Assembly (NCBI GenBank): GCA_022496805.1
Contig: CM040085.1
Coordinates: 33,509,811-33,573,810, forward strand
Direction: 5' to 3'
DNA length: 64,000 nucleotides
From: Pohlia nutans
Lineage: Eukaryota > Streptophyta > Bryopsida > Bryales > Mniaceae
Shown here: in pieces, positions 1 to 64,000 of the stretch
Layout: every line of letters starts with the position of its first letter
Position numbering within the stretch: the first letter of the stretch is position 1
Program-made: the position numbers and the translations under genes
Notes under the pieces: generated by a model
Databases searched by the model: none
What the model saw: the letters and a program-made list of their open reading frames with translations, nothing else
What the model was told of the DNA's origin: nothing

Positions 1-323
1 TCCCTATCTCTGTCGAGGGGAGGTTGGATGTACTTGGTATTGGTGGCTCTTGTGATAGGCAAGCTCTTGGAGCTCTGTCAGAGAGTAGTACAAACCCGAA
101 CGATAGACTTATTATATCCACAGCAACAATTTTATATTTAGAGCATATTGATTATCAGTAAACTTGCTACTGTCCTTCACGAAATTCACACAAGCTGACT
201 CCCAAAGTCTGAGGAAGCCTATGCTCCCCAGACTAAATATTTAGCTGGTAACATGTAGGGGCTTTGTTGCTCAGCCTGGTTCAAATTTTCTCTAATGGCT
301 CATTGATTTGCTCTACTGTGCAG

Positions 324-1560
324 AAAAAGAAAGGAAAGTTTCAGCACTCCAGCTTTTTAGCCGGAGGAGCCACCACTGCGGCCGGTCGGCTTGTGGTGAA
401 TCATGGCGTCTTGAAGCTGATGGAGGCTCACAGCGGGCACTACCGGCCCAGCCCGGAGAATTTCGAGGCACTGGTTGGGATATTAGTTAACCGTGGAGCT
501 GATTTGCATTTAGCCAAGGTAATGAATATTCCTCTTAACCCTTAAAGCTCCAAGGATTCGCAGTTTTAAAATGACAAATTCAATTGATCATATTGTGAAA
601 AATATTATTCAGACGGGATCAAACTTTATATCACTAGAACTAGTGAAGATCATTGCATGTGTTGGTGAAGAAACAAAGAAATTCGAAGAAAAAGAAGCCC
701 ACCCTAAACCTACCCAAAACTCTTAAAAAAACATGGTGACCATTTTGGTCACCGTGGACGCTACTCTCACATACAGTGTACATTGGTTGTCTACGGTCTA
801 TCACCATCGGAATGTCTACAGTACCTGTGAAATGACAGACTTCGATCGGTGTTTTCAGGTGCAACTGGTGTCCGACGATCTGTTGGAGAAGAAGAAGGCC
901 AAGGAGCTGGCAGGGGAAGTGCGGCATGCGATTGAAGGAACACGTGGAGAAGGTCACGTGGAGGTGAAAGTCGAGAACCAAAGGCTTGTGTCGGTGGATA
1001 GTGGCCTCATGGACGGCCAAGCAGAGTACCTAGTGACGAACGTGACTTTCTCAGGGCTTGACATTAACAAAAAGCAAGCTGCAGCTGAGGACTCGTCCTT
1101 GGCAGTGACACAAGTGAGCCAGCCTGAGCAGGACTTGAAGTTACCCATCGTTCCGAATGGTGCTTCCAACGACGTTCCAGTGCAGAATCAAGACCCAGTC
1201 ATAGTGGAGGAAAAACAGCCACAGCCAGTTCAGAACAAAGACGAGGATCAGCCAGTTGACAAAGAAGAAGAAGAGAAAAAGTTGTTACCAGTTCATGAAG
1301 AAGAAGCCATAATAGTGGAGCACATAAAATTGAAGAAGAAGCCCTCGAAGCTGCTGCTACCAGTTGCTACCCTTCTGTTCCAAGGGGCTGGCGTGGGTCC
1401 CAAGACAGTCACTCTCCCTACTTCGCCAGCCTTCTCAAGGAATTCTCAATTGGCCAATCTGGAGCCTCAAAAGCGCCGTGAAACGCTGAAGAAGTATGGA
1501 CCCAGGAAAATTGCTTATGGGACCAATCCCTGGCTTGATCCCATTCCTCAGACATGCTGA
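324..1560 (+). CDS. IQM-type calmodulin-binding protein, 3' exons only
   Basis: Two exons are visible, 324-518 and 859-1560 (stop TGA), joined in phase 0 across an intron at 519-858. A TGTGCAG acceptor precedes 324 and a TTTTCAG acceptor precedes 859; the donor is AAG/GTAATG. The first exon encodes [19 protein letters not shown] followed by SGHYRP, the strongly conserved block of the plant IQM (IQ-motif) family, whose upstream part binds calmodulin. The last exon (233 codons) starts [13 protein letters not shown], runs into a Glu/Lys/Gln-rich low-complexity stretch and ends [13 protein letters not shown]. The C-terminus does not match the flowering-plant proteins I remember, so orthology within the family is open. 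The 5' exons, including the IQ motif, lie left of the window; 1-323 is probably intron. An ATG at 745 lies in the intron and is not a start. Confidence 0.8.
535..763. mobile_element. decayed TTAA-type element in IQM intron (family Q)
   Basis: TTAA CCCTTAAAG begins at 535. At 735-753 lies a perfect palindrome, GGTGACCATTTTGGTCACC, followed by GTGGACG. The block 711-760 read in reverse matches the start of the element at 14092. The right terminus is not recognisable, so this is an old or truncated copy. Confidence 0.5.
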
Positions 1561-3549
1561 TCTGGATCATATGCATTCATTTGTTTTATCCTACTCTGAA
1601 AAAGTAACCACACTATTTCCGAATGTGCGTAACTATCTGGCCTTGCAGCCCTGTTGAGCTTTTAAGTAGATGTTCAAACTATAAGGATGAAGAGAGTGCA
1701 TGTATTTTCATGAACATTACCATTTCAAAGATGGGTTTCAATTCTGATTGGAAATGGAGGGAATTATGTCACGTTGGACTGTTTTGGCAGTGCCTCAGTC
1801 CCTCCCAGTTTTGGCAATCAACAATTTGCACTGTATGTTTCCTCTTTACGGTGTCAAGTTGATCAATATGCACTAAGGTAGCATGCTGTGAAACCGATGA
1901 TGATCTAAAAGGTTAAAATGTGCCTTCTCTCCTCATTTCATGGCAGAAATGTGGCTTAATTCTTGAAAGAGTTCCAAAAAAATAAGGCATGTACCGAGTT
2001 TCATTTCCCCTTGAGGATGAGCAAAGCAGGTACATTTTAACTGTTGAAGGTCATTATCGATTTCACAACATGCTATCTTAGTAGAAAGGGTGGTTTTTGG
2101 ACACCAACCAATAATGCCTGAGCAAGCTAGTCTGACCTTGGGCATCATGTTCTGACATTAATCATTCATGCCGAAAGACATTCATACCTTTCTAGTGATG
2201 TTGCGATCCATACAAATGGGCCTGTAATGAAATTTATCCACATGCATTCCTTTCGGCTGTGGCATGTTTTGTTCGGACATGGATCTGTTTGAGCATATTA
2301 ATCCTGAGTATAATCCTTAATTGCTAAGAAAAGAATCTACTAACCTGAGAATTGTCTTCATCAAGTCGTTCCTGGAAGAGATTTTGAATCTATACAAAAT
2401 ATCGCCACACTATCCACAAGTCACTGATATTTTCTACAGTCGTGTGTGTTGCGCAATTTTCTTCGAAGTTGAATCCTTCTTCGTCATGTTTTGGTTCGCT
2501 ATCAAATTGTCATAACAGGGGTCCGGCACACTTGGAACTAGAAGAATATTCGATCTCTCACGCCCGCTGCTTTGAAATTGCAGGAGGTAGTCTTGCATGC
2601 TCTTGGTCATCAGATTCTTCATGTGTACAAACAGCGTAAGACGAGGAAGTTTACTAACTGTCATTGAAATACGTGCAAGACTTTTACTGTAGAAAGATCT
2701 TTTGGAATCTGGCTTCGGAACTGAGTTCGGAAGAGGTTGTGACTATGCTTTTGGGCCTGATCGTGCAAGTCAGAGAATGGCTTCTTCAATCAGAGTGTTG
2801 GAAATTGTGAAGCCTTGATTGATTGCAAGCACTGATCAGTCCAGTTGCTCGTCGGAAAATTGGTTGCACCGGTCGAACGACCCACGTATAATCAATACGG
2901 TTTGTCAGAGACACTGGTGCAATCAACATCAAAGTCGAGTTTGAAAGCATGTCAAGAGTGGCGTTCGAAGTGCAAAATACATGCAACAATAAGAAGCACA
3001 CCTTCATGACAGACACACAAAAAAAGAGAAAACGGCATGCATCGATTGTGATTAGTACGACACTGTCAGTCACTGCATGTGGCGCTCGCTGTGCATGCAT
3101 GCTTTTGCCTCCAAGAAAATAATTTCTAGGTCATCAATTGATCACTGTAACGCTTTGGGCTCCCGTTCCTGACCAGCTGATTATTCATTATTGCACAACC
3201 TCCGTCTGTCAAACCAAAGGAATATTACCACCTGTATATATAGTTACCGTCAACACAGAAACATTCAACAAGTGCTGCACCGTTGATCGTCACTCTGTAC
3301 AATTGAAGAATTGCAGTGGCATTTCAGCAATATCACTTAATTCTTGTAATTGCCTGAAATGCTAAAAAAACCAATCAGATGAGATGCCATGCTCGCAACG
3401 TATGCGATTGAAAAGACCCAAATTGTACATTACTGGCTAGAAACATATCATTTCAGTCCCAATCTTCTAGAACCTTATCCTTCATATATTCACACAGTGT
3501 TGCAAACTCTGATTTCCAAGCCCGGATCAACTTTTGTTGACATTCTTGG
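1561..3549. other. 3' flank of the IQM gene, no supported gene
   Basis: This is probably the 3' UTR followed by intergenic sequence. Base composition is more balanced than in the repeat-rich parts, but short open frames on both strands show no recognisable protein, and I see no clear mobile element. Confidence 0.4.
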
Positions 3550-4042
3550 TTAACTCTTATACGTCAAAAAATCCCCACGGGCTTGTTTTGAGAGAATAAT
3601 CAAGAAAAAAGTGGATTTTCTCAACCAATATTGAAATGGATTGGTGCTTTGAAAAGGTGATGAAAAAGCGAGGCTTGATTTAGCAATTACGCCTGTTTTA
3701 GTAAATTGTACATTCCAAGGAAATTGGAAAGAGAATTGGTGGGAGGGAGGGGAGGGAGTTAGGCAGTTTGAGATCTTGATGGATACCAAAGCTGCCAGCG
3801 CTGTTCAACAGTGTTTATTTATTTATTTTTAAAATTTAAAATTCAGAATTGCAGAGCAGGAATCTCATTGTATTTCTAAATTTTTTTTTGGAGTGACATT
3901 GTTCACTCCATTCACTATTCATAAAGGATTTGAAAAGTTCTCATTGGTTGTTCACGTTACTCAAGGGCCTACTGTTGGGGGCAGCTCTCTTAATTTTTTT
4001 CATTCCTTTGGGTTGCCCGTCTAGGACCCTATTGATGTTTAA
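3550..4042. mobile_element. TTAA-type element A1
   Basis: The left end is TTAA CTCTTATACGTC (3550-). The right end reads GGACCCTATTGATGTTTAA and runs directly into element B1. The body is clearly homologous to the copy at 34041-34618 (shared segments around AAATGGATTGGTGCTTTG and GATGAAAAAGCGAGGC). The subterminal segment CCCCACGGGCTTG forms part of a small hairpin. It is non-coding. Confidence 0.75.
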
Positions 4043-4594
4043 CCCCTAAGTGACCAAATGACCATTTTATGGTTGTTGCCCTTTTTTACGGGCTGTACAA
4101 GATGAAAAAAAAATTAAAAATACTTATATAAAAAATAAAAATATATTTTCAAATAGGAAATCAAGTCTACTTTTCAACCCAATTGAATCATGTCAATCCA
4201 AGTTAAACTCCACCAAGGAGAATTTTTCAAAAACCCTAAACCTCAATATTGTCACTTCTATAAAACTTACTATTTTGTGAAAGTAATGATGTTTTCTCCT
4301 TTGAAATTTTTTCCATTGATCGTTTTAGAATACAATGTCTAGTTTTATCCAATCATACCAAATTTCAAATTCTAAAAATAAAAATTGTAATTTTGGTGAA
4401 TATTCAACAATAATTTTTTTTTAAATTCATTAAATGAGTATTTAAAACTTTTTTGAAAGTTTGACTGTATAGATAATTACTAAACATCATGCTTCTCATT
4501 TTCTCTTTCTGACCAAACTTCATCGAAGTCACAGAAGTAACATTTTATAACACATCTAAGTTTTGCCCTTACCCCTCTGTCATTTACGGGTTAA
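4039..4594. mobile_element. TTAA-type element B1 (inverted copy of B2)
   Basis: TTAA at 4039-4042 and 4591-4594 flank the element. The left end CCCCTAAGTGACC matches the reverse complement of the right end of B2 (6051-6593), and the bodies match over their whole length in opposite orientation. ACCATTTTATGGT at 4061-4073 is a subterminal hairpin. The left TTAA coincides with the TTAA inside the right terminus of A1. Confidence 0.75.
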
Positions 4595-4807
4595 TACATG
4601 CATCACTGAGTTCACAGTATTTGTTACTTTTGAGAGATTTGGAATTGAATTCTAGTGCCAAGAGTGGTTCATGATCACCAGAGGGAATTAGCTTTGTACA
4701 CAAGCTGGAATTATGTTTGAAATTGTTCAGTTTCAAATGGGCGTTTGAAACCGCTTTAGTTGTTAGTAGACAGCCTTTTTTTGGAAACGTAAAACCTCAG
4801 AAAAATA

Positions 4808-5492
4808 CTCCCTCTGTTCCAGAACGATTGTCCAGTGTGATGTTTTTTTTTATCCCCTAAAGGACCACAACTATCTTTCTCTCCAAACACTCAAAAGCTA
4901 CCTAAAAGTACTCCTTTTCAGAAAAAAGTATATAGTTTTTTATCTAAAATCTTTTTGACCAATTCAACCGTAGGATATTTCAACCAATTTGAATTTATTA
5001 GCACTTATAAATTTTGAACCATTCAAGGTTCTTCAATAATAAGATTATAAGCTGACTGAACTTGGAAAATCAGCCTCAGACCTTTAGGGGTTACGATAAG
5101 TTGGTAAGTGAAAAAAATTAGCGTTCATGTCTGCTTCCTTGCAACTCTAAATAGCAAGTATAAGTGATGGAAAAGATACTAAAATATTAGCAACAAGAGT
5201 TAAAAAAATGATCACAAGCAACTCTCCTGTTGAATCACCTGTTGTGGATACTATTATTAAAATAATCAGATAGTCTAATATAATATTTTTGTTGGAGACC
5301 GAAAAACAATTCCACTGCACTAAAGAAATACATTGTTTGGATATTGTGTGCAAAAGTTATGAAGGATCAAAAATTTATTAATAGATGTATCACAGTGGCA
5401 AATATTGTAGATAAATCTACCACATTCCTCACTGGACATTTTGGAACAAAATTATAAGCTCAACTGGGACAGTCAATCTTGAACAGAGGGAA
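4808..5492. mobile_element. Stowaway-like (Tc1/mariner) MITE
   Basis: The left end is TA/CTCCCTCTGTTCCAGAAC at 4806 and the right end is GAACAGAGGGAA/TA at 5493. CTCCCTCYGTTCC is the textbook Stowaway terminus and the TA duplication is present on both sides. The inner part has further inverted similarity (GTCCAGTG and CACTGGAC). It is 685 bp and AT-rich, with no transposase frame. The end motif is repeated just after it at 5500-5508. Confidence 0.75.
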
Positions 5493-5688
5493 TATAAACA
5501 GAGGGAATGTAGATACGAGATTTCAAATGAATGTACTTTCCGAATGCACCAATTTTGAAATTACACCAATTAATCTAACGAATTCATCCATAAGGCATTG
5601 TGAATTTAGTGTGCCGAAAAGTTTCATGATTTAATTAAAACCGGTTAATTACTAGCCTAGCTGACCATCAAGAAAAGACCGTGCACTC

Positions 5689-6604
5689 TTAACCCTTAAA
5701 AGGACAGAGTAACCTCGAGGGGCTTAGTTTTGAAAGAATAATATGAAAAACTTCAGAAATAGTGAATTAAAAAATCCAAGGAGTGGTTTGTTCGAAAGGT
5801 AACGAGCATGCGAAGAGAGATTCTCTGCGATGAGCACAAAGACATTTCGGTATGGGATGGATTGTCGCGGGCTCAAGCAAGGAGAAGAACGGGCAAGTTG
5901 TGATGAGACATGGGCAAGCTGCGATGAGGTATAGGCTTGAGACATTCCGATGCCCAAATTAAAGGGGGGGGGGGGGGGCAAGGATGCCCGGGCATACATT
6001 GTAGCTTATATTCCTTTGGGTTGCCCCCCCTTATACCCTATGTCCTTTAACCCCTAAAAGTCTGAGGGGTATTGAACAAAACATAGATGTGTTATAATAT
6101 GTGCCTTTCATATGTTTAATGAAGTTTGGTTCAATAGACAAAATGTAGGGCATCATCTCTACAAATTATCTGTACGATCAAACTTCCAAAAATAACTTTA
6201 AATATTTTTTTAATGAATTTAAAAGCATTATCCTTCAAAAATTTGTATAAATTATAGTTTTCACTTTTAGAGTTTGAAATTTAGCATGATTGGTCAAAGT
6301 TGGTTTATCTATTGTAAACTTCAAAAAAGCAAAAGAAATCATAGAGGGAACATCATTACTTTTCCCAAATAGCAAATTTTATAACACTAAGACAATGTTG
6401 AGGTGATCCACTTTGAAAAATTCTCCCGGGTGGAGTTTAGCTTGGATTGACATAATTCAAATTGCATTGGAAAGTAGACTTGATGTAGTATTTTTAAGTA
6501 TTTTTGTTTTTTCAAAAACATATATTTTTAAAATTTGGGCAGCCCGTTAAATTTGGGCAGCGATCAGAAAATGGTCATTTGAGCGTTTAGGGGTTAAAGG
6601 TTAA
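5689..6604. mobile_element. TTAA-type element A2, interrupted by B2
   Basis: TTAA CCCTTAAAAGGACA starts at 5689. The right terminus is split: ATGTCC TTTAA ends at 6050 and AAGGTTAA resumes at 6596. Removing B2 plus one TTAA gives ATGTCCTTTAAAGGTTAA, which mirrors the left end. The element contains an uninterrupted run of 15 G at 5964-5978. Confidence 0.75.
6047..6597. mobile_element. TTAA-type element B2, nested in A2
   Basis: TTAA at 6047-6050 and 6594-6597 flank 543 bp. The ends are CCCCTAAAAGTC and GAGCGTTTAGGGG. It is homologous to B1 (inverted) and to the damaged copy at 50295. It sits exactly in the TTAA inside the right terminus of A2, giving a clean target-site duplication. Confidence 0.85.
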
Positions 6605-7433
6605 CCCTTTACTACCCAACCTTGTTTTTCAAAAACCTCATATTTTTTATGTTTTTTTCTTTAAACTCTCTCTCTCTTGAAATTAGGGATGTTATTAATA
6701 GAATTCAACAGTAAAAATAGAAGCATAGCTTAATCAAACAAGTGTTGGTTAAACCTTGGTAAAATCGGACCATTGGATTGGAAGATCATATTGTGTTTTA
6801 GAACTGTACAATGCACACTCAAAATGAGAATGATTTTGGAGGGTGTGTGACTTCAAAGTTAACTAGAATTTGAGTTAAATTTTCTAAAATGAAAGTGAAG
6901 ACACTCAACAATGATCTATGTCAACACCTCTCCATTGCAATCTTTCATGTAAAGAACGGACTCACACATAATCATTGTGAATTTTATAAGTGAGAGTGAC
7001 TTATCTGTATACGGTTTAGGACATAATTTTATACGTTAAAAAAATGAAAAGACTTGGTACATTGATCAAGATCTAAATACATACACTAATGGAACATGCA
7101 CAAGAGAACATAATCCAAAGATATAAAACAAGATAACAAACTTCCAAACACAAGAAGTACCGCATAGTACATGTGTTGTATTTGTTTATATTTGCTGTAT
7201 TTTGAGGAATTTGCAGTATCTTGGTGTTTTGTAGATAGGTGTTTTGATAGCTTCACAGCTTCAATTTATAAAATAAAAAATCAGAAGTATGTGCAAAAAT
7301 CAAAAGATGTGTGAGATGAAGTCCCACATCTTAACTTCAAACATTGATGCTTGTTATAGAGCAGATCTTACAGTAAGTTGCAAAAACATGCCTCTGCAAC
7401 CACAATGTGGTCGTGTGGGCTGTAAAGGGTTAA
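6601..7433. mobile_element. TTAA-type element C1
   Basis: TTAA CCCTTTACTACCC at 6601 and GTAAAGGG TTAA ending at 7433 bound 825 bp. It matches C2 at 20525-21316 over most of its length. The subterminal palindrome ACCACAATGTGGT at 7399-7411 is conserved in both copies. It shares its left TTAA with the right flank of A2. Confidence 0.85.
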
Positions 7434-7523
7434 GTACTACCATTTCCTTTCTCCCTGTAATTTGATTCAACTGGTGCGAGAACTGGTGTCACGGACTAAA
7501 CAGGTTCATGAGCTCACAGAACC

Positions 7524-8072
7524 TTAACCCTTTCAGGCGCCTGCGTCCAGAATCTGGACGCTAGATGAGTTTGAGTCGCTCTATTTATGTAGGTATGATG
7601 ATGTTTTTCATCCATCCAGTTTTTCGTTTATTCTTGTGCTAGTTGAATATCATTTGAACGGTATGGATCTTCAAAATAAGATAATGTGAATTTTTGAAAA
7701 ATTACAAAAGTGATTTATGTCAAGTTTTAATCTTAGTTCAAAAAGAGAGACCTTAAAAATGATTTTTCATAATAAGTAGAATCAAATAATGGAAACCACA
7801 CCATCTAGTAGTGCATGTTATTCCAATTTCATTACAATATTTTTAAATTTTTTTGTGTTAATTTTGGATTTTTAATTGAATTTCAAGAGAAAACCTTGCA
7901 AAATTACTTTAAAAATATCAATAATAAATATGATGAATCCAACCGTACAGATGCTATCTTCACATTGACATTTACAACTTTGTTTTGTACATCAACTCCA
8001 TTTTCGTTTTTCATCAACCATTTTATAACAAGTCTTTAAAAACAGTGTTGAATCGGGACGTTAAAGGGTTAA
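7524..8072. mobile_element. TTAA-type element H1
   Basis: TTAA CCCTTTCAGGCG at 7524 and GACGTTAAAGGG TTAA ending at 8072 bound 541 bp. GCGTCCAGAATCTGGACGC at 7543-7561 is a perfect 19-bp subterminal palindrome. Homologous copies are at 44321-44852 and, inverted, at about 12662-13158. Confidence 0.85.
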
Positions 8073-8196
8073 TGATCCAGTTTCTGTAAGGGTGGCAACT
8101 AAGAACTGGATATGGGGAGCACAGTTATGTATCATAATCTTGTCTTTTGGTATTATGGATTTTGTTTTTCATTTTGATTTTGTCACATGAGGGCAA

Positions 8197-8727
8197 CATA
8201 ACATTAAGTAGCTTTCACTGGCTCTGCCTTGCACTTGAGGAGAATGTGCAAAATATTCGACATCATCATCCATGCAAAATCAGTAGCTAGCTTGTTTTAC
8301 AAGAAGGTGGAGGTAATGGCAACCGAGAGGGGAAGGCCAACAAGATCTCAAAGCTCCAAACACATAATAAAAAAGAAAAAGATATTGTAGTGACTTAATG
8401 CTGGTACTGGAGCAGCACGCTGGCCAACGTTGGCTGACACCTTTTTTTTTAATTATTATTTTTAATTAATTATTTATTTATTTCTATTTCTATTTTTATT
8501 TGAAAAGTTGGATGACGCTACAGGCGCAAGGCTACATGCCAGCAGGCGCTGGTAGCCTTTTTTTTTTCCTTTAGTAGTTTTTTTTACTCCTTTTCTTTTT
8601 TTCAATTTTTTTTCACTCCACTCCAGTGACCTATAGCGACTGGCTCTGTCCATCCCTTTTTTGAATGATGTTCTATACCTTTGGATGAATGTAAAGGCAA
8701 TGTGCATGAAGGCTGCTGAATGTTATG
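8197..8727. mobile_element. MITE of family S (S1)
   Basis: The ends are inverted: CATAACATTAAGTAGC at 8197 and CTGCTGAATGTTATG ending at 8727. Just inside the left end, TGGCTCTGCCTTGC is shared with the copy in the methyltransferase intron at 24069. The interior holds T-rich low-complexity DNA. The superfamily is uncertain. Confidence 0.6.
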
Positions 8728-8787
8728 TGGGGCAGAGGCACCAAAGAGCAATTACAAACAATGATGTTGTTATCCCAAATACAACAT

Positions 8788-9106
8788 CATAATATTCAGT
8801 AGCCTTCCAAGAGGCTCCTTTTTAGTTTCATCCACTTTTATACATAGAGTGACCAGTGATTTGTAATTGAATGAACTATTGAATCAAATAAACAATTACA
8901 AAACACTGTTGAATCGTGATTAAGTGAGTGCTTTCAATTACTGTTCACCATAGTTAGTTGTTCTTGCTTAATGCCACCTGTCCCCGTAGCTACTGATGTG
9001 ATGTGGAATATTCCACATCATTTTATTGGGAGATGAAATGATGTGGAATATTCCACATCATTTTGTTGGGAGAAGGCAGCAGTCACAGAGGCTACTGAAT
9101 GTTATG
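8788..9106. mobile_element. MITE of family S (S3) with a doubled palindrome
   Basis: The ends CATAATATTCAGTAGCC (8788) and GGCTACTGAATGTTATG (to 9106) are inverted. Inside, the palindrome GATGTGGAATATTCCACATC occurs twice in tandem, about 8999-9061, each followed by ATTTTRTTGGGAGA. Confidence 0.6.
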
Positions 9107-9573
9107 ATGCAATGTGACAACATCCAAGCAGTCAAAACAGGCTTGATATACACTCCATCAGTTCTCCAGTGAGCCATGGAGTGAGATACTGGTGATGAAT
9201 AACTAATAGCTGTAACTGTACCCACCCATATCATAACCTCCATGGATGGACCTTGGTCAATCATGTATTTTCTTATTCCAGTTACAACCATTGGATCTTC
9301 TTCAATACTGTTCCATCAAGGGTCCCAAAAGAAGGGCATCATAACTTCACAACAACTCCTGGTTATGGGAAATAATCTCTCCTTCTTCATCCAATGCAAG
9401 GTTGCCACTTCTCCTTCATATGGGCTCCATGGAGCTTATGGTCCAATTGGAGTTCAGTTAATGAGTAACTTAGCATTTCAATCATTGACATCGGCAGTGA
9501 TTTTGTGTGCACAATGGAACTGCGAGAACACTAATTTTGCAATGCAAAAGTACTAATCAATTTCAGGAAACAA

Positions 9574-9930
9574 TTAACCCTTAAACGTCAAGAGGGCCTG
9601 GGTGGGGCAGCCCGGAAGGCATCTAAATTTTCGGAGGCGAAAAAAAAAAAAAAAAACAAAAAAAAAGAAAAAAAAAAAAGAAGAAAAAACGGCTCTGCTG
9701 GCCAGCAGTGTTGCGGCACTGTAGCACTGCGGTACTTTTCAAGAAACGACCTTTGCTGCCCAACCTCAACTCCTGTTCATTTAGATAATTTTGATTGCTT
9801 GTCAGTAACTCCACAATCTCCCAAATGAGGCGCAAATTTGCAATCTAGATAGCTTTTTCAGTAGCTTTCCAACGCACCAATCCTCGCTTGATTTGGTTGA
9901 GAAAATTTTGCTTTGACGTTTAAGGGTTCA
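9574..9930. mobile_element. TTAA-type element A4
   Basis: TTAA CCCTTAAACGTCAAG at 9574 and TTGACGTTTAAGGG TTCA ending at 9930 bound 349 bp. The left end matches A5 (48586) and the inverted right end of A3. The inner part has an A-rich tract at 9640-9687. The right TTAA has changed to TTCA. Confidence 0.85.
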
Positions 9931-9931
9931 G

Positions 9932-10223
9932 GTAGACATGCCAATGACCACAATATTCAAATCCTTCCCCACGACAATGTAGAAACTTACACCATCTCAA
10001 ATTTTGAAAGATTGTGGTATGTCAAGTTGGGATTCACCATGAAAAGAATCACACTCAAAATTGTTTTGTACAATAACTTTTATTTCACGTCAAATACATT
10101 GGGTATGGTTTTTAATGGAAAATTACTTGGAGCCCTTCACCACACAGCGTGCGGTAATTGGGCGGTACGGTACATTTCTATTAGAATTGTGCGGTGAAAC
10201 TTTGCAGTCATTGGCATGTCTAC
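9932..10223. mobile_element. inverted-repeat element with 17-bp termini
   Basis: The perfect 17-bp inverted termini are GTAGACATGCCAATGAC at 9932 and its complement ending at 10223. The 292-bp body includes a local inverted pair (AAATTTTGAAAG region). It abuts A4. A 94-codon frame crosses it but resembles no protein I know. Confidence 0.6.
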
Positions 10224-10292
10224 TATAAATCATGGATTTTAATTTTCAGATTATGATATTTATGGTTAATCAAGTGAGAACAACAGCTCAAC

Positions 10293-10520
10293 TGAACCCC
10301 TGAACATCACTAGGGCTCCAAATGTATACCACCGTATATTTTATCATATGAACCATCTCATATATTGAAATATGACAATATATTCAAATATGTTGTACAC
10401 TCAAATACAATAGTCGGTAGTTAAATATGTTGAGTGTATGTGGTGAAATTCGACAACAATCACATATTTGTTTCCAAAAATGCATGACTAGAGAGGGCCT
10501 TTGGGACGTTTAAGGATTAA
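10293..10520. mobile_element. short TTAA-type element P
   Basis: The left end is TGAA CCCCTGAACATC and the right end is GGGACGTTTAAGGA TTAA. They are inverted to one another and follow the terminus of the other elements. The length is 220 bp and it is a single copy here. Confidence 0.6.
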
Positions 10521-11271
10521 TGTCTTGGAAACCTTTTGCAACCTTATATTTTCGCATACTGTATTTTTACTTAATATGCCCCTAGGTTGGGGCCATGAGC
10601 ATCCCAAAAATGTTCTATAATCATTCAAAATCAGCCTATAGTTGATAGAAAAGTTACCTTAAACCTCCCCATTTACACCCAATTCCACCACCATTTACAC
10701 ATCCAAATAATCTACTTGCTAAATTACTTCCTTCTCTTACATGCGTCCAATCACATGCTTGTTTCCAAAAATACCGTGTTGAATTGCTTTATTCATTGTC
10801 TTAATTACTTAATCATCACTTTGTGACTTTCATTGAAGCACCTAAATCCGCTTTATTTACACCCAATTCCACCTATCACTTACTGCATTTAGTGTTCATT
10901 TGAATTGAGATGAAATTGGAGGTCAATTATAGGGTGCAGAATTGGGTTTAGTGTAGTTTTAGGTATGTCCACCTTAAACTTCCACTTGTGTGTTGGATGA
11001 GACTGTCTGAAAGGAATGTCGTGGTTGGACGCACAATAGCACTTTTATTGGTGCAGAAAATCCAATGCTTTTTACACATCCCAGGGTTGCCATTCTACGC
11101 ATGTGTTTTATTGCATTTGAGAGATTGAAATTTCAGAGCATCATGTGTGTATTATTGCTTCAATTCAGAGTGGTACAGTCCGGGAATAGGAGGATTCGTG
11201 GCGTGCAGCCACTGCTACGTTACTACCTCCTTGACAGCTGCCAACAGAGTCTCCAGTACACTGATATCACC
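10521..11271. other. AT-rich intergenic stretch
   Basis: No supported gene. Two copies of TTTACACCCAATTCCACC (about 10672 and 10856) and a loosely inverted GAATTGGGT near 10940 suggest decayed repeat sequence. Confidence 0.35.
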
Positions 11272-11518
11272 ATCATCAGGAAATTGCAAGGGATTGATGC
11301 AATACTAATTTTCACACTTGACAGTACAAGATTGACGCAGTACTGCATCAATACTGTTAGCAATACTATATCAATACTGTACTCATTGCCAACAATATTG
11401 GTACGCTTACAATACTGCCAACAGTATTGATTCAGTACTGCATCAATCTTATACTGTCAAGTGTGAAAGTTAGTATTGATGCAGTATTGCATCAATCCCT
11501 TTGCAATTTCCTGATGAT
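11272..11518. repeat. 247-bp fold-back rich in TGCATCAATACTG
   Basis: ATCATCAGGAAATTGCAA at 11272 is mirrored by TTGCAATTTCCTGATGAT ending at 11518, and the similarity continues almost to the centre. Both arms carry repeated GATGCAGTACTGCATCAATACTG-type words, so short hairpins sit inside the large one. It has no coding potential. Confidence 0.75.
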
Positions 11519-11797
11519 ATACTGTGGGTGCGTGAACGGTATGGGTACATTCATCCATTTTTTATGGGACAAAGGGAGTAAATGATTTGCATCAAGTAAT
11601 TTGGGACAATTTTTTTTTTCCTCAAAAGCACCGTCTATTATGGGGACAAAGGAAGTATCATTCATCATCAATGATAAAGATTTTTAAAACTATGGAGTGT
11701 AATTATGTTATCTTATCAAAACTGACTTGAAATTCACTGTGGATATGGCAAGCCTTTTACGGGCATCTTCAGATTGCTTTCTCTTTTAGGGAACTTA
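11519..11797. other. Stowaway-like end fragments
   Basis: GGGACAAAGGGAG/TA near 11568 and GGGGACAAAGGAAG/TA near 11644 look like two right-hand Stowaway-type ends. No matching left end was found. Confidence 0.3.
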
Positions 11798-12259
11798 GGC
11801 CCTCTTTACACTAGAGGCAAGAAGCCGTAGAGAAAACCTCACAAGGGCCATGGCTCATCCTTGAGAAGCCAACCTTTGAACTTGACGACCTTTGGATATA
11901 GTGTAAAGTGAGAAGGGGCCACAAAATAAAGTGTTGATTTTTTAAAATAAAGTTCTTACATATTTCTTAAAAAATAAAAAATGATTGGTTGTGAGAATTT
12001 TGGCCAAATGGCCCCCCGGATTTTGCGTTAGACCCACCTCTTGAGATGGGCTTGACGCAAAATCCGGAGGGCTTGGAAAATGTGCATTTTTGTTGCCACA
12101 AAGGACAAAAGTGATGTCCATGTCATTTTCTCCTCCTTCCGTCCCTTGGACTGAAAATTTCAGGTGTAAAGTGACATTCTTTGGTCTTCTCAGTTTCTAA
12201 GCCTCCCATTGGGTGAAATTTCTCTCCTCACGACTTCTCGTCTCTAGTGTAAAGAGGCC
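11798..12259. mobile_element. Tourist-like (PIF/Harbinger) MITE
   Basis: The terminal inverted repeats are GGCCCTCTTTACACTAGAG (left) and CTCTAGTGTAAAGAGGCC (right), with TTA on the left and TTTA on the right flank. Length 462 bp. The termini resemble those of the 62273-62807 element (GGGCCGCTTTACACCTAGAG). The interior holds a second inverted pair around the CGGATTTTGCGT segments near 12020 and 12057. Confidence 0.7.
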
Positions 12260-12661
12260 TTTACAATGATCCGATGATAAACCACGGCAACCACTTCTTT
12301 GTCACATTGCAAAACTATTATGACACCATGGAACACTTTTGGACAAGGTTATTACAGCACGGAGAATATTCTTGTAATCCAATCATTTTAACCTTGTACT
12401 CATGTAAAAAAATTCTATGTGTTTTAATTGTTTTAATATATATACATATAATTTGGGTGTAGAGAATGTCTAGTAGTTAAAAAGTTAAAATGTGAAAGAA
12501 TTTCGTCTATTCCCGGAAGGAGAGAGTAGTCTTGTACCAATGTTCCTTTGTCTGGTGGGCATTGGCTCATTGTCAAGACAAACAGACACTATATTCACGC
12601 CGATCTCGCAAGAGGACCGGAGTTTCTATCTATCTATCTGAAAGAATTTCAGCAACTGACT
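12260..12661. other. intergenic stretch
   Basis: No gene supported. It contains a short CTAT repeat at about 12629-12640. The left flank of the H3 element begins here, without an identifiable terminus. Confidence 0.35.
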
Positions 12662-12809
12662 GTCGAATAATGAAGTTGATATATAAAGAGAAATTGTAAA
12701 TCTCAATGTGTAGATCACATCTGTATGGTTGGATTTATCATATTTTTATTAATAGTTTTGATTAATTTTGTAAGGTTTTCTTTTGAAATTCACTTTAAAA
12801 TCCCAAATT

Positions 12810-12847
<38 letters not shown>

Positions 12848-13162
12848 TTCTATCACGAATTTGGAATAATATGCACTATGAGATGGTATAATTTCCATGA
12901 TTTGATTCTACTTATTTTGAAAAATAATTGTTAAGGTCTCACTAATTGAACTAAGAATAAAACTTGACATAAACCAATTTTGTCATTTAAAAGAAAATCA
13001 CAATATCTTATCTTGAAGATCCATATTGTACAAATGGTAGTGAACTAGAACAAGAACCAAGGAAAATTTGGATGAATGAAAAACTATACAAGATGTAGTC
13101 AAGAGAAAGGTTACAATCTGTTCGTAGTTCATTATATGGACGCAGGAGCATCAAAGGGTTAA
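12662..13162. mobile_element. TTAA-type element H3 (inverted, left end lost)
   Basis: The right end TGGACGCAGGAGCATCAAAGGG TTAA (to 13162) mirrors the left end of H1. The body is the reverse complement of H1 (for example the ATGCACTATGAGATGG region). A TA dinucleotide tract at 12817-12841 has expanded inside it. The far terminus is missing. Confidence 0.7.
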
Positions 13163-13428
13163 TTATGGGCATGATTGTGCACATAATAAGGAAAGTATGG
13201 AGATTGGCACAAACACTGTTCTTAGTTTTGGTACCCGCCAGAAAACATACAACTTGATTAGTAGGGTCAGCATAATTCCTCACTTTATGGAGAATAATTA
13301 TGCACAACTGAGTAGGTAACAGTGAGGTGAAGGTTATGTCCAAGTAACCTTCTTGAGCATGCCGGCTTTCCAAGGTTACCTACTCCATTATGGGAAGACT
13401 TTCATAACTCACTCTTACTTCATGACAG

Positions 13429-13590
13429 GAAAGTGAGGTGCCGGACATGGAAGAAGCTCCTTCAGAGGCACAGTACACCGGCAATGACAAGGACATAAAT
13501 ATCTATGCAATTCATTCATTTCTGAACTCAAGCTATAGACTTGCACGGACAACCAAAAGGAAACTGGATGAATTTTATTTGTTTATTTGA
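13429..13590 (+). pseudogene. possible orphan terminal exon
   Basis: After a plausible acceptor (TTCATGACAG) an open frame of 53 codons plus TGA begins ESEVPDMEEAPSEAQYTGN. The acidic, codon-like start differs from the AT-rich surroundings, but it has no upstream partner exon and resembles no family I know. It may be a captured or left-over exon, or chance. Confidence 0.25.
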
Positions 13591-13788
13591 AAAAGTAACC
13601 TTATGTCGTGAACAGTGAGGAGATGGTTGATGACATTTTTATTTTTATTTTTGGTTGGAAAAAGCAATCTTGAATGTGTATTGAACAGGAGCCATGATAG
13701 TTGATGACTTTTTTTTTATTGTCTTCTTTTTGGGTGGAAAAGTAACCTTGTGTATATTGAACTGGAGATGGTTGATGATGGACGTTTT
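13589..13788. repeat. three imperfect tandem units of about 70-80 bp
   Basis: Units start at 13589, 13658 and 13737. Each begins GAAAARGTAACCTT or a variant, continues with a GAACAGGAG/GAACTGGAG-type segment and GTTGATGA, and (in the first two) ends in a T-rich stretch plus GGTTGG/GGGTGG. Confidence 0.6.
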
Positions 13789-14087
13789 GTTGAGATGTAT
13801 GTATTGATCTTGACTGGGCCTACTGTAGGCGGTGATTTGGCGGAATACTAGAAAAGTAGTGGCCAGCGACATGAAATTATGCAATCACTTATTGGGGCAT
13901 CTGGTTTTGCACAGCACACTCACCTTTCTGGTCCTCAGCACAGCCTGTAAATAAAATTCCTTGCTTACCGTGTGAGCCTCCCAAGTTTTTTCCTTTTCTT
14001 TTCAAGCGATGTGGACTGCATAACATCAACACACTTAGAGCCTTGTTACAAGAAATAACATGCCACACCAAGAGTCAGGATGTTATT

Positions 14088-14200
14088 TTAACCCCTAATC
14101 ATCCAGCCGTCCACGGTGACCAGAATGGTCATCATGTTTTTTTTATTAGTTTTGAGTAAAGTCCTATTTGGATCTTCTCTTGTTCAAATTAAAAGATTCT
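14088..14200. mobile_element. left end of a TTAA-type element (Q)
   Basis: TTAA CCCCTAATCATCC at 14088 is followed by GTCCACGG and the hairpin TGACCAGAATGGTCA (14117-14131). The same block, inverted, lies in the IQM intron at 711-760. No right terminus was found, so the end coordinate is arbitrary. Confidence 0.5.
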
Positions 14201-14456
14201 TTTTAAATTTAATTAAATTTAATGCTTGGGTCCAAAACTTTCCCTCCAAAACCATGTCACTTAGGCGCCTCATCATTTTTGGACTTGAATGAGTTTCTTG
14301 GTCTTAAACCCTAATGTGAAGCCCTTGGGTCCAATTTTCAGCTCTCAACTAATTATAGGATTGCTTGATTTTCGGGTTTTCTTGAACCTAGACCTTAATG
14401 TAAGGTGGTCCTAAGTTCATTTCTAAGGCCCTTGTTAACATCACTCTGAACACCAC

Positions 14457-14555
14457 ATGAGAACAGACCTTTTCTTCTTTCTTTTTTTCTTTTCTGAAAC
14501 AACAGGACGATTTATTCCGTTGAAAGAAAGAAACAAGGGTATGAGAACAGACCTT
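14457..14555 (-). mobile_element. short retroposed fragment with 15-bp direct repeats
   Basis: ATGAGAACAGACCTT occurs at 14457-14471 and 14541-14555. Between them is a 69-bp segment that starts with a T/C-rich tract. Direct repeats around a piece with a pyrimidine-rich end suggest target-primed insertion of a small LINE or SINE 3' end, read on the minus strand. Confidence 0.5.
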
Positions 14556-15461
14556 AAGTTCAACAATGCGAGAAGACCCAAGATTTACTCCGTGGCTTGA
14601 CCTCAGTCAGTTGTGCACTAAACAGTAACATTTGAGTAAGACTCGCAGCAGGTTTCTTATTCCGGCACAAGAAAATACAAACGTTGTTTTGTTTTCGTTC
14701 AAGGAAAGGTATAAAAACCGTTTAGCAGCTTACAGGATCAAGGATACATGTAAATCGAGTCACGAGCTGATCAGACAAAGCATCTTGAAGCGGGATTTGG
14801 AGGCTCAACGGTAGTGACGACGTCATAGCAAGTGACAAGCATTGAGTCAAAAGACGTGGCTCCTTTCTCGATAACTGCTGTCCCTTTGCGGTGGTTGTAT
14901 ATTCCCTGTCCAGTGACGGATCGATCGATAGAGTGTCTGAGCATGTACAGTCCAACACTCTACTAACACCTGGGCAGTGCCTTCGATGTAGGTGACTAGC
15001 TTTCTCTTGCAATCAGCTTCTTCAACTGCAGTGAATCCAGACATTCAATCATTATCGTACCATTCTCTTCATCATTTGTGGACCCTACTTACAGTGAGCT
15101 CTCGGACTGTCGGCTTTTCGATCTCCGGAGTCTATCATGCCGCAAGATCAACGTCGATCAGGCCAACAGCAAGTAGTGAAGCAGATCGACCAGACTATTG
15201 CCCTAGTAGATCACCAACAGTAAGTAGTGAAGCCGATCAATAAATTACTGTAGGCCCTTTTTCAGAACAAAACCCATAATGTCTGATCCTTGTTGCTTCA
15301 CCTGCTGCATAATATTCAGCTTCGGCGCTTGATTGTGCAATTTAGGGACGCTGTCTTGCTGAATCTAGCAGTCAAGATTTGTAGTCAAGCGACGTATGGT
15401 TGTCATTCTTACCGCAATTGAAGCAAGAGTGCGGTACTGCTGGAGCTCTAAAGATCGAGAG
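14556..15461. other. upstream region of the dirigent gene
   Basis: Base composition is balanced and no exon could be supported. A motif AGTAGTGAAGCMGATC occurs twice (about 15172 and 15223). The promoter of the dirigent gene should lie in the right part, but I see no clear TATA box. Confidence 0.4.
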
Positions 15462-16034
15462 ATGGCGAGGTGGAGATTCATGGTTATGGCATGTTACGTG
15501 ATGAGTTTGATGTTGTTATTGAGAGTGGAAGGAATGCAAGAAGGTCCGAGCAGCCTGGAGTTCTACGTGCACAATCCGGGGCTGTTCACGGCGTTCCCGG
15601 CGCCGCCCGTGCTGGCCATGAAGGGCGAGTCCAGGGTGCGGCGATCCCTGCGGAGCTTCAAGAGCCGTATCATCACGTTCGACAACGTGATCACGGGAAA
15701 CGCCGAGAATTCGTCGCCCGTGCTGGGCCGCGCGCACGGCATCCGCGTGGTGGACAAGGTGGGCGACGGGCCGCTGGCGTTCACGTGGCTCTTCACCGCC
15801 AGCTTCAACGCGTCGTCTTCGAGTTCCGGTTCCGGTTTAGGGTTCAGTGGCACGCTCAGTTTCCAGGGCACCACGTTCAACTTCCCCTCGTCGGAATTCA
15901 GCGACGTCACCGTCACGGGCGGCACCGGCAGCTTCCGATTCGCGCGCGGCTACGCCACGTTCACCAATTTCTACAAGGCGGACGAGATTTCCACTCTAGA
16001 AGGCCAACATTTCCAAGTCTTCCTCCGTTACTAA
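15462..16034 (+). CDS. dirigent protein (secreted)
   Basis: A 190-residue single-exon protein. The family guides the stereochemistry of phenoxy-radical coupling in lignan and related synthesis, in the apoplast, and has no catalytic site of its own. The start MARWRFMVMACYVMSLMLLL is a signal peptide. LEFYVHNP fits the first strand motif, ITFDNVITGN and SPVLGRAHGIRV fit the middle, and TVTGGTGSFRFARGYATF is the diagnostic C-terminal motif. Length fits the family (about 180-190). The longer frame opening at 15396 adds 22 residues ahead of the signal peptide and is unlikely. A Ser/Gly-rich insert SSSSSGSGLG lies near residue 130. The third-position GC is far above that of the flanks. Which lignan is made cannot be said. 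Confidence 0.9.
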   Translation: MARWRFMVMACYVMSLMLLLRVEGMQEGPSSLEFYVHNPGLFTAFPAPPVLAMKGESRVRRSLRSFKSRIITFDNVITGNAENSSPVLGRAHGIRVVDKVGDGPLAFTWLFTASFNASSSSSGSGLGFSGTLSFQGTTFNFPSSEFSDVTVTGGTGSFRFARGYATFTNFYKADEISTLEGQHFQVFLRY

Positions 16035-16109
16035 GTAGCATTCCAAGCTCTTGTACAGCATTTTCTATGATTGATAGCTTTCCGTTTCTTCTCCGGTACC
16101 AAATGCTTG

Positions 16110-16620
16110 CGGAATGTAATCTGGATTGATGTATATAGATCAGTAACACTAGTGCAGACATCTAGTTGGTTGCAATGTCGACGGTTTCAATACACAATTA
16201 TGGTCTCAGTTTCATGTGTGTGATCATGTGTCCTGGGTTTTGTTTCTTAGAACGTCCATGGAATAGTCTAAAATGCTTCAAGAGGAAGTGAATCTAGATA
16301 GATGTATATATAGATCAGAACTTGTAGTAGCATATTGGTTGCGATGTCAACTATTTCGGTAGAAAATGGTCCCTGTTCCATGTGTGGGATCATGTATGTG
16401 TCCTGCTACACTTGGGATTTTTTTCTTAGAACGTCGGTCCATGGAATAGTCTAAAATGCTTGAGGAAGTGAATCTAGATTGATGTATATAGATCAGTTGT
16501 TTGCGATGTCAATAGAATTTAATGGTCTCTGTTTCGTGTTTGTGATCGTGTGTCTTGCTACCGACACTGATTCTAGTTTTTGTACATGGAAGTACTCTGT
16601 GGGGTAGAGTCCTCTCAACA
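16110..16620. repeat. three degenerate ~175-bp units behind the dirigent gene
   Basis: GATGTATATA recurs at about 16128, 16301 and 16481. Around it the same blocks recur in order: GAATCTAGAT, the GATCAG segment, GGTTGCGATGTCAA, ATGGTCTC/ATGGTCCC, GTGTGATCATGTGTCCT, TTTCTTAGAACGTC and CCATGGAATAGTCTAAAATG. A fourth, eroded match lies at 17160-17232. The first unit starts about 75 bp after the stop codon, so the dirigent 3' UTR is part of the array. Confidence 0.75.
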
Positions 16621-17526
16621 CACAACGGTCTCTGTTTCCTGTATTGTGATGTGTTCTGCCACGCTGTAATTGTTGTTGAACAATGAAGCAATTATGTTGA
16701 TACAGGAGAAAACAGGGAGGGACATTGACCTCAGACACAGTACAAGTGTCCCGTTGTGATTATTGTCCTGGTTACTTGCAAAAAATTGAGCTATTTGGGC
16801 TACGGCCTGATATGGGTACCGGTGAGACGCATTTCACTATGTGTGACTTATGTCTAACTCATTTTATGTGTGCTAGAAATTTCGTTTTTAACACCATGTA
16901 TATAGCTGCAGCCATGGCACCTATAACACCGTCCAATTTTTATAATTTTTCAATGCTTTTTTTTACCAAAAGGATATTTCTCGAAAATCACACTATTTTT
17001 GGAGGGATACCCATATCAGGTCATCACCCATTTGGTATCTGGTACATTAACCACAACACTGGGAGACTTGCATCATGTTCCACTAAGGGACAATCATTAG
17101 TTTTTTCTTGTGTATACACTGTTGGATAGAGTTTGTCAAATTTTCTCAAATCTAATTTAAGGAATTGAATCAAGTTTGATGTATATAGATTAGTTGTTGT
17201 CATACATATGTAGATTGTTGGGTGTAATGTCAACAAAAGAAAAAACCTAAGTTGCAGATTTGCTCCATTGGGTTTTCAAGTAGAGTTGACCATCCATGTG
17301 TCAAAAAGTCACACTAATCAATCTTCGCATGGAAAAGACTATGTTTGCAAGGTATTTTTTGTCATGTAGTTCAATCACTGATTTGGCAATAGACTAGACA
17401 AGTCCTATTCCATTAAGCTGACCATTTTGCATTTTGTGAAAAAATCAAGGCATAAATTGGTACACTAATTTGTGAAGACAATGAGAATAAAAAACCAAAA
17501 TGAGTCAAATTCGACTTGAAGCAATT
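16621..17526. other. intergenic stretch with a shared repeat segment
   Basis: GGAGAAAACAGGGAGGGACA near 16705 and the CACAGTACAAGTGTCCCG region resemble, in inverted order, segments at 33160-33200 and 33715-33770. That points to a mobile element whose limits I could not set. No gene supported. Confidence 0.35.
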
Positions 17527-17783
17527 TTAACCCCTAAGTGTCTAAAACACCCAATACGGCCATCTGCATCACTGATCTTTGCACAAGAGTGGCATTTTCT
17601 CATTTTACCTCCAGTCGGTTTTTTTTATTGCAATACATCATTTTAAAGCTCTTGTTCTATACTACATGATTAACAATGTTGATTGTGTCAAATTGCAATC
17701 ATTTTCACACAAACAAATGATTTGTAGGAGGGTCTCAATTTTCCTACACTACAATAAATACACAGTGGACGCTTAGGGATTAA
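17527..17783. mobile_element. short TTAA-type element M2
   Basis: TTAA CCCCTAAGTGTC at 17527 and GGACGCTTAGGGA TTAA ending at 17783 bound 249 bp. Size and ends are like those of 28606-28838. Confidence 0.7.
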
Positions 17784-18305
17784 AATGTTTCAAATGATCC
17801 ACAAATGCTTTAGAACAATTCACAAACACTTCAAAACTAACCTGACACGATCCAAAACAACGCTATTAATTTAAGGCTTGCATATAGGCACTTTTGAGGA
17901 AAATGACTTTTGGTTGTTAGGCTTTAATAGTGTGAAGCCAAGAGATCAAATTTATGCTCTTCACCAATCACATTATTGGAAGCCTTTACTTCTTGGCAAT
18001 TGGACATAGTGTGACGTGGCTTGTAATATCCGCTTGCAAGAACAAGAGCCAAGAAGCATAATTGTAAATTAAGGTTGGTGTTTCAACTTCCACTCTACTC
18101 CAAGTAGACCTCTCTCTCCAAGAACACCCAAAGTGTCAATGGTGGTAATACCATCAATGGTATGCCGAGGTAGGCATGGGACATTGTAATCCCAGGGATT
18201 GCATTGGTCAAGTACTATAAATATACATGTGCGTGCACAATAGGGGTATCATTCAGAACAAGCATGTACAAAATATAGGAGACATTGTAATCGAGTGGGA
18301 AGTAG

Positions 18306-18361
<56 letters not shown>

Positions 18362-19381
18362 CTAAAGATAAATGCCACATTTTTAGCCCTTGTGTACATA
18401 TGGAAATGTATTTTGAGGCTATGAGATTTGTACGTATATTGCTTGATTCTAGCAAAAAATAAAACAAAAAATGTATACAAGGATGTTTTAATAAGGGAGA
18501 TGCATGCACATGATTCCTAGCTTTAATGAATAGTGCACTCCCTGGAATTGTAATGCTGGAGACTTTTGTTGCAAACTGAAATTGAGTAAGGAATTGAAGC
18601 CCTTCAAGAGCATTTTTGTGTGTGCAAGGCTTCCTTTATTGCCTTGATGTGGAGAAAAAGCTCCTATATTATATCATAAATAATGTGAAACTGGCGTGAT
18701 GTCTAGTAATAAGGATGACATTTCTAGCAAGTGCTTGGAATGAGTTCAAATCGTACTGTACAACCTATTGTGTTGTTGTTGAACATTATAAACACTATAA
18801 ACACTGTTAAAAGTGCACATGCAATGTGAAGAGTGCACATGACACAAAATTAAGATTATAAATTTGATTTAAATGAATTTCATAGGATTGACAATTACCA
18901 AGCCTCTTATCATGCAGTTTTTGAAATTTATGGTATCAATTGAAAGAGATTGGCGATCATCAACATCCTTATGAAATTTTACAATTTCTTTTTAAGTGCA
19001 CTTTTAAAGAAAGTGGGTGGTTATCCTTACTGCACACATTGAAGCAATGTTGATACTAATGGATAGAGCCTGTCTGTTTCTTCTCAAATCTATTAATGAA
19101 TGGAATCTAAGTTCTGATATGAATATTAGTACCATGTGTATAGATGTTGCCTATTTGATTTTATTTTTTTTTAATTTTTTTTTACAAAAGGGAGCTTTAT
19201 TCCAATGCAGAGAAAATAGCAACACATGAACCAGGATTCCAAGACCCCAGAGGGACCGGAGAGAATTTTAATTTTTCAACGTATTTGATTCTTTGAGAAC
19301 ATCTACGTCCTCATTAATTAATCCTTCAGCAACTTGCAAGAACTGCAAGTGCCCCATTCAACGTATGAAATACACTCTACC
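17784..19381. other. AT-rich intergenic stretch with a TA microsatellite
   Basis: It contains a TA dinucleotide tract at 18309-18357. Around 19165-19215 a T-rich stretch followed by ACAAAAGGGAGCTTTATTCC resembles the 3' end of a truncated LINE on the minus strand. No gene supported. Confidence 0.4.
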
Positions 19382-19520
19382 CTCTATAATATGACACTCC
19401 ATCATATGACAATATTATTGTTTCAAGTGCTCAATACACATGTGACAAGTCATTTTTGTGACTAATCCATGCCTGCCACCTTGAATTTAGGGCTTTACAA
19501 ACATGTCATAATAGAGAAGG
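19382..19520. mobile_element. small MITE W1
   Basis: CTCTATAATATGACA on the left faces TGTCATAATAGAG on the right. The interior, including AATCCATGCCTGCCACCTTG, is shared with 33513-33656. Confidence 0.6.
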
Positions 19521-19952
19521 ACAATTGTATGTTACAAATCAACTCTATACTTTTAGAGCAACATTTGACAGATGTGTAGACAACATTGTGATGCGTAGAT
19601 TTCAAAGACCCTCTATTGATCTGTTTTAAACGATTTACATACTATAGTGGTTTTAGAATATATAGCCACTCCCATCATTAGAGGTTCACAACATTGTGTA
19701 AAACTTGCCACCTACATTCTTCAATGACTATTCCAACTTTGAAAGTTGTCATCCATCTCAAAGAGGTGGGTAATGGTATTTTAACGTTGAAATCTCATTT
19801 TTCATATATTTTTTATTGAAGACTTATCATCATACTTTCAATACTGGAGACTCATCTTCCTAACTCTAATTAAAAAACTTCAAAAAAGAAACAAGATTTC
19901 AAAAAACCCACCTGTAAAACTCACCTAGATTCTTCCTATTGTAAGGTCTCTC

Positions 19953-21323
19953 TTAACCCCTAAACTTCCAACCGACTAGAAAGTAGACAATGTACAAAAT
20001 CAAGCACAGTTTTCTCATCAGTCATTGACTTTTTGTAGTGTGGAATTTTTACTATATATTTTATGGGAAGTTAGCTTCATGTATGTGTGATCATCTGAAT
20101 TAGAAAGAGGACGATTTGTGAAAATTTTATGCCTCATTTCATGTTGTAGTCATTTACCAAAATTTCGAAGATTTCAGTGTAAAAGTGCTCTTAAAAAGTC
20201 AACTCATAAAATTAAGCAACCAAAAAATCTCCAAAAATCACTACATTTAGAGTATTACATTTCAACCAATCACAACAAATTTCATGTACAAATTTTCAAT
20301 ATCTTATTTGTAATCAAATTACAAATTAAAGAATTTTGAATTTCAAGTTTCAAATTTTATACAAAAGTATTGGTAATAGAAATCGTAGATACAACCAGAT
20401 GGATAGAATCTAAAATTCATAATCTACAACTTTTATTTATACATCAAGTTCAAAATATCCCTCTAGATTGCATTTTATGATGCATCTTTGCAAAACTGCC
20501 GAATTTGAAGAGGGGTGAGGACGTTTAACCCTTTACCGCTTTGGGTATTGTAGCAGGGTTCACTGGTTTTCACTGGGTTTTTCCAATATGATTGATACTG
20601 CCAGAAATAGAATGGATTAAATTAGAAAGTAACCGTACAATTGTATTCTCAATTGGAGTGCAAACATTTTGCCAAAATTAAAGAATCATCCAATGGTGGG
20701 ATTGGAAGATCATAGAGTATGTCTTTGAACCGTAAATTGCACACTCAAAAATGAGATTTTGGAGGGTGTGTGACTTCAAAGTTAAATAGAATTTGGATTA
20801 AATTTTATAAAATGAAAGTAAAGATGTTGAGCAATGACCTATGTCAACACCTCTATGTTGCAATGTTTCATGTTAAGAACAAAGTCACATATAATTATTG
20901 TGAATTTTATAAGTGAGAGTGACTTATCCATGTACGGTTTAGGACAAAAATTTATACGTTAAAATATGAAAGGACTTAGTACATGGATCAAGATCGGAAT
21001 ACATACACTAATGGAACATGAACAAGAGAACACAATCCAAAAAATAAAAAAGATAACAAACTTCCAAACACAAGAAATACCGCATAGTACATGTGTTGTA
21101 TTTGTAAGTATTTACAGTATTTTTGCGTTTTGTTCATAGGTATTTTGATAGTTGCACAACTCCAAATTGAAATTTTCTTTTTCTAAAAGATGTATATTAT
21201 ACCGCTCATCATCTGAACTTTACAATTCAAAATCCAATTCTTCACGGATTCTGCGTTATTCGCGTTTTCGACTCAGCAGAGACCACAATGTGGTTGCTTG
21301 AGCACTAAAGGGTTAAGGGTTAA
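19953..21323. mobile_element. TTAA-type element D1, interrupted by C2
   Basis: TTAA CCCCTAAACTTCC starts at 19953. The right terminus is split, GGACG TTTAA at 20528 and TTAAGGG TTAA at 21313-21323. Removing C2 and one TTAA restores GGACGTTTAAGGGTTAA. It is homologous to 32550-33147 and 56238-56810. The subterminal hairpin is CTAGAAAGTAG at 19976-19986. Confidence 0.85.
20525..21316. mobile_element. TTAA-type element C2, nested in D1
   Basis: TTAA CCCTTTACCGC at 20525 and CACTAAAGGG TTAA ending at 21316 bound 784 bp, homologous to C1. The palindrome ACCACAATGTGGT recurs at 21282-21294. Both flanking TTAA copies derive from the TTAA in the D1 right terminus. Confidence 0.9.
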
Positions 21324-21926
21324 AAAGTACCATATATGAAGAGCTGTAAACTCAACTTTATTACCTTCAAAATAAAAAAATAAAAAAATAAAACACCACT
21401 TTTGCCCCCTCCCCCATTCCAACGTTGGAAGCACTCAATTGATGTGCCTCCTAAACTTCCGGTATTCTGAAACCCACAAATTTACGTCTAACTGATTTCT
21501 TAGCGAGTAGACTCTGCAACCGAATACCAATCAACCTTCAAATCATGTGAATATTCTGCCCATTCAGAGAAGGCGGTAACTTAATATCAAGTCTTGAGTA
21601 TAAAATTTACAAATTTGAAGAACGATTTCCTCTGTAAACTTAAGAATCACGATGCTAGCTAATCTAGTCGATCAACACTAAGGGCTCCCCTATAAACTAC
21701 CAAACTCTTGAAACTGTAAGCAATCCCATCAACAATATTACAGGGACTGGCGACCAAATCAGAACCGATCCCACAATTAGTGGAAAAATCAATCAAAGGG
21801 TCACTCTGAAAGAATTGAGTAATCTAGACTGTACTAATTCATGTCGTGACGCGTTCTGGTTGATGAGGTAAAACTGATGTAACAATCGATGGATTTTCAA
21901 AAAAATAAAGAAACAAAATGAATTGA
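21324..21926. other. 3' flank of the methyltransferase gene
   Basis: It contains an A-rich TAAAAAAA repeat near 21375. The remainder is probably 3' UTR and terminator of the minus-strand gene. No other gene seen. Confidence 0.35.
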
Positions 21927-24900
21927 TCAATTATCTTGAAATGGAGTGAGCGGTTTTTCCCAGACAGCGGAGAAGTAGACCTCGTTGCGGAGCTTGTCCG
22001 TCTTGGGAGTGGAGGTCCACATGTGCACCTTGTAGCGCAGGCGCTTGAAGTAGAAGAGATACTCGGCGAGTTCCTCTTTGTGGCAGAAGAATCGATCCAG
22101 CCACAGTAAGCCGCCGGGACGCAGCACGCGGTCGAAATCGAACAGGATGAAGTCCAGCAGCTGGAGATCGACCCACGCGTCGAGAAACAGCGTGGTGTGC
22201 ACAATGTCCAGCGTGTTGTCGAAGAACGGCAAGCGCTGGTTGATGGAGATGTAGAGCGGGATCAAGCCCCGGAGCGCTATCGTCTCGCTGAACGGCGCGC
22301 CCAGGTTCAGCGTCGTGGAGACGATGGTGACGTCCTGCTCCTGCCGGGGTGCAGCATTCACGATCAATGGTCAATAGCGCGTTCAAAATTAATCCTTAAA
22401 GGACATATGCTTTCCTGATTCCACACCCAAAATCTTTTTTAAACTCCATTTTAACCATGATTCTCTTTCTAATTTACTTTGGTTCTATTCTAAAGAAGTA
22501 TAGATCCCTCAAAGGTGCCCGGTTTGGCATTTAATAAACCCCATTTGGTGCAACGGAGTAGAAGTTATGAGCAAGAATCTCCCAAAATACTATCAAGTCT
22601 GTGGGGCTTGCATTGTCCTTTAAGTGTTAAGGACTCCTGACAAGTGCTTAAACAATGAAATATTTTAGTGCTTACTATTTAAGCTCTTCTTAGCCCTTAG
22701 AGCATCCGTACCCATGCACACTAAAGTTGACTCACTAAAATTATTCATCTACATTTGAAGAGCCCTTGAATTTACACTCCCCTATCCTTGAACACTCATC
22801 AACCACCAAAAGTGCACATCAAAATTATAGTCAATGGACCAATCATAAGTAGAATGTAGGATATAGTCAACTAAACTTAGATTTGAAGAGCCATTTCTTA
22901 ACACGCTAGGATTGAGGATTAAGAGACATTTTTGAAGGGCTTTAGCATTTTTCATCTACTTATTACTTGTGTCAAACACTAGGAGGGCATGGATGCGGAT
23001 GCTCTTATTAAAGACTGGTTACAAGCACTCTTCTTTTCCTTCTTTTTTTGGGTACAAATCAAATGGATTCATTTGCAATGTTACAAGCACTCTTCAACTG
23101 GTTCTTAATCCGTACCTAAAATTGAAATTTACCAAAAAAAAACAAGTGGACAATGTAAAATAACAATAGGATTGTTTTGGTATACAATATTGTTACTAAT
23201 TTAGTAGTAAAAGGTACTTTTTGAATGAATCTAAGTAAAATTTAAGCACTCGTTACACTTTGTATGAGACCTTTTGTACAAACCTTCATGCGCGCCGCGA
23301 ACGTGCCCGTGCCCATGCTGTAGTCCAGGCCGATGCGAATCTCGTCGGGCTTGAGCGCCAGCACGTAGGCGATGAGATACTCCGCGTCGGAGGAGTTCGG
23401 GACCACCCAGCGCTGCTTCTCCAGCGTCTGCAGGTCGAAGCACGGGCTGCACTTGAAGAACTTCTTGCGGTGCTCATAGTCCGCCAGGCACGAGAAGTTC
23501 TGGCAGAAGTAATTCTCCCACCGGATGTTCTCGTCCGCTGGAATCGCCCACAGCGACTCCCGCGCCGGCAGCGGCTGCTTGTAGAGCGTCGGGCCGCGCG
23601 CGCGGCACCGCCGCCGTGGCAGCGGCTCGCACCCACGGATTATGAGCTGCTGCCCTATCACCCAGTCGTCGCGACAAAGCTCCCCGATGTCGTATTCCAT
23701 GTACTTCTCCAGGAGCGCTTTGTTGGCCACGCACGCGTGGCCGATGGCGCCGTACGTCGCGTTCACGCCCATGAAATTCTTCAACCCTCCTCGCGTCTCC
23801 CGCACCTGCACCGTCCTCGCATGCATTTAGCTCAGGCCCATCCGCCATATCCCAAACACCCTAATCGAACCCCGCGGTGGACACATAACCTCGTATTCGT
23901 TAAAATGGCGGAATGATGTCAAATCCAATCCAATCCTTGCTTAGAGAGGTCGACTGAAAACGACTGGATTTCTAGAGTTTGACTGATCTAATTATCCAAT
24001 CCGAGCTCGACCAAAAATGATTTGTAGAGCTGGACTAAAACCTCAAAACGAATTCAATCCTAGTTTTTACATAACATTCAGTTTTTCTAGTGGCTCTGCC
24101 TTGCCCCACAGTCTAAGATAGTGTAGCATATTCCACACTCATCAAGACCAAATCAGTAGCCAACTGGACAGGTGGAGTCCCAAGATGATGCATGAAGGAA
24201 AGACAAAGAGCATGAAGGCTACTGAATGTTATGTAGAACTCTTTAATTATGTCGTAATATAAATAGGACTTTGAAATATGCCAATTAGAATGATATGACC
24301 ACGCATTTGCAAAAGCAATGACAAACGGAATGAGATCGAGCTTCTTACCCTGATGTACTTGTTGATTTCTTCCTGGTCGAAAAAATCGTATGAGGGATCG
24401 GACAGCAAGTGATTCGGGGTCTCTGCGAGTGTGATCATCTCTTCAGGTTTCGACGCAACGTCAAAAGGTTTGCAAGGGTGAGTCTCGGATGATGAGCTGA
24501 GTCCCAGCTTATTCGACGTCGATTCTTGGAGTTCCTTGAGAATCGTCGCAATGCCGTCCAGTCCATTCGTGATTTCCAGCAGCACATTGTGATTGCGATT
24601 GGCGACATCCGCAGCAAGGGAGTTCGACACCACGCGGTTCGACGATTCCTGGATGGCTTGGAGCACCTTCGCCTGCATGTCGGTCACCTTGAGGGACAAG
24701 TACGCGACGTGCACAGCGGTGGTGTCGGTCGTCGTGGGCGAGGACGGCTGGATTTTGAAGAAAAGCCCGGAGATGAAAAGGAGCAGAAAGCCCGTGAAGA
24801 TGTAAACCCAGTTGGTCGCTGACCTGTGCGAGATCGACCTCCCCAATCGATAACCCCGCGGCGAGTTTTTGGAGATCGCGCAGTCACGCGGCGGCAGCAT

Positions 24901-24930
24901 CCTCTCCATTCCGACCAATACTTTTTCCAC
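21927..24930 (-). CDS. plant methyltransferase (At1g29790-like), membrane-anchored
   Basis: Three exons join in phase 0: 24930-24349, 23805-23284 and 22340-21927 (stop included), giving 505 residues. Donors are GTAAGA and GTTTGT; acceptors are GTGCAG and CGGCAG. The N-terminus has basic residues, then one membrane segment (about residues 41-60, NWVYIFTGFLLLFISGLFF), like type II Golgi or secretory-pathway proteins. Exon 2 carries NFMGVNATYGAIGHAC, DDWVIGQQLIIRGCEPLPR and the SAM-binding motif I as RIGLDYSMGTGTFAARM. Exon 3 carries VSINQRLPFFD-like YISINQRLPFFDNTLDIVH and DRVLRPGGLLWLDRFFC, both typical of this plant family. The substrate is unknown. Introns carry mobile elements (22393-22626, 22700-23004, 24069-24234). 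No frame defect was seen. The start could also be Met8 or Met11. Confidence 0.88.
22389..22630. mobile_element. short TTAA-type element G in intron 2
   Basis: TTAA TCCTTAAAGGACA at 22389 and TGTCCTTTAAGTG TTAA ending at 22630 bound 234 bp. The ends match A2 rather than the GACG type. It lies in the second methyltransferase intron. Confidence 0.7.
22700..23004. mobile_element. Tourist-like (PIF/Harbinger) MITE in intron 2
   Basis: The termini GAGCATCCGTACCCATGC and GCATGGATGCGGATGCTC are inverted, with TTA duplicated on both sides (22697-22699 and 23005-23007). A GAGCATC-type terminus with TTA duplication is typical of Tourist elements. Length 305 bp. Confidence 0.8.
24069..24234. mobile_element. 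MITE of family S (S2) in intron 1
   Basis: ACATAACATTCAG at 24069 and CTGAATGTTATGT ending at about 24234 are inverted termini, with TA next to both. The segment TGGCTCTGCCTTGC and the right end are shared with the elements at 8197 and 8788. Confidence 0.65.
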
Positions 24931-24984
24931 CTGAGTTCACTAAACTTTCAGATCATCGATCGTATCAACAGCTAGCTAGCTAGC

Positions 24985-24994
24985 CATATATACT
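24985..24994 (-). promoter_or_regulatory. possible TATA box of the methyltransferase gene
   Basis: Read on the minus strand, GTATATATGG lies about 55-65 bp upstream of the ATG at 24930, in an otherwise mixed sequence. A run of GCTA repeats follows it. Position relative to the true transcription start is unknown. Confidence 0.35.
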
Positions 24995-26437
24995 CCAACA
25001 TCGTGCATCCAGAACTCTTGATCGATGTCACCGCCACAGCTAGCGTGGCATCTGTTGGGCATGTGCTCCCGGAAAGGAGCCAGACTCTCATCAACACATG
25101 TAGACGGCTTTTGGGAAGCCTAAAAACATCTGCTGGGACAAACATTAAAGGCTATATTTACACAACACCGTACCTTGAACTGAGAATATGCTACCCACTA
25201 GTGTATCATGACCCATTCACAGCAAGCCCCTGCCGCACTTGCATCTGCTTTCCCAAAATGGATCCACAGGGAGTTCATATGGTTCCCTGTGTTGATTCTT
25301 TGTGAGTGTCACTTTTCCCTGTGATTTCGAGTTTTGACATGTGCACAAAATCACATGTTTAAGCTTAGTCACCTACTTGTAGAAGGAAATTTTAACATAT
25401 GTCAAGTTTAGAAGCTCAGAAGGGAAAGTGGCACTGAGAGGGGAATCAACAAAAGGAAACCATATGAGACCCCTGTGGGAGGAAGGTAAAACCGAGAAAA
25501 AAAAAAACATTCAAAGTCTTGTCTTTTCTTGCTGCAACTAGTGTTCAACCACTGTGCAACTGCATCATTAACAGTGACGCAAGAAGAGCCATGCTCCTCT
25601 TTTTTTTGCGTTGAGTTCCTTTCTGTCATGCGTTCAGAGTAATTTCTAATTGCGTCCTTTATATTTCTTGGTTGACAACAAATTCCCTCAAAGTTACCTG
25701 ACGCAAGCAATGCATGCATGCGGCAGCGTTCGTGTATGTGAATGGGCCATCAATCGGATTCCTGAATATGCACACACACTCCTTGGAAATGGCGCCCAGG
25801 TTTAGTAGTCGCTCAGGAATCGGTGCCGGAACAGCGTCAGCTCACGTGAATCCCTAGGCGGCCGGGCAGCATCGACGGGAGGAATCAAGACTGTACAGCA
25901 CAGGACAGGTCTAACAAGTTTTTGAAACAAATGAAACAGAATTCCAGTGCAAAAGAAGCCCAAAGACAGGCCACCGTACCCCAGCCACATGTGGCCTACA
26001 GGTCTACTGTAATGTACTGTACTGTACTGTACATTCATGTCAAGATCCAATTTGCATACACTCAGATTGGGCGGCACTTGCAAGGCTTAATTAAGTTAGG
26101 TGACTTCTGAAGTGTCTTGAACTCTTGGGATTACGGGATTGCGCTCATGCTTTCGCAGGCCAGTGGCCACGTCTCTGCGTTGATTCTGTTTATCTCGTGC
26201 CACCGTTTGCCTACAAATAGGAAACAAGAGGTCGTTTTTTAGCCACTGGTAAATAACCCTCTCGGAGTAAAGTACCGACGATGACAACTGACCGTGGTGA
26301 TTATTGATAGGACTGATTGGACCGACACCCCAGGGTGATACACTGGTTGTGGCTATTATTGTAATTGCAACTATAGCATAAATACAAAGGGGAAAGCTTT
26401 GCTCAAGAACATGGTGAAACCTAAACATTGAAGTGCA
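24995..26437. other. intergenic stretch upstream of the methyltransferase
   Basis: Composition is more balanced than in the repeats, but open frames on both strands show no known protein and no consistent exon structure. GGGAAAGTGGCACTGAG near 25421 and the GTGTCACTTTTCCCTGTG segment near 25307 are weakly inverted, which suggests an old insertion. GTACTGTACTGTACTGTAC occurs near 26013. Confidence 0.35.
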
Positions 26438-27002
26438 TTAACCCCTAAAGGACCAAGTGTCCTAACTAGGACATTTCAATGTTCGGGTAGGTTCCCACGG
26501 TGTCAATTTTTATTTTTGTTTTTTGAAATAAATTATGGGAATTCGGTGTATCAATACAAAAATGGGGATCTATTTTATTTTTTTAATTCCGACTTTAAGT
26601 GGAAGTTATAGAGCAAAAGGGGTTTTTCTGGGGAGAATGGGCAGTGTGGGCAGGGCTCAAAATAAACCTCAGAAAATATTATTTTTCAACTTTAACCGTA
26701 GGATCTTGTTATAGATTACCAAGAGAGTGCATGGTAAAATTTTCATAGAATTTGGCCGTACAGATTGCAAGATTTTAGCGTTTGAAGTGAAAAGATGAAA
26801 TTGTAGTCGTTTTGGATATTTTTTGACCGTCTTTGAATTCATGGGAAAAATTGTTAAATTGGTCAAAAAAATTCTTAAATTTTATTTAAATGTTTGATTT
26901 GGTATTTTCTATGAAGAGGAAAAAAATATTCACAAGAAAATGAATAGAAAGAGCTGAAAATGATACTCAAGAACGGGAAAACTGCAGTCTTCTAGGGGTT
27001 AA
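26438..27002. mobile_element. TTAA-type element N
   Basis: TTAA CCCCTAAAGGACC at 26438 and GTCTTCTAGGGG TTAA ending at 27002 bound 557 bp. TGTCCTAACTAGGACA at 26458-26473 is a perfect subterminal palindrome. Single copy in this window. Confidence 0.75.
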
Positions 27003-27125
27003 AGCTGCAAAGTCAAAGATGCCACATAAAAAGTAGATGGTTTCCTCAAGTGGTACATTACAAAACATACATGTAACTCATTCAAGAACAAGATGAAATA
27101 AGTTGGGTGGAAAGAGTTATACATT

Positions 27126-27570
27126 AGAAGAATTTTGAGGACTAGAAAGGGTTGCGAGTTGGTGTTGAATTCGCATTCAAAGATAATTAAAAAAATACAA
27201 ATATATAAATAAGTCAAATCTGTCATGGTCGTAATTCGTATATACATACATACATACACACATTCACATACACAATCCTTTCCAGCCCTCAAAATTCTTC
27301 TAATGGGATGGAAAGAGGTACTAGGTGGAGAGAAGCAAGTAGAGCTTGCAACCAAAGAGGAGACTAGACATACGAAAGGAGTACATGTTGCTGGTTCAAA
27401 GCACTGGAGGCCGAGTAGTGAAGTGAAGCTGGCACAACAATTGTATGATTTTATTTTTTTAAATGTCAAATCTAACGTGACCGAAATTTCAAGCTTTTTT
27501 TATTTTTAATATTTTTTTGCATGCAACTGTTGCACCAACTCGCAGCCCTTTCTTGCCTTGAATTTTTTCC
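27126..27570. repeat. inverted-repeat element with nested arms
   Basis: GAAGAATTTTGAGG..GGGTTGCGAGTTGGTG near 27128 is mirrored by CACCAACTCGCAGCCC near 27535. A second, shorter inverted match (CCCTCAAAATTCTTCTAAT) lies near 27285. A CATA/CACA microsatellite occupies about 27243-27270. Confidence 0.5.
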
Positions 27571-27698
27571 TAATGAAGTCGGACGGAGATCATACGTAGT
27601 AAGCCAAGCAAGCGCTCTGACTCTAGTCGGAGTCTGGGCAGCTGTACTAGCATCGCGAGAACAACATCTCTACAATAGACAACCCCAATTCCGAAATT

Positions 27699-28316
27699 GT
27701 ACAGTTGGGTAAAACATGCTTACGAATTTTTTAATAAGTTTTCATTAGAAATTTCAACAATTTTTAGGAAGCTCTAGCATGCTCACAAATGAACCGATTT
27801 TGAAACCACAAATTGCATTGGAATTGCAATGAAGCGTGCTTCAACTTCATAATAAGTGAAAAAAGAATTATTTAAAATAAGACAACAATTTGGATTTCTT
27901 TTATAAACTATCTGTCATTTCATAGTGAACCTGTGGAAGATAGTCAAAGATTTTTTGTATTAAGGTAAAGAACAAGTAAGAAATCATACAAGTAGTCCAA
28001 GTGGTGTGGGATCAAGTATCTCTAAAGCAATTGTGAAGGTTCATTTCTAATATGTACCATTAAATACAAGTTGTAATTTTCACAAATGGCGGCAACACTA
28101 AATGGTAGATAGTATATAGAAAACATCAAATTTTTGGTATGATTTTCAATTACATATGTGTATTCGTAAGGATGATAAAGTAGACTTTAGTGTGATTCCA
28201 ATGCAAATTACAATTAGAAATTCCATTCATTTTTGAGCATACATGGACCTTCCAAAGTTCCCACAAATCTCAACTGGATCCAAAAATTCGTAACTAACTT
28301 GTACCCAACTGTACTG
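27699..28316. mobile_element. inverted-repeat element with ACAGTTGGGTA ends
   Basis: GTACAGTTGGGTA near 27699 and TACCCAACTGTAC near 28302 face one another, and ACGAATTTTT just inside both ends is also inverted. Length about 615 bp, AT-rich, non-coding. Superfamily not assigned. Confidence 0.5.
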
Positions 28317-28605
28317 TACAATTGTCGATTGCAAAAATTGACAAGATTATTTGGAATCTATAAAAAAAAATTGATGATGTGAAATCTATGAAATGCAATG
28401 ATTACCCAAATGACCAAATCTATAAACTAGGGTGGTTTGGAATAGGAAATTTAGAAATTGGATAGATTCTTGAAAACCAAAAGCTATGAATTGGGTTCAT
28501 TTTGTGAATTGGTATCTAAATTTGGCATCTACATTCACGAAATGAACCCAAAGACTAAATCTACATAAATGTGTGCAAATCGGTTTCAACTTGATTGAAA
28601 CAATT

Positions 28606-28838
28606 TTAACCCCTAAACGTCCCACGGGGATAGTATATACGATGTCGTATGATTGGGATTTGCTACAAACAAGAAAATCTAAATTGGAATCTCAATAACT
28701 CACTAGAATCGCATTGATCTAAATTCCAACTTCTTTTTTGAACTGAAACCCATTAAAAGTGTGGATCCATTCCAAATACAACCAAAATACACCGTATTCT
28801 ACTGGCCGCAAAGGCACATTCAAACGTTTAGGGGTTAA
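28606..28838. mobile_element. short TTAA-type element M1
   Basis: TTAA CCCCTAAACGTCCC at 28606 and CAAACGTTTAGGGG TTAA ending at 28838 bound 225 bp. The ends are the cleanest of the whole group. CCCACGGGG is the subterminal hairpin. Confidence 0.85.
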
Positions 28839-28860
28839 AATATACAATATGAGAAACACT

Positions 28861-29632
28861 ACACCCATTATCTTATTTACTTTGAGAGCCACAATTAGTT
28901 TGATTTTTCTTACAAACTCTTGGACTAATTCTGGTATGTACTATCCATATTACCCTAGTACCATAGTTGGGTCGCCACTCCACGGACGAATATTTAATAT
29001 TTTTTGAAAAATAAAGTTCGTTCTTGAAAAAATGAATTTCTTGATCTTAATTTTTGAGCAAAGAAATGATTAAAATTGGCCCAAAATGGCCCAAAATAGC
29101 TTAGAAATAACAAAATATAGCTAAAAATAAATTATTCTACCTTAGTTTTTTGGTCCTCATAATTTTCAAATTTTTTTATGTTTTTTATTTTTTGAATTAG
29201 TTTTTGGCGACCCAGCCATAGTAGTATGGTAGTCCGAGAATATAATATAAAATGTTATTATTTTATTTAGATTATAATATTTGATTTTTCAAACATCTCA
29301 AACAGTAATGCTGGAATATTTCATTCATATTTGGCATGGTAAATTCATAGTAATTTGGAATTTTTTTAGTATAGGCCTACATTACTACAATTACTACGAG
29401 ATATCTAAATTCCTTCGACTCGGACTTTCTTCTAATCCACAATTAGTCCAAGTTTTTGTATTAGTCTGAATCGGACTAAGGTGGATGATCCAATAATTGA
29501 CGTGTACTATAAACCAACAATATTTCCAACTAGTTCATTGAGAGCTTCTAATTCTACACTAGTACTAGATTTGCATGAAAAGCTTAAATTGTTGGTTTAT
29601 GGGCCATCTACTATAAACAAGATAATGGGTGT
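28861..29632. mobile_element. element V1, interrupted by T1
   Basis: ACACCCATTATCTTATTTA at 28861 and ATAAACAAGATAATGGGTGT ending at 29632 are inverted. The inner sequence near 29320-29460 is the reverse complement of parts of 47294-47649. The T1 element lies inside. Confidence 0.65.
28951..29231. mobile_element. element T1, nested in V1
   Basis: TAGTACCATAGTTGGGTCGCC and GGCGACCCAGCCATAGTAG form inverted ends. The same end design and internal text (GAACGAATATTTA-like, GATTAAATTGGCCC) recur at 45040-45326. Confidence 0.65.
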
Positions 29633-30196
29633 ATTGGAATTGTGTTTTTAACCGCACTAGAAAATAGTAGAAAATTAGATATTCATTTTAATCTTTTAGA
29701 TCATACCAATCAAAAGGCACATATTTGGACGCTTTGAATTGAGTAGAACAACTTGGCACAATAGAGTTATTTGTAAAGGCATCCGGTCTTTTGTCCTCCT
29801 TTTTTCATGGACCAGAGCTGGTCGTCATCAATCTGACACCACTCCTCCTCACGGTCCCACCCCACTACCCAATTCTTCTCCCTCCCTCCAAATTTTTATG
29901 AATAAAAATTTCAATCTATCCAGTGTTCTATTCTGGGTCTACAGTGAGATCATGCCGATCCTGTCCTTTCCAAATTACAGGTCAAAAAGAAGGGTTTTGA
30001 GGGACTTTACAAATAACTTTAATGTTCAATAACTTCTCAAACCGCACAAATATCAAGTACTATGGCTATTCATTAAAATAGGATTATCTATTTTCATCAT
30101 ATTTTTGAATCCATCCATGGCTACAAACATTTAAAATTTGTAATGTTGGTCACATGGTGGAAATTAGGTATTTACGAGGGTGTTTGGCATGATTGA
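29633..30196. other. AT-rich intergenic stretch
   Basis: No supported gene or well-bounded repeat. A pyrimidine-rich C/T segment lies at about 29832-29890. Confidence 0.3.
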
Positions 30197-30496
30197 GAGC
30201 ATTTCCACTGGGCGAACCTTAGAGGGCCCGCAACAGTGAATGACGGGGCCGAAGTACCGGTAGTAGGCCAACGGGCTGGCGGTCGCAGGTTCAAGTAGCT
30301 GCGGGCTCACGAAATGCAAGCCTCCACCTTTGATGTTTCAGGCTTGTCTTCTCTTGTTTTGGCCGTGTTTTAAACATTTGTTGGTGCTTGTTGCTCCAAA
30401 GCATTTATTCATGCTTTTTCTCTTTGCTCCAACTACCAACCACTCGGGAAAGTCACTTAGTGTGAATATTGGGATACATGAGCGAACATAGGGTAT

Positions 30497-31042
30497 TTAA
30501 CCCCTAAGGGTCCCTAGCTTTTTTGGGCTTAAAATCATCATTGCTTTTGATGTGTTATAGGTCTAAATGTAAGTGAGGTATAGAAATCTCAAATGTACAA
30601 TCTTGTAACATACATGTTGTAGATCATGTGGATCAAATTTGGGGTCATTTATCCCTAGAGATTGCAAGATCATAGTGTTTTAGTGCTAAAAAAGGATGCT
30701 GAAATTTTCCTAGCAACACAGTTAGAGGTGAAATTCGTTTTCAAAATTACTCAAATGAAAAAACTTTGAACTATAAAGTAATTCAAAATCGTCATATAAA
30801 CACATTGGTACCAAAAAATCCTCATGGAAAAATTTAATGTGCCCTAAAATGTCCTTGCAATGTCAAAAAGTTGCCCAAAAAGTGACTCATTTGAACCAAA
30901 AAGCAAAAAGTGTCCAAACTAGACCCGTGTACTAAAATGACTCCCAAAAATTCAAAACAACATGGATTGACATGAAAATTTTACCATGATATGTACCCCC
31001 AAAAACGTCCAAAATATGGACGTCGGGACGGTTAGGGGTTCA
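30497..31042. mobile_element. TTAA-type element K, nested
   Basis: TTAA CCCCTAAGGGTCC at 30497 and GGGACGGTTAGGGG TTCA ending at 31042 bound 538 bp. GTCCAAAATATGGAC at 31007-31021 is a perfect subterminal palindrome. Confidence 0.75.
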
Positions 31043-31605
31043 TGGAGGCTATGAAATAATTTGAATTCTCTATTATTTATAGAAAACTTACGTTATATTC
31101 ATGGTATATTCTAGGAATATTCATAAGATATTCTCAATTTGGTTTTTAAACATTTTATATTACTTTTAAAAATTAAAAAAATTATTCCCAAATGAATAAA
31201 TGACACCCTATTTTTGTTCTCTCATAGTTATCTAAATTTTTGATAGTGACTTCCCCGGGACCAACTAGCCTCCTCTATCATCTGCATGTCAGCTTCGGGG
31301 AAGCTTCCTCCCAAATCCATTTGCTATTCGCTTCATGTTTGGAGTCCGCGATAAATTTGCCGTTGGGCTTTTCTCCTCGTTTAAAACCCAGGGAAGTCAC
31401 TGTCATAAATTTGGATAACCATGAGAGAAAAAATATGTAGGGTCTCCTTTGTTCATTTGAGATAAAATTTATAAGTTTTTAGAAGTAATATAGGGTGTTT
31501 TAAAACCAAATTGAGAATATTTTATGAATATTCATAGAATATACCATAAACATACTCTAAAATACTATAAATAGTAGAATATTACAATTATTTCATAACC
31601 CCCCA
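31043..31605. mobile_element. long fold-back element L, nested
   Basis: GGCTATGAAATAATT and AATTATTTCATAACC are the outer ends. The arms (ATAGTAGAATATT, GAATATTCATA, AAACCAAATTGAGAATAT and more) pair over about 200 bp. A similar half-element begins GGGGCTATGAAATAAT at 47725. Confidence 0.7.
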
Positions 31606-31726
31606 TTAAATACCATGTGTTTGCTCATGTCTCTTAAAATTTACACTAAGTGACTTCCTCGAGGCTGAAAATTGTTGTTGCGGGCTCACCTAGGCCGCCC
31701 ATCCTAAACCACTAGAAATGCTCTGA

Positions 31727-32549
31727 AGTGAAAGATTGGAAGTTTGAAATACCATGAATTTGCAAATTCATTTTAAAGTAATAAGATTAGACATATATAC
31801 CTATTTTAAATGTAGACCAACGTCTATGAATTTACACAACTTAGACCACTTCCAAACTATTGTACAAATGAATTAGAACATTCTCCCGTCTCCCACTCCC
31901 TCTCCCACTCTCTCCCTTCTCTCCTCTCCCCTATATATATGAGGAGAGGGAAGGAGATGAAGAGAGAGAGGAGAGATGGAGGGACTTTGAGTGCGCGGCC
32001 ATGCACCTAATGGCTAAAAATAGAATATATATATATATATATATTATTTTATTTTATTTTTCAAATTTTTTCTCCAACTTGTAGGATTCAGCAGCACTGA
32101 ACGGCCATATAAAGTAAATAGAATTATTATTATTATTATTATTTTTGATGGCCATCGTTTAGGGTTCAACAACACCCTACGGCCAAAGAAAGTTAAAAAC
32201 ATAAAATAAACTAATTATATATATATATATAGCTTTGCAGTGGCCATTTAGGGTTCAGTAGCTACAGCTGAAGAAAAAATAGAGAAAAGAAAAGACAAAA
32301 AGAATGAGAAAAAGGAAGACAAGAAATAAAAAAAGATGAAAGAAAAGATATAAATAAATAAATAAAATACATAAAAGAATTGTATGTTTACAATGTAAGG
32401 GATTGTAGAAAGACAAAAATTGCCGCTTTTTAAAATAAAATAAAACAATTTTTTTTTTTAATGCTCATGGGGGCGAGGTGCATGATTATATGGCCAGGTG
32501 CGTAAATAGTGAATTGTGTGTTTAGTGTTTTCAAACTATACTCGGGACA
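31727..32549. other. simple-sequence-rich stretch
   Basis: It holds CT/GA-rich tracts (31886-31975), TA tracts (32023-32042 and 32214-32232) and an ATT repeat (32124-32142). The segment around GGTTCAGTAGC/GGTTCAACAAC occurs about three times near TGGCCAT, hinting at tandem units. No gene supported. Confidence 0.4.
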
Positions 32550-33147
32550 TTAGCCCTTAACTGCCTAGGCATCCATTTTTTGGACGATGTACAGATTTCA
32601 TCCACTTTTTTTCATCTGCTATGCACTTTTTCAAATGTGAATTTTTTACTATAGATTTTATGGAAAGTTAGCTTCATGCATGTGTGAACAGATGAGAAAG
32701 GGGTTGACTTATGAAAAATTATGCCTCATTGCCAGGCTCATTGCATGTTGCAGTGATTCACCAAAAGTTTCTAAGATCTTAGTTCAAAATATTTCAAAAG
32801 TGCTCTTGAAAAAGTCAACTCATAAAATTAAGCAAACCAAAAAATCTCCAAATATCACTACACTTAGAGTATTACATTCCAACCCATCACAACAAATTTC
32901 ATCCACAAATTGTCAATATCTTATTCATAATCAAATTACAAAAGAGTTTTGAATTTTGAGTTTCAAACTTTTTACAAAAGTATTGGTGATAGCAATCATA
33001 TGTTTAACCGTATGGATAGAATCTATACTTCATAATGTACAACTTTTATTAGTACATCAAGTTCAAAATATCCCTCTTAGTTGCATTTTATAATGCAACT
33101 TTGCAATTCTCAGAATCTGGAGAAACTTGTAGGCATTTAAGGGTTAG
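32550..33147. mobile_element. TTAA-type element D2 with TTAG flanks
   Basis: The ends CCCTTAACTGCC and GGCATTTAAGGG lie between two identical TTAG copies (32550-32553 and 33144-33147), so the target was TTAG instead of TTAA. The 590-bp body is homologous to D1 and D3. Subterminal hairpin CCATTTTTTGG at 32573-32583. Confidence 0.8.
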
Positions 33148-33512
33148 CTACAACGAGGCAACTACCACATGTGTCCCAGGTCAATGTCCATCCATGTTTT
33201 CTCTTGTATAGCACCTTTGACACAAATTAATTATTTTTCCCCAAAAAAATGCCTCTTGATTAATCAACCTCCGTAGAAAGATGATAGGAAAGTTGGTGAC
33301 TTTGGTGGATGTTGAGTAGTTCTAGCAAAGTAGCGCGCTCATTGATTGGCATATGTATATCGTTGTGTAGTTTGAGGGCCGGTACGTTGGTGCAAATTAG
33401 GAAATGAGATGAGACCATTACATGCAGATGGGGTTGGATTACGGAGGGAAAAAACTACCTGTCCCACGGTGGGACAATTGAATGTGCAAGTGTCCCATTG
33501 TGGTTAATGTTA

Positions 33513-33656
33513 CTCTCTATACAATGACACTCCATAATATGACGAATTGACAATATTATTATTTCAAGCAATACGCATGTGATAAGTCAGTTCTGTGAGT
33601 AATCCATGCCTGCCACCTTGAAGGTAGGGCTTCCCAAACATATCATTATAGAGAGG
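33513..33656. mobile_element. small MITE W2
   Basis: CTCTCTATACAATGACA faces TATCATTATAGAGAGG. The interior is shared with 19382-19520. It sits in a stretch (33150-33770) with several inverted pieces of a GGACATTGAC-containing repeat. Confidence 0.6.
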
Positions 33657-34040
33657 GACAACTGTACAAGCTAGTTCAATTTTTTTTTTGCCTATACCCA
33701 CGACATTCACCACAAACGGACACTTGCACCATGTCCCAGTCAATGTCCCTCTCTGTTTTCTCCTATGTAATTATTGCTCAGGAGATAGTACTCAATCAAG
33801 AATGCATGAATTTGTTGATACATATGAGATCATCACCTGCACCTAGAGGACGCTGTGGTGGACATGCCAATGCTTCAATTTCACATGGGCTTCACTTTCC
33901 TCTCACTAGTAGAAAAGGTGGTGCTCCCAAGGACATGCCGAGGTAAAATCACTGTGCATGCGTGGAATTGGGCACTACTTGTTTGGGCATCTCCCTCGGC
34001 AGTGCCACTTTTTCTATTAAGATTTCTAAATGACAAGATC
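33657..34040. other. intergenic stretch
   Basis: Open frames here (around 33731-34082) resemble no known protein. The CACCATGTCCCAGTCAATG region matches, inverted, a segment at 16705-16755, so part is repeat-derived. Confidence 0.3.
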
Positions 34041-34308
34041 TTAATCCTTAAATGTCAAAAAAGTCCCAGGGGCTTGTTTTGAGAGAACAATGAAGGAAAA
34101 AGTGAATTCTCTCATCCAAAATTGAAATGGATTGGTGCTTTGGCAAGGTGATGAAAAAGCGAGGCTAAATTTAACATATATGCTTGTTTTAGTAAATTGT
34201 AGATTTCAAGGAAATTGGAAAGAGAATTGGTGGGGAGGGAGAGGAGTCGGGCAGTTTGAGATCTTGATGGATATCAAAGCTCCCAGCGCTTTGCAACAAT
34301 GTTTTTTT

Positions 34309-34386
<78 letters not shown>

Positions 34387-34618
34387 TTCAAATCTAGAAT
34401 TGCATAACTCACTGCAAAGTCGGAATCTCATTGTATTTTTAATTTTTAATTTTTTTTTGGAGTGAAACTGTTCACTCCATTCATTGTTCATAAAGGATTT
34501 GAGGAATTCTCATTGTTTTTTCACGTTATTCAAGGGGATACAGTTGGGAGCAACTCTCTTAATTTTTTTTATTCTTTTGGGCTACCCATCTAGGACCCTC
34601 TTGACGTTTAAAGGTTAA
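34041..34618. mobile_element. TTAA-type element A3 with an expanded TA tract
   Basis: TTAA TCCTTAAATGTC at 34041 and TTGACGTTTAAAGG TTAA ending at 34618 bound 570 bp, homologous to A1. A TA dinucleotide repeat of about 68 bp fills 34311-34378, where A1 has only a short AT-rich run. Confidence 0.85.
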
Positions 34619-35733
34619 CTCAATACTTCGACCATTAGGCTTAGTCATGGGTCAATATTGCTATGTCTGTCATTTTTTTCTAATTTGACGTAGTATTAGA
34701 CTTCAAAAGTCGGTTGTCTAATTAGACAAGTATCAAATATGTTAAACAACTTGGATGAAATATCATTCCTCAAATATCCTAGAATATTCTAGAATTGTAA
34801 TGTTATATATTCTAAGAATAAGCTTGTCTGACAGACGAGGAGGCTTACTAGATGTCTTCAACATTGTATTTGACACTTTGTCTAGTGGTCAAGTAAGACA
34901 ACCATGCTAAGGATGAGCTTACTCTGCTTTAATTGGCATCGGATCACTATAAGAGGAATTTGAGATTCGGGTGATCATATAAGGTGGAGGCTCCAATACC
35001 TGTCAGTTTAAGGATTACAATCTATATAGAGCAATGGTTTTCAATGATAAAAAATTGTAGTACATAAAAAATTGGGTTTAATAACCAAGCCCAATTTTTA
35101 ATTAGTTTTGTCACAATGTATGATTTTGTTCTTGATTTTCAAACTTAATCTGCATAGACCACTATTGATGTTAGTAGGGAACCAATACTCGTTTTTCATT
35201 TCTAGTCCAATCATAGTCCAATCAGTTTAGTTAACTCAGCATTCATGATTGATTACCAAAGTGCTACAACTAATGGTTGTGATAATTTGGGAACTCACAA
35301 AGTTGAAAGTTCAGACTTGCACCACTACACACGTGCAACCATGAATTCCAAAAACAAGGACTCTAAACCCATGAATGGAGACAATGATTGAGCTACCAAA
35401 TGCAAGAAATGGCTGGAACGAAACCCATGGAGCAGTTATTTTGTGAATGAATACCACAAGCCATGAACCCAAACATATTATGAAAAACGACATAATCATT
35501 AAAATGGCGCATTTCACAGCGCCATTTTGAACCGGACGACTCTTTTCCTCACCACGTGTGTTATTTCGACGGTGTCATTCAATGAAACTCCCCTCCTTTC
35601 GCATTGAGTGGTTCCAACTTTGTGCACATATTCGTCAAAAAACATCTTACGTTTCTGGCCTGCCATTTCTCTGAAATACGCCATTGTAATCAATACACCT
35701 ATGCAACAAAATGAATCTTTATTGACTGTATGC
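34619..35733. other. 3' flank of the trihelix/LRR gene
   Basis: AT-rich sequence without a supported gene. The part next to 35734 may be the 3' UTR of the minus-strand gene. GCGCCATTTTGAACCGG and AAAATGGCGC form a small hairpin near 35505-35530. Confidence 0.35.
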
Positions 35734-38288
35734 TTAGTCAGACACTTCTTCATCACTTGGATACAGGAAATCAAAGTCAGAATCAGCATTAGAAGTAGCA
35801 TATACACTTCCTTCACTGATGTCATCGTCAACATCCTTCATGGGGTCTTCGTGATAGCCAAGAAACAAAGACGTATTTCTATAAAAAAGATCAGTATTAT
35901 ATAAGTCCCGCTTGTAATATTTTGAGTAAATGTTATTATATAACGGAGTGCCATCAATGATCACCTCTCGCAACCACGTCAAGCGGTCCAAATCTGGGAG
36001 CCAGGACAACTGCGAGCCCCTACACCACAACATTACCAATGATTCCACCTCTTCTATACCTGGAATGGATTCGATGCCCGTCTCCCCGATAGACAATCGC
36101 CGCAACCTTTTTAGTCGGCCTAAGTATGGAATTGTTTTGAGTTCTTTGCAGCAGATTATTCTCAAGTCAGTCAGAAACTGCAGTTCGCTCATGCTAGCAT
36201 GAACGGAGGCCAGCCGATGACACTGGATGAAACTGAGGTCCTGCAAACACCTTAAGTTTCCCAGATCGCCAGTAGTGACCAAGCAATGGCTCCAAGATAC
36301 GTGAAGTTTACACAACAGTTGGAAACATTCAACAAAGACAGGCATGTGTGGAATTCCGGTGGTTCTGAACTCCAAAGTTCGCAGAGATGTCACAAATTCC
36401 AATTCGGGAAGCAGATCAGAACATTGCTTCATCTCCAACCAACCAAGTTTCTTCAGTTGTTCCCACCCTGTCACTTATTTTAGGTTTGGACAGAGTTCAA
36501 AAGTGAGTGAGCGGAGGTTCGGCAAGCCAGACAACTGCGCTTCGGTCATTGAATAACACTCGAAAAAAGATAAAACTCTCAGTCCCTGGTGCAGAATGGA
36601 ACTCTCAAATATTGACCGTCCATCACGCCGTATGTTGAGGTGGATATCATGCCTAGGATTGTCTCGAACCGCCTTTGACGCAAAGTCTTGATATTTTCGT
36701 AGACTGTCGGTATATAGCCATTCGTTGAAGTCCATGACAAGGTTGCGCTCCCGAAGCTTGTGCAGCTGCAACAACCAAACCAGATGCTGAGCCAGGGGAA
36801 GATTGCGTTGCTTACTCGGTTGCTTACACTGTCATAACTCCGTTAGTTTCCCCACAGAAAGTTTAGAATTTTACCTGGAGTAGCACTGAATTCTCGTCTA
36901 TAAGTATTGAAGGACATAACACATGGCAAACAGGGCACCAGAGTTGGCACTCAAGGATTCACGGAATTCAAGTGCTTGGGAAAAATGACTTACACAGAAC
37001 ATAATTTCTTCAGAGTCTGCATCATGCACAACGGCAAGCCACCGACAGAACTCTTTGACCTCAGTATTACTCAGGAAGTTCTTGCAAAGTATACAATCAA
37101 GAAGTACGCGTTTCAACAATTCTGGCAACCCATTGAATCCAGGTACAGCCTGCAAATGCATACAGAAAAACAAGGTGTAACCTTCTGTAAATTGAAACAA
37201 CCTGCAATTGCCACAGTGCTAAGCTTTGCGTTCATCATGCCAGGACACGCTTGAAATTAGACACAAGAATAGAAGAAAACGAGAATACAAACAATTAATT
37301 ATCTTAAATTGTGCAAATCATGTTGGACCTAACTAGGTAAATGGTCGCCCTAACTAGGTAAATACACCACCCCTTTTGACACATGAATGTTCACATTCTA
37401 TCTTTGTGACATATCTAGATATCTGGAGTTTAACCCAAGTGCGCAGACAACAGGGAAATTCAAATGAAAAGAATAGATCTAGAATGGAAGTGGAAATGGA
37501 TGGGTTAACTTTCGACTTACACGTTGGCGTATCCTACGTCTTCTTCTCCGCGGTGTTGGGGACTCTGATAATGGCACTGCTGGAGTAGCTTCAGGGAGCA
37601 GATTAGAAGAAGGAGCTTCATCAGGCATGGAGGAAGAAAAGAGCTGCCCCTGGCCGGGCCTACTACTCTGCGGCAGATAAGAAGGAGCTTCATCAGGCAT
37701 GGACGAAGGAAGGAGTTGGCCGGAGCCAGACCTCATACTCTGCGGCATATTAGGACCTTCATCAGGCATGGAAGAAAAAAGGAGTTGGCCGGAGCCAAAC
37801 CTCATACTCTGCGGCAGATTAGAAGGACCTTCATCAGCGAGTTGACCAGGCTGGCCGGAACGAGTCCTGCTCCTTGGTGGGCAAACCTTATCAATGATCT
37901 CGAACCAATTGCCCTCTAAAATCGTGTCCAATTTCAAACCACTCAACTCCTCCTTCGTAAGCTGAGGATACTCTCTCCCGTTTCTCGCACAATAGTCCTT
38001 GATCTTCCTATAGGATTTGATGAGAGTGTCCCACCTACGCCTGCATTGTTCGCTTGATTTCACTCCACAGATATTACCGAATCGGCCTTGGAACATTTCA
38101 GAGATTCTCTCCCAAGAGGTATACCGACTTCCTCTATCACGCACAGACTTTTCCTTACACTCCACCAAGAACGCCGTTTCATCGTCTGTCCAATTTGAGC
38201 CCCTGGCCCTCTTGTTAGGTTGTTCCGGGCAAAGAGTAGACTCAACTCGATCATTAGACATACCAAGATCGACGTCGGTGGTTCTCAT
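35734..38288 (-). pseudogene. trihelix plus LRR gene with an in-frame stop
   Basis: Three exons join in phase 0: 38288-37521, 37149-36994 and 36765-35734. Splice sites are canonical (GTAAGT/TTTGCAG and GTAAGT/GTTGCAG). Exon 1 encodes a trihelix (Myb/SANT-like) DNA-binding domain, GSNWTDDETAFLVECKEK to SSEQCRRRWDTLIKSYRKI, then near-repeats of SMPDEGPNMPQSMRSGSGQL. Exon 3 encodes about nine leucine-rich repeats of about 24 residues with Cys-rich ends, like plant NLR-type LRRs, and an acidic tail YPSDEEVSD. The stop TAA at 36477-36475 follows CPNLK, and the same frame continues VTGWEQLKKLGWLEMKQC. No NB-ARC domain is visible. Exon 1 may have an upstream exon: a TTTCCTAG acceptor lies at 38338. 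Two neighbouring genes instead of one fusion cannot be excluded. Confidence 0.6.
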
Positions 38289-38317
38289 TGGCACAAGGTC
38301 TCCATTTTCCTCCTCTT

Positions 38318-39283
38318 GGTCCCGTAAGTTCCGTACCCTAGGAAACGTCGTACCGAATAAGCCGGTTTGCGGTGTTTCAACCAGAGCATCTGCATATACA
38401 ATTCAAACGAACCAAACTCGTCAAGTAGAATTACACATATACGCCAAATAAAATTACCTTGACCTCTGAGAAAACACATGTATACGCCAAGCAGAATTAC
38501 CTTGACATAGTCTAAGGAAGCAATGAATCTCTCGCTTTTAAAGAGCATATGCCTGTCAATCAGATAGCGCAAGATAATTTTAATTTTATCATTTTCACTC
38601 GTTGCTTCGAAGGTAACCATAATTGCAGCAAATTTGGATGTGAACTCTGAATGTTAATTACAAGGCAGTGATAGAAAAGAAACTGAATTCCAGCTCAAGT
38701 GGAGTAGCAATCGAATTGACGGAGGCTGTCTTTGAGAGTTTGAGTAATATATGATGTACCAAGTCCATCAAGGAGAAAAAAATATTTACACTAAGAAATC
38801 AAAATGAATGGTACACAATGTCATGTTCTCACCTTCGTTCAAACAGTCTTGCGTGTTGTACATGACAGGGCGATCCTCTTGTCGGGCATTGTCCACATTG
38901 TTAAACGGCAACTGGTTTTCAGCACCAAACAACCACCTCTCCATCGCCATGAGTAGCGAAATTGAACTGTGGGAATGCATCCAGGCTTCCTCCTTGAACA
39001 AGTCAGACTAAATTTACGAGGGCTCCACATCGCTGAAGCTGGCTCCTCGGGAACCCTACCTAGAGCAACCTCGAAACAGAAACACAACAGATGAATTCGG
39101 AAACCCTCATCTACCTCAAAGAAAGATGGCGGGCTCAAATCTCCAAACGATAGATAACCAACATCTAGGGTACGAACCTTGCCGTAATAATCAGCGAAAG
39201 CTGGAGGGCTTAACACGGATTTATATATCTCTCTTCAGGTGGCTGGTGGCCAAGTAGGCAGCACTTCCCCAACAGACTCTTCA
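38318..39283 (-). other. possible 5' exons of the trihelix/LRR gene
   Basis: On the minus strand, SDLFKEEAWMHSHSSIS..NTQDCLNEG (39007-38832) looks codon-like, with an AATTTAG acceptor before it and a GTGAGA donor after it. A frame opening MVTFEATSENDKIK (38620) ends at a GTAATT donor. I could not join these to the trihelix exon in a consistent phase, so they are noted, not called. A 33-bp segment with the GTCAAG/GTAATT donor is duplicated (38433-38505). Confidence 0.3.
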
Positions 39284-39443
39284 TAGATTTCACTGTTGTA
39301 GTCCGATAGATTTCACTGTTGTAGTCCGATAAATTTCACTGTTGTAGTCCGATAGATTTCACTGTTGTAGTCCGATAGATTTCACTGTTGTAGCCGATAA
39401 ATTTCATTGTCTTACTCCGATAAATTTCACTGTTGCAATCCGA
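39284..39443. repeat. seven tandem copies of a 23-bp unit
   Basis: The unit TAGATTTCACTGTTGTAGTC plus CGA repeats at 39284, 39307, 39330, 39353, 39376, 39398 and 39421. The first four are nearly identical, the fifth is 22 bp and the last two are diverged. Confidence 0.9.
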
Positions 39444-39508
39444 GATATCTGCCAATGTGCCTCGCCTTGAAATGGAATTCTGGATTCGAGAGACTGAGAG
39501 ACTGAAGG

Positions 39509-40125
39509 CCCATTCACATCCACCAACTCTGCCACACGCACGCATGCGTCAGATAACTTTGAAGGAATATGAGGTCAAAAGAAAAATATAAAATATGTAA
39601 AGAGGAATTACTCCACCGCATGTTAGGAAGCAACGCAATGCAAAAAATGAACATGCCTATAGTTCAGGCACTGTAACGCAGTTGCACATGGCCCATTCAT
39701 ACCAGTCATCCAACGATGGTGCGGTAGAGAATTTGCGTTCATCACATAAGTTTTTGGTAGCTACAATGTGCTCCTCTAAAATTTATTTTTTTAACCTAAC
39801 GCATGCAAGAAGCTGCTCCAATGCATTTTGAGTGCTGCAAGAAATTTGCACTCCATCAACGCACATACGTTTGCCAAAAATAGGAAGAGACAAGACTCTG
39901 ACACTGCAAGAAATTTTATATTATTCTTGAAATTTACCTTGCAGAATTCCAGGAACACAACGCAAGCGCTGGAGCTTCTTGGTGTGAATGGGCCAACAAT
40001 AGTTCAACAATAGTTGCAGCATGAAAGGACAAAGCTGTGAATATTTTTTAGTTTCTTCATTTTACCTCCCATCCTTTCAGGAACGCAAACGCAAGTGGCA
40101 GGGGGCCTGGTGTGAATGGGCCATG
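39509..40125. repeat. nested inverted repeats with GGCCCATTCACACC ends
   Basis: Outer copies are GGCCCATTCACATCC near 39509 and GGTGTGAATGGGCC ending near 40121. Inner copies are GGCCCATTCATACC near 39690 and GGTGTGAATGGGCC ending near 39996. This looks like one element inside a relative. I could not find clear target duplications. Confidence 0.45.
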
Positions 40126-40468
40126 AGTCCAAATGCCTGCCACTTCCATCCTGCTTCCTATTGTACAGTAACTTAGTTTGAACCACTGTTGTGCGGGTAT
40201 CTACTATACAGGGTGGACTGACGGTATCAATATGGGTACGTATAAGGGTATTAACGCCTAAACCAACTGGTATCACATTGGTGAAGGTCAGTATTGATAC
40301 CCGTTGCCTTCATGTTTATGTCACTATATTTTTAGTGCAAATATCACGGTATCACCGACATACCTGTGGACATTTTACGAACATTCTTTTATACGAGGAC
40401 CTGCCTTGTATCGAAGTCTTATTTTTATTATTGAATACCCATACCCACTAGTTGAATTGTTGTCATTG

Positions 40469-41201
40469 TTAACCCCTAAACGCCGCCCCAACCACAATCT
40501 AGCTTATGAATGGAACTGACTATTCAATTCCAACTGCTATATGGATGATTTCTATCCAATTTTTTTGTGAAGGATTTTGTTTGGTCATGCCACCTCTTCA
40601 AGTTAAATTCAAATCATTCAAGCTATTTTTAAATTTTATATGGGGTCCCAATTACAGAAAGAGTCGTAAAAATGGTTCACCCGGTGTAGCGTATTTTGAA
40701 TTTTTCTGCTTGTTCCGCTTAAACTGATTTTAGGCCATGAAAATGAGTTCTATTGCATTTGAGCTTAACTAAAAAAAATGAAGCTTGCCAAGCTTAGTTT
40801 CTACTCCACTTTGAATTTTTGAAAAACTTTGAAAATTGATTGTTTTATTGCAGTTACAAGTTCAGTGGGTATTACCAAGGTGCACCAAAAATTTCTAAAT
40901 TTAGATACACGGATGATTTTCATTAACTAAATCTTTCTTCATTTTAATTTACACCTTTGGTAAAACAATCAGAAATTTTGAGTACATTTTGTAATTGGTA
41001 TGAATTTTCTTTACAATCACTTCAAAAAGCCATAGTAATTTCAAATTTTCATCAAAATTTATGAAAAAATCATGATTTGTAGTAGACACATAGCTTCATC
41101 TACTAAAAATATAAAGTTCTTGTATTATTTTTAGTTGCAAAATTGAGTGTGGCAGATAAAACATGATTCCATGGTCATAGGCCTGATCTTTTGAGGGTTA
41201 A
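40469..41201. mobile_element. TTAA-type element E1
   Basis: TTAA CCCCTAAACGCCG at 40469 and GATCTTTTGAGGG TTAA ending at 41201 bound 725 bp. A full-length inverted homologue lies at about 56803-57541. Confidence 0.85.
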
Positions 41202-41542
41202 TCAGCTTCTTGGAATACACAATCATATCCACGGGAGTTACTTAATTATCCTGTGCTGTAGCCTGTCACTGAAATCAGGTCACCAATTGCACCCAAACCG
41301 TACTCACCTAATTGAAACTCTTGTCAATCATGCAATGATATATCTTCCCAAGCCCTAAACAGAATGTCTAAGTAAATGGATGTGCAACTGATCTGCTGTT
41401 GAGTCTGTGAAGGTGAATATGGACGCCATGCATCGATCGCTGCATTCCTCTGCACACAAGAATTAAGCAATTAAGCTGGTCAGTGAATTCTCGGCGTTTG
41501 AAGTTAGTAATATATTGTTGGAGTTGTGGAGCCTAGATCGCC

Positions 41543-43765
41543 ATGCCGAACGTAAGACGGCAGAAGGAATATGTGGAGGAATGGAGGAGCTTGTGGGAGG
41601 CGGACTTGGAGGCCATAGCCTACAATGGAGCCACCTGCGACCCCACCCGAGTGGACCCCAAAGTGCTGCAATGGGTCAAGAACAATTGTGCCCGGGAGCC
41701 CCACTTCATCAAAGTCATCAATGAGACTGCTTCGTTCGGTTGGCAGCCTCCTTTCGGAGCCCGAGATCAAGGACGTCAGCAATGCAGGCTGGTATGTGAG
41801 CAATTGCATGTTGAGTTATAACTAGTTTTTGGAAAGATCGATTGATCTCACTAACTAGTTGGAACCAGGTACGTCGATCGATCTCTTGTTTGACTGCTCT
41901 CATGCAGTTCGGTGTCGGTGGGAATTGACCTCCAGTTTGTGCCACGCCCGTTTGTGAGAGAGCACTTCAAGAAGCTCGGGAGGGTGATCACGCTGGAAAA
42001 TGGCACAACTCACACCAAGTTTAAAGTCTCCTTCGGTGTAGCATCGAAGGTGGCGTCATGGCTGCAAGGATGGAAACGAGTAGCGATCGGAAACAAGCTC
42101 ACTCCTGGCGACGTCATGATCTTCGTCCTGGTCGGAGATTCCCACTTCCTGTTCCACCTCTTCGACGAGCACGGCCACCCGAAACTGAAGGTGCTGTTCA
42201 AATTCTGTGCCCCCAGCAGCATTTTTAATCCTCTGCAAAATCATTTCGGTGCCACTGATTTTTTTTCTGTTGTGTATTAAAATATAATATTACAAACACT
42301 TGTCTCTAGAAGTTTTTAGCAACACGGTTCAGAATTTTGAGGGTTGTCACGGTCCGGGAGCAGTCGCACGATGCCGTGGTGAAGACAGAGCCAAGGGGCA
42401 GTGATTCTCTGACGGATTCCGAGAACTACGCATGGAGCGCCGACAAGAAGCGCAGGCTCGCCGACGTTGCCTACATGAAACCTGAGCCTGGAATCGGGAG
42501 TGGCGATGAGGAAGCAGCTCCCTTGCGCTCCGAAGATCAGCAGATTCGGGACCCAGGGGTAGGCTCGACGTTGCCTGATACGGAGCTTACAGTAACGGAC
42601 TTGGGCGAAGAGACGATCTCCAGGGCCACGGCACAGACAACAGTGCAGCAGATGAGCGGGGAGGGATCAGCAGAAGAAGCTCAGGCTTCGAAGCTCAATG
42701 AAATCGAGACTGTAACCAAAACGAAGGCGGTGAAAGAAGAAATGGGACACAGTGGCATGGGAATCTCACCGCCGGTGCATGAGTTACCACTGGATCCGTT
42801 TGGGTTCCTCATTAAGTCGCGACGGAGGATGCCGACGATTATCGAAAAGAAACGAGCCAGGGAAGTGGCCAAGGCGCACGCCGAGCTTCTCGTCGGGTAC
42901 CGCTTCATGGTTGTCTTGACCGAGACCCAAGTATACCGAGATTTCCATTTGGTAAGATCACGCATGCTCAGCACAATTCAAAATCTTTCACTGAGATGCA
43001 CAAGTATAAAACTACCTAGGACAGATCTAGATTCAAGTTTGAAATATTAAGAAAGACAATGTGCACAAAATAATACTAAATAATGTTTACTGGGTGACTT
43101 GCCACCCAACCATAGAAGTGAGATTTTCTGTTAGATTTCCCTCACTCATCAAGTCACACTTATAGTCTTAGTACTATGTGTCTACATACTTAGAATATGT
43201 ACAGTCTAACTAGACTACTAATTTGGTGTTCTAGTTTAGTTAACTTAGAGTCATAGACGCTTGGTCTATTTGTTCCCGAGGTCATAAGTAACTTAATTGA
43301 GTTAATTCCAACAAAGTTTTATACAGCTACGGCACAAATCTTTGCCAGAAGTTTGTCAATAGGATGGAAATATATACCGGCCAGGGATCCAGTGTGATAG
43401 TGGGGTTGAATATATTGCAGGTGTTGCCAGAGCAGTTTGTGAGCGACACGAGGCTGCCAACGGCGCTGACACAGTTGAGTCTGGTGGACTCCAGCGGCAA
43501 AGCATGGGGGATGTACAGCCGGAGGAACTCGAGCGGTGTGGTTGCGTTTCATCGCAAATACTGGGCCGTTTTTGCACTGGAGCATCTGCTGGAAGAGGGG
43601 GACGTGTGTCTGTTTCAGCTCAAGAACAAAGGCGCCCGCATCATTTCCGTGCGCATTTTCCGCGTCGTGCAGCTGCCGAAGACTGTCACGGGCAGAAAGA
43701 AGAATATTCATGTCTCCGTCTATGACCACTACGACATGCAAGTGAAGAATCATCCCAAGTCCTAA
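41543..43765 (+). CDS. B3-domain (REM-like) transcription factor, possible frame problem
   Basis: Four exons are likely: 41543-41791, 41908 to about 42206 or 42248, 42320-42951 and 43421-43765. B3 domains bind DNA in the nucleus. The first B3 runs from REPHFIKVI in exon 1 through LQFVPRPFVREHFKKLG and KLTPGDVMIFVLVGDSHFLF in exon 2. Exon 3 is a charged linker with VKTEPRG and YMKPEPGIG-type sites, ending in YRFMVVLTETQVYRDFHL. Exon 4 completes the second B3: VLPEQFVSD to LEEGDVCLFQLKNKG, stop at 43765. Exons 3 and 4 join cleanly (GTAAGA/TTGCAG, phase 0). Exon 1 ends in phase 0 at its GTATGT donor but exon 2 needs phase 2; only the +1 frame of exon 1 (EPEIKDVSNAG) fits. Either a one-base shift or another splice is involved. 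The exon 2 donor is also weak. Confidence 0.7.
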
Positions 43766-44182
43766 TTAAATAATCCTCTCTCGATCTGAGCATGCACACG
43801 ACTTCGATCTAGACTTGTATGTACAGTAGTTCCATGACTCGGACAGTGACCACGGTTCTTGAAGTTAAGGCAGCAGAGATTTCGAGTACTGTCTCGGAGA
43901 ACTTATCCAAGTCTGTGTATAAGTTTTGGAAGTAGCATGCAGTCTATAGGTCATGTGCACGATGAGCCAGACTTCTCGCATCTGGGCTTTCACTTTCAAC
44001 TCTTGCAGACTCATTTCATAACATTTGCTTGAGCCCTTGACGTCCTTGTTTTCAGCGTAACAAAGTGCTTGAAATCTCTTTTCCCTTGATCTATTACAGA
44101 CACTCACACGAGGGTAAGAGCGACAAGCACTCACAAGAGAGGGCAGAGTACTCTTCAATCTATGGAGAAAATAGTTGCACTC
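43766..44182. other. 3' flank of the B3 gene
   Basis: Probably 3' UTR and terminator region of the B3 gene, then intergenic sequence. No other gene supported. Confidence 0.35.
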
Positions 44183-44856
44183 TTAACACTAGAAGAAAAG
44201 AGGGACTTGTACACTGAGCATGTTCACTCAGATGTGACCAAACTCACTCAAATGTGGCCAAATTCACTCAGAATCCCACTCCAGGCTGAGTGAACAAGTC
44301 CCTCTTTTCTTCTAGAGTAACCCTTTGACGCGACAAGGTCCGTATTCTGGACGTTGGATGATTTCTGATGCGTTCCTTCACCACGTATGGTGATGTTTTT
44401 CATCCATCTAAATTTCTCTTGGTTCTTGTGCTAGTTGACTACCATTTGGGTAGTATGGATCTTCAAATTAGGTGTTGTGTTTTATTTTTTAAATAACAAA
44501 AGTGGTCTATGACTCTATGTCAAGTTTCATTATGAGTTGAAAAAGTGAGAATTTTAAAATGATATTTGAATATGAGTAGAATCAAATTATGGAAATTATA
44601 CCATCTAATAGTGCATATTATTCCAAATTTATGACAATATTTTTTAATTATAAATTTTAATTTGAGATTTTTAATTGAATATTTTTTTTAAACCTTGAAA
44701 CTTTAATTAAAAAATATGATAAATCCAACCGTATACATGTAATTTATTCATTGAGATTTACAAATTTTCTTTGTATATCAACTCCATTTTGTGATTCATC
44801 AAACATTCATAACACATGTTTGAAATCGGTGGATCATCTGTACCTCAAAGGGTTAA
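44183..44856. mobile_element. TTAA-type element H2
   Basis: The body 44321-44852 is homologous to H1. The right end is ACCTCAAAGGG TTAA. The left TTAA (44183-44186) is separated from CCCTTTGACGCG (44321) by the CACTA-like insertion. Subterminal hairpin GTCCGTATTCTGGAC at about 44339-44353. Confidence 0.8.
44187..44317. mobile_element. 131-bp CACTA-like fold-back
   Basis: CACTAGAAGAAAAGAGGGAC at 44187 is mirrored by GTCCCTCTTTTCTTCTAGAG ending at 44317. TAA is duplicated outside (44184-44186 and 44318-44320). CACTA elements have a 3-bp duplication and CACTA ends; the right end has mutated to CTAGAG. Inside, CACTCA words repeat about six times. Confidence 0.65.
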
Positions 44857-45039
44857 ATCAAAGTTGTCAAATCCAAGGTTGTCATAAATAACGTACAGAC
44901 AAATGAATGTCATATTTGTCACAGACGTCACATACTGTACCATACAGCCATGGCACTTTTCTAAAAGAGATCAAGATCCATTGTGATTGTAGTAAGTAAT
45001 AATTCAGAGTTCATGAGAACTCAAAAAAGGAAGTTGGAG

Positions 45040-45326
45040 TACTGTAGTTCCATAGCAGGGTCGCCACCCAGCGAACGAATATTTACTATTTTGGGAAAAA
45101 TCAGGCTTGTTTCTCAAAAAACAAATTTCTTGATTCTCGATTTTGAGTAAAAAATGATTAAATTGGCCCAAAATGACCCAAAATGGCCCAAAATAGCTTA
45201 GAAACAGCAAAATGTTTCGAAAAATAATTTATTCTATTTTCATGTTTTTGTCCTCATAATTTCCAGTTTTTTACTTCTTCTTTTTTTTTAATTATTTTCT
45301 AGCAAACTTGCTATGGTACTACGGTA
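45040..45326. mobile_element. element T2
   Basis: TACTGTAGTTCCATAGCAGG and the inverted CTATGGTACTACGGTA form the ends. Interior words (CGAACGAATATTTA, AATTGGCCCAAAATG) are shared with T1 at 28951. Confidence 0.65.
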
Positions 45327-47293
45327 TCGAAGAAGATTATGGTAAACATACCCATTTCCACCCAACACTCAATCCCACCCTCATACACTAGAAACATACA
45401 TTCTAAAACACAAATGTGTACATCTGGTACATAAAGCAATAAAGGCATAATTGTTAAATGGATGGTAATGGATAATTATGTCTCCCTTAAGAGTTAGTAA
45501 ACTGACATTATTTGTGTCACTTTGTGGTCACTATGTATTAGTGTCTTACATTTAAAATTTTGATATGTACACTATAGTTAGTAATATAAAGCTATATTCG
45601 TTATATTGAGAATTTTTGCAGTCTCACTTTTATCCTCGACTAAAAGATAAACCATTTTATCTCTTTACTAGTATTTTTTATAAATAGGTAACAACACCAA
45701 CTTTCATAATTTCATTATAGAATCACTATTTGAGCATTATTATTTTTTGGTTTCAATTACTATTTTTAAAATGAATTTTTGAATAACTAGCATTCCATCT
45801 CAAAATCTGCGAAAGTCTCAATATAACAAATATGGCCTTCAATATGTAGTAGCATAAACAAGGTGACTTCAAAAAATCAAAAAACCAAAAAAATAAAATG
45901 TATGTTGTGGCCAAAGCAACAATAGAATACTTGCAAAGTTGCAATAGTAAGTTCAGTCCGTGGTTGAATGAAAAACATTATAATAGAGTACTTTGGATAA
46001 TAAAGAATACTTGGCATGAAGAGAAAACTTTAAACAAAATCCTTTGGCTAAATTATTTGAGAAAGAAATGACTAGGTGAACTGCTTAGTCAACAAATACC
46101 ATTACTACTATTGAAACACACTTTTACAATATATTGTTGATGGTATTAAAGTTTTAGTATGTGTACAAATGCATATAATTTCAACTACTAAATGAGCATC
46201 CATAGTACTTTAAAGTAATGAGATGTTGCCTCCATTTGTTTTTCAATTGAAACATGTATACGAACCTTGATTTTATTACCATATACTTGTGATGTTGTGA
46301 AATTCAATCTAAATTCCAATCTTCTGAAGTATAGAAAAATAATTCATTTTGACATTATAAGTGTTGTAATTGCATTTGAAATGCACTTGACAATACCTAT
46401 GGCATCTCATAACAAATATAATTAATATATATTAAAGGTAAGTGATTCTAATTTTTTTGAAAATCATTTAAGAATAATTTTATAATCAAAATCTCTTAGT
46501 GTTTGATGAATCTAATTGGTAATTAAAATTGGATTTTAGATTCTCTTGACATGTATTTTTTAAACATTTTATGAAAAAACTATGAATTTTCAAAGTATTG
46601 ATAATGGGTGCAAAAAAATTCAACCCTAGGTCCTCATGTTCATAAAAGTGTACATTATTGACAAGAATTTATAAGAATAAATTTTAGCTAAGGGTAACAA
46701 TTAGATCACTTACTTTACATGATTTGAGGTACTAAAGAATTTTTTAATTTTAGTAAAAGGTTTATATTGTATTTGTAAAGTATTTGCTTGCGAAGTGAGT
46801 GTCCTCCATCTATCTTCTATATCGCTATAAAATTGGAAAATAGGATATTGATTTTTTTGACATAGAACTCTAAAGGACCAAAGTCTTAAAATGATCTTTC
46901 TAGGATTTTGAGTATATCTTCATAATTAGACTTTTTGGTATTATTTTCTGAATAATAAAGAAGTCCCAATAATCAACATTTGATGAATAATTGAATTTCA
47001 AAGAATTCTAACTTGTAAGTCATATGTCATAAGGTTTTTTGTGAAAAAAAATATTTAAAGGAAGCTAAAAAACATCTAAAAATCATTAAATTAAAGATCA
47101 TTGTTGGTTAAATCGATTTTTAAATGGATAGCTTTGATTCATTCTAATTTCATTTGTGAGGTGAAAAGAATGAAGATTTTAATTTACAAGCAACTAGGGC
47201 ATTGTGTTTAGAAAAAGAACATAGGGTGTTCATTTTTAAATCACTATGTTTACTAAATTAGTAAATTGCTAATAACTCCAACTCAATCCCAAT
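45327..47293. other. long AT-rich stretch, nothing recognised
   Basis: About 2 kb at very high AT content, with only short open frames that resemble nothing. It may be old, eroded repeats. Confidence 0.4.
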
Positions 47294-47649
47294 ACACCAA
47301 TTATCTTATTCAATCCAACTCGGACTAATAACGAAAACTTGGACTCATTGGGGAATTAGAAGAAAGTTTGAGTTGGATTAATTAAAATAACTCATAGTAA
47401 TTGTGGTAATGTAGGTATAGTGTGGCTATACTATCACTTTTTTATCCATATTTCTATGAATTTATCATGCCAAATATGAATAAAATAATCTTGACATTGC
47501 TATTTTTAGATTTTTGGAAAAATAACACTATATTATTATATTATTATATTCTCATACTAATTTCAATAGTTCATACCATAATTAGTTCAAGGATTTGTAA
47601 AAAAACTCAGACTGATTGTAGTTTTCATAGTAAATAAGATAATGGTGTA
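47294..47649. mobile_element. element V2
   Basis: ACACCAATTATCTTATT and AATAAGATAATGGTGT are inverted ends. The interior is the reverse complement of parts of V1 (28861-29632), around the GTTGGATTAATTAAA and TAGTAATTGTGGTAATGTAG region. Confidence 0.6.
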
Positions 47650-48585
47650 CGTAGTGAGAATGTTCAAAGAAATCACTTATTAGTGTAATTCAAATAACCC
47701 TTGCAGGAAAAGGGTACGTAAACGGGGCTATGAAATAATACCATATTCATAAATATTCAATAAATTTTAGAATATTATAATCATATTCCATTTTTGGGTA
47801 TATTCTCCAAAATGAATTTATTTGGCGCTATTTTGAATTTTCTTGCTTTTAAGATTTTCAAATTTCATCTTGAATCAAATTAAATAACCCCTTTCTTTCC
47901 CCTCACGTGGTTTTTAATATTTTTAGGCAGTGATTCCTCAGAGTGAGAATGCTCTACTAGACAATGTACACCTTAAGTTTTTCTCTTCTAAAAATATAAA
48001 AAATCATATTCAAAGAAGAAGTTCAAAGAAGTTAAAGAATCATTTTTGAGAAGAAATGCCATAATTGTTTGCAAAATAAAACCCTACATAACTTTCATCT
48101 TATGATATTTTTAGAATAATTCAAAGCTTTCCATGTATATATAGATTGTTCAACTATATTTTCTTTTTTCAATTTCCTTTGTAAGAAAAAGCAAAAAAAA
48201 ATTGTGGTTGCATAAGGGGCCCGTATTTTGACAAAAAACAAAGAAATGTTATAACTTTTGCAATATTTATTGAAATCACAGGAAATAAAGTTTGACATGA
48301 AGATTATGATGATTAGAAGTTACACTTAAAATCTTAAAAATAAATAAGAAAATAGAAAGTCCCAAAAACATGCCTCAAATTCCAGAAAACTTGCTTTGGG
48401 ATTCAAAACAATTTAGGGTTTAACTATATATGTATGATGTGGTCAGTGATTAAGACATGTGGACTTACAACTTGTTCAAAATAAATAAAAAATCTTTTAT
48501 GATTTTCTTCTACAAATTATTATGTTCATTTTTTTTTCATTTAATTATTTTTTACAAAAACCCATAAAATCCCAATATGCATGAA
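47650..48585. other. AT-rich stretch with half an L-type element
   Basis: GGGGCTATGAAATAAT at 47725 followed by ATTCATAAATATTCAATAAA resembles one arm of element L; the second arm was not found. No gene supported. Confidence 0.35.
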
Positions 48586-48961
48586 TTAACCCTTAAACGT
48601 CAAGAGGGCCTGAATGGGGCAGCCCGGAAGGAATCTAAATTTTTTTAGGAAAAAAAAAAAAAAAAATTTGGCAAAAACGGCTCTGCAGTGCACTGCTGGC
48701 TAGCACTGTAGCACTGTAGCACTGCGGCACTGCTGAACTTCAGCTGCCCCAACCTCAAAACTTGTTCAATTTGATAACTTTGATTGCTTACCAACGATTC
48801 CACAATCTCTCAAATGAGGCGAAAATTTGGAATCTAGATCGCTTTTTCAGTAGCTTTCCAACGCAATAAGTCTCGCTTGATTTGGTTGAGAAATGAAACT
48901 TTTTCCTCAATTATTCCTTTATAACAAGCCCGTGGGGCTTGCTTTGACGTTTAAGGGTTAA
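48586..48961. mobile_element. TTAA-type element A5 (complete)
   Basis: TTAA CCCTTAAACGTCAAG at 48586 and CTTTGACGTTTAAGGG TTAA ending at 48961 bound 368 bp. It is the best preserved A-family copy. CAAGCCCGTGGGGCTTG at 48925-48941 is a subterminal hairpin with a 7-bp stem. Confidence 0.9.
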
Positions 48962-50294
48962 GATAAAAACCACTCAGACTCACTATCACTACCACACTCT
49001 CACTCATTGCACCTTTCACCCATACACAAATTTTAAACCTAATTTTAAAGCTAATGAACCATAAACAAATTTTAAAGCTAATTCTATATATGTAAAAAAG
49101 AAGTTTGAATTTACCTATAAAATTTTGGATTTTCATGTTTTTTTGGATTTTTTTTATTCCACATGTTTTGCAATAGGTAATGTGGACAATGATAGAGAGC
49201 TAAAAGTTGTGCCAGTGTTGCGACTGAATTTTGTTATGGCCTTAAAAAGAGTAGTACGCTCTCTGCAAAATCTATCAGGGACATAACTTCTCCATCCTTT
49301 AGGTTAGCCAAACAATTCCTACATTCTTTATCTTGCCAGCTAGCCATAAATTGATGCATCACAAAGTGAGCAATCTTGGGCTTCTAAAGCAAATGCTAAG
49401 AAGGAACGTGTGCTAGTGAGTGTATACTCTAAATGAATGACAATCTTTGATTTAATTTTCCATATGATTATTTATCTAAATTTGAATATGAAGTCGTTGA
49501 ATTATTTTCAAATATTATCAAGTATATTACAATAGTATAGAGCATAACGATCTTTAGGGGAGTACTATCGTATCTGGAGCATCTGAAGGATCTGCATCTA
49601 CAGTGCCTTAGAATTGCGAGCATCTTTGAGGATCTACAATAACTTCAGCTAGGCCAAGTAACGAGGGTTGGAAAGTTGAACTGTTTTATTAGTACTTTAC
49701 ACTATAGCGCCACTGTAGAGAAAGGGTGTGGAGCAAGGGCTGAAGAACGTTATGCATTTTGAATCAAGACACTTGTCCATTAAAAAATTCATAGCTTATA
49801 TACTTTTACACATCTAAGTTTTAAAACCAAACCATGTCTTGTAAACTTGACGTAAAAGTATCCAGGCAATGAACAAAGTATTTATTTTTATGTAATTTGA
49901 AAAAAATACACAATTTTCATATTCAAATCTTATACTCTCCTAGTCCCTATGGAAATAGGAATTAATACTCTATGTAGATTAAATTTAAAAAATTATATAT
50001 CTATATTTATATATTTATATATTTATATAAATATTCAAGTCTAAGGCCAAGTTCAAATCAAAATCAATAAACAACAGGAAGCCAATTTTGATTACTGTAC
50101 AAATTCTATATATAAAGAAGAATATAACTCATGTACAAATCAACAACTTCGTTTGATAAATTTTATTATTCTTTATTCAATATTCATCTTTTCCATAAGC
50201 TTTGTACCATTAGCAAATAAAATAAAATAAATAAATAAATATATTTATTTATTTGTAGACAACTTTCTTTATACAATTTGTACTTGGTTTGGTT
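48962..50294. other. AT-rich intergenic stretch
   Basis: No supported gene. Short ATAA/TATTT repeats occur near 49998-50030 and 50218-50250. Confidence 0.35.
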
Positions 50295-50790
50295 TTAACC
50301 CCTAAAAGCCTGAGGGGTATTGGAAAAAACACAGGTGTGTTATAATATGTATCTTCCATATGTTTGATGAAGTTTTGTTAATTGAAAAAATGTAGGGTAT
50401 CATCTCCACAAATTATCCATATAGCCAAGCTTCTAAAAAAGACTTTAGATATTTTTTTAATGAATTCAAAGCATTAACCTTTCAAAATTGTATAAATTAT
50501 AATTTTAACTTTTAAAGTTTAACATTTAGCATGATTAGTTTTAATTAGTTTATCTACTATAAACTTCAAAAAAGCAAAAGAAATGATGGAAGAGACATCC
50601 TCACTTTTTCTAAATAGCAAATTTTATAACACTAAAACAATGTTGTGGTGATCCACTTTGAAAAATTCTCCCAGTGTTGTTTAACTCGGATTGACATAAT
50701 TCAAAGTGCGTTGGAAAGTAGACTTAATGTAGTATTTTTAAATTAAAAAAAATTAAAAATTAAAATAAAATTTAGCAACCAAAAAATGAT
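50295..50790. mobile_element. TTAA-type element B3, right end lost
   Basis: TTAA CCCCTAAAAGCCTG at 50295 begins a body clearly homologous to B2. Similarity fades in AT-rich sequence near 50740-50790 and no right terminus is present. Confidence 0.7.
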
Positions 50791-52031
50791 CTCTCAGGAG
50801 CTCAAGGTTGAAAGCATTTCATCTCTAATTTGTAACCCAAAAATTTGTGCACCTTTGAAAAATAAACTCAAAATGCTTTTGGGAATTTTAAAAATAAATT
50901 ATATAATACATCTGATTCATATACATTGTCTGTTAAGAAAAAAAACGTTATTAAAAAAAATTCACAAATTCAACACTTACAATTGCTAAGATTTACAAAA
51001 ATTCAATAAAAGAAGTCAATGTTATTCAATTGAACTTTGCACTTGTATACATGTTTAATACATACCTTGGTTAATCCCTACATATACCATGGTGTCCGTA
51101 GAATTGATGATTTAAGAAAAATCATCATAAAGTACTATTCAGAAAAATATTTTGGAACAGATATACAAATGAAAGTTCTAGATTTTGAATTTTAGATTCC
51201 ATTTATACGGTTCAATTCATCAATACTATCACCAATATTTAATTATAAAATTTGAAAGTTAAAATTAAAAATTTCTTCTAAATTTGATTGCAAATAAAAT
51301 TTTAATATTTTTGGAAGAATATTTGTTGGAATGAATTTGAAACGAGATACTCTTAACGTGGTGATTCTTTGAAATTTTTGTGTTCTTTAAATCTATGACC
51401 TCATATTTGTACAATAGAGTTTTCCGCAAACTCGATGTCACTTTCAGCCTCAGTTTTATTGAAATTTTGGGAAAAGTAAATTGAGTGAAGTTCATTAATT
51501 AGCAAAAAAACAAAGCATGCGCTGCATGAGCCGGTGGTGGAGACAGAAGCATTGATTTGGATTTGGCAGAAGCGTAAAGCTAATTCGGGGACATCATAGG
51601 TGGAGTTAAAGCTTGGGGCTCCCTAAATTAATTAAAATTGATTGAATCAAGAAAACTAAGGGTCTACAGTTTTGGGCACCGTTTTTGGAGCCTTGAAACT
51701 TCACACCTCCAGTTTTTTAAAAGCAACTGACATGTCTACTTTTATTGAGTTCTCAACCATAGTTTTCGCAAACTTTGGTCCAATCATCCCTCTTTTACAG
51801 ACTTTGAGGATAACTCTAATATGTTCTGATTATGAAACCCCATAATTGCGTTGAAGATCCAACGCACTTCTTGTACATCTTCAAAAGTCAACCGTGCATA
51901 CCCGACCAGTATTGTGGATTGCCATTTAGCTCGTGAATCGCGAAACAAATCCATATGCTGATCGATCTCTTAAGTTATTTTGCAGACGTTTCTCTCTTTA
52001 GGAAGACAGTCCACATGTGGCGGATAGTCAC
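50791..52031. other. AT-rich stretch with an eroded D-family remnant
   Basis: About 51160-51330, read in reverse, resembles the right half of D1/D2 (the ATTGGTGATAGTATTG and ACCGTATAAATGG region). No termini are left. No gene supported. Confidence 0.35.
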
Positions 52032-52250
52032 TACACTAAATAGTGTATTTAGTGTGAGATAATTATAAGATTTGAAAATGTTATAGATTTTTACTCTCGA
52101 CAAAAAAATTACCAAAGACATTGATTCCAATACTATTGAAAAATCCCCATCTTGACCAATATAGAGGGTAAAAAAATTGGTCAACAGTAAAAACTTACAA
52201 CATGTTTATGTAAATTAGTGTATCTCACACTAAATACACTATTTAGAGTA
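52032..52250. mobile_element. small inverted-repeat element, 30-bp ends
   Basis: TACACTAAATAGTGTATTTA plus GTGTGAGATA at 52032-52061 is mirrored at 52221-52250 with one mismatch. Each arm is itself partly palindromic (CTAAATAGTGTATTTAG). Confidence 0.7.
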
Positions 52251-52885
52251 CCGTGCCCTCCTTCCACTACAAGATCTCCTACACTGCAGTTTGGGATTAT
52301 TGAACTTACGGGCATTGAACATATTCAAGCACTCAATCAGTCTAAAGAATACTGAATCGATAAGACAAGAAAAATGTACTGCTCATGGTGTGAACATTAT
52401 AGACCTCGCAAAGCTGACCATCACAACATGACTGTCGTTCCCTTTCACGAAAACTTTCCACGTTTTTCACAAATTCGTCTAAATATCGTGTCAATAATTA
52501 GATATATCCTACAAATTTAGTAAACATAAATGATTGAAAGTTCTTTAATATATTTTGTTGTGAATGTTTTTTTTTATAAAAGTTGGATAGTACAGCAGAA
52601 ATCTTGTGCAAACCACAATCACGTCCACCTACATAATGACAATCTACGTACAAGTCAATTAGCTTCCCTAAATGTGATCACATCCTGAAGATTGTCGATC
52701 ATCAACAAATTTACTGTGCTCACAGTCTAATACATATCAAAAGCAACCCACTGCACCTGACACATCAAATAATCTGAGCTAAAACAGACAAAGCTTTCAC
52801 ACTATGAACATGCCAAGAAACCTCAACTAAAATCTACCGATGGAGTAGGAGAGTTTGTCTGCGACTCCCCGGTGAACCATGAGTT
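52251..52885. other. intergenic stretch, nothing recognised
   Basis: No supported gene or bounded repeat. A minus-strand frame ending at 52823 starts in the 46-bp duplicated region and continues NNSWFTGESQTNSPTPSV; it may be the last exon of the neighbouring damaged gene, but this is unproven. Confidence 0.3.
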
Positions 52886-52931
52886 ATTACCTGTAACAAA
52901 AAAAGAACGAGTTCCACCGCAGTCAGGTCCA
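52886..52931. repeat. 46-bp perfect inverted duplicate (left copy)
   Basis: This 46-bp sequence, beginning ATTACCTGTAAC and ending CAGTCAGGTCCA, is identical, in reverse complement, to 54407-54452. In minus orientation it reads like an intron end (T-rich tract, GTTACAG, then GTAAT). Confidence 0.9.
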
Positions 52932-53131
52932 CAGAACAAAACAAATCTCACCATGTAGGCAGGACTTCCCACAGAGCAGCTGCAGGTATACGGTACACGA
53001 GCAATCAATTTCGAAACAAGCTGTTTCGAGTACAATCATTGCAATAAATAATATTCTGAAAGACAAGTGGTGCCCTGTATTTAACAAGAGCTCAAGTTTG
53101 AGAGTTACCTTCAAAGAGATTGAGAAGGAAG

Positions 53132-54440
53132 TTACATAATGAGACAGTTGGGACATCTCACGCGACTTTTCACGGATGAGGCAGAAGTATCTGTTGCCTC
53201 TGCAGATCTTGTCTCGAACCGAGGGACACAGAATTCCAATTCAAATTCATCGCTATCCTCAATCGGCACAATTGCGATCTCCTTGAACACTCGGCAATCG
53301 TCGCTACTGAAAACTTTCCTGAAATCTCTCCTTTCCAAAACAATCCAGTATTCACGATATGTAGCATTTAGATCAATAGGAAGATTGTAAGATTTCAAAT
53401 GATCCAGTCTAGTTAATGTCCTATATAGTCCTGCATTCCCCTCTTTTATAGTTAACGATCCTTTGGTTTTATTAATCACCTTACAAGTCTTCATATCCAA
53501 CTTCGGATCCAATATCCAACAGACCGCTGTTAGTTCCACCCTCCGATTACCCACTTGTCGCAGAGGATGACAAAATATGACAAAACAAAAAGTGCTGTGA
53601 AAAACAACAGTCCCACCAAGACGGCTATCTTCTTGAACTAAAAAATGCGCTCCTCAAAAATTGGGGTTTCAATCTCCTTTACATCATCCTTGAAACTAAA
53701 CTTCTTCCCCTTCAGCGGAAGTGTTTCGATTAATTTCGAACACGCCTGAATGTCAATCCACAAACCATGCTTAAACTTACTGAAAGGGAAGTGCCAGGGG
53801 AGGTGAATTCCTCGTTAGAAACCGCATGACTGGTGCATGTAAACCACTAACTTGTAAGCAGTAACAATACTGGTACATACTAGGAAACTTGATTCAGATA
53901 CGATGTCTAGATCATGATGCAAAATATAAAGCAGCAAACTTGACAAAATATAATACTAATGATTCAAAGCATCCGCCTTGGCTAGTTCACGATTTGATCT
54001 GCAATATACACCTAAATTCTTGATGAGAACACAAAGTATGTACATGCGTTGAAGACTAACCTGGAAATAAGCCCTCTCCCTAATGACTGTTTGCTCCGAG
54101 TCTCGTATGGTCATAAATTTATCCAAGAGCGCGATGATGGTGACTACTGCAGCGATCACTGACAAACCGCTTGGGACCCAGATTTTTCCACACTGTGACT
54201 TGCTCTGAGACAACTGCGACACGGCGGTGAGCACTACTCCCTGAAATACACTAAAAAACCCAACTATGTTGAAGACCTGGGTTACTACGTCCGATTTCCT
54301 CTTCTCTAAATCGTCCACATTGCTCTTATAAAACTTCTCTTGTCGAATCCAATCCGCGAAAGCTGCTTTCAGCTTCGGGTCAAGTTCGATGTGTAAGATG
54401 TTTTCTTGGACCTGACTGCGGTGGAACTCGTTCTTTTTTT
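53132..54440 (-). pseudogene. decayed gene for an unrecognised membrane protein
   Basis: Three codon-like blocks lie in order on the minus strand. Block 1 (about 54440-54062) reads VQENILHIELDPKLKAAFAD, DWIRQEKFY, then two membrane segments (FNIVGFFSVFQGVVLTAV and GLSVIAAVVTIIALLDKF), and ends at RERAYFQ with a GTTAGT donor. Block 2 (about 53780-53560) reads KFKHGLWIDIQACSKLIETL, then EERIF, a stop TAG, then a third membrane segment, IAVLVGLLFFTALFVLSYF. Block 3 (53554-53132) reads RVELTAVCWILDPKLDMKTC to RFETRSAEATDTSASSV, in another frame. The phases between blocks do not agree with obvious splice sites and block 2 has an internal stop. I do not know the family. A 45-bp intron around the stop is conceivable but very short. 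Confidence 0.5.
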
Positions 54441-54452
54441 GTTACAGGTAAT
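54407..54452. repeat. 46-bp perfect inverted duplicate (right copy)
   Basis: Identical to the reverse complement of 52886-52931, 1.5 kb away. Here it covers the codons NEFHRSQV just upstream of block 1 of the damaged membrane-protein gene. It is followed by a stem-loop, TAATTGGCTC (54450) facing GAGCCAATTA (to about 54495). Confidence 0.9.
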
Positions 54453-54495
54453 TGGCTCCTACTGTGGACCTGTGACTACAGTCAGAGCCAATTAC

Positions 54496-54900
54496 TGCAC
54501 TGCTCCAGTCTCAACTCCAGGAGAATCACCTCCCACGCTACCCCCTCCAGGAAGCTCTCCAGGTTGTCTTGCACCTTCTACACTAGAGTCGGCCATGCTA
54601 GGGTTGGCCCATAGGCATCTGGCGTAAGTTAGCTTCCTAGATGCGTGCAACGAGAAGAGAGCCCATGGAACGATGGAGTGGGAAGTTGGTTCTAATTAAG
54701 TGTATAAAACTACGGTGAGGGGCCACCACTGTGTACCATATAACTTAGCGGAGCATAACTTTGAATCTGGACGTACGTGTCTCTACAGTAGCTCAATTCA
54801 TTCATGTGTGAGAGGACAGCCTGGAAAATCTGGGGATGCGTGGCCACGTCGTATGGCGGAGCCTGAACTTCGGAAGCTCTTGTCTAACTTTGGAATGAGA
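54496..54900. other. intergenic stretch with Pro/Ser-coding-like segment
   Basis: A plus-strand frame, 54406-54627, is Pro/Ser-rich (APVSTPGESPPTLPPPGSSP) but has no recognised domain and starts inside the duplicated 46-bp block. I would not call it a gene without transcript data. Confidence 0.3.
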
Positions 54901-55180
54901 TACCGTAGTAGGAAGGCAGGGTCGGCACTTTCATGTCGAATAATTAATTAAATTTTGAAAAGTAGGGGTCGGCACTTTCAAAAATAATTATTAAAAATTC
55001 GGCTATTAATAACTAACATTGAATTTTACTAGCGGCTACACGTTTTCCTTTGTTTTTTGTCTACAATTTTTGTTGACTTCATTTTTGTTGATTTCGACAA
55101 AATACTTGATAAATTTATTTATTTTTTCTGCATTTTTTTGGGGAATTATTTTCTGCCGACCCTGCCTTCCTGGTACGGTA
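54901..55180. mobile_element. element T3
   Basis: TACCGTAGTAGGAAGGCAGG plus GTCGGCA and the inverted TGCCGACCCTGCCTTCCTGG form the ends. The design is like T1 and T2 (TAGTACCATAGCAGGGTCGCC), but with GGAAGG in place of CCATAG. Confidence 0.6.
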
Positions 55181-55596
55181 GTGTACTTCATCTGATGAAA
55201 AACAATTAAAAACGCCCGTGCGAAGTGGATCCGGCAGTTTTCCGTCACACAACGCCAGATCATCAACCAAGTCACCGATGGATTTCTCTAAATCCCCCGG
55301 TGGTCTTGAATGAATGGGGACAAAAATGCCCCCTATTTTTGTTCGGTTCAGGGCCCCTATTTTCGGTTTGTTTCTAAAAAACAACCCCCTCCTTCAATGG
55401 TTTTTTATTCCCAAATAGGTCCCCTTAGGATAAATTGAGGCCGTAGGCCACAAATTTGCAAAAAAAAATTCCAAAAAAAGCACCGAAGGTGCCCAAAATG
55501 GAAATTTCAGAAAAAGGAGGGGTGGATGAATAGTGCCCCGCATTCAAGACCACCGGGGATTTAGAGACGGGGATCACCGATCAGCATTCTTCACCC
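55181..55596 (-). pseudogene. coding remnant split by a MITE
   Basis: Joining 55596-55582 to 55279-55181 on the minus strand gives MLIGDLVDDLALCDGKLPD, PLRTGVFNCFSSDEVHY, which reads like protein. The element 55280-55573 interrupts it after MLIG, and T3 cuts it at the other side. No family recognised. Confidence 0.35.
55280..55573. mobile_element. hAT-like MITE with 8-bp duplication
   Basis: TCACCGAT is present on both sides (55272-55279 and 55574-55581). CTCTAAATCCCCCGGTGGTC and its inverted partner GACCACCGGGGATTTAGAG follow within a few bases of the ends, and CATTCAAGAC / GTCTTGAATG continue the arms. An 8-bp duplication fits hAT. Confidence 0.65.
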
Positions 55597-56230
55597 ACGT
55601 TCGCGGGTTACCTGTTCCGAGTAATGAATCTCAGATTCTGATGAAAATCTACTACTGTACGAGAGTTAACCGAAAAGAATGTTGAACTTTTGTGGATGAG
55701 TTTTTTTGTGGGATACTTTTTCAGTCAACTAGTCAATTTCCTTAATTTTACCAAACTAACTGGGTTTTTTAAGAATATATTCTATATATTTCTTTTATAA
55801 ATACTAAATATAACTAATTTTTAGTCATTTAGTCCGGTCTTTTGCATTGATTCTTGAGGTTCAACATTTCAACCAGTTATTTCGGAAAATCAATCAGCTG
55901 ACTTGTAGGTTCTTCCCAAACGATCGAACTCACCTTAAACTCGTTTTGAATTCAAAAAGACTGCAAAACAAGTTTATGGTGAGTTGGAGAATAATCTAAA
56001 GCAAGGCCTTACACCGTCGTGCAGTCTAGAATTCATGACCTCCCCAATACTAGGAGAAAGTTCCCACAAGTTCCCCCAAGCCTAAAGGACTATTCACAAA
56101 GGGATCAAGGGACTATTCACGAACAATGCTTGTTAGAATCTGTCATTATTAGGAGGGAGACTCACCTTACAAGTTGAAAATCACAGGGTTTGTTTTCGGA
56201 TAACTCTATTGTATGGTCCCGGGAACGACC
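55597..56230. other. intergenic stretch
   Basis: No supported gene. GTTCCCACAAGTTCCC and AGGGACTATTCACGAAC/GGACTATTCACAAAG are short direct repeats near 56053-56130. Confidence 0.3.
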
Positions 56231-56237
56231 TTAACCC

Positions 56238-56814
56238 TTAACTCCTAAACGTTCAATCACCAGAAAGTGGACGATGTACAAAATCAAACATAGTTGTTCA
56301 TCCGTCATTGACTTTTTGCATCGTGGATTTTTAACTATATATTTTATGGGAAATTAGCTTCATGCATGTGTGATCTGATTAGAAAGGGGAGGATTTGTGA
56401 AATTTTTATGCCTAATTTCATGTTGTAGTGATTCACCCAAAATTTCGAAGATTTCAGTGTAAAAGTGCTTTTAAAAAAGTCAGCTTATAAAATTAAGCAA
56501 CCAAAACTCTCCAAAAATCACTACACTTAGAGTATTAAATTTCAACCAATCACAAAAAAAATTCATCCACAGATTGTCAATATCTTATGAATTCGTAATC
56601 AAATTACAAAAGAATTTTCAATTTCAACTTTCAAATTTATACAAATATTGGTAATAGCAATCGCAGATCTAACGATAGGGACACAATCTAAAATTTATAA
56701 TGAAAAAATCTTTTTTCATACACCAAGTTCAAAATATCCCTCTAAATTGCATTTTATAATGCACCTTTGCAAAACTGCCTAATTTGGAGAGGAGTGAGGA
56801 CATTCAAGGATGAA
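56238..56814. mobile_element. TTAA-type element D3
   Basis: TTAA CTCCTAAACG at 56238 follows another TTAA CCC (56231), so it appears to lie inside a terminus of a lost element. The right end GGACATTCAAGGATGAA is a mutated GGACGTTTAAGGGTTAA. The body is homologous to D1. Subterminal hairpin CCAGAAAGTGG at 56260-56270. Confidence 0.75.
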
Positions 56815-57541
56815 ACATCTGGTCTATGATCATAGAATCATGTTTTACCTGTCACACTCACTTTTGTCACTATAAATAAAATAAGAATTCCATTTTATAT
56901 TTTTAGTAGATGAAACTATGTGTCTACTCCAAATCATGAAATTTTCATAAATTCAGGTGAAAAATAGAAATTACTATGCGAATATTTAGAAGTGATTTGA
57001 AAGAAAATTCAGATCAATTAGAAAATGTACTAGAAAAATCTAATTTTTTAACCAAAGGTGTAAATTACAATGAAGAACATTAAAGGAAATGAAAATCATC
57101 TATGTTTCTAAATTTAGATTTTTTTGCTACATTGTGCTAATACAGGTCGAACTTGTAACTCGAATAAAACACTCAATTTTCAGATTTTTCCAAAAATTCA
57201 AAGTGGAGTAGAAACAAGACTTAGTAAGATTTATTTTGTTAGTTAAGCTTGAATGCAATAAAACTCATTTTCATGGCCTAAATTTAGTTTAAGTAAGAAA
57301 AACATAGAAATCCAAAATACACTACATGGTCAACCGTTTTTACTACTCTTTCTGTAGTTGTGACCCCATGTAAATTCCAAAAATAGCTTGAATGATCTGA
57401 ATTTACCTTGAAGAGGTAGCATGACCAACAAAAATCCTTTGCGAAAATAATTTGATGAAAACAATCCATGTAGCAGTTGGAATTGAATAGTGAATTGCAT
57501 TCATAAGCCATTTTTGGCCTCTCCAAACGTTTATGGATTAA
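56803..57541. mobile_element. TTAA-type element E2 (inverted copy of E1)
   Basis: It is the reverse complement of E1 over its whole length. The right end is CAAACGTTTATGGA TTAA (57538-57541). The left end is merged with the D3 right end, so the exact border is uncertain. Confidence 0.75.
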
Positions 57542-57690
57542 CCCTTAAAGGGCATGGACTCAAATGGCGGGCAACTCGAAAGAACCAGATCAATATTTTC
57601 ACCCTATGGGCATTCGTGTCAAGGTTGCCCTAATGTTATAAGACTGTGAACCGTCGAGACGGTCCACTTTAGCGGTAACCCTTTACCGCA
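57538..57690. mobile_element. remnants of further TTAA-type elements
   Basis: TTAA CCCTTAAAGGGC starts at 57538 and GTAA CCCTTTACCGC occurs at about 57676; the latter equals the left end of family C (20525). Neither has a recognisable partner end. Confidence 0.4.
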
Positions 57691-57699
57691 AAGGTTTTG

Positions 57700-58560
57700 A
57701 TTTATTTTGCATTATTTATTTGTCTAAACAGAGCATTTTAGCCGATTAGACAATTTCCCGCTTGGAGTGTTGTTTGGTTTGGTTTTTGACCGGCCTTTTC
57801 TATTTTATCTTTTTATCTAAGTATTTTTAGTTGTTTATTGATTTCTAACCATTTAACCGTGGTCCATGGGATTTTTGGTGTTTCGACCATTTGGCCTATT
57901 ATTTTATTCTATTTTGTTGATCTATTATTTTGGCCTATTATTCTAGTTCATTCTTTTAGTCTAATTTATTAGTCCATTCTATTAGTTTATTTTAGTCTAT
58001 TCTTTGGGGTTATTATTTTAGTCTATTATTCGCCTATTATTTTAGTCTATTGTTTTAGCCTATTATTTCGGTCTATTATTTAGTCTATTATTTAGTCTAC
58101 TATTTTAGTTCACTAATTTAGTCTATTATTTTAGTTTATTCTTTTAGCCTATTCTTTTGTCTATTCTTTTGGTCTATTACTTTATTCTATTATTTTATCC
58201 TATCCTTTTACTCTATCCTTTTAGCCTATTATTTATTCTATCTTTCTAGCCTAGTATTTATTCTATTCTTCTAGCATATTATTTATTCCATTCTTTTAGC
58301 CTATCCTTTTACTCTATCCTTTTAGCCTATTATTTATTCTATCTTTCTAGCCTATTATTTATTCTATCCTTTTAGCCTATTCTTTCGTCTATTATTTTGG
58401 TTTATTATTTTAGTCGATTATTTGCCTATTATTTTAGTCTATCATTTAGCCTATTATTTATATTGTCCTTTTAGCTTATTATTGACTCTATCTTTTTAGT
58501 CTATTCCTTTATTCTATTATTTTAGTTGATTAGTTAGTCTATTATTTTATCTATTAATCT
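57700..58560. repeat. degenerate CTATTATTTTAG minisatellite, about 0.85 kb
   Basis: Variants of a 12-13 base word (CTATTATTTTAGT, CTATTCTTTTAGC, CTATCCTTTTAGC) repeat some 60 times with no long interruption. In the + strand it is almost free of A-runs and G-runs. Unit length varies between 11 and 15. Confidence 0.85.
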
Positions 58561-60560
58561 AATTTGATTTAGCACTCTCTTTAGGCTATCTAGATTGAGG
58601 AACTCCCGGTTCTCTAGGAGTTAGGTGGGAGTTTTGTGAAGGTAAGAGGGAAATTGGACTAACTGGATGATAATTCGTTGGATGAGTTTTTAGGAGGAAT
58701 GGATGTAGTTTTGGGGTGGGATTTTGAATCCCACCCCTGTCGATAAGCTGCTCTCAGTTAGTTGTGTTGCCGTGAGCCTTGGAGAGAAAGAGGATAGAAT
58801 TTCTAGATCTAGATCTAGTGTTTGATTTGGGATTTTGTGAAAGAAAGTGGTGGAGAATAAAAAAAGAGTAGTGTAGAGGTTATTGACTTATTGAGATTGA
58901 AGGTAGGAATTGGTTTATGAGTTTGCTTCCTGAATAGGTGAAGAGGAAGAGAAGGATATGTGCAATTGGATCAGTGGGAGACGATTCTCAGAGAAGGGCA
59001 ATATGGACAAGCTGACTTCGGAGAAGTCGGACGTGGTGGCGGAGCAGATGATGTAGGCGGGAATCAGTTCCGCGAAGAGTCTGCAAGCTGCAATTTTGCT
59101 CATCTTCGACCAGTGGTGTTGCCAAACACTTGCGCGGAGGAATTCGAGGGCTGTGGCTGCGAGTGAATCACGACGGGATCAAGGCTGCTTGGGGCAGTGA
59201 AGGAAGGCGTGCGGCGGCAGCGAAGGCGACTGCAGGGCGGCATCGGCGCAAGAAACGACCAAGGCGAGGACTAGGATTCGTGGGACCAGCGAGGAGTATT
59301 TGACGAGCAAGGCGACTTCTTGAGCAACCCGGAACTGGAACCGAATGCCGCCAGTTCAAAGACTCTTGTCCTCATCACCACCTGCAGTAGCACAGCTGGG
59401 AGGAAGCAGGGTAGCTCGCTTGTGCATCCCAGATCGTGTGCGGGATCGAGGCCTTTGAGCTTCAATTCCTGTTGCAAGGAGACGACAAGATCGGCTGCGG
59501 CGCGTAAGCGATCGGCATGAAGGCGCGGTGGTGATCAAGCTTAAGCAGAGCCGACGGTGAGCAAGCTTGGGAGTCGCCGCAGAGTATTACCCCTGCCTTG
59601 ACATTACGGAGTGGCCAGCGTGATATTAGAGAGGGAACTCATCCCTCACCTTCTTTTTTCCAATTCCTTGCATTTCTTGAGACAAATTAGACTTGCTAGG
59701 ACTAGGAGGATTGAAAACAATTGTAAAAGCTTAAATTGGTGATTGTAATTTCCAAAATTGTGGTGTATGTTTTATTCATGATTTTTCTCAATTATTGTGA
59801 ATTGTTCATGTTTTGAACTTGGTTGTTGTATTGTTGTGTTGTGGTGTGTAAATTGGTCCGGTGAGGGTTATAGTGCGGAAGCGCTGTCCAATTTTCACCG
59901 GGCCAATTGGGTGTTTGTGTGTCATTTAGGGTTAAAAAATTAGGGTTGTTGGGCACGACGTGGAAGTGCTGCCCAATTTTTCCTAAAAACTCTTAATTAG
60001 TTTGTGATTGTCTTGCTTAAATTGCAAAGGGTGTTTTGGTAGAGTTTATGGCTCAATGATATGCTCAATTATGCAATCTTGATGCCCTTGTGAGCCTCTA
60101 CAAGCGTGCTGTAATTTTAGAGTTAGTGTGAGTTTGGGGTACTTAAGTGCACAATTTGCCCAATTTAACCCCATTTCTTGAGTGCCTAAGTATTTAGGGG
60201 AATTGGGGCAATTTGGTGCACTTCCCACCATTTTTAGGTCATTCTTAGGTCATGTGTATGTGCTGTAATTCTTAGACTTAAGTGCCAAAACCCTAATTAG
60301 AGGGTTTTATTCACTAAATTGAACCCAATTAGGGCACGTGGTGCTTAGGGGGATTAGTGAGGTGTTTGGGTGTGGTTTGGTGTTTGTTGATTGTTCATTT
60401 CAACCCCTTGTATGTGCTGTAATTTTCAAGCACACACCCGTTTTAGCCCAATTACTTTGTTTTTTACCATTCTGAGTTTACTTAATTGCCTCACGGTTGT
60501 CTAAGCAAAAGGAGTCCATTGCTTGGAGAATATCACACCCACCCTTGGCCGACTATATGT
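58561..60560. other. GC-richer island and gene-like flank, no gene proven
   Basis: 58960-59520 has balanced composition and several overlapping open frames, none with a known domain or convincing splice pattern. 59860-59990 contains two similar segments (GCGGAAGCGCTGTCCAATTTT and CGTGGAAGTGCTGCCCAATT variants). It could be a non-coding transcript or a decayed retroelement. Confidence 0.3.
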
Positions 60561-60639
60561 CATTTTGACCGGGCAACCGGTCAAAGTGCTCATAAAAATA
60601 TAATTTTTTTGAAAAAAAGGTCTCATGACGGGATCGTGA

Positions 60640-61620
60640 TAGGGCGGGGGCGATTGGGCGAGTTGGGTCGGCGGGCTCGGTAGGGTTGGGCCGGGTTGGT
60701 GAGGATCTGCTGGGGCTAACACAATGTCGAAGGATTCAAAAAATAAAATCTTCTCCCTACTCTTGACCTTCAGGGAGGTTTTTTCTCCAAAAAATAAACT
60801 ATTTGCTTCATTTGCATATGTGAATAATGTTCTTGAATTCTTGTTAAAATGCACATCATATTTCATTAATTTTATTTCTACACATTTGTATATTTATTCA
60901 AGTGGAAGAATGCAAAGTCCGAGAAACGTATGTTTAAAATATATATTAGTTACGTTTACACTAAAAATAAGCATAAAATAAACAAAGAGATGATTTTACA
61001 CAAAGGTTTTGGTCATTACACATCAATAAGCCTCAATCAAAGAGTTTTATTTTGAAAAATTAAATATCATGTGTGTCTAATGTCACTAACCTCTATTTTT
61101 GGGATTAGTGACGTTAGTGATACGTAGGCACTTTACTTTTAGAATATGTAGGCATTTTACTTCAAAGTAAATATCATGTGTCACTAACGACACTAATCCC
61201 AAAATAGAGGTTAGTGACGTTAGTGACACGTGATATTTAATTGTTCAAAATAAAACTCCTCGATTGAGGTTTATTGATGTGTAATGACAAAAAACTTTGT
61301 ATAAAATCATTTGGGATTTTAATAGACATTTTTGGGATTAAAATAGATGTTGTTGGGACTTTGCGTTTTTCCATTCGAATAAATATACAAATGCGTAGAA
61401 ATAAAATTAATGAAGTGTGATGTGCATTTTATGAGAAATTCAAGAACTCTAAACCGCCAACCCGGTCAACCCGATCCCTGCCAATCCCACCAACCCGGCC
61501 TAACCCACCGAGTCCATTGATCCGGCCCGACCCCGCCAACTTGGCCCAACAACGCCAACCCAGCCCAAGTGCCCAATCCCACCGACCCGGCCCAACCCCA
61601 CCAAGCCCTACTCTTGGCCG
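60640..61620. repeat. large inverted repeat, arms about 300-450 bp
   Basis: AATGCACATCATATTTCATT near 60848 is mirrored by AATGAAGTGTGATGTGCATT near 61410. The pairing extends inward through ATTTGTATATTTATTC, GCAAAGTCC, ACACATCAATAA and AAATATCA to a short spacer near 61130-61170, and outward, more weakly, into GC-rich GGGCCGGGTTGG-type sequence. No protein is encoded. The two arms are roughly 85-90 percent alike by eye. Confidence 0.75.
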
Positions 61621-61674
61621 CATGCTAAAACAGGTCCACACACATGCTCCGCTCAAGCCGGCCGGTCCGAAATT

Positions 61675-62043
61675 AGCTGCCCAAAAATATCCCTCACTTT
61701 CCCGATGCACTCTTTTAATTATCATGAGCTCCATAGTCCATCAAATTAGGTGCAAGTTAGGAATCTACTCTCGCATTTTCAATACCTTTCCAAAGCACCA
61801 ATCCTTATATTTTTTGGTTGAAAAAAGTAAAGTTTTCTCCTATATCCCTTGAAACTAAGCCCGAGGGGCTTAGTATTTCCTTTAAAGGCACTACTAGAAA
61901 ATCCAACTAATCTGTTGTTTCGGTCGCATTGACCGGGACACTTTTCTGTTGATTTGGTCAATTTTTGTTCAAATCAACAGAAAAGTGTCCCGGTCAACGT
62001 GACCGAATCAACAAATTAGTTGGATTCTCTAGTAGCGAGGTAA
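61675..62043. mobile_element. A-family remnant (A6) cut by a CACTA-like MITE
   Basis: The segment 61690-61880 resembles A5 (GCTGCCC, the CTTTCCAAAGCACCAAT region, AAGCCCGAGGGGCTTAG). Its right end TTCCTTTAAAGG/AGGTAATA is split by the insertion at 61889. The left end is lost. Confidence 0.5.
61889..62037. mobile_element. 149-bp CACTA-like fold-back
   Basis: CACTACTAGAAAATCCAAC at 61889 is mirrored by GTTGGATTCTCTAGTAGCG ending at 62037; AGG is duplicated outside (61886-61888 and 62038-62040). The arms pair almost completely around a short loop. CACTA ends plus a 3-bp duplication define the type. Confidence 0.85.
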
Positions 62044-62272
62044 TAGCAAAAGGTGGACTCCCTTTGGAAGTGATTTTTAGTACCAGAGAAAATGGCAGTT
62101 CAATTTTGTGTTACATGCACTTTTCACATTGTATACAATGTACTGTTAATAGAAGTGGTGTTTTTCACTTTGTTGACTTGAAATTGCACTACTTCCATGT
62201 TGTAAGTCTTTAGCATGGGTACCATGAATGGTGCCAATGTATCCGATATGACCAACCCACCATCACATATTA

Positions 62273-62807
62273 GGGCCGCTTTACACCTAGAGGCTCGGGC
62301 CAATTCGTTGTGTAAGAGGCCTGAATTCCTCACTTGTGATTGGTCAAAAGGCTGAAATCGGCTCCAACCCCTTTACACTTAGAGCCCGGGCCAATTTGGT
62401 GATATGATTTTTTTACTTAAAAAACGCATGGTCCCACATGGCCCAAGCTCGTTGAATTGGGTGCACCCAGAATGGAGGGTCAATTCTTGGCCTCAGGGCC
62501 AATGTCAAATTTCAATAAAAAAAACCTTTTTTTTATATAAAAGATGATTTTCTTCAACAAACTAGATCCGTTGGATTACGTGGAAATCTAAACGGCTCTT
62601 TTGAAAAGAGAGAGAGGCTAAAATTTGCTACATTTAGTGAATCGGCCTCGCTTCTTGGCCCCAAAGCCTTTACATACGGGAGAATTGGCCCCCATTATAA
62701 TCTTATTACAATGGGTAGTTGAGGTTGGCCTCCAACCCAAAAGGGGCTAAAATTTTATGCAATCGGTCTCAAGGGAATTGGCCCGGCCTCTAGGTGTAAA
62801 GTGGCCC
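62273..62807. mobile_element. Tourist-like (PIF/Harbinger) MITE
   Basis: GGGCCGCTTTACACCTAGAG and CTCTAGGTGTAAAGTGGCCC are inverted ends, with TTA on both sides (62270-62272 and 62808-62810). AATTGG-containing words recur inside the arms. Length 535 bp, no transposase. Confidence 0.85.
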
Positions 62808-63066
62808 TTAAAGACTTGTTTTTTTACCACAAGTTAGTCACTGATCTCCAATTGAAAATGTGGCAAATAAAATAATTAAATTTTTATTCAACTTAATTGA
62901 ATGACAACTAGTTCATGATCATTACATGCAATCTAATCACATTTGAGTTGCCTTCTTCCAATTTTTTGTTTTGGTCTTACAACTTAGAGCTACAAATATA
63001 ACTATATAAGGTCATCACTTGAGCACGTGTGGCTGTATAAACAGACACAAGTTTTAATGTTAGTGT

Positions 63067-64000
63067 CACTATTAGAAAATCACGACCAAATCAACAGAAA
63101 ACTAACACATTTATGTTGGATCGTGCACTGTAAGTGTCTTTTTCAGTGATTTCTAACTTTCTGTAAAGGCATTAACAAAAATCAACACATTTCTATTGGT
63201 CTGTGCACTGTAAATGCCTTTTTCACTGATTTTTGTTGGTCTGTGCATCGTAAGTGCGTTTTTTCACTAATTTTTGTTGGTCCGTGCACAGGGTGTTTTT
63301 CGCGGTAGGGCTGTCCTTTTTGCACAAAATGAAAAGTGCATAGTATGTAATACATTTGTCATTATTGCGTCATTAATACTATTAATAATCATGGAAAATA
63401 TTAAAATATATATAAGATATATGTTTTTTAGAATATTTAGAATCTTTTCAAGATATTTATGGCATTTGAGAATATTCTTAGAATATGTTGGAATCTTTTA
63501 TGCATAGTTTGGAATCTTTCCTAAATCTTTTAGAATATTTTTATATGATACCTTTGAGTAATAGGAGTCAAAGAAAAAATTCCCATTACCATATCTTCAA
63601 TAAAACATATCAATTAAGGCGTTACCAAATTGATGATAATACAATGTGTAATTGTAACAAATCAATGACATTACACATTTGGATCCAAATTCTGTTATTT
63701 GAATTTTGAAAAATCTTATATCACAAGTTTTGACATTGTTTTATAGAATCATGAAGCCCCTTATATCAAATTACTTTTTAAATAAATGCTAGAATATTAT
63801 GAATGTCAAAAACACCCTAAAATTTGAAGCTGTAACTACACATTTTGAACGCCCTAGTGTGAAAACGCCCCACAGTAAGTGCGTTTTTCCACTAATTTCT
63901 AACTGTCACTATAAAGATAACAACAAAAGTCGCCTGATTTCTATTGGTTTTAGCTCTACAACAAAATTGTGACTGAAACAATAGAAATCCAATAAGTTTC
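63067..64000. mobile_element. CACTA-like element, right end beyond window
   Basis: CACTATTAGAAAATCACGAC opens the element at 63067. It is followed by at least four copies of a motif like GTGCACTGTAAGTGCCTTTT with TCACTGATTTTTGTTGG (63119-63300), and a further one near 63873. Such subterminal repeat arrays are where CACTA transposases bind. The interior is AT-rich and shows no transposase; the right terminus is not reached. Confidence 0.6.

Follow-up and report, generated by a model that had tools for sequence, protein, structure and literature searches.

Animal piggyBac elements have ends that begin with CCC. Both piggyBac of Trichoplusia ni (6x67/6x68) and piggyBat (9c0f) target TTAA and encode a DDE_Tnp_1_7 core with acidic motifs; the catalytic aspartates of piggyBac we take to be D268, D346 and D447. 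The chains in their solved structures are 594 and 578 amino acids long. PGBD4-like and other animal piggyBac proteins (Aplysia, Oculina, Lineus and Leptopilina) carry the same DDE_Tnp_1_7 domain. Among plant DNA transposons, the PIF/Harbinger arrangement, ORF1 plus transposase, pairs the enzyme with a further conserved protein; its transposase superfamily and target site are different from those of piggyBac.

Prior plant records of piggyBac are, in the tables and passages cited here, table entries or MITE labels. A survey table has PiggyBac among the superfamilies found in all taxonomic groups studied (PMC4438587), a review gives it as one of seven angiosperm MITE superfamilies and also discusses the target sites of Tourist and Stowaway (PMC10004981), and a grass table contains a single PiggyBac match of 75 bp (PMC8319324); no autonomous element is described in these parts of the three sources. 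For the fern Ceratopteris richardii, a table has 1,230 PiggyBac elements amounting to 122,417 bp, or 0.00% of the assembly (PMC6890710), a trace for which that table gives no ends or proteins, whereas thousands of candidate copies, together with coding elements, are found here. In the literature, mainly open-access, we found no account of piggyBac having expanded in ferns or any other free-sporing plants.

The analysis below concerns a 64,000-nucleotide stretch of DNA (the window) and its relatives elsewhere in the same genome. Gene content supports the assignment of the host to land plants. Radial-spoke genes are present too and make a flowering plant or a conifer an unlikely host; the plant is probably free-sporing.

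Results

Terminal motif and closed elements

The motif TTAA-CCCYTWAACG (TTAACCCYTWAACG) has 47 matches in the window (both strands, at most two mismatches), against a mean of 1.65 and a largest count of 6 in 100 dinucleotide shuffles. The single end design that the earlier note, made from the letters alone, had ascribed to these elements is thus borne out. When a sequence of any kind was accepted between TTAA sites, with an inverted match of at least 8/10, 26 pairs were obtained (2–9 in 20 shuffles); this number alone is not special, because some other 4-mers give more in the same scan (TATA 37, ATAT 55). A CC start at both ends was seen in 10 of the 26 TTAA pairs, and in 0–1 pairs both in the shuffles and for ten other 4-mers.

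A looser scan delimited 19 non-overlapping closed elements covering 9,014 bp, from which 10293–10520 and 50295–50522 were dropped as doubtful to leave a kept set of 17. The analysis closed 17–19 elements covering about 9 kb and did not reproduce the earlier estimate of about 25 elements and ~12 kb. The kept elements form 12 sequence families and their longest stop-free stretches are 43–106 codons (n = 17), in agreement with the earlier description of non-coding elements in at least 11 unrelated families. An Rfam scan of the window yielded no match at the gathering threshold.

The type example of these non-autonomous elements lies at 28606–28838 (TIR 10/10, CCCCTAAACG). Another 10/10 TIR (CCCTTAAACG) closes 48586–48961, to whose family belong 9574–9930 (TIR 10/10, right flank TTCA, 77% to 48586–48961) and, grouped by similarity, 34041–34618 (TTAA on both sides, TIR 7/10). 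Reading 9574–10520 as one element was rejected, the right end at 9930 having the better TIR match. The element at 6047–6597 (TTAA on both sides, TIR 9/10) has a family member at 4039–4594 (TTAA on both sides, TIR 8/10; 73.5% to it), and 20525–21316 (TTAA on both sides, TIR 8/10; right end set to 21316 instead of 21323) has one at 6601–7433 (TTAA on both sides, TIR 8/10; 86.5% over 431 bp). A young family is represented by 7524–8072, with TTAA on both sides, and by 44317–44856 (TIR 9/10, flanks GTAA/TTAA; 76% to 7524–8072). TTAA also stands on both sides of 17527–17783 (TIR 8/10), 22389–22630 (TIR 8/10, ends TCC/CAC), 26438–27002 and 40469–41201 (TIR 7/10). The remaining elements are 30497–31042 (TIR 8/10, right flank TTCA), 4850–5094, with a TIR of 10/10 (CCCCTAAAGG) and a degraded target site (TTAT/TTAC), and 32550–33147 (TIR 9/10), which is flanked by TTAG/TTAG. 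Unpaired ends and truncated copies occur in the window as well, for example at 50295, 56238 and 57538. Sharing of a TTAA between neighbouring elements was not accepted as special targeting, since element ends already account for a fair share of the TTAA sites in the window (47 matches; 430 TTAA in all).

Genome-wide copies and target-site duplications

Six window families were searched genome-wide, each giving between 2,443 and 7,067 candidate copies, and scores were computed for the best 40 copies per family, each with a query coverage of 91% or more. Identity to the query in these best 40 was 90–100% for 6047–6597 (7,067 candidates), 93–100% for 7524–8072 (4,665), 87–100% for 20525–21316 (6,171), 92–100% for 26438–27002 (2,443), 93–100% for 28606–28838 (3,507) and 93–100% for 48586–48961 (3,322). 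The four elements singled out earlier as the cleanest (28606–28838, 48586–48961, 6047–6597 and 20525–21316) are real, each with 40 scored copies; of these four, 28606–28838 had flanks read as well (21 copies).

Among 41 copies from three families whose flanks were read, all of them high-scoring matches to queries that included the flanking TTAA and so biased to the expected answer, 38 have identical 4-bp flanks (36 TTAA, 2 TTAG), as the proposal of TTAA-flanked copies across the genome predicted. By family, the flanks are TTAA/TTAA in 17/21 copies of 28606–28838, TTAG/TTAG in 2/21 and altered on the left in 2/21; TTAA/TTAA is found in 9/10 copies of 7524–8072 and 10/10 of 26438–27002. Bases beyond the TTAA are not conserved among the flank-checked copies. 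Less open to the TTAA bias are the copy-to-copy boundaries described below for three lineages, and the TTAG pairs. The two TTAG/TTAG copies of 28606–28838 represent one duplicated insertion; such pairs indicate that the 4 bp are duplicated target and not element sequence.

Autonomous elements elsewhere in the genome

A genome search with PF13843 (piggyBac transposase, DDE_Tnp_1_7) gave 1,305 transposase loci as first-look candidates, of which the best 116 were scored; all were over the cut-off. Twenty loci were fetched, and TTAA-CC ends lie on both sides of the transposase in 13 of them, with one end missing in the other seven; the search for these ends used the window's own pattern and thus leans to the expected answer. 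A further four of six loci (L049, L051, L052 and L053) are closed by ends. The delimited autonomous elements measure about 5.0–6.7 kb, and an 84% copy of 4039–4594 is nested inside L051. Copies align exactly from TTAA to TTAA in L009/L012 (95.6%) and L015/L028 (97.5%), and to within one base in L010/L019 (99.4%) and L015/L018 (89.7%).

L049 carries exact CCCCTAAACG at both ends, the same as the window element 28606–28838, with a transposase between them. Because of the TTAA duplications, the DDE_Tnp_1_7 domain between matching ends and these exact ends in L049, assignment of the window elements to the piggyBac superfamily as non-autonomous members is supported. They are MITE-like, being short, non-coding, present in many copies and provided with ends common to an autonomous element.

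The L010 transposase aligns with piggyBat (9c0f, E 1e-26) and piggyBac (6x67, E 8e-26), and its acidic motifs vtiDes, cmDNff and gvDvaDq are kept in the alignment with both. The open frame that contains the DDE domain extends to 884–1,104 codons in 7/20 loci, and in L050 a frame of 1,240 codons with two stops is present; these are longer than the piggyBac and piggyBat chains. Where piggyBac transposases have a C-terminal cysteine-rich zinc domain, a Cys/His pattern was seen by eye, and Pfam gave sub-threshold matches (E 0.007–0.012 in 2 of the 5 transposase frames scanned).

Transposase lineages and their links to the window families

The sampled transposases form at least six deep lineages in a tree, and one transposase for all window families was accordingly rejected; of the earlier proposal, non-autonomous piggyBac elements moved by one transposase, the superfamily is supported and the single enzyme is not. 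One clade (SH-aLRT 100) joins all 20 sampled plant transposases and 18 unnamed database proteins, the tree having been built with 30 of the 98 database matches found using the shorter frame of L016. PGBD4-like and other animal piggyBac proteins, at 31–34% identity to the L016 transposase, fall outside this clade. A database protein search with the long ORF of L010, seeded from its first 500 residues, which are mostly linker, gave no match at E 0.001.

Termini differ somewhat among the sampled lineages (CCCTTAACTG, CCCTCAAGCG, CCCCTCAACG, CCCCTAACTG, CCCTTTAAGG and others), and sequence common to window and autonomous ends is mostly short. For 12 of the 17 window elements, comparison with the 17 delimited autonomous elements gave no match at E 0.01. 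The ends of 28606–28838 have 16 bp in common with L049 (E 0.004), and the left end of 40469–41201 has 17 bp in common with the right end of L010/L019/L024 (E 0.003). The element 32550–33147 matches a stretch of L014 3' of the transposase ORF (270 bp at 81%) and the left end of L022 (26 bp at 92%). It may have arisen by rearrangement from an element of the L014/L022 transposase lineage; the likeness to L014 could also be due to a repeat nested in that locus.

A conserved domain upstream of the transposase

Upstream of the transposase, four or more of the six sampled lineages have a conserved domain of ~110 amino acids. It is present in 14/20 loci, or 6/12 without the eight loci that supplied the profile. 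The profile scan of the 20 loci did not find it in L010, L019, L024, L025, L026 or L027; the L025 stretch starts downstream of where L016 carries the domain, and a match lies 7.6 kb upstream of the L027 transposase, outside that locus. In a genome-wide search with the L028 copy as query, the domain was upstream and on the same strand in 19/19 near domain–transposase pairs (0.485 pairs expected), and in all six loci that were picked for carrying the domain, a transposase follows downstream. Its dN/dS of 0.15–0.20 in three close pairs indicates purifying selection.

Comparison of the domain with Pfam gave no match above threshold (best E 0.057, in 1/8 members), and the best E against PDB sequences was 1.4. 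It is predicted to be all-alpha; a Foldseek search (best E 2.3) used a low-confidence model (pLDDT 49) and is too uncertain to interpret. No account of it was found in the literature, mainly open-access, where a domain of this kind has no name to search by, and it is apparently undescribed. The domain, a Gly/Arg-rich linker and the 5.0–6.7 kb length set the plant elements apart from piggyBac and piggyBat. PIF/Harbinger resembles them in having a second conserved module, but differs in transposase superfamily and target site, and the module here is without a Pfam match above threshold.

Discussion

Our reading, made with high confidence, is that the short elements are piggyBac MITEs, presumably moved in trans, that at least six transposase lineages exist in this genome and that the extra domain probably forms the N-terminal part of a very long enzyme. 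The window elements would be cut and pasted by transposases of scattered autonomous elements, which would recognise a common terminus of the CCCYTWAACG type and duplicate the TTAA at which they insert; each window family may depend on a transposase lineage other than that of its neighbours. The extra domain would be joined to the DDE domain within one polypeptide by a long Gly/Arg/Ser-rich linker, and could help to bind transposon ends or target chromatin.

It is very improbable that the short elements come from a different TIR superfamily (PIF/Harbinger, with TWA targets, or Tc1/mariner, with TA) and that their likeness to piggyBac is fortuitous. Plant genomes commonly contain Tourist and Stowaway MITEs and TTAA contains both TA and TAA, but the duplicated unit is 4 bp, and a 2–3-bp duplication does not account for TTAG/TTAG in copies of 28606–28838 and at 32550–33147; PF13843 transposases enclosed by matching termini also speak against it. 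An unlikely, though less remote, alternative is that the short elements are no more than immobile remnants and that the autonomous ones are fossils without activity. Many transposase frames hold stops or are broken, and scored copies in the six families are mostly 2–13% off the query; however, L010 and L019, 99.4% identical over their whole length, each retain an uninterrupted 1,004-codon transposase frame, a near-identity that points to recent activity, and 35/40 scored copies of the 7524–8072 family (query itself counted) are 96–100% identical to the query.

Whether the extra domain belongs to the transposase polypeptide has to be weighed against a two-gene piggyBac, analogous to ORF1 plus transposase in PIF/Harbinger, with the domain as a separate second protein. 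Domain and DDE lie in different frames at most loci, and the stretch between them displays no codon-phase constraint (L018 versus L015, L011 versus L012), so that the two parts may be separated by an intron or a frameshift, or may belong to different proteins; in L014, L016 and L020, a short ORF ends, as judged by eye, with a basic motif just before its stop. On the other hand, the 1,240-codon frame of L050 spans both parts with only two stops (the alternative frames have 62 and 84), and L049 has an 814-codon stop-free frame running from the domain to residues that resemble the DDE start by eye (unscored by profile). Five loci, picked because their frames are long, have a linker that runs 407–625 codons in the DDE frame with no stops, where shuffles average 11.8–26.3 stops. 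From these frames we consider two separate proteins somewhat unlikely, and the domain is probably the transposase N-terminus.

The superfamily itself is known; new here is a conserved domain beside an unusually long transposase. It is conceivable, and we put it forward tentatively as a little short of an even chance, that some free-sporing plants harbour a distinct and very successful piggyBac clade, whose transposase of about twice the usual length has a helical domain, so far undescribed, at its N-terminus. This domain would enable several transposase lineages to work on a single end design and to mobilise non-autonomous families by the dozen. For piggyBac, a genome-engineering workhorse known mainly from animals, the elements described here make testable both a naturally plant-adapted version and the role of the added domain in end recognition or targeting.

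End design and elements of the window

Allowing up to 2 mismatches, 47 matches to TTAACCCYTWAACG were found in the 64-kb window versus 1.65 expected from dinucleotide shuffles, which bears out the shared end design described in an earlier note. With TTAA required on each side and an inverted identity of 8/10 or more, 26 closed pairs of any sequence were obtained, a total exceeded with some other flanking 4-mers. A CC start at both ends was seen in 10 of these 26 pairs, versus 0–1 pairs in 20 shuffles and 0–1 pairs for ten other flanking 4-mers. Under a looser pairing rule 19 elements were closed (9,014 bp together), so that the 25 elements and 12 kb of the earlier note are more than could be closed; ends without a partner are also present. 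Seventeen of the 19 were retained (two doubtful ones were left out and one end was shifted by 7 bp). They form 12 sequence families, and their longest stop-free stretch is at most 106 codons. A 545-bp TTAA-flanked inverted-repeat element at 60866-61410, with ends TTTTATTTCTACRCATTTGT matching at 19/20 positions, is not of the CCC type.

The window also contains ORFs for a Dirigent-like protein (15396-16034; PF03018, E = 1e-15) and, on the reverse strand, for a trihelix Myb/SANT-like protein (37479-38294) and an LRR protein matching LRR_14 and R13L1-type repeats (35734-36474). This gene content is indicative of a land plant. Elsewhere in the genome, two radial-spoke genes match PF04712 exon by exon (G000:C7:7311173-7315788 and G000:C8:6819054-6823127). 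Such genes imply flagellate sperm, which bryophytes, lycophytes, ferns, cycads and ginkgo possess and flowering plants and conifers do not.

Genome copies and target sites

Six elements (28606-28838, 48586-48961, 6047-6597, 20525-21316, 7524-8072 and 26438-27002) were used as queries against the 698-Mb genome, and each gave 2,443–7,067 first-look candidates, unconfirmed as copies. The best 40 were scored per query, plus one further match for three queries, so copy numbers are lower bounds; the 40 scored copies per family span 91% or more of their query, mostly its full length, with 87–100% identity. Flanks were examined for 41 copies from three families. TTAA was present on both sides in 17/21 copies of the 28606-28838 family (window copy included), 9/10 of the 7524-8072 family and 10/10 of the 26438-27002 family, with a bias towards intact flanks as the copies read are among the best matches to queries containing TTAA. 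One of the 17, L048, was placed there from its letters, its alignment being one base out of register. Of the exceptions in the 28606-28838 family, L042 and L047 have an altered left flank, while L034 and L035 carry TTAG on both sides and represent one duplicated insertion, because their outside sequences agree. Window element 32550-33147 also has TTAG at both ends, and such matching TTAG flanks argue that the 4 bp are a duplicated target. No conservation of bases beyond TTAA was found in the copies whose flanks were read.

By eye, a single TTAA is often common to one of these copies and an abutting element-like end, on the right (L031, L043, L044, L047, L068, L070 and L071) or on the left (L029, L058, L071 and L072). 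By a rough estimate, a random choice of TTAA sites might agree with this frequency, since a sizeable fraction of the TTAA sites here belong to element ends.

Autonomous elements and transposase lineages

A genome search with PF13843 (the piggyBac transposase domain) gave 1,305 candidates, of which the best 116 were scored, every one above the curated cut-off. Among 20 of the top 23 loci, taken with 4.2 kb per side, the transposase is enclosed by left TTAA-CC and right GG-TTAA ends in 13; only the right end was found in 5 and only the left in 2. Because these ends had been sought with the window's own pattern, copy-to-copy boundaries were also examined. Alignments run exactly from TTAA to TTAA for L009/L012 (95.6%, 5.63 kb) and L015/L028 (97.5%, 5.5–5.6 kb), and within one base for L010/L019 (99.4%, 5.04 kb) and L015/L018 (89.7%). 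An open 1,004-codon frame is intact in both L010 and L019, and activity is therefore recent. The L010 transposase matches the solved structures of piggyBat (E = 1e-26) and piggyBac (E = 8e-26), and its active-site acidic motifs are kept in alignment with them. Inverted repeats also flank the transposase in L013 (29-7915, transposase orientation; 20/20, at TTAA sites) and L020 (1844-7566, same orientation; 18–19/20), as if a piggyBac element were nested inside another inverted-repeat element; these outer repeats are partly alike in letters (AGTCACNTTG...).

A tree of 50 sequences, our 20 and 30 of 98 database matches, was built by a quick method with SH-aLRT only. All 20 transposases and 18 unnamed proteins from JGI, ENA and lgn sources, presumably metagenomic, form one clade (SH-aLRT 100), whereas animal piggyBac proteins (Aplysia, Lineus, Oculina, Leptopilina) fall outside it. 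Our sequences comprise six groups: L023/L027; L015/L018/L028; L010/L019/L024; L009/L011/L012/L013/L017; L014/L016/L020/L021/L022/L025; and L026 alone. The earlier note had looked to TTAA-flanked genome copies and a piggyBac transposase between matching ends, both of which are present, and to one transposase for all elements, against which stand six groups with differing termini.

The locus L049, selected by the upstream domain described below, is a 5,332-bp element with transposase and TTAA-CCCCTAAACGTCTG at both ends, and both ends share the first 16 bp of 28606-28838; 17 bp of 40469-41201 are common to the right end of L010/L019/L024. These matches (E = 0.003–0.004) represent little beyond the shared consensus. 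Element 32550-33147 aligns over 270 bp (81% identity) to a stretch of L014 3' of its transposase and also holds 26 bp of the L022 left end. These alignments suggest that it may have arisen by deletion and rearrangement; possibly, the L014 match is instead a repeat nested in that locus. The remaining 14 window elements comprise 2 that are similar to a copy nested in L051, another locus selected by the upstream domain, and 12 with no match at E 0.01 to 17 delimited autonomous elements.

A conserved domain upstream of the transposase

Frames upstream of transposases of several lineages have in common a domain of ~110 residues (alignments of 8 and of 11). Its profile matches 14/20 transposase loci, 8 of which are profile sources, and did not find it in the window. 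A genome search with the L028 copy gave 581 candidates, of which the best 150 were scored. Among these 150 and the 116 transposase matches, 19 pairs lie within 10 kb, versus a mean of 0.485 and a maximum of 3 in a shifted-position control; 4 are known domain carriers (L015, L018, L023 and L028) and two others resemble one duplicated locus. In 19/19 pairs the domain precedes the transposase and shares its strand, with a spacing of 1.4–2.05 kb in 16/19. All six loci picked by the domain, which were also selected for long open frames, have a transposase downstream. Values of dN/dS were 0.20, 0.17 and 0.15 in three close pairs (two with one partner in common) and 0.07–0.22 in three distant pairs with dS near saturation; two pairs gave no computable value. 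Six unnamed database proteins contain the domain. Searches found nothing above threshold in Pfam and no match among PDB sequences; the structure model is helical but poor (pLDDT 49), and a fold search with it gave no match.

In most loci domain and transposase are in different frames, which speaks for two proteins; moreover, the intervening stretch displays no codon-phase constraint in L018 versus L015 or L011 versus L012, and three short ORFs finish with a basic motif and then a stop. However, L050 has both parts in one 1,240-codon frame with 2 stops, whereas its two alternative frames contain 62 and 84. In L049 a stop-free 814-codon frame leads from the domain to residues ..ICEETNRF, which on visual inspection look like the beginning of the DDE domain, although the DDE profile does not score them there. 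In five loci, picked for their long frames, the DDE frame continues with 0 stops through 407–625 codons of linker, whereas shuffles average 11.8–26.3 stops and 0/300 were stop-free for each locus. We favour, with fair though incomplete confidence, a single long protein over two separate ones; many copies would then contain introns or frameshifts. In L016, a gap of ~2.7 kb (~1257-3946) lies between a linker-like frame upstream and the DDE frame, and the right side of this gap shows splice-like letters (by eye); L025 is similar there, with 98% identity across much of the stretch.

PiggyBac in plants

Plant occurrence is not new in itself, since PiggyBac is tabulated among superfamilies present in all taxonomic groups of a survey (PMC4438587), is included among angiosperm MITE superfamilies in a review (PMC10004981) and is stated to occur in plants (PMC3902484). 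A repeat table for Ceratopteris has only a trace of it (PMC6890710), in contrast to the 2,443–7,067 candidates per family queried here. In the literature searched, we found no account of plant piggyBac abundance, autonomous-element anatomy or the extra domain. By analogy with known piggyBac, the short elements would be moved in trans by cut-and-paste with TTAA-precise insertion; labour would be divided among the transposase lineages, and the extra domain may act in end recognition or targeting.
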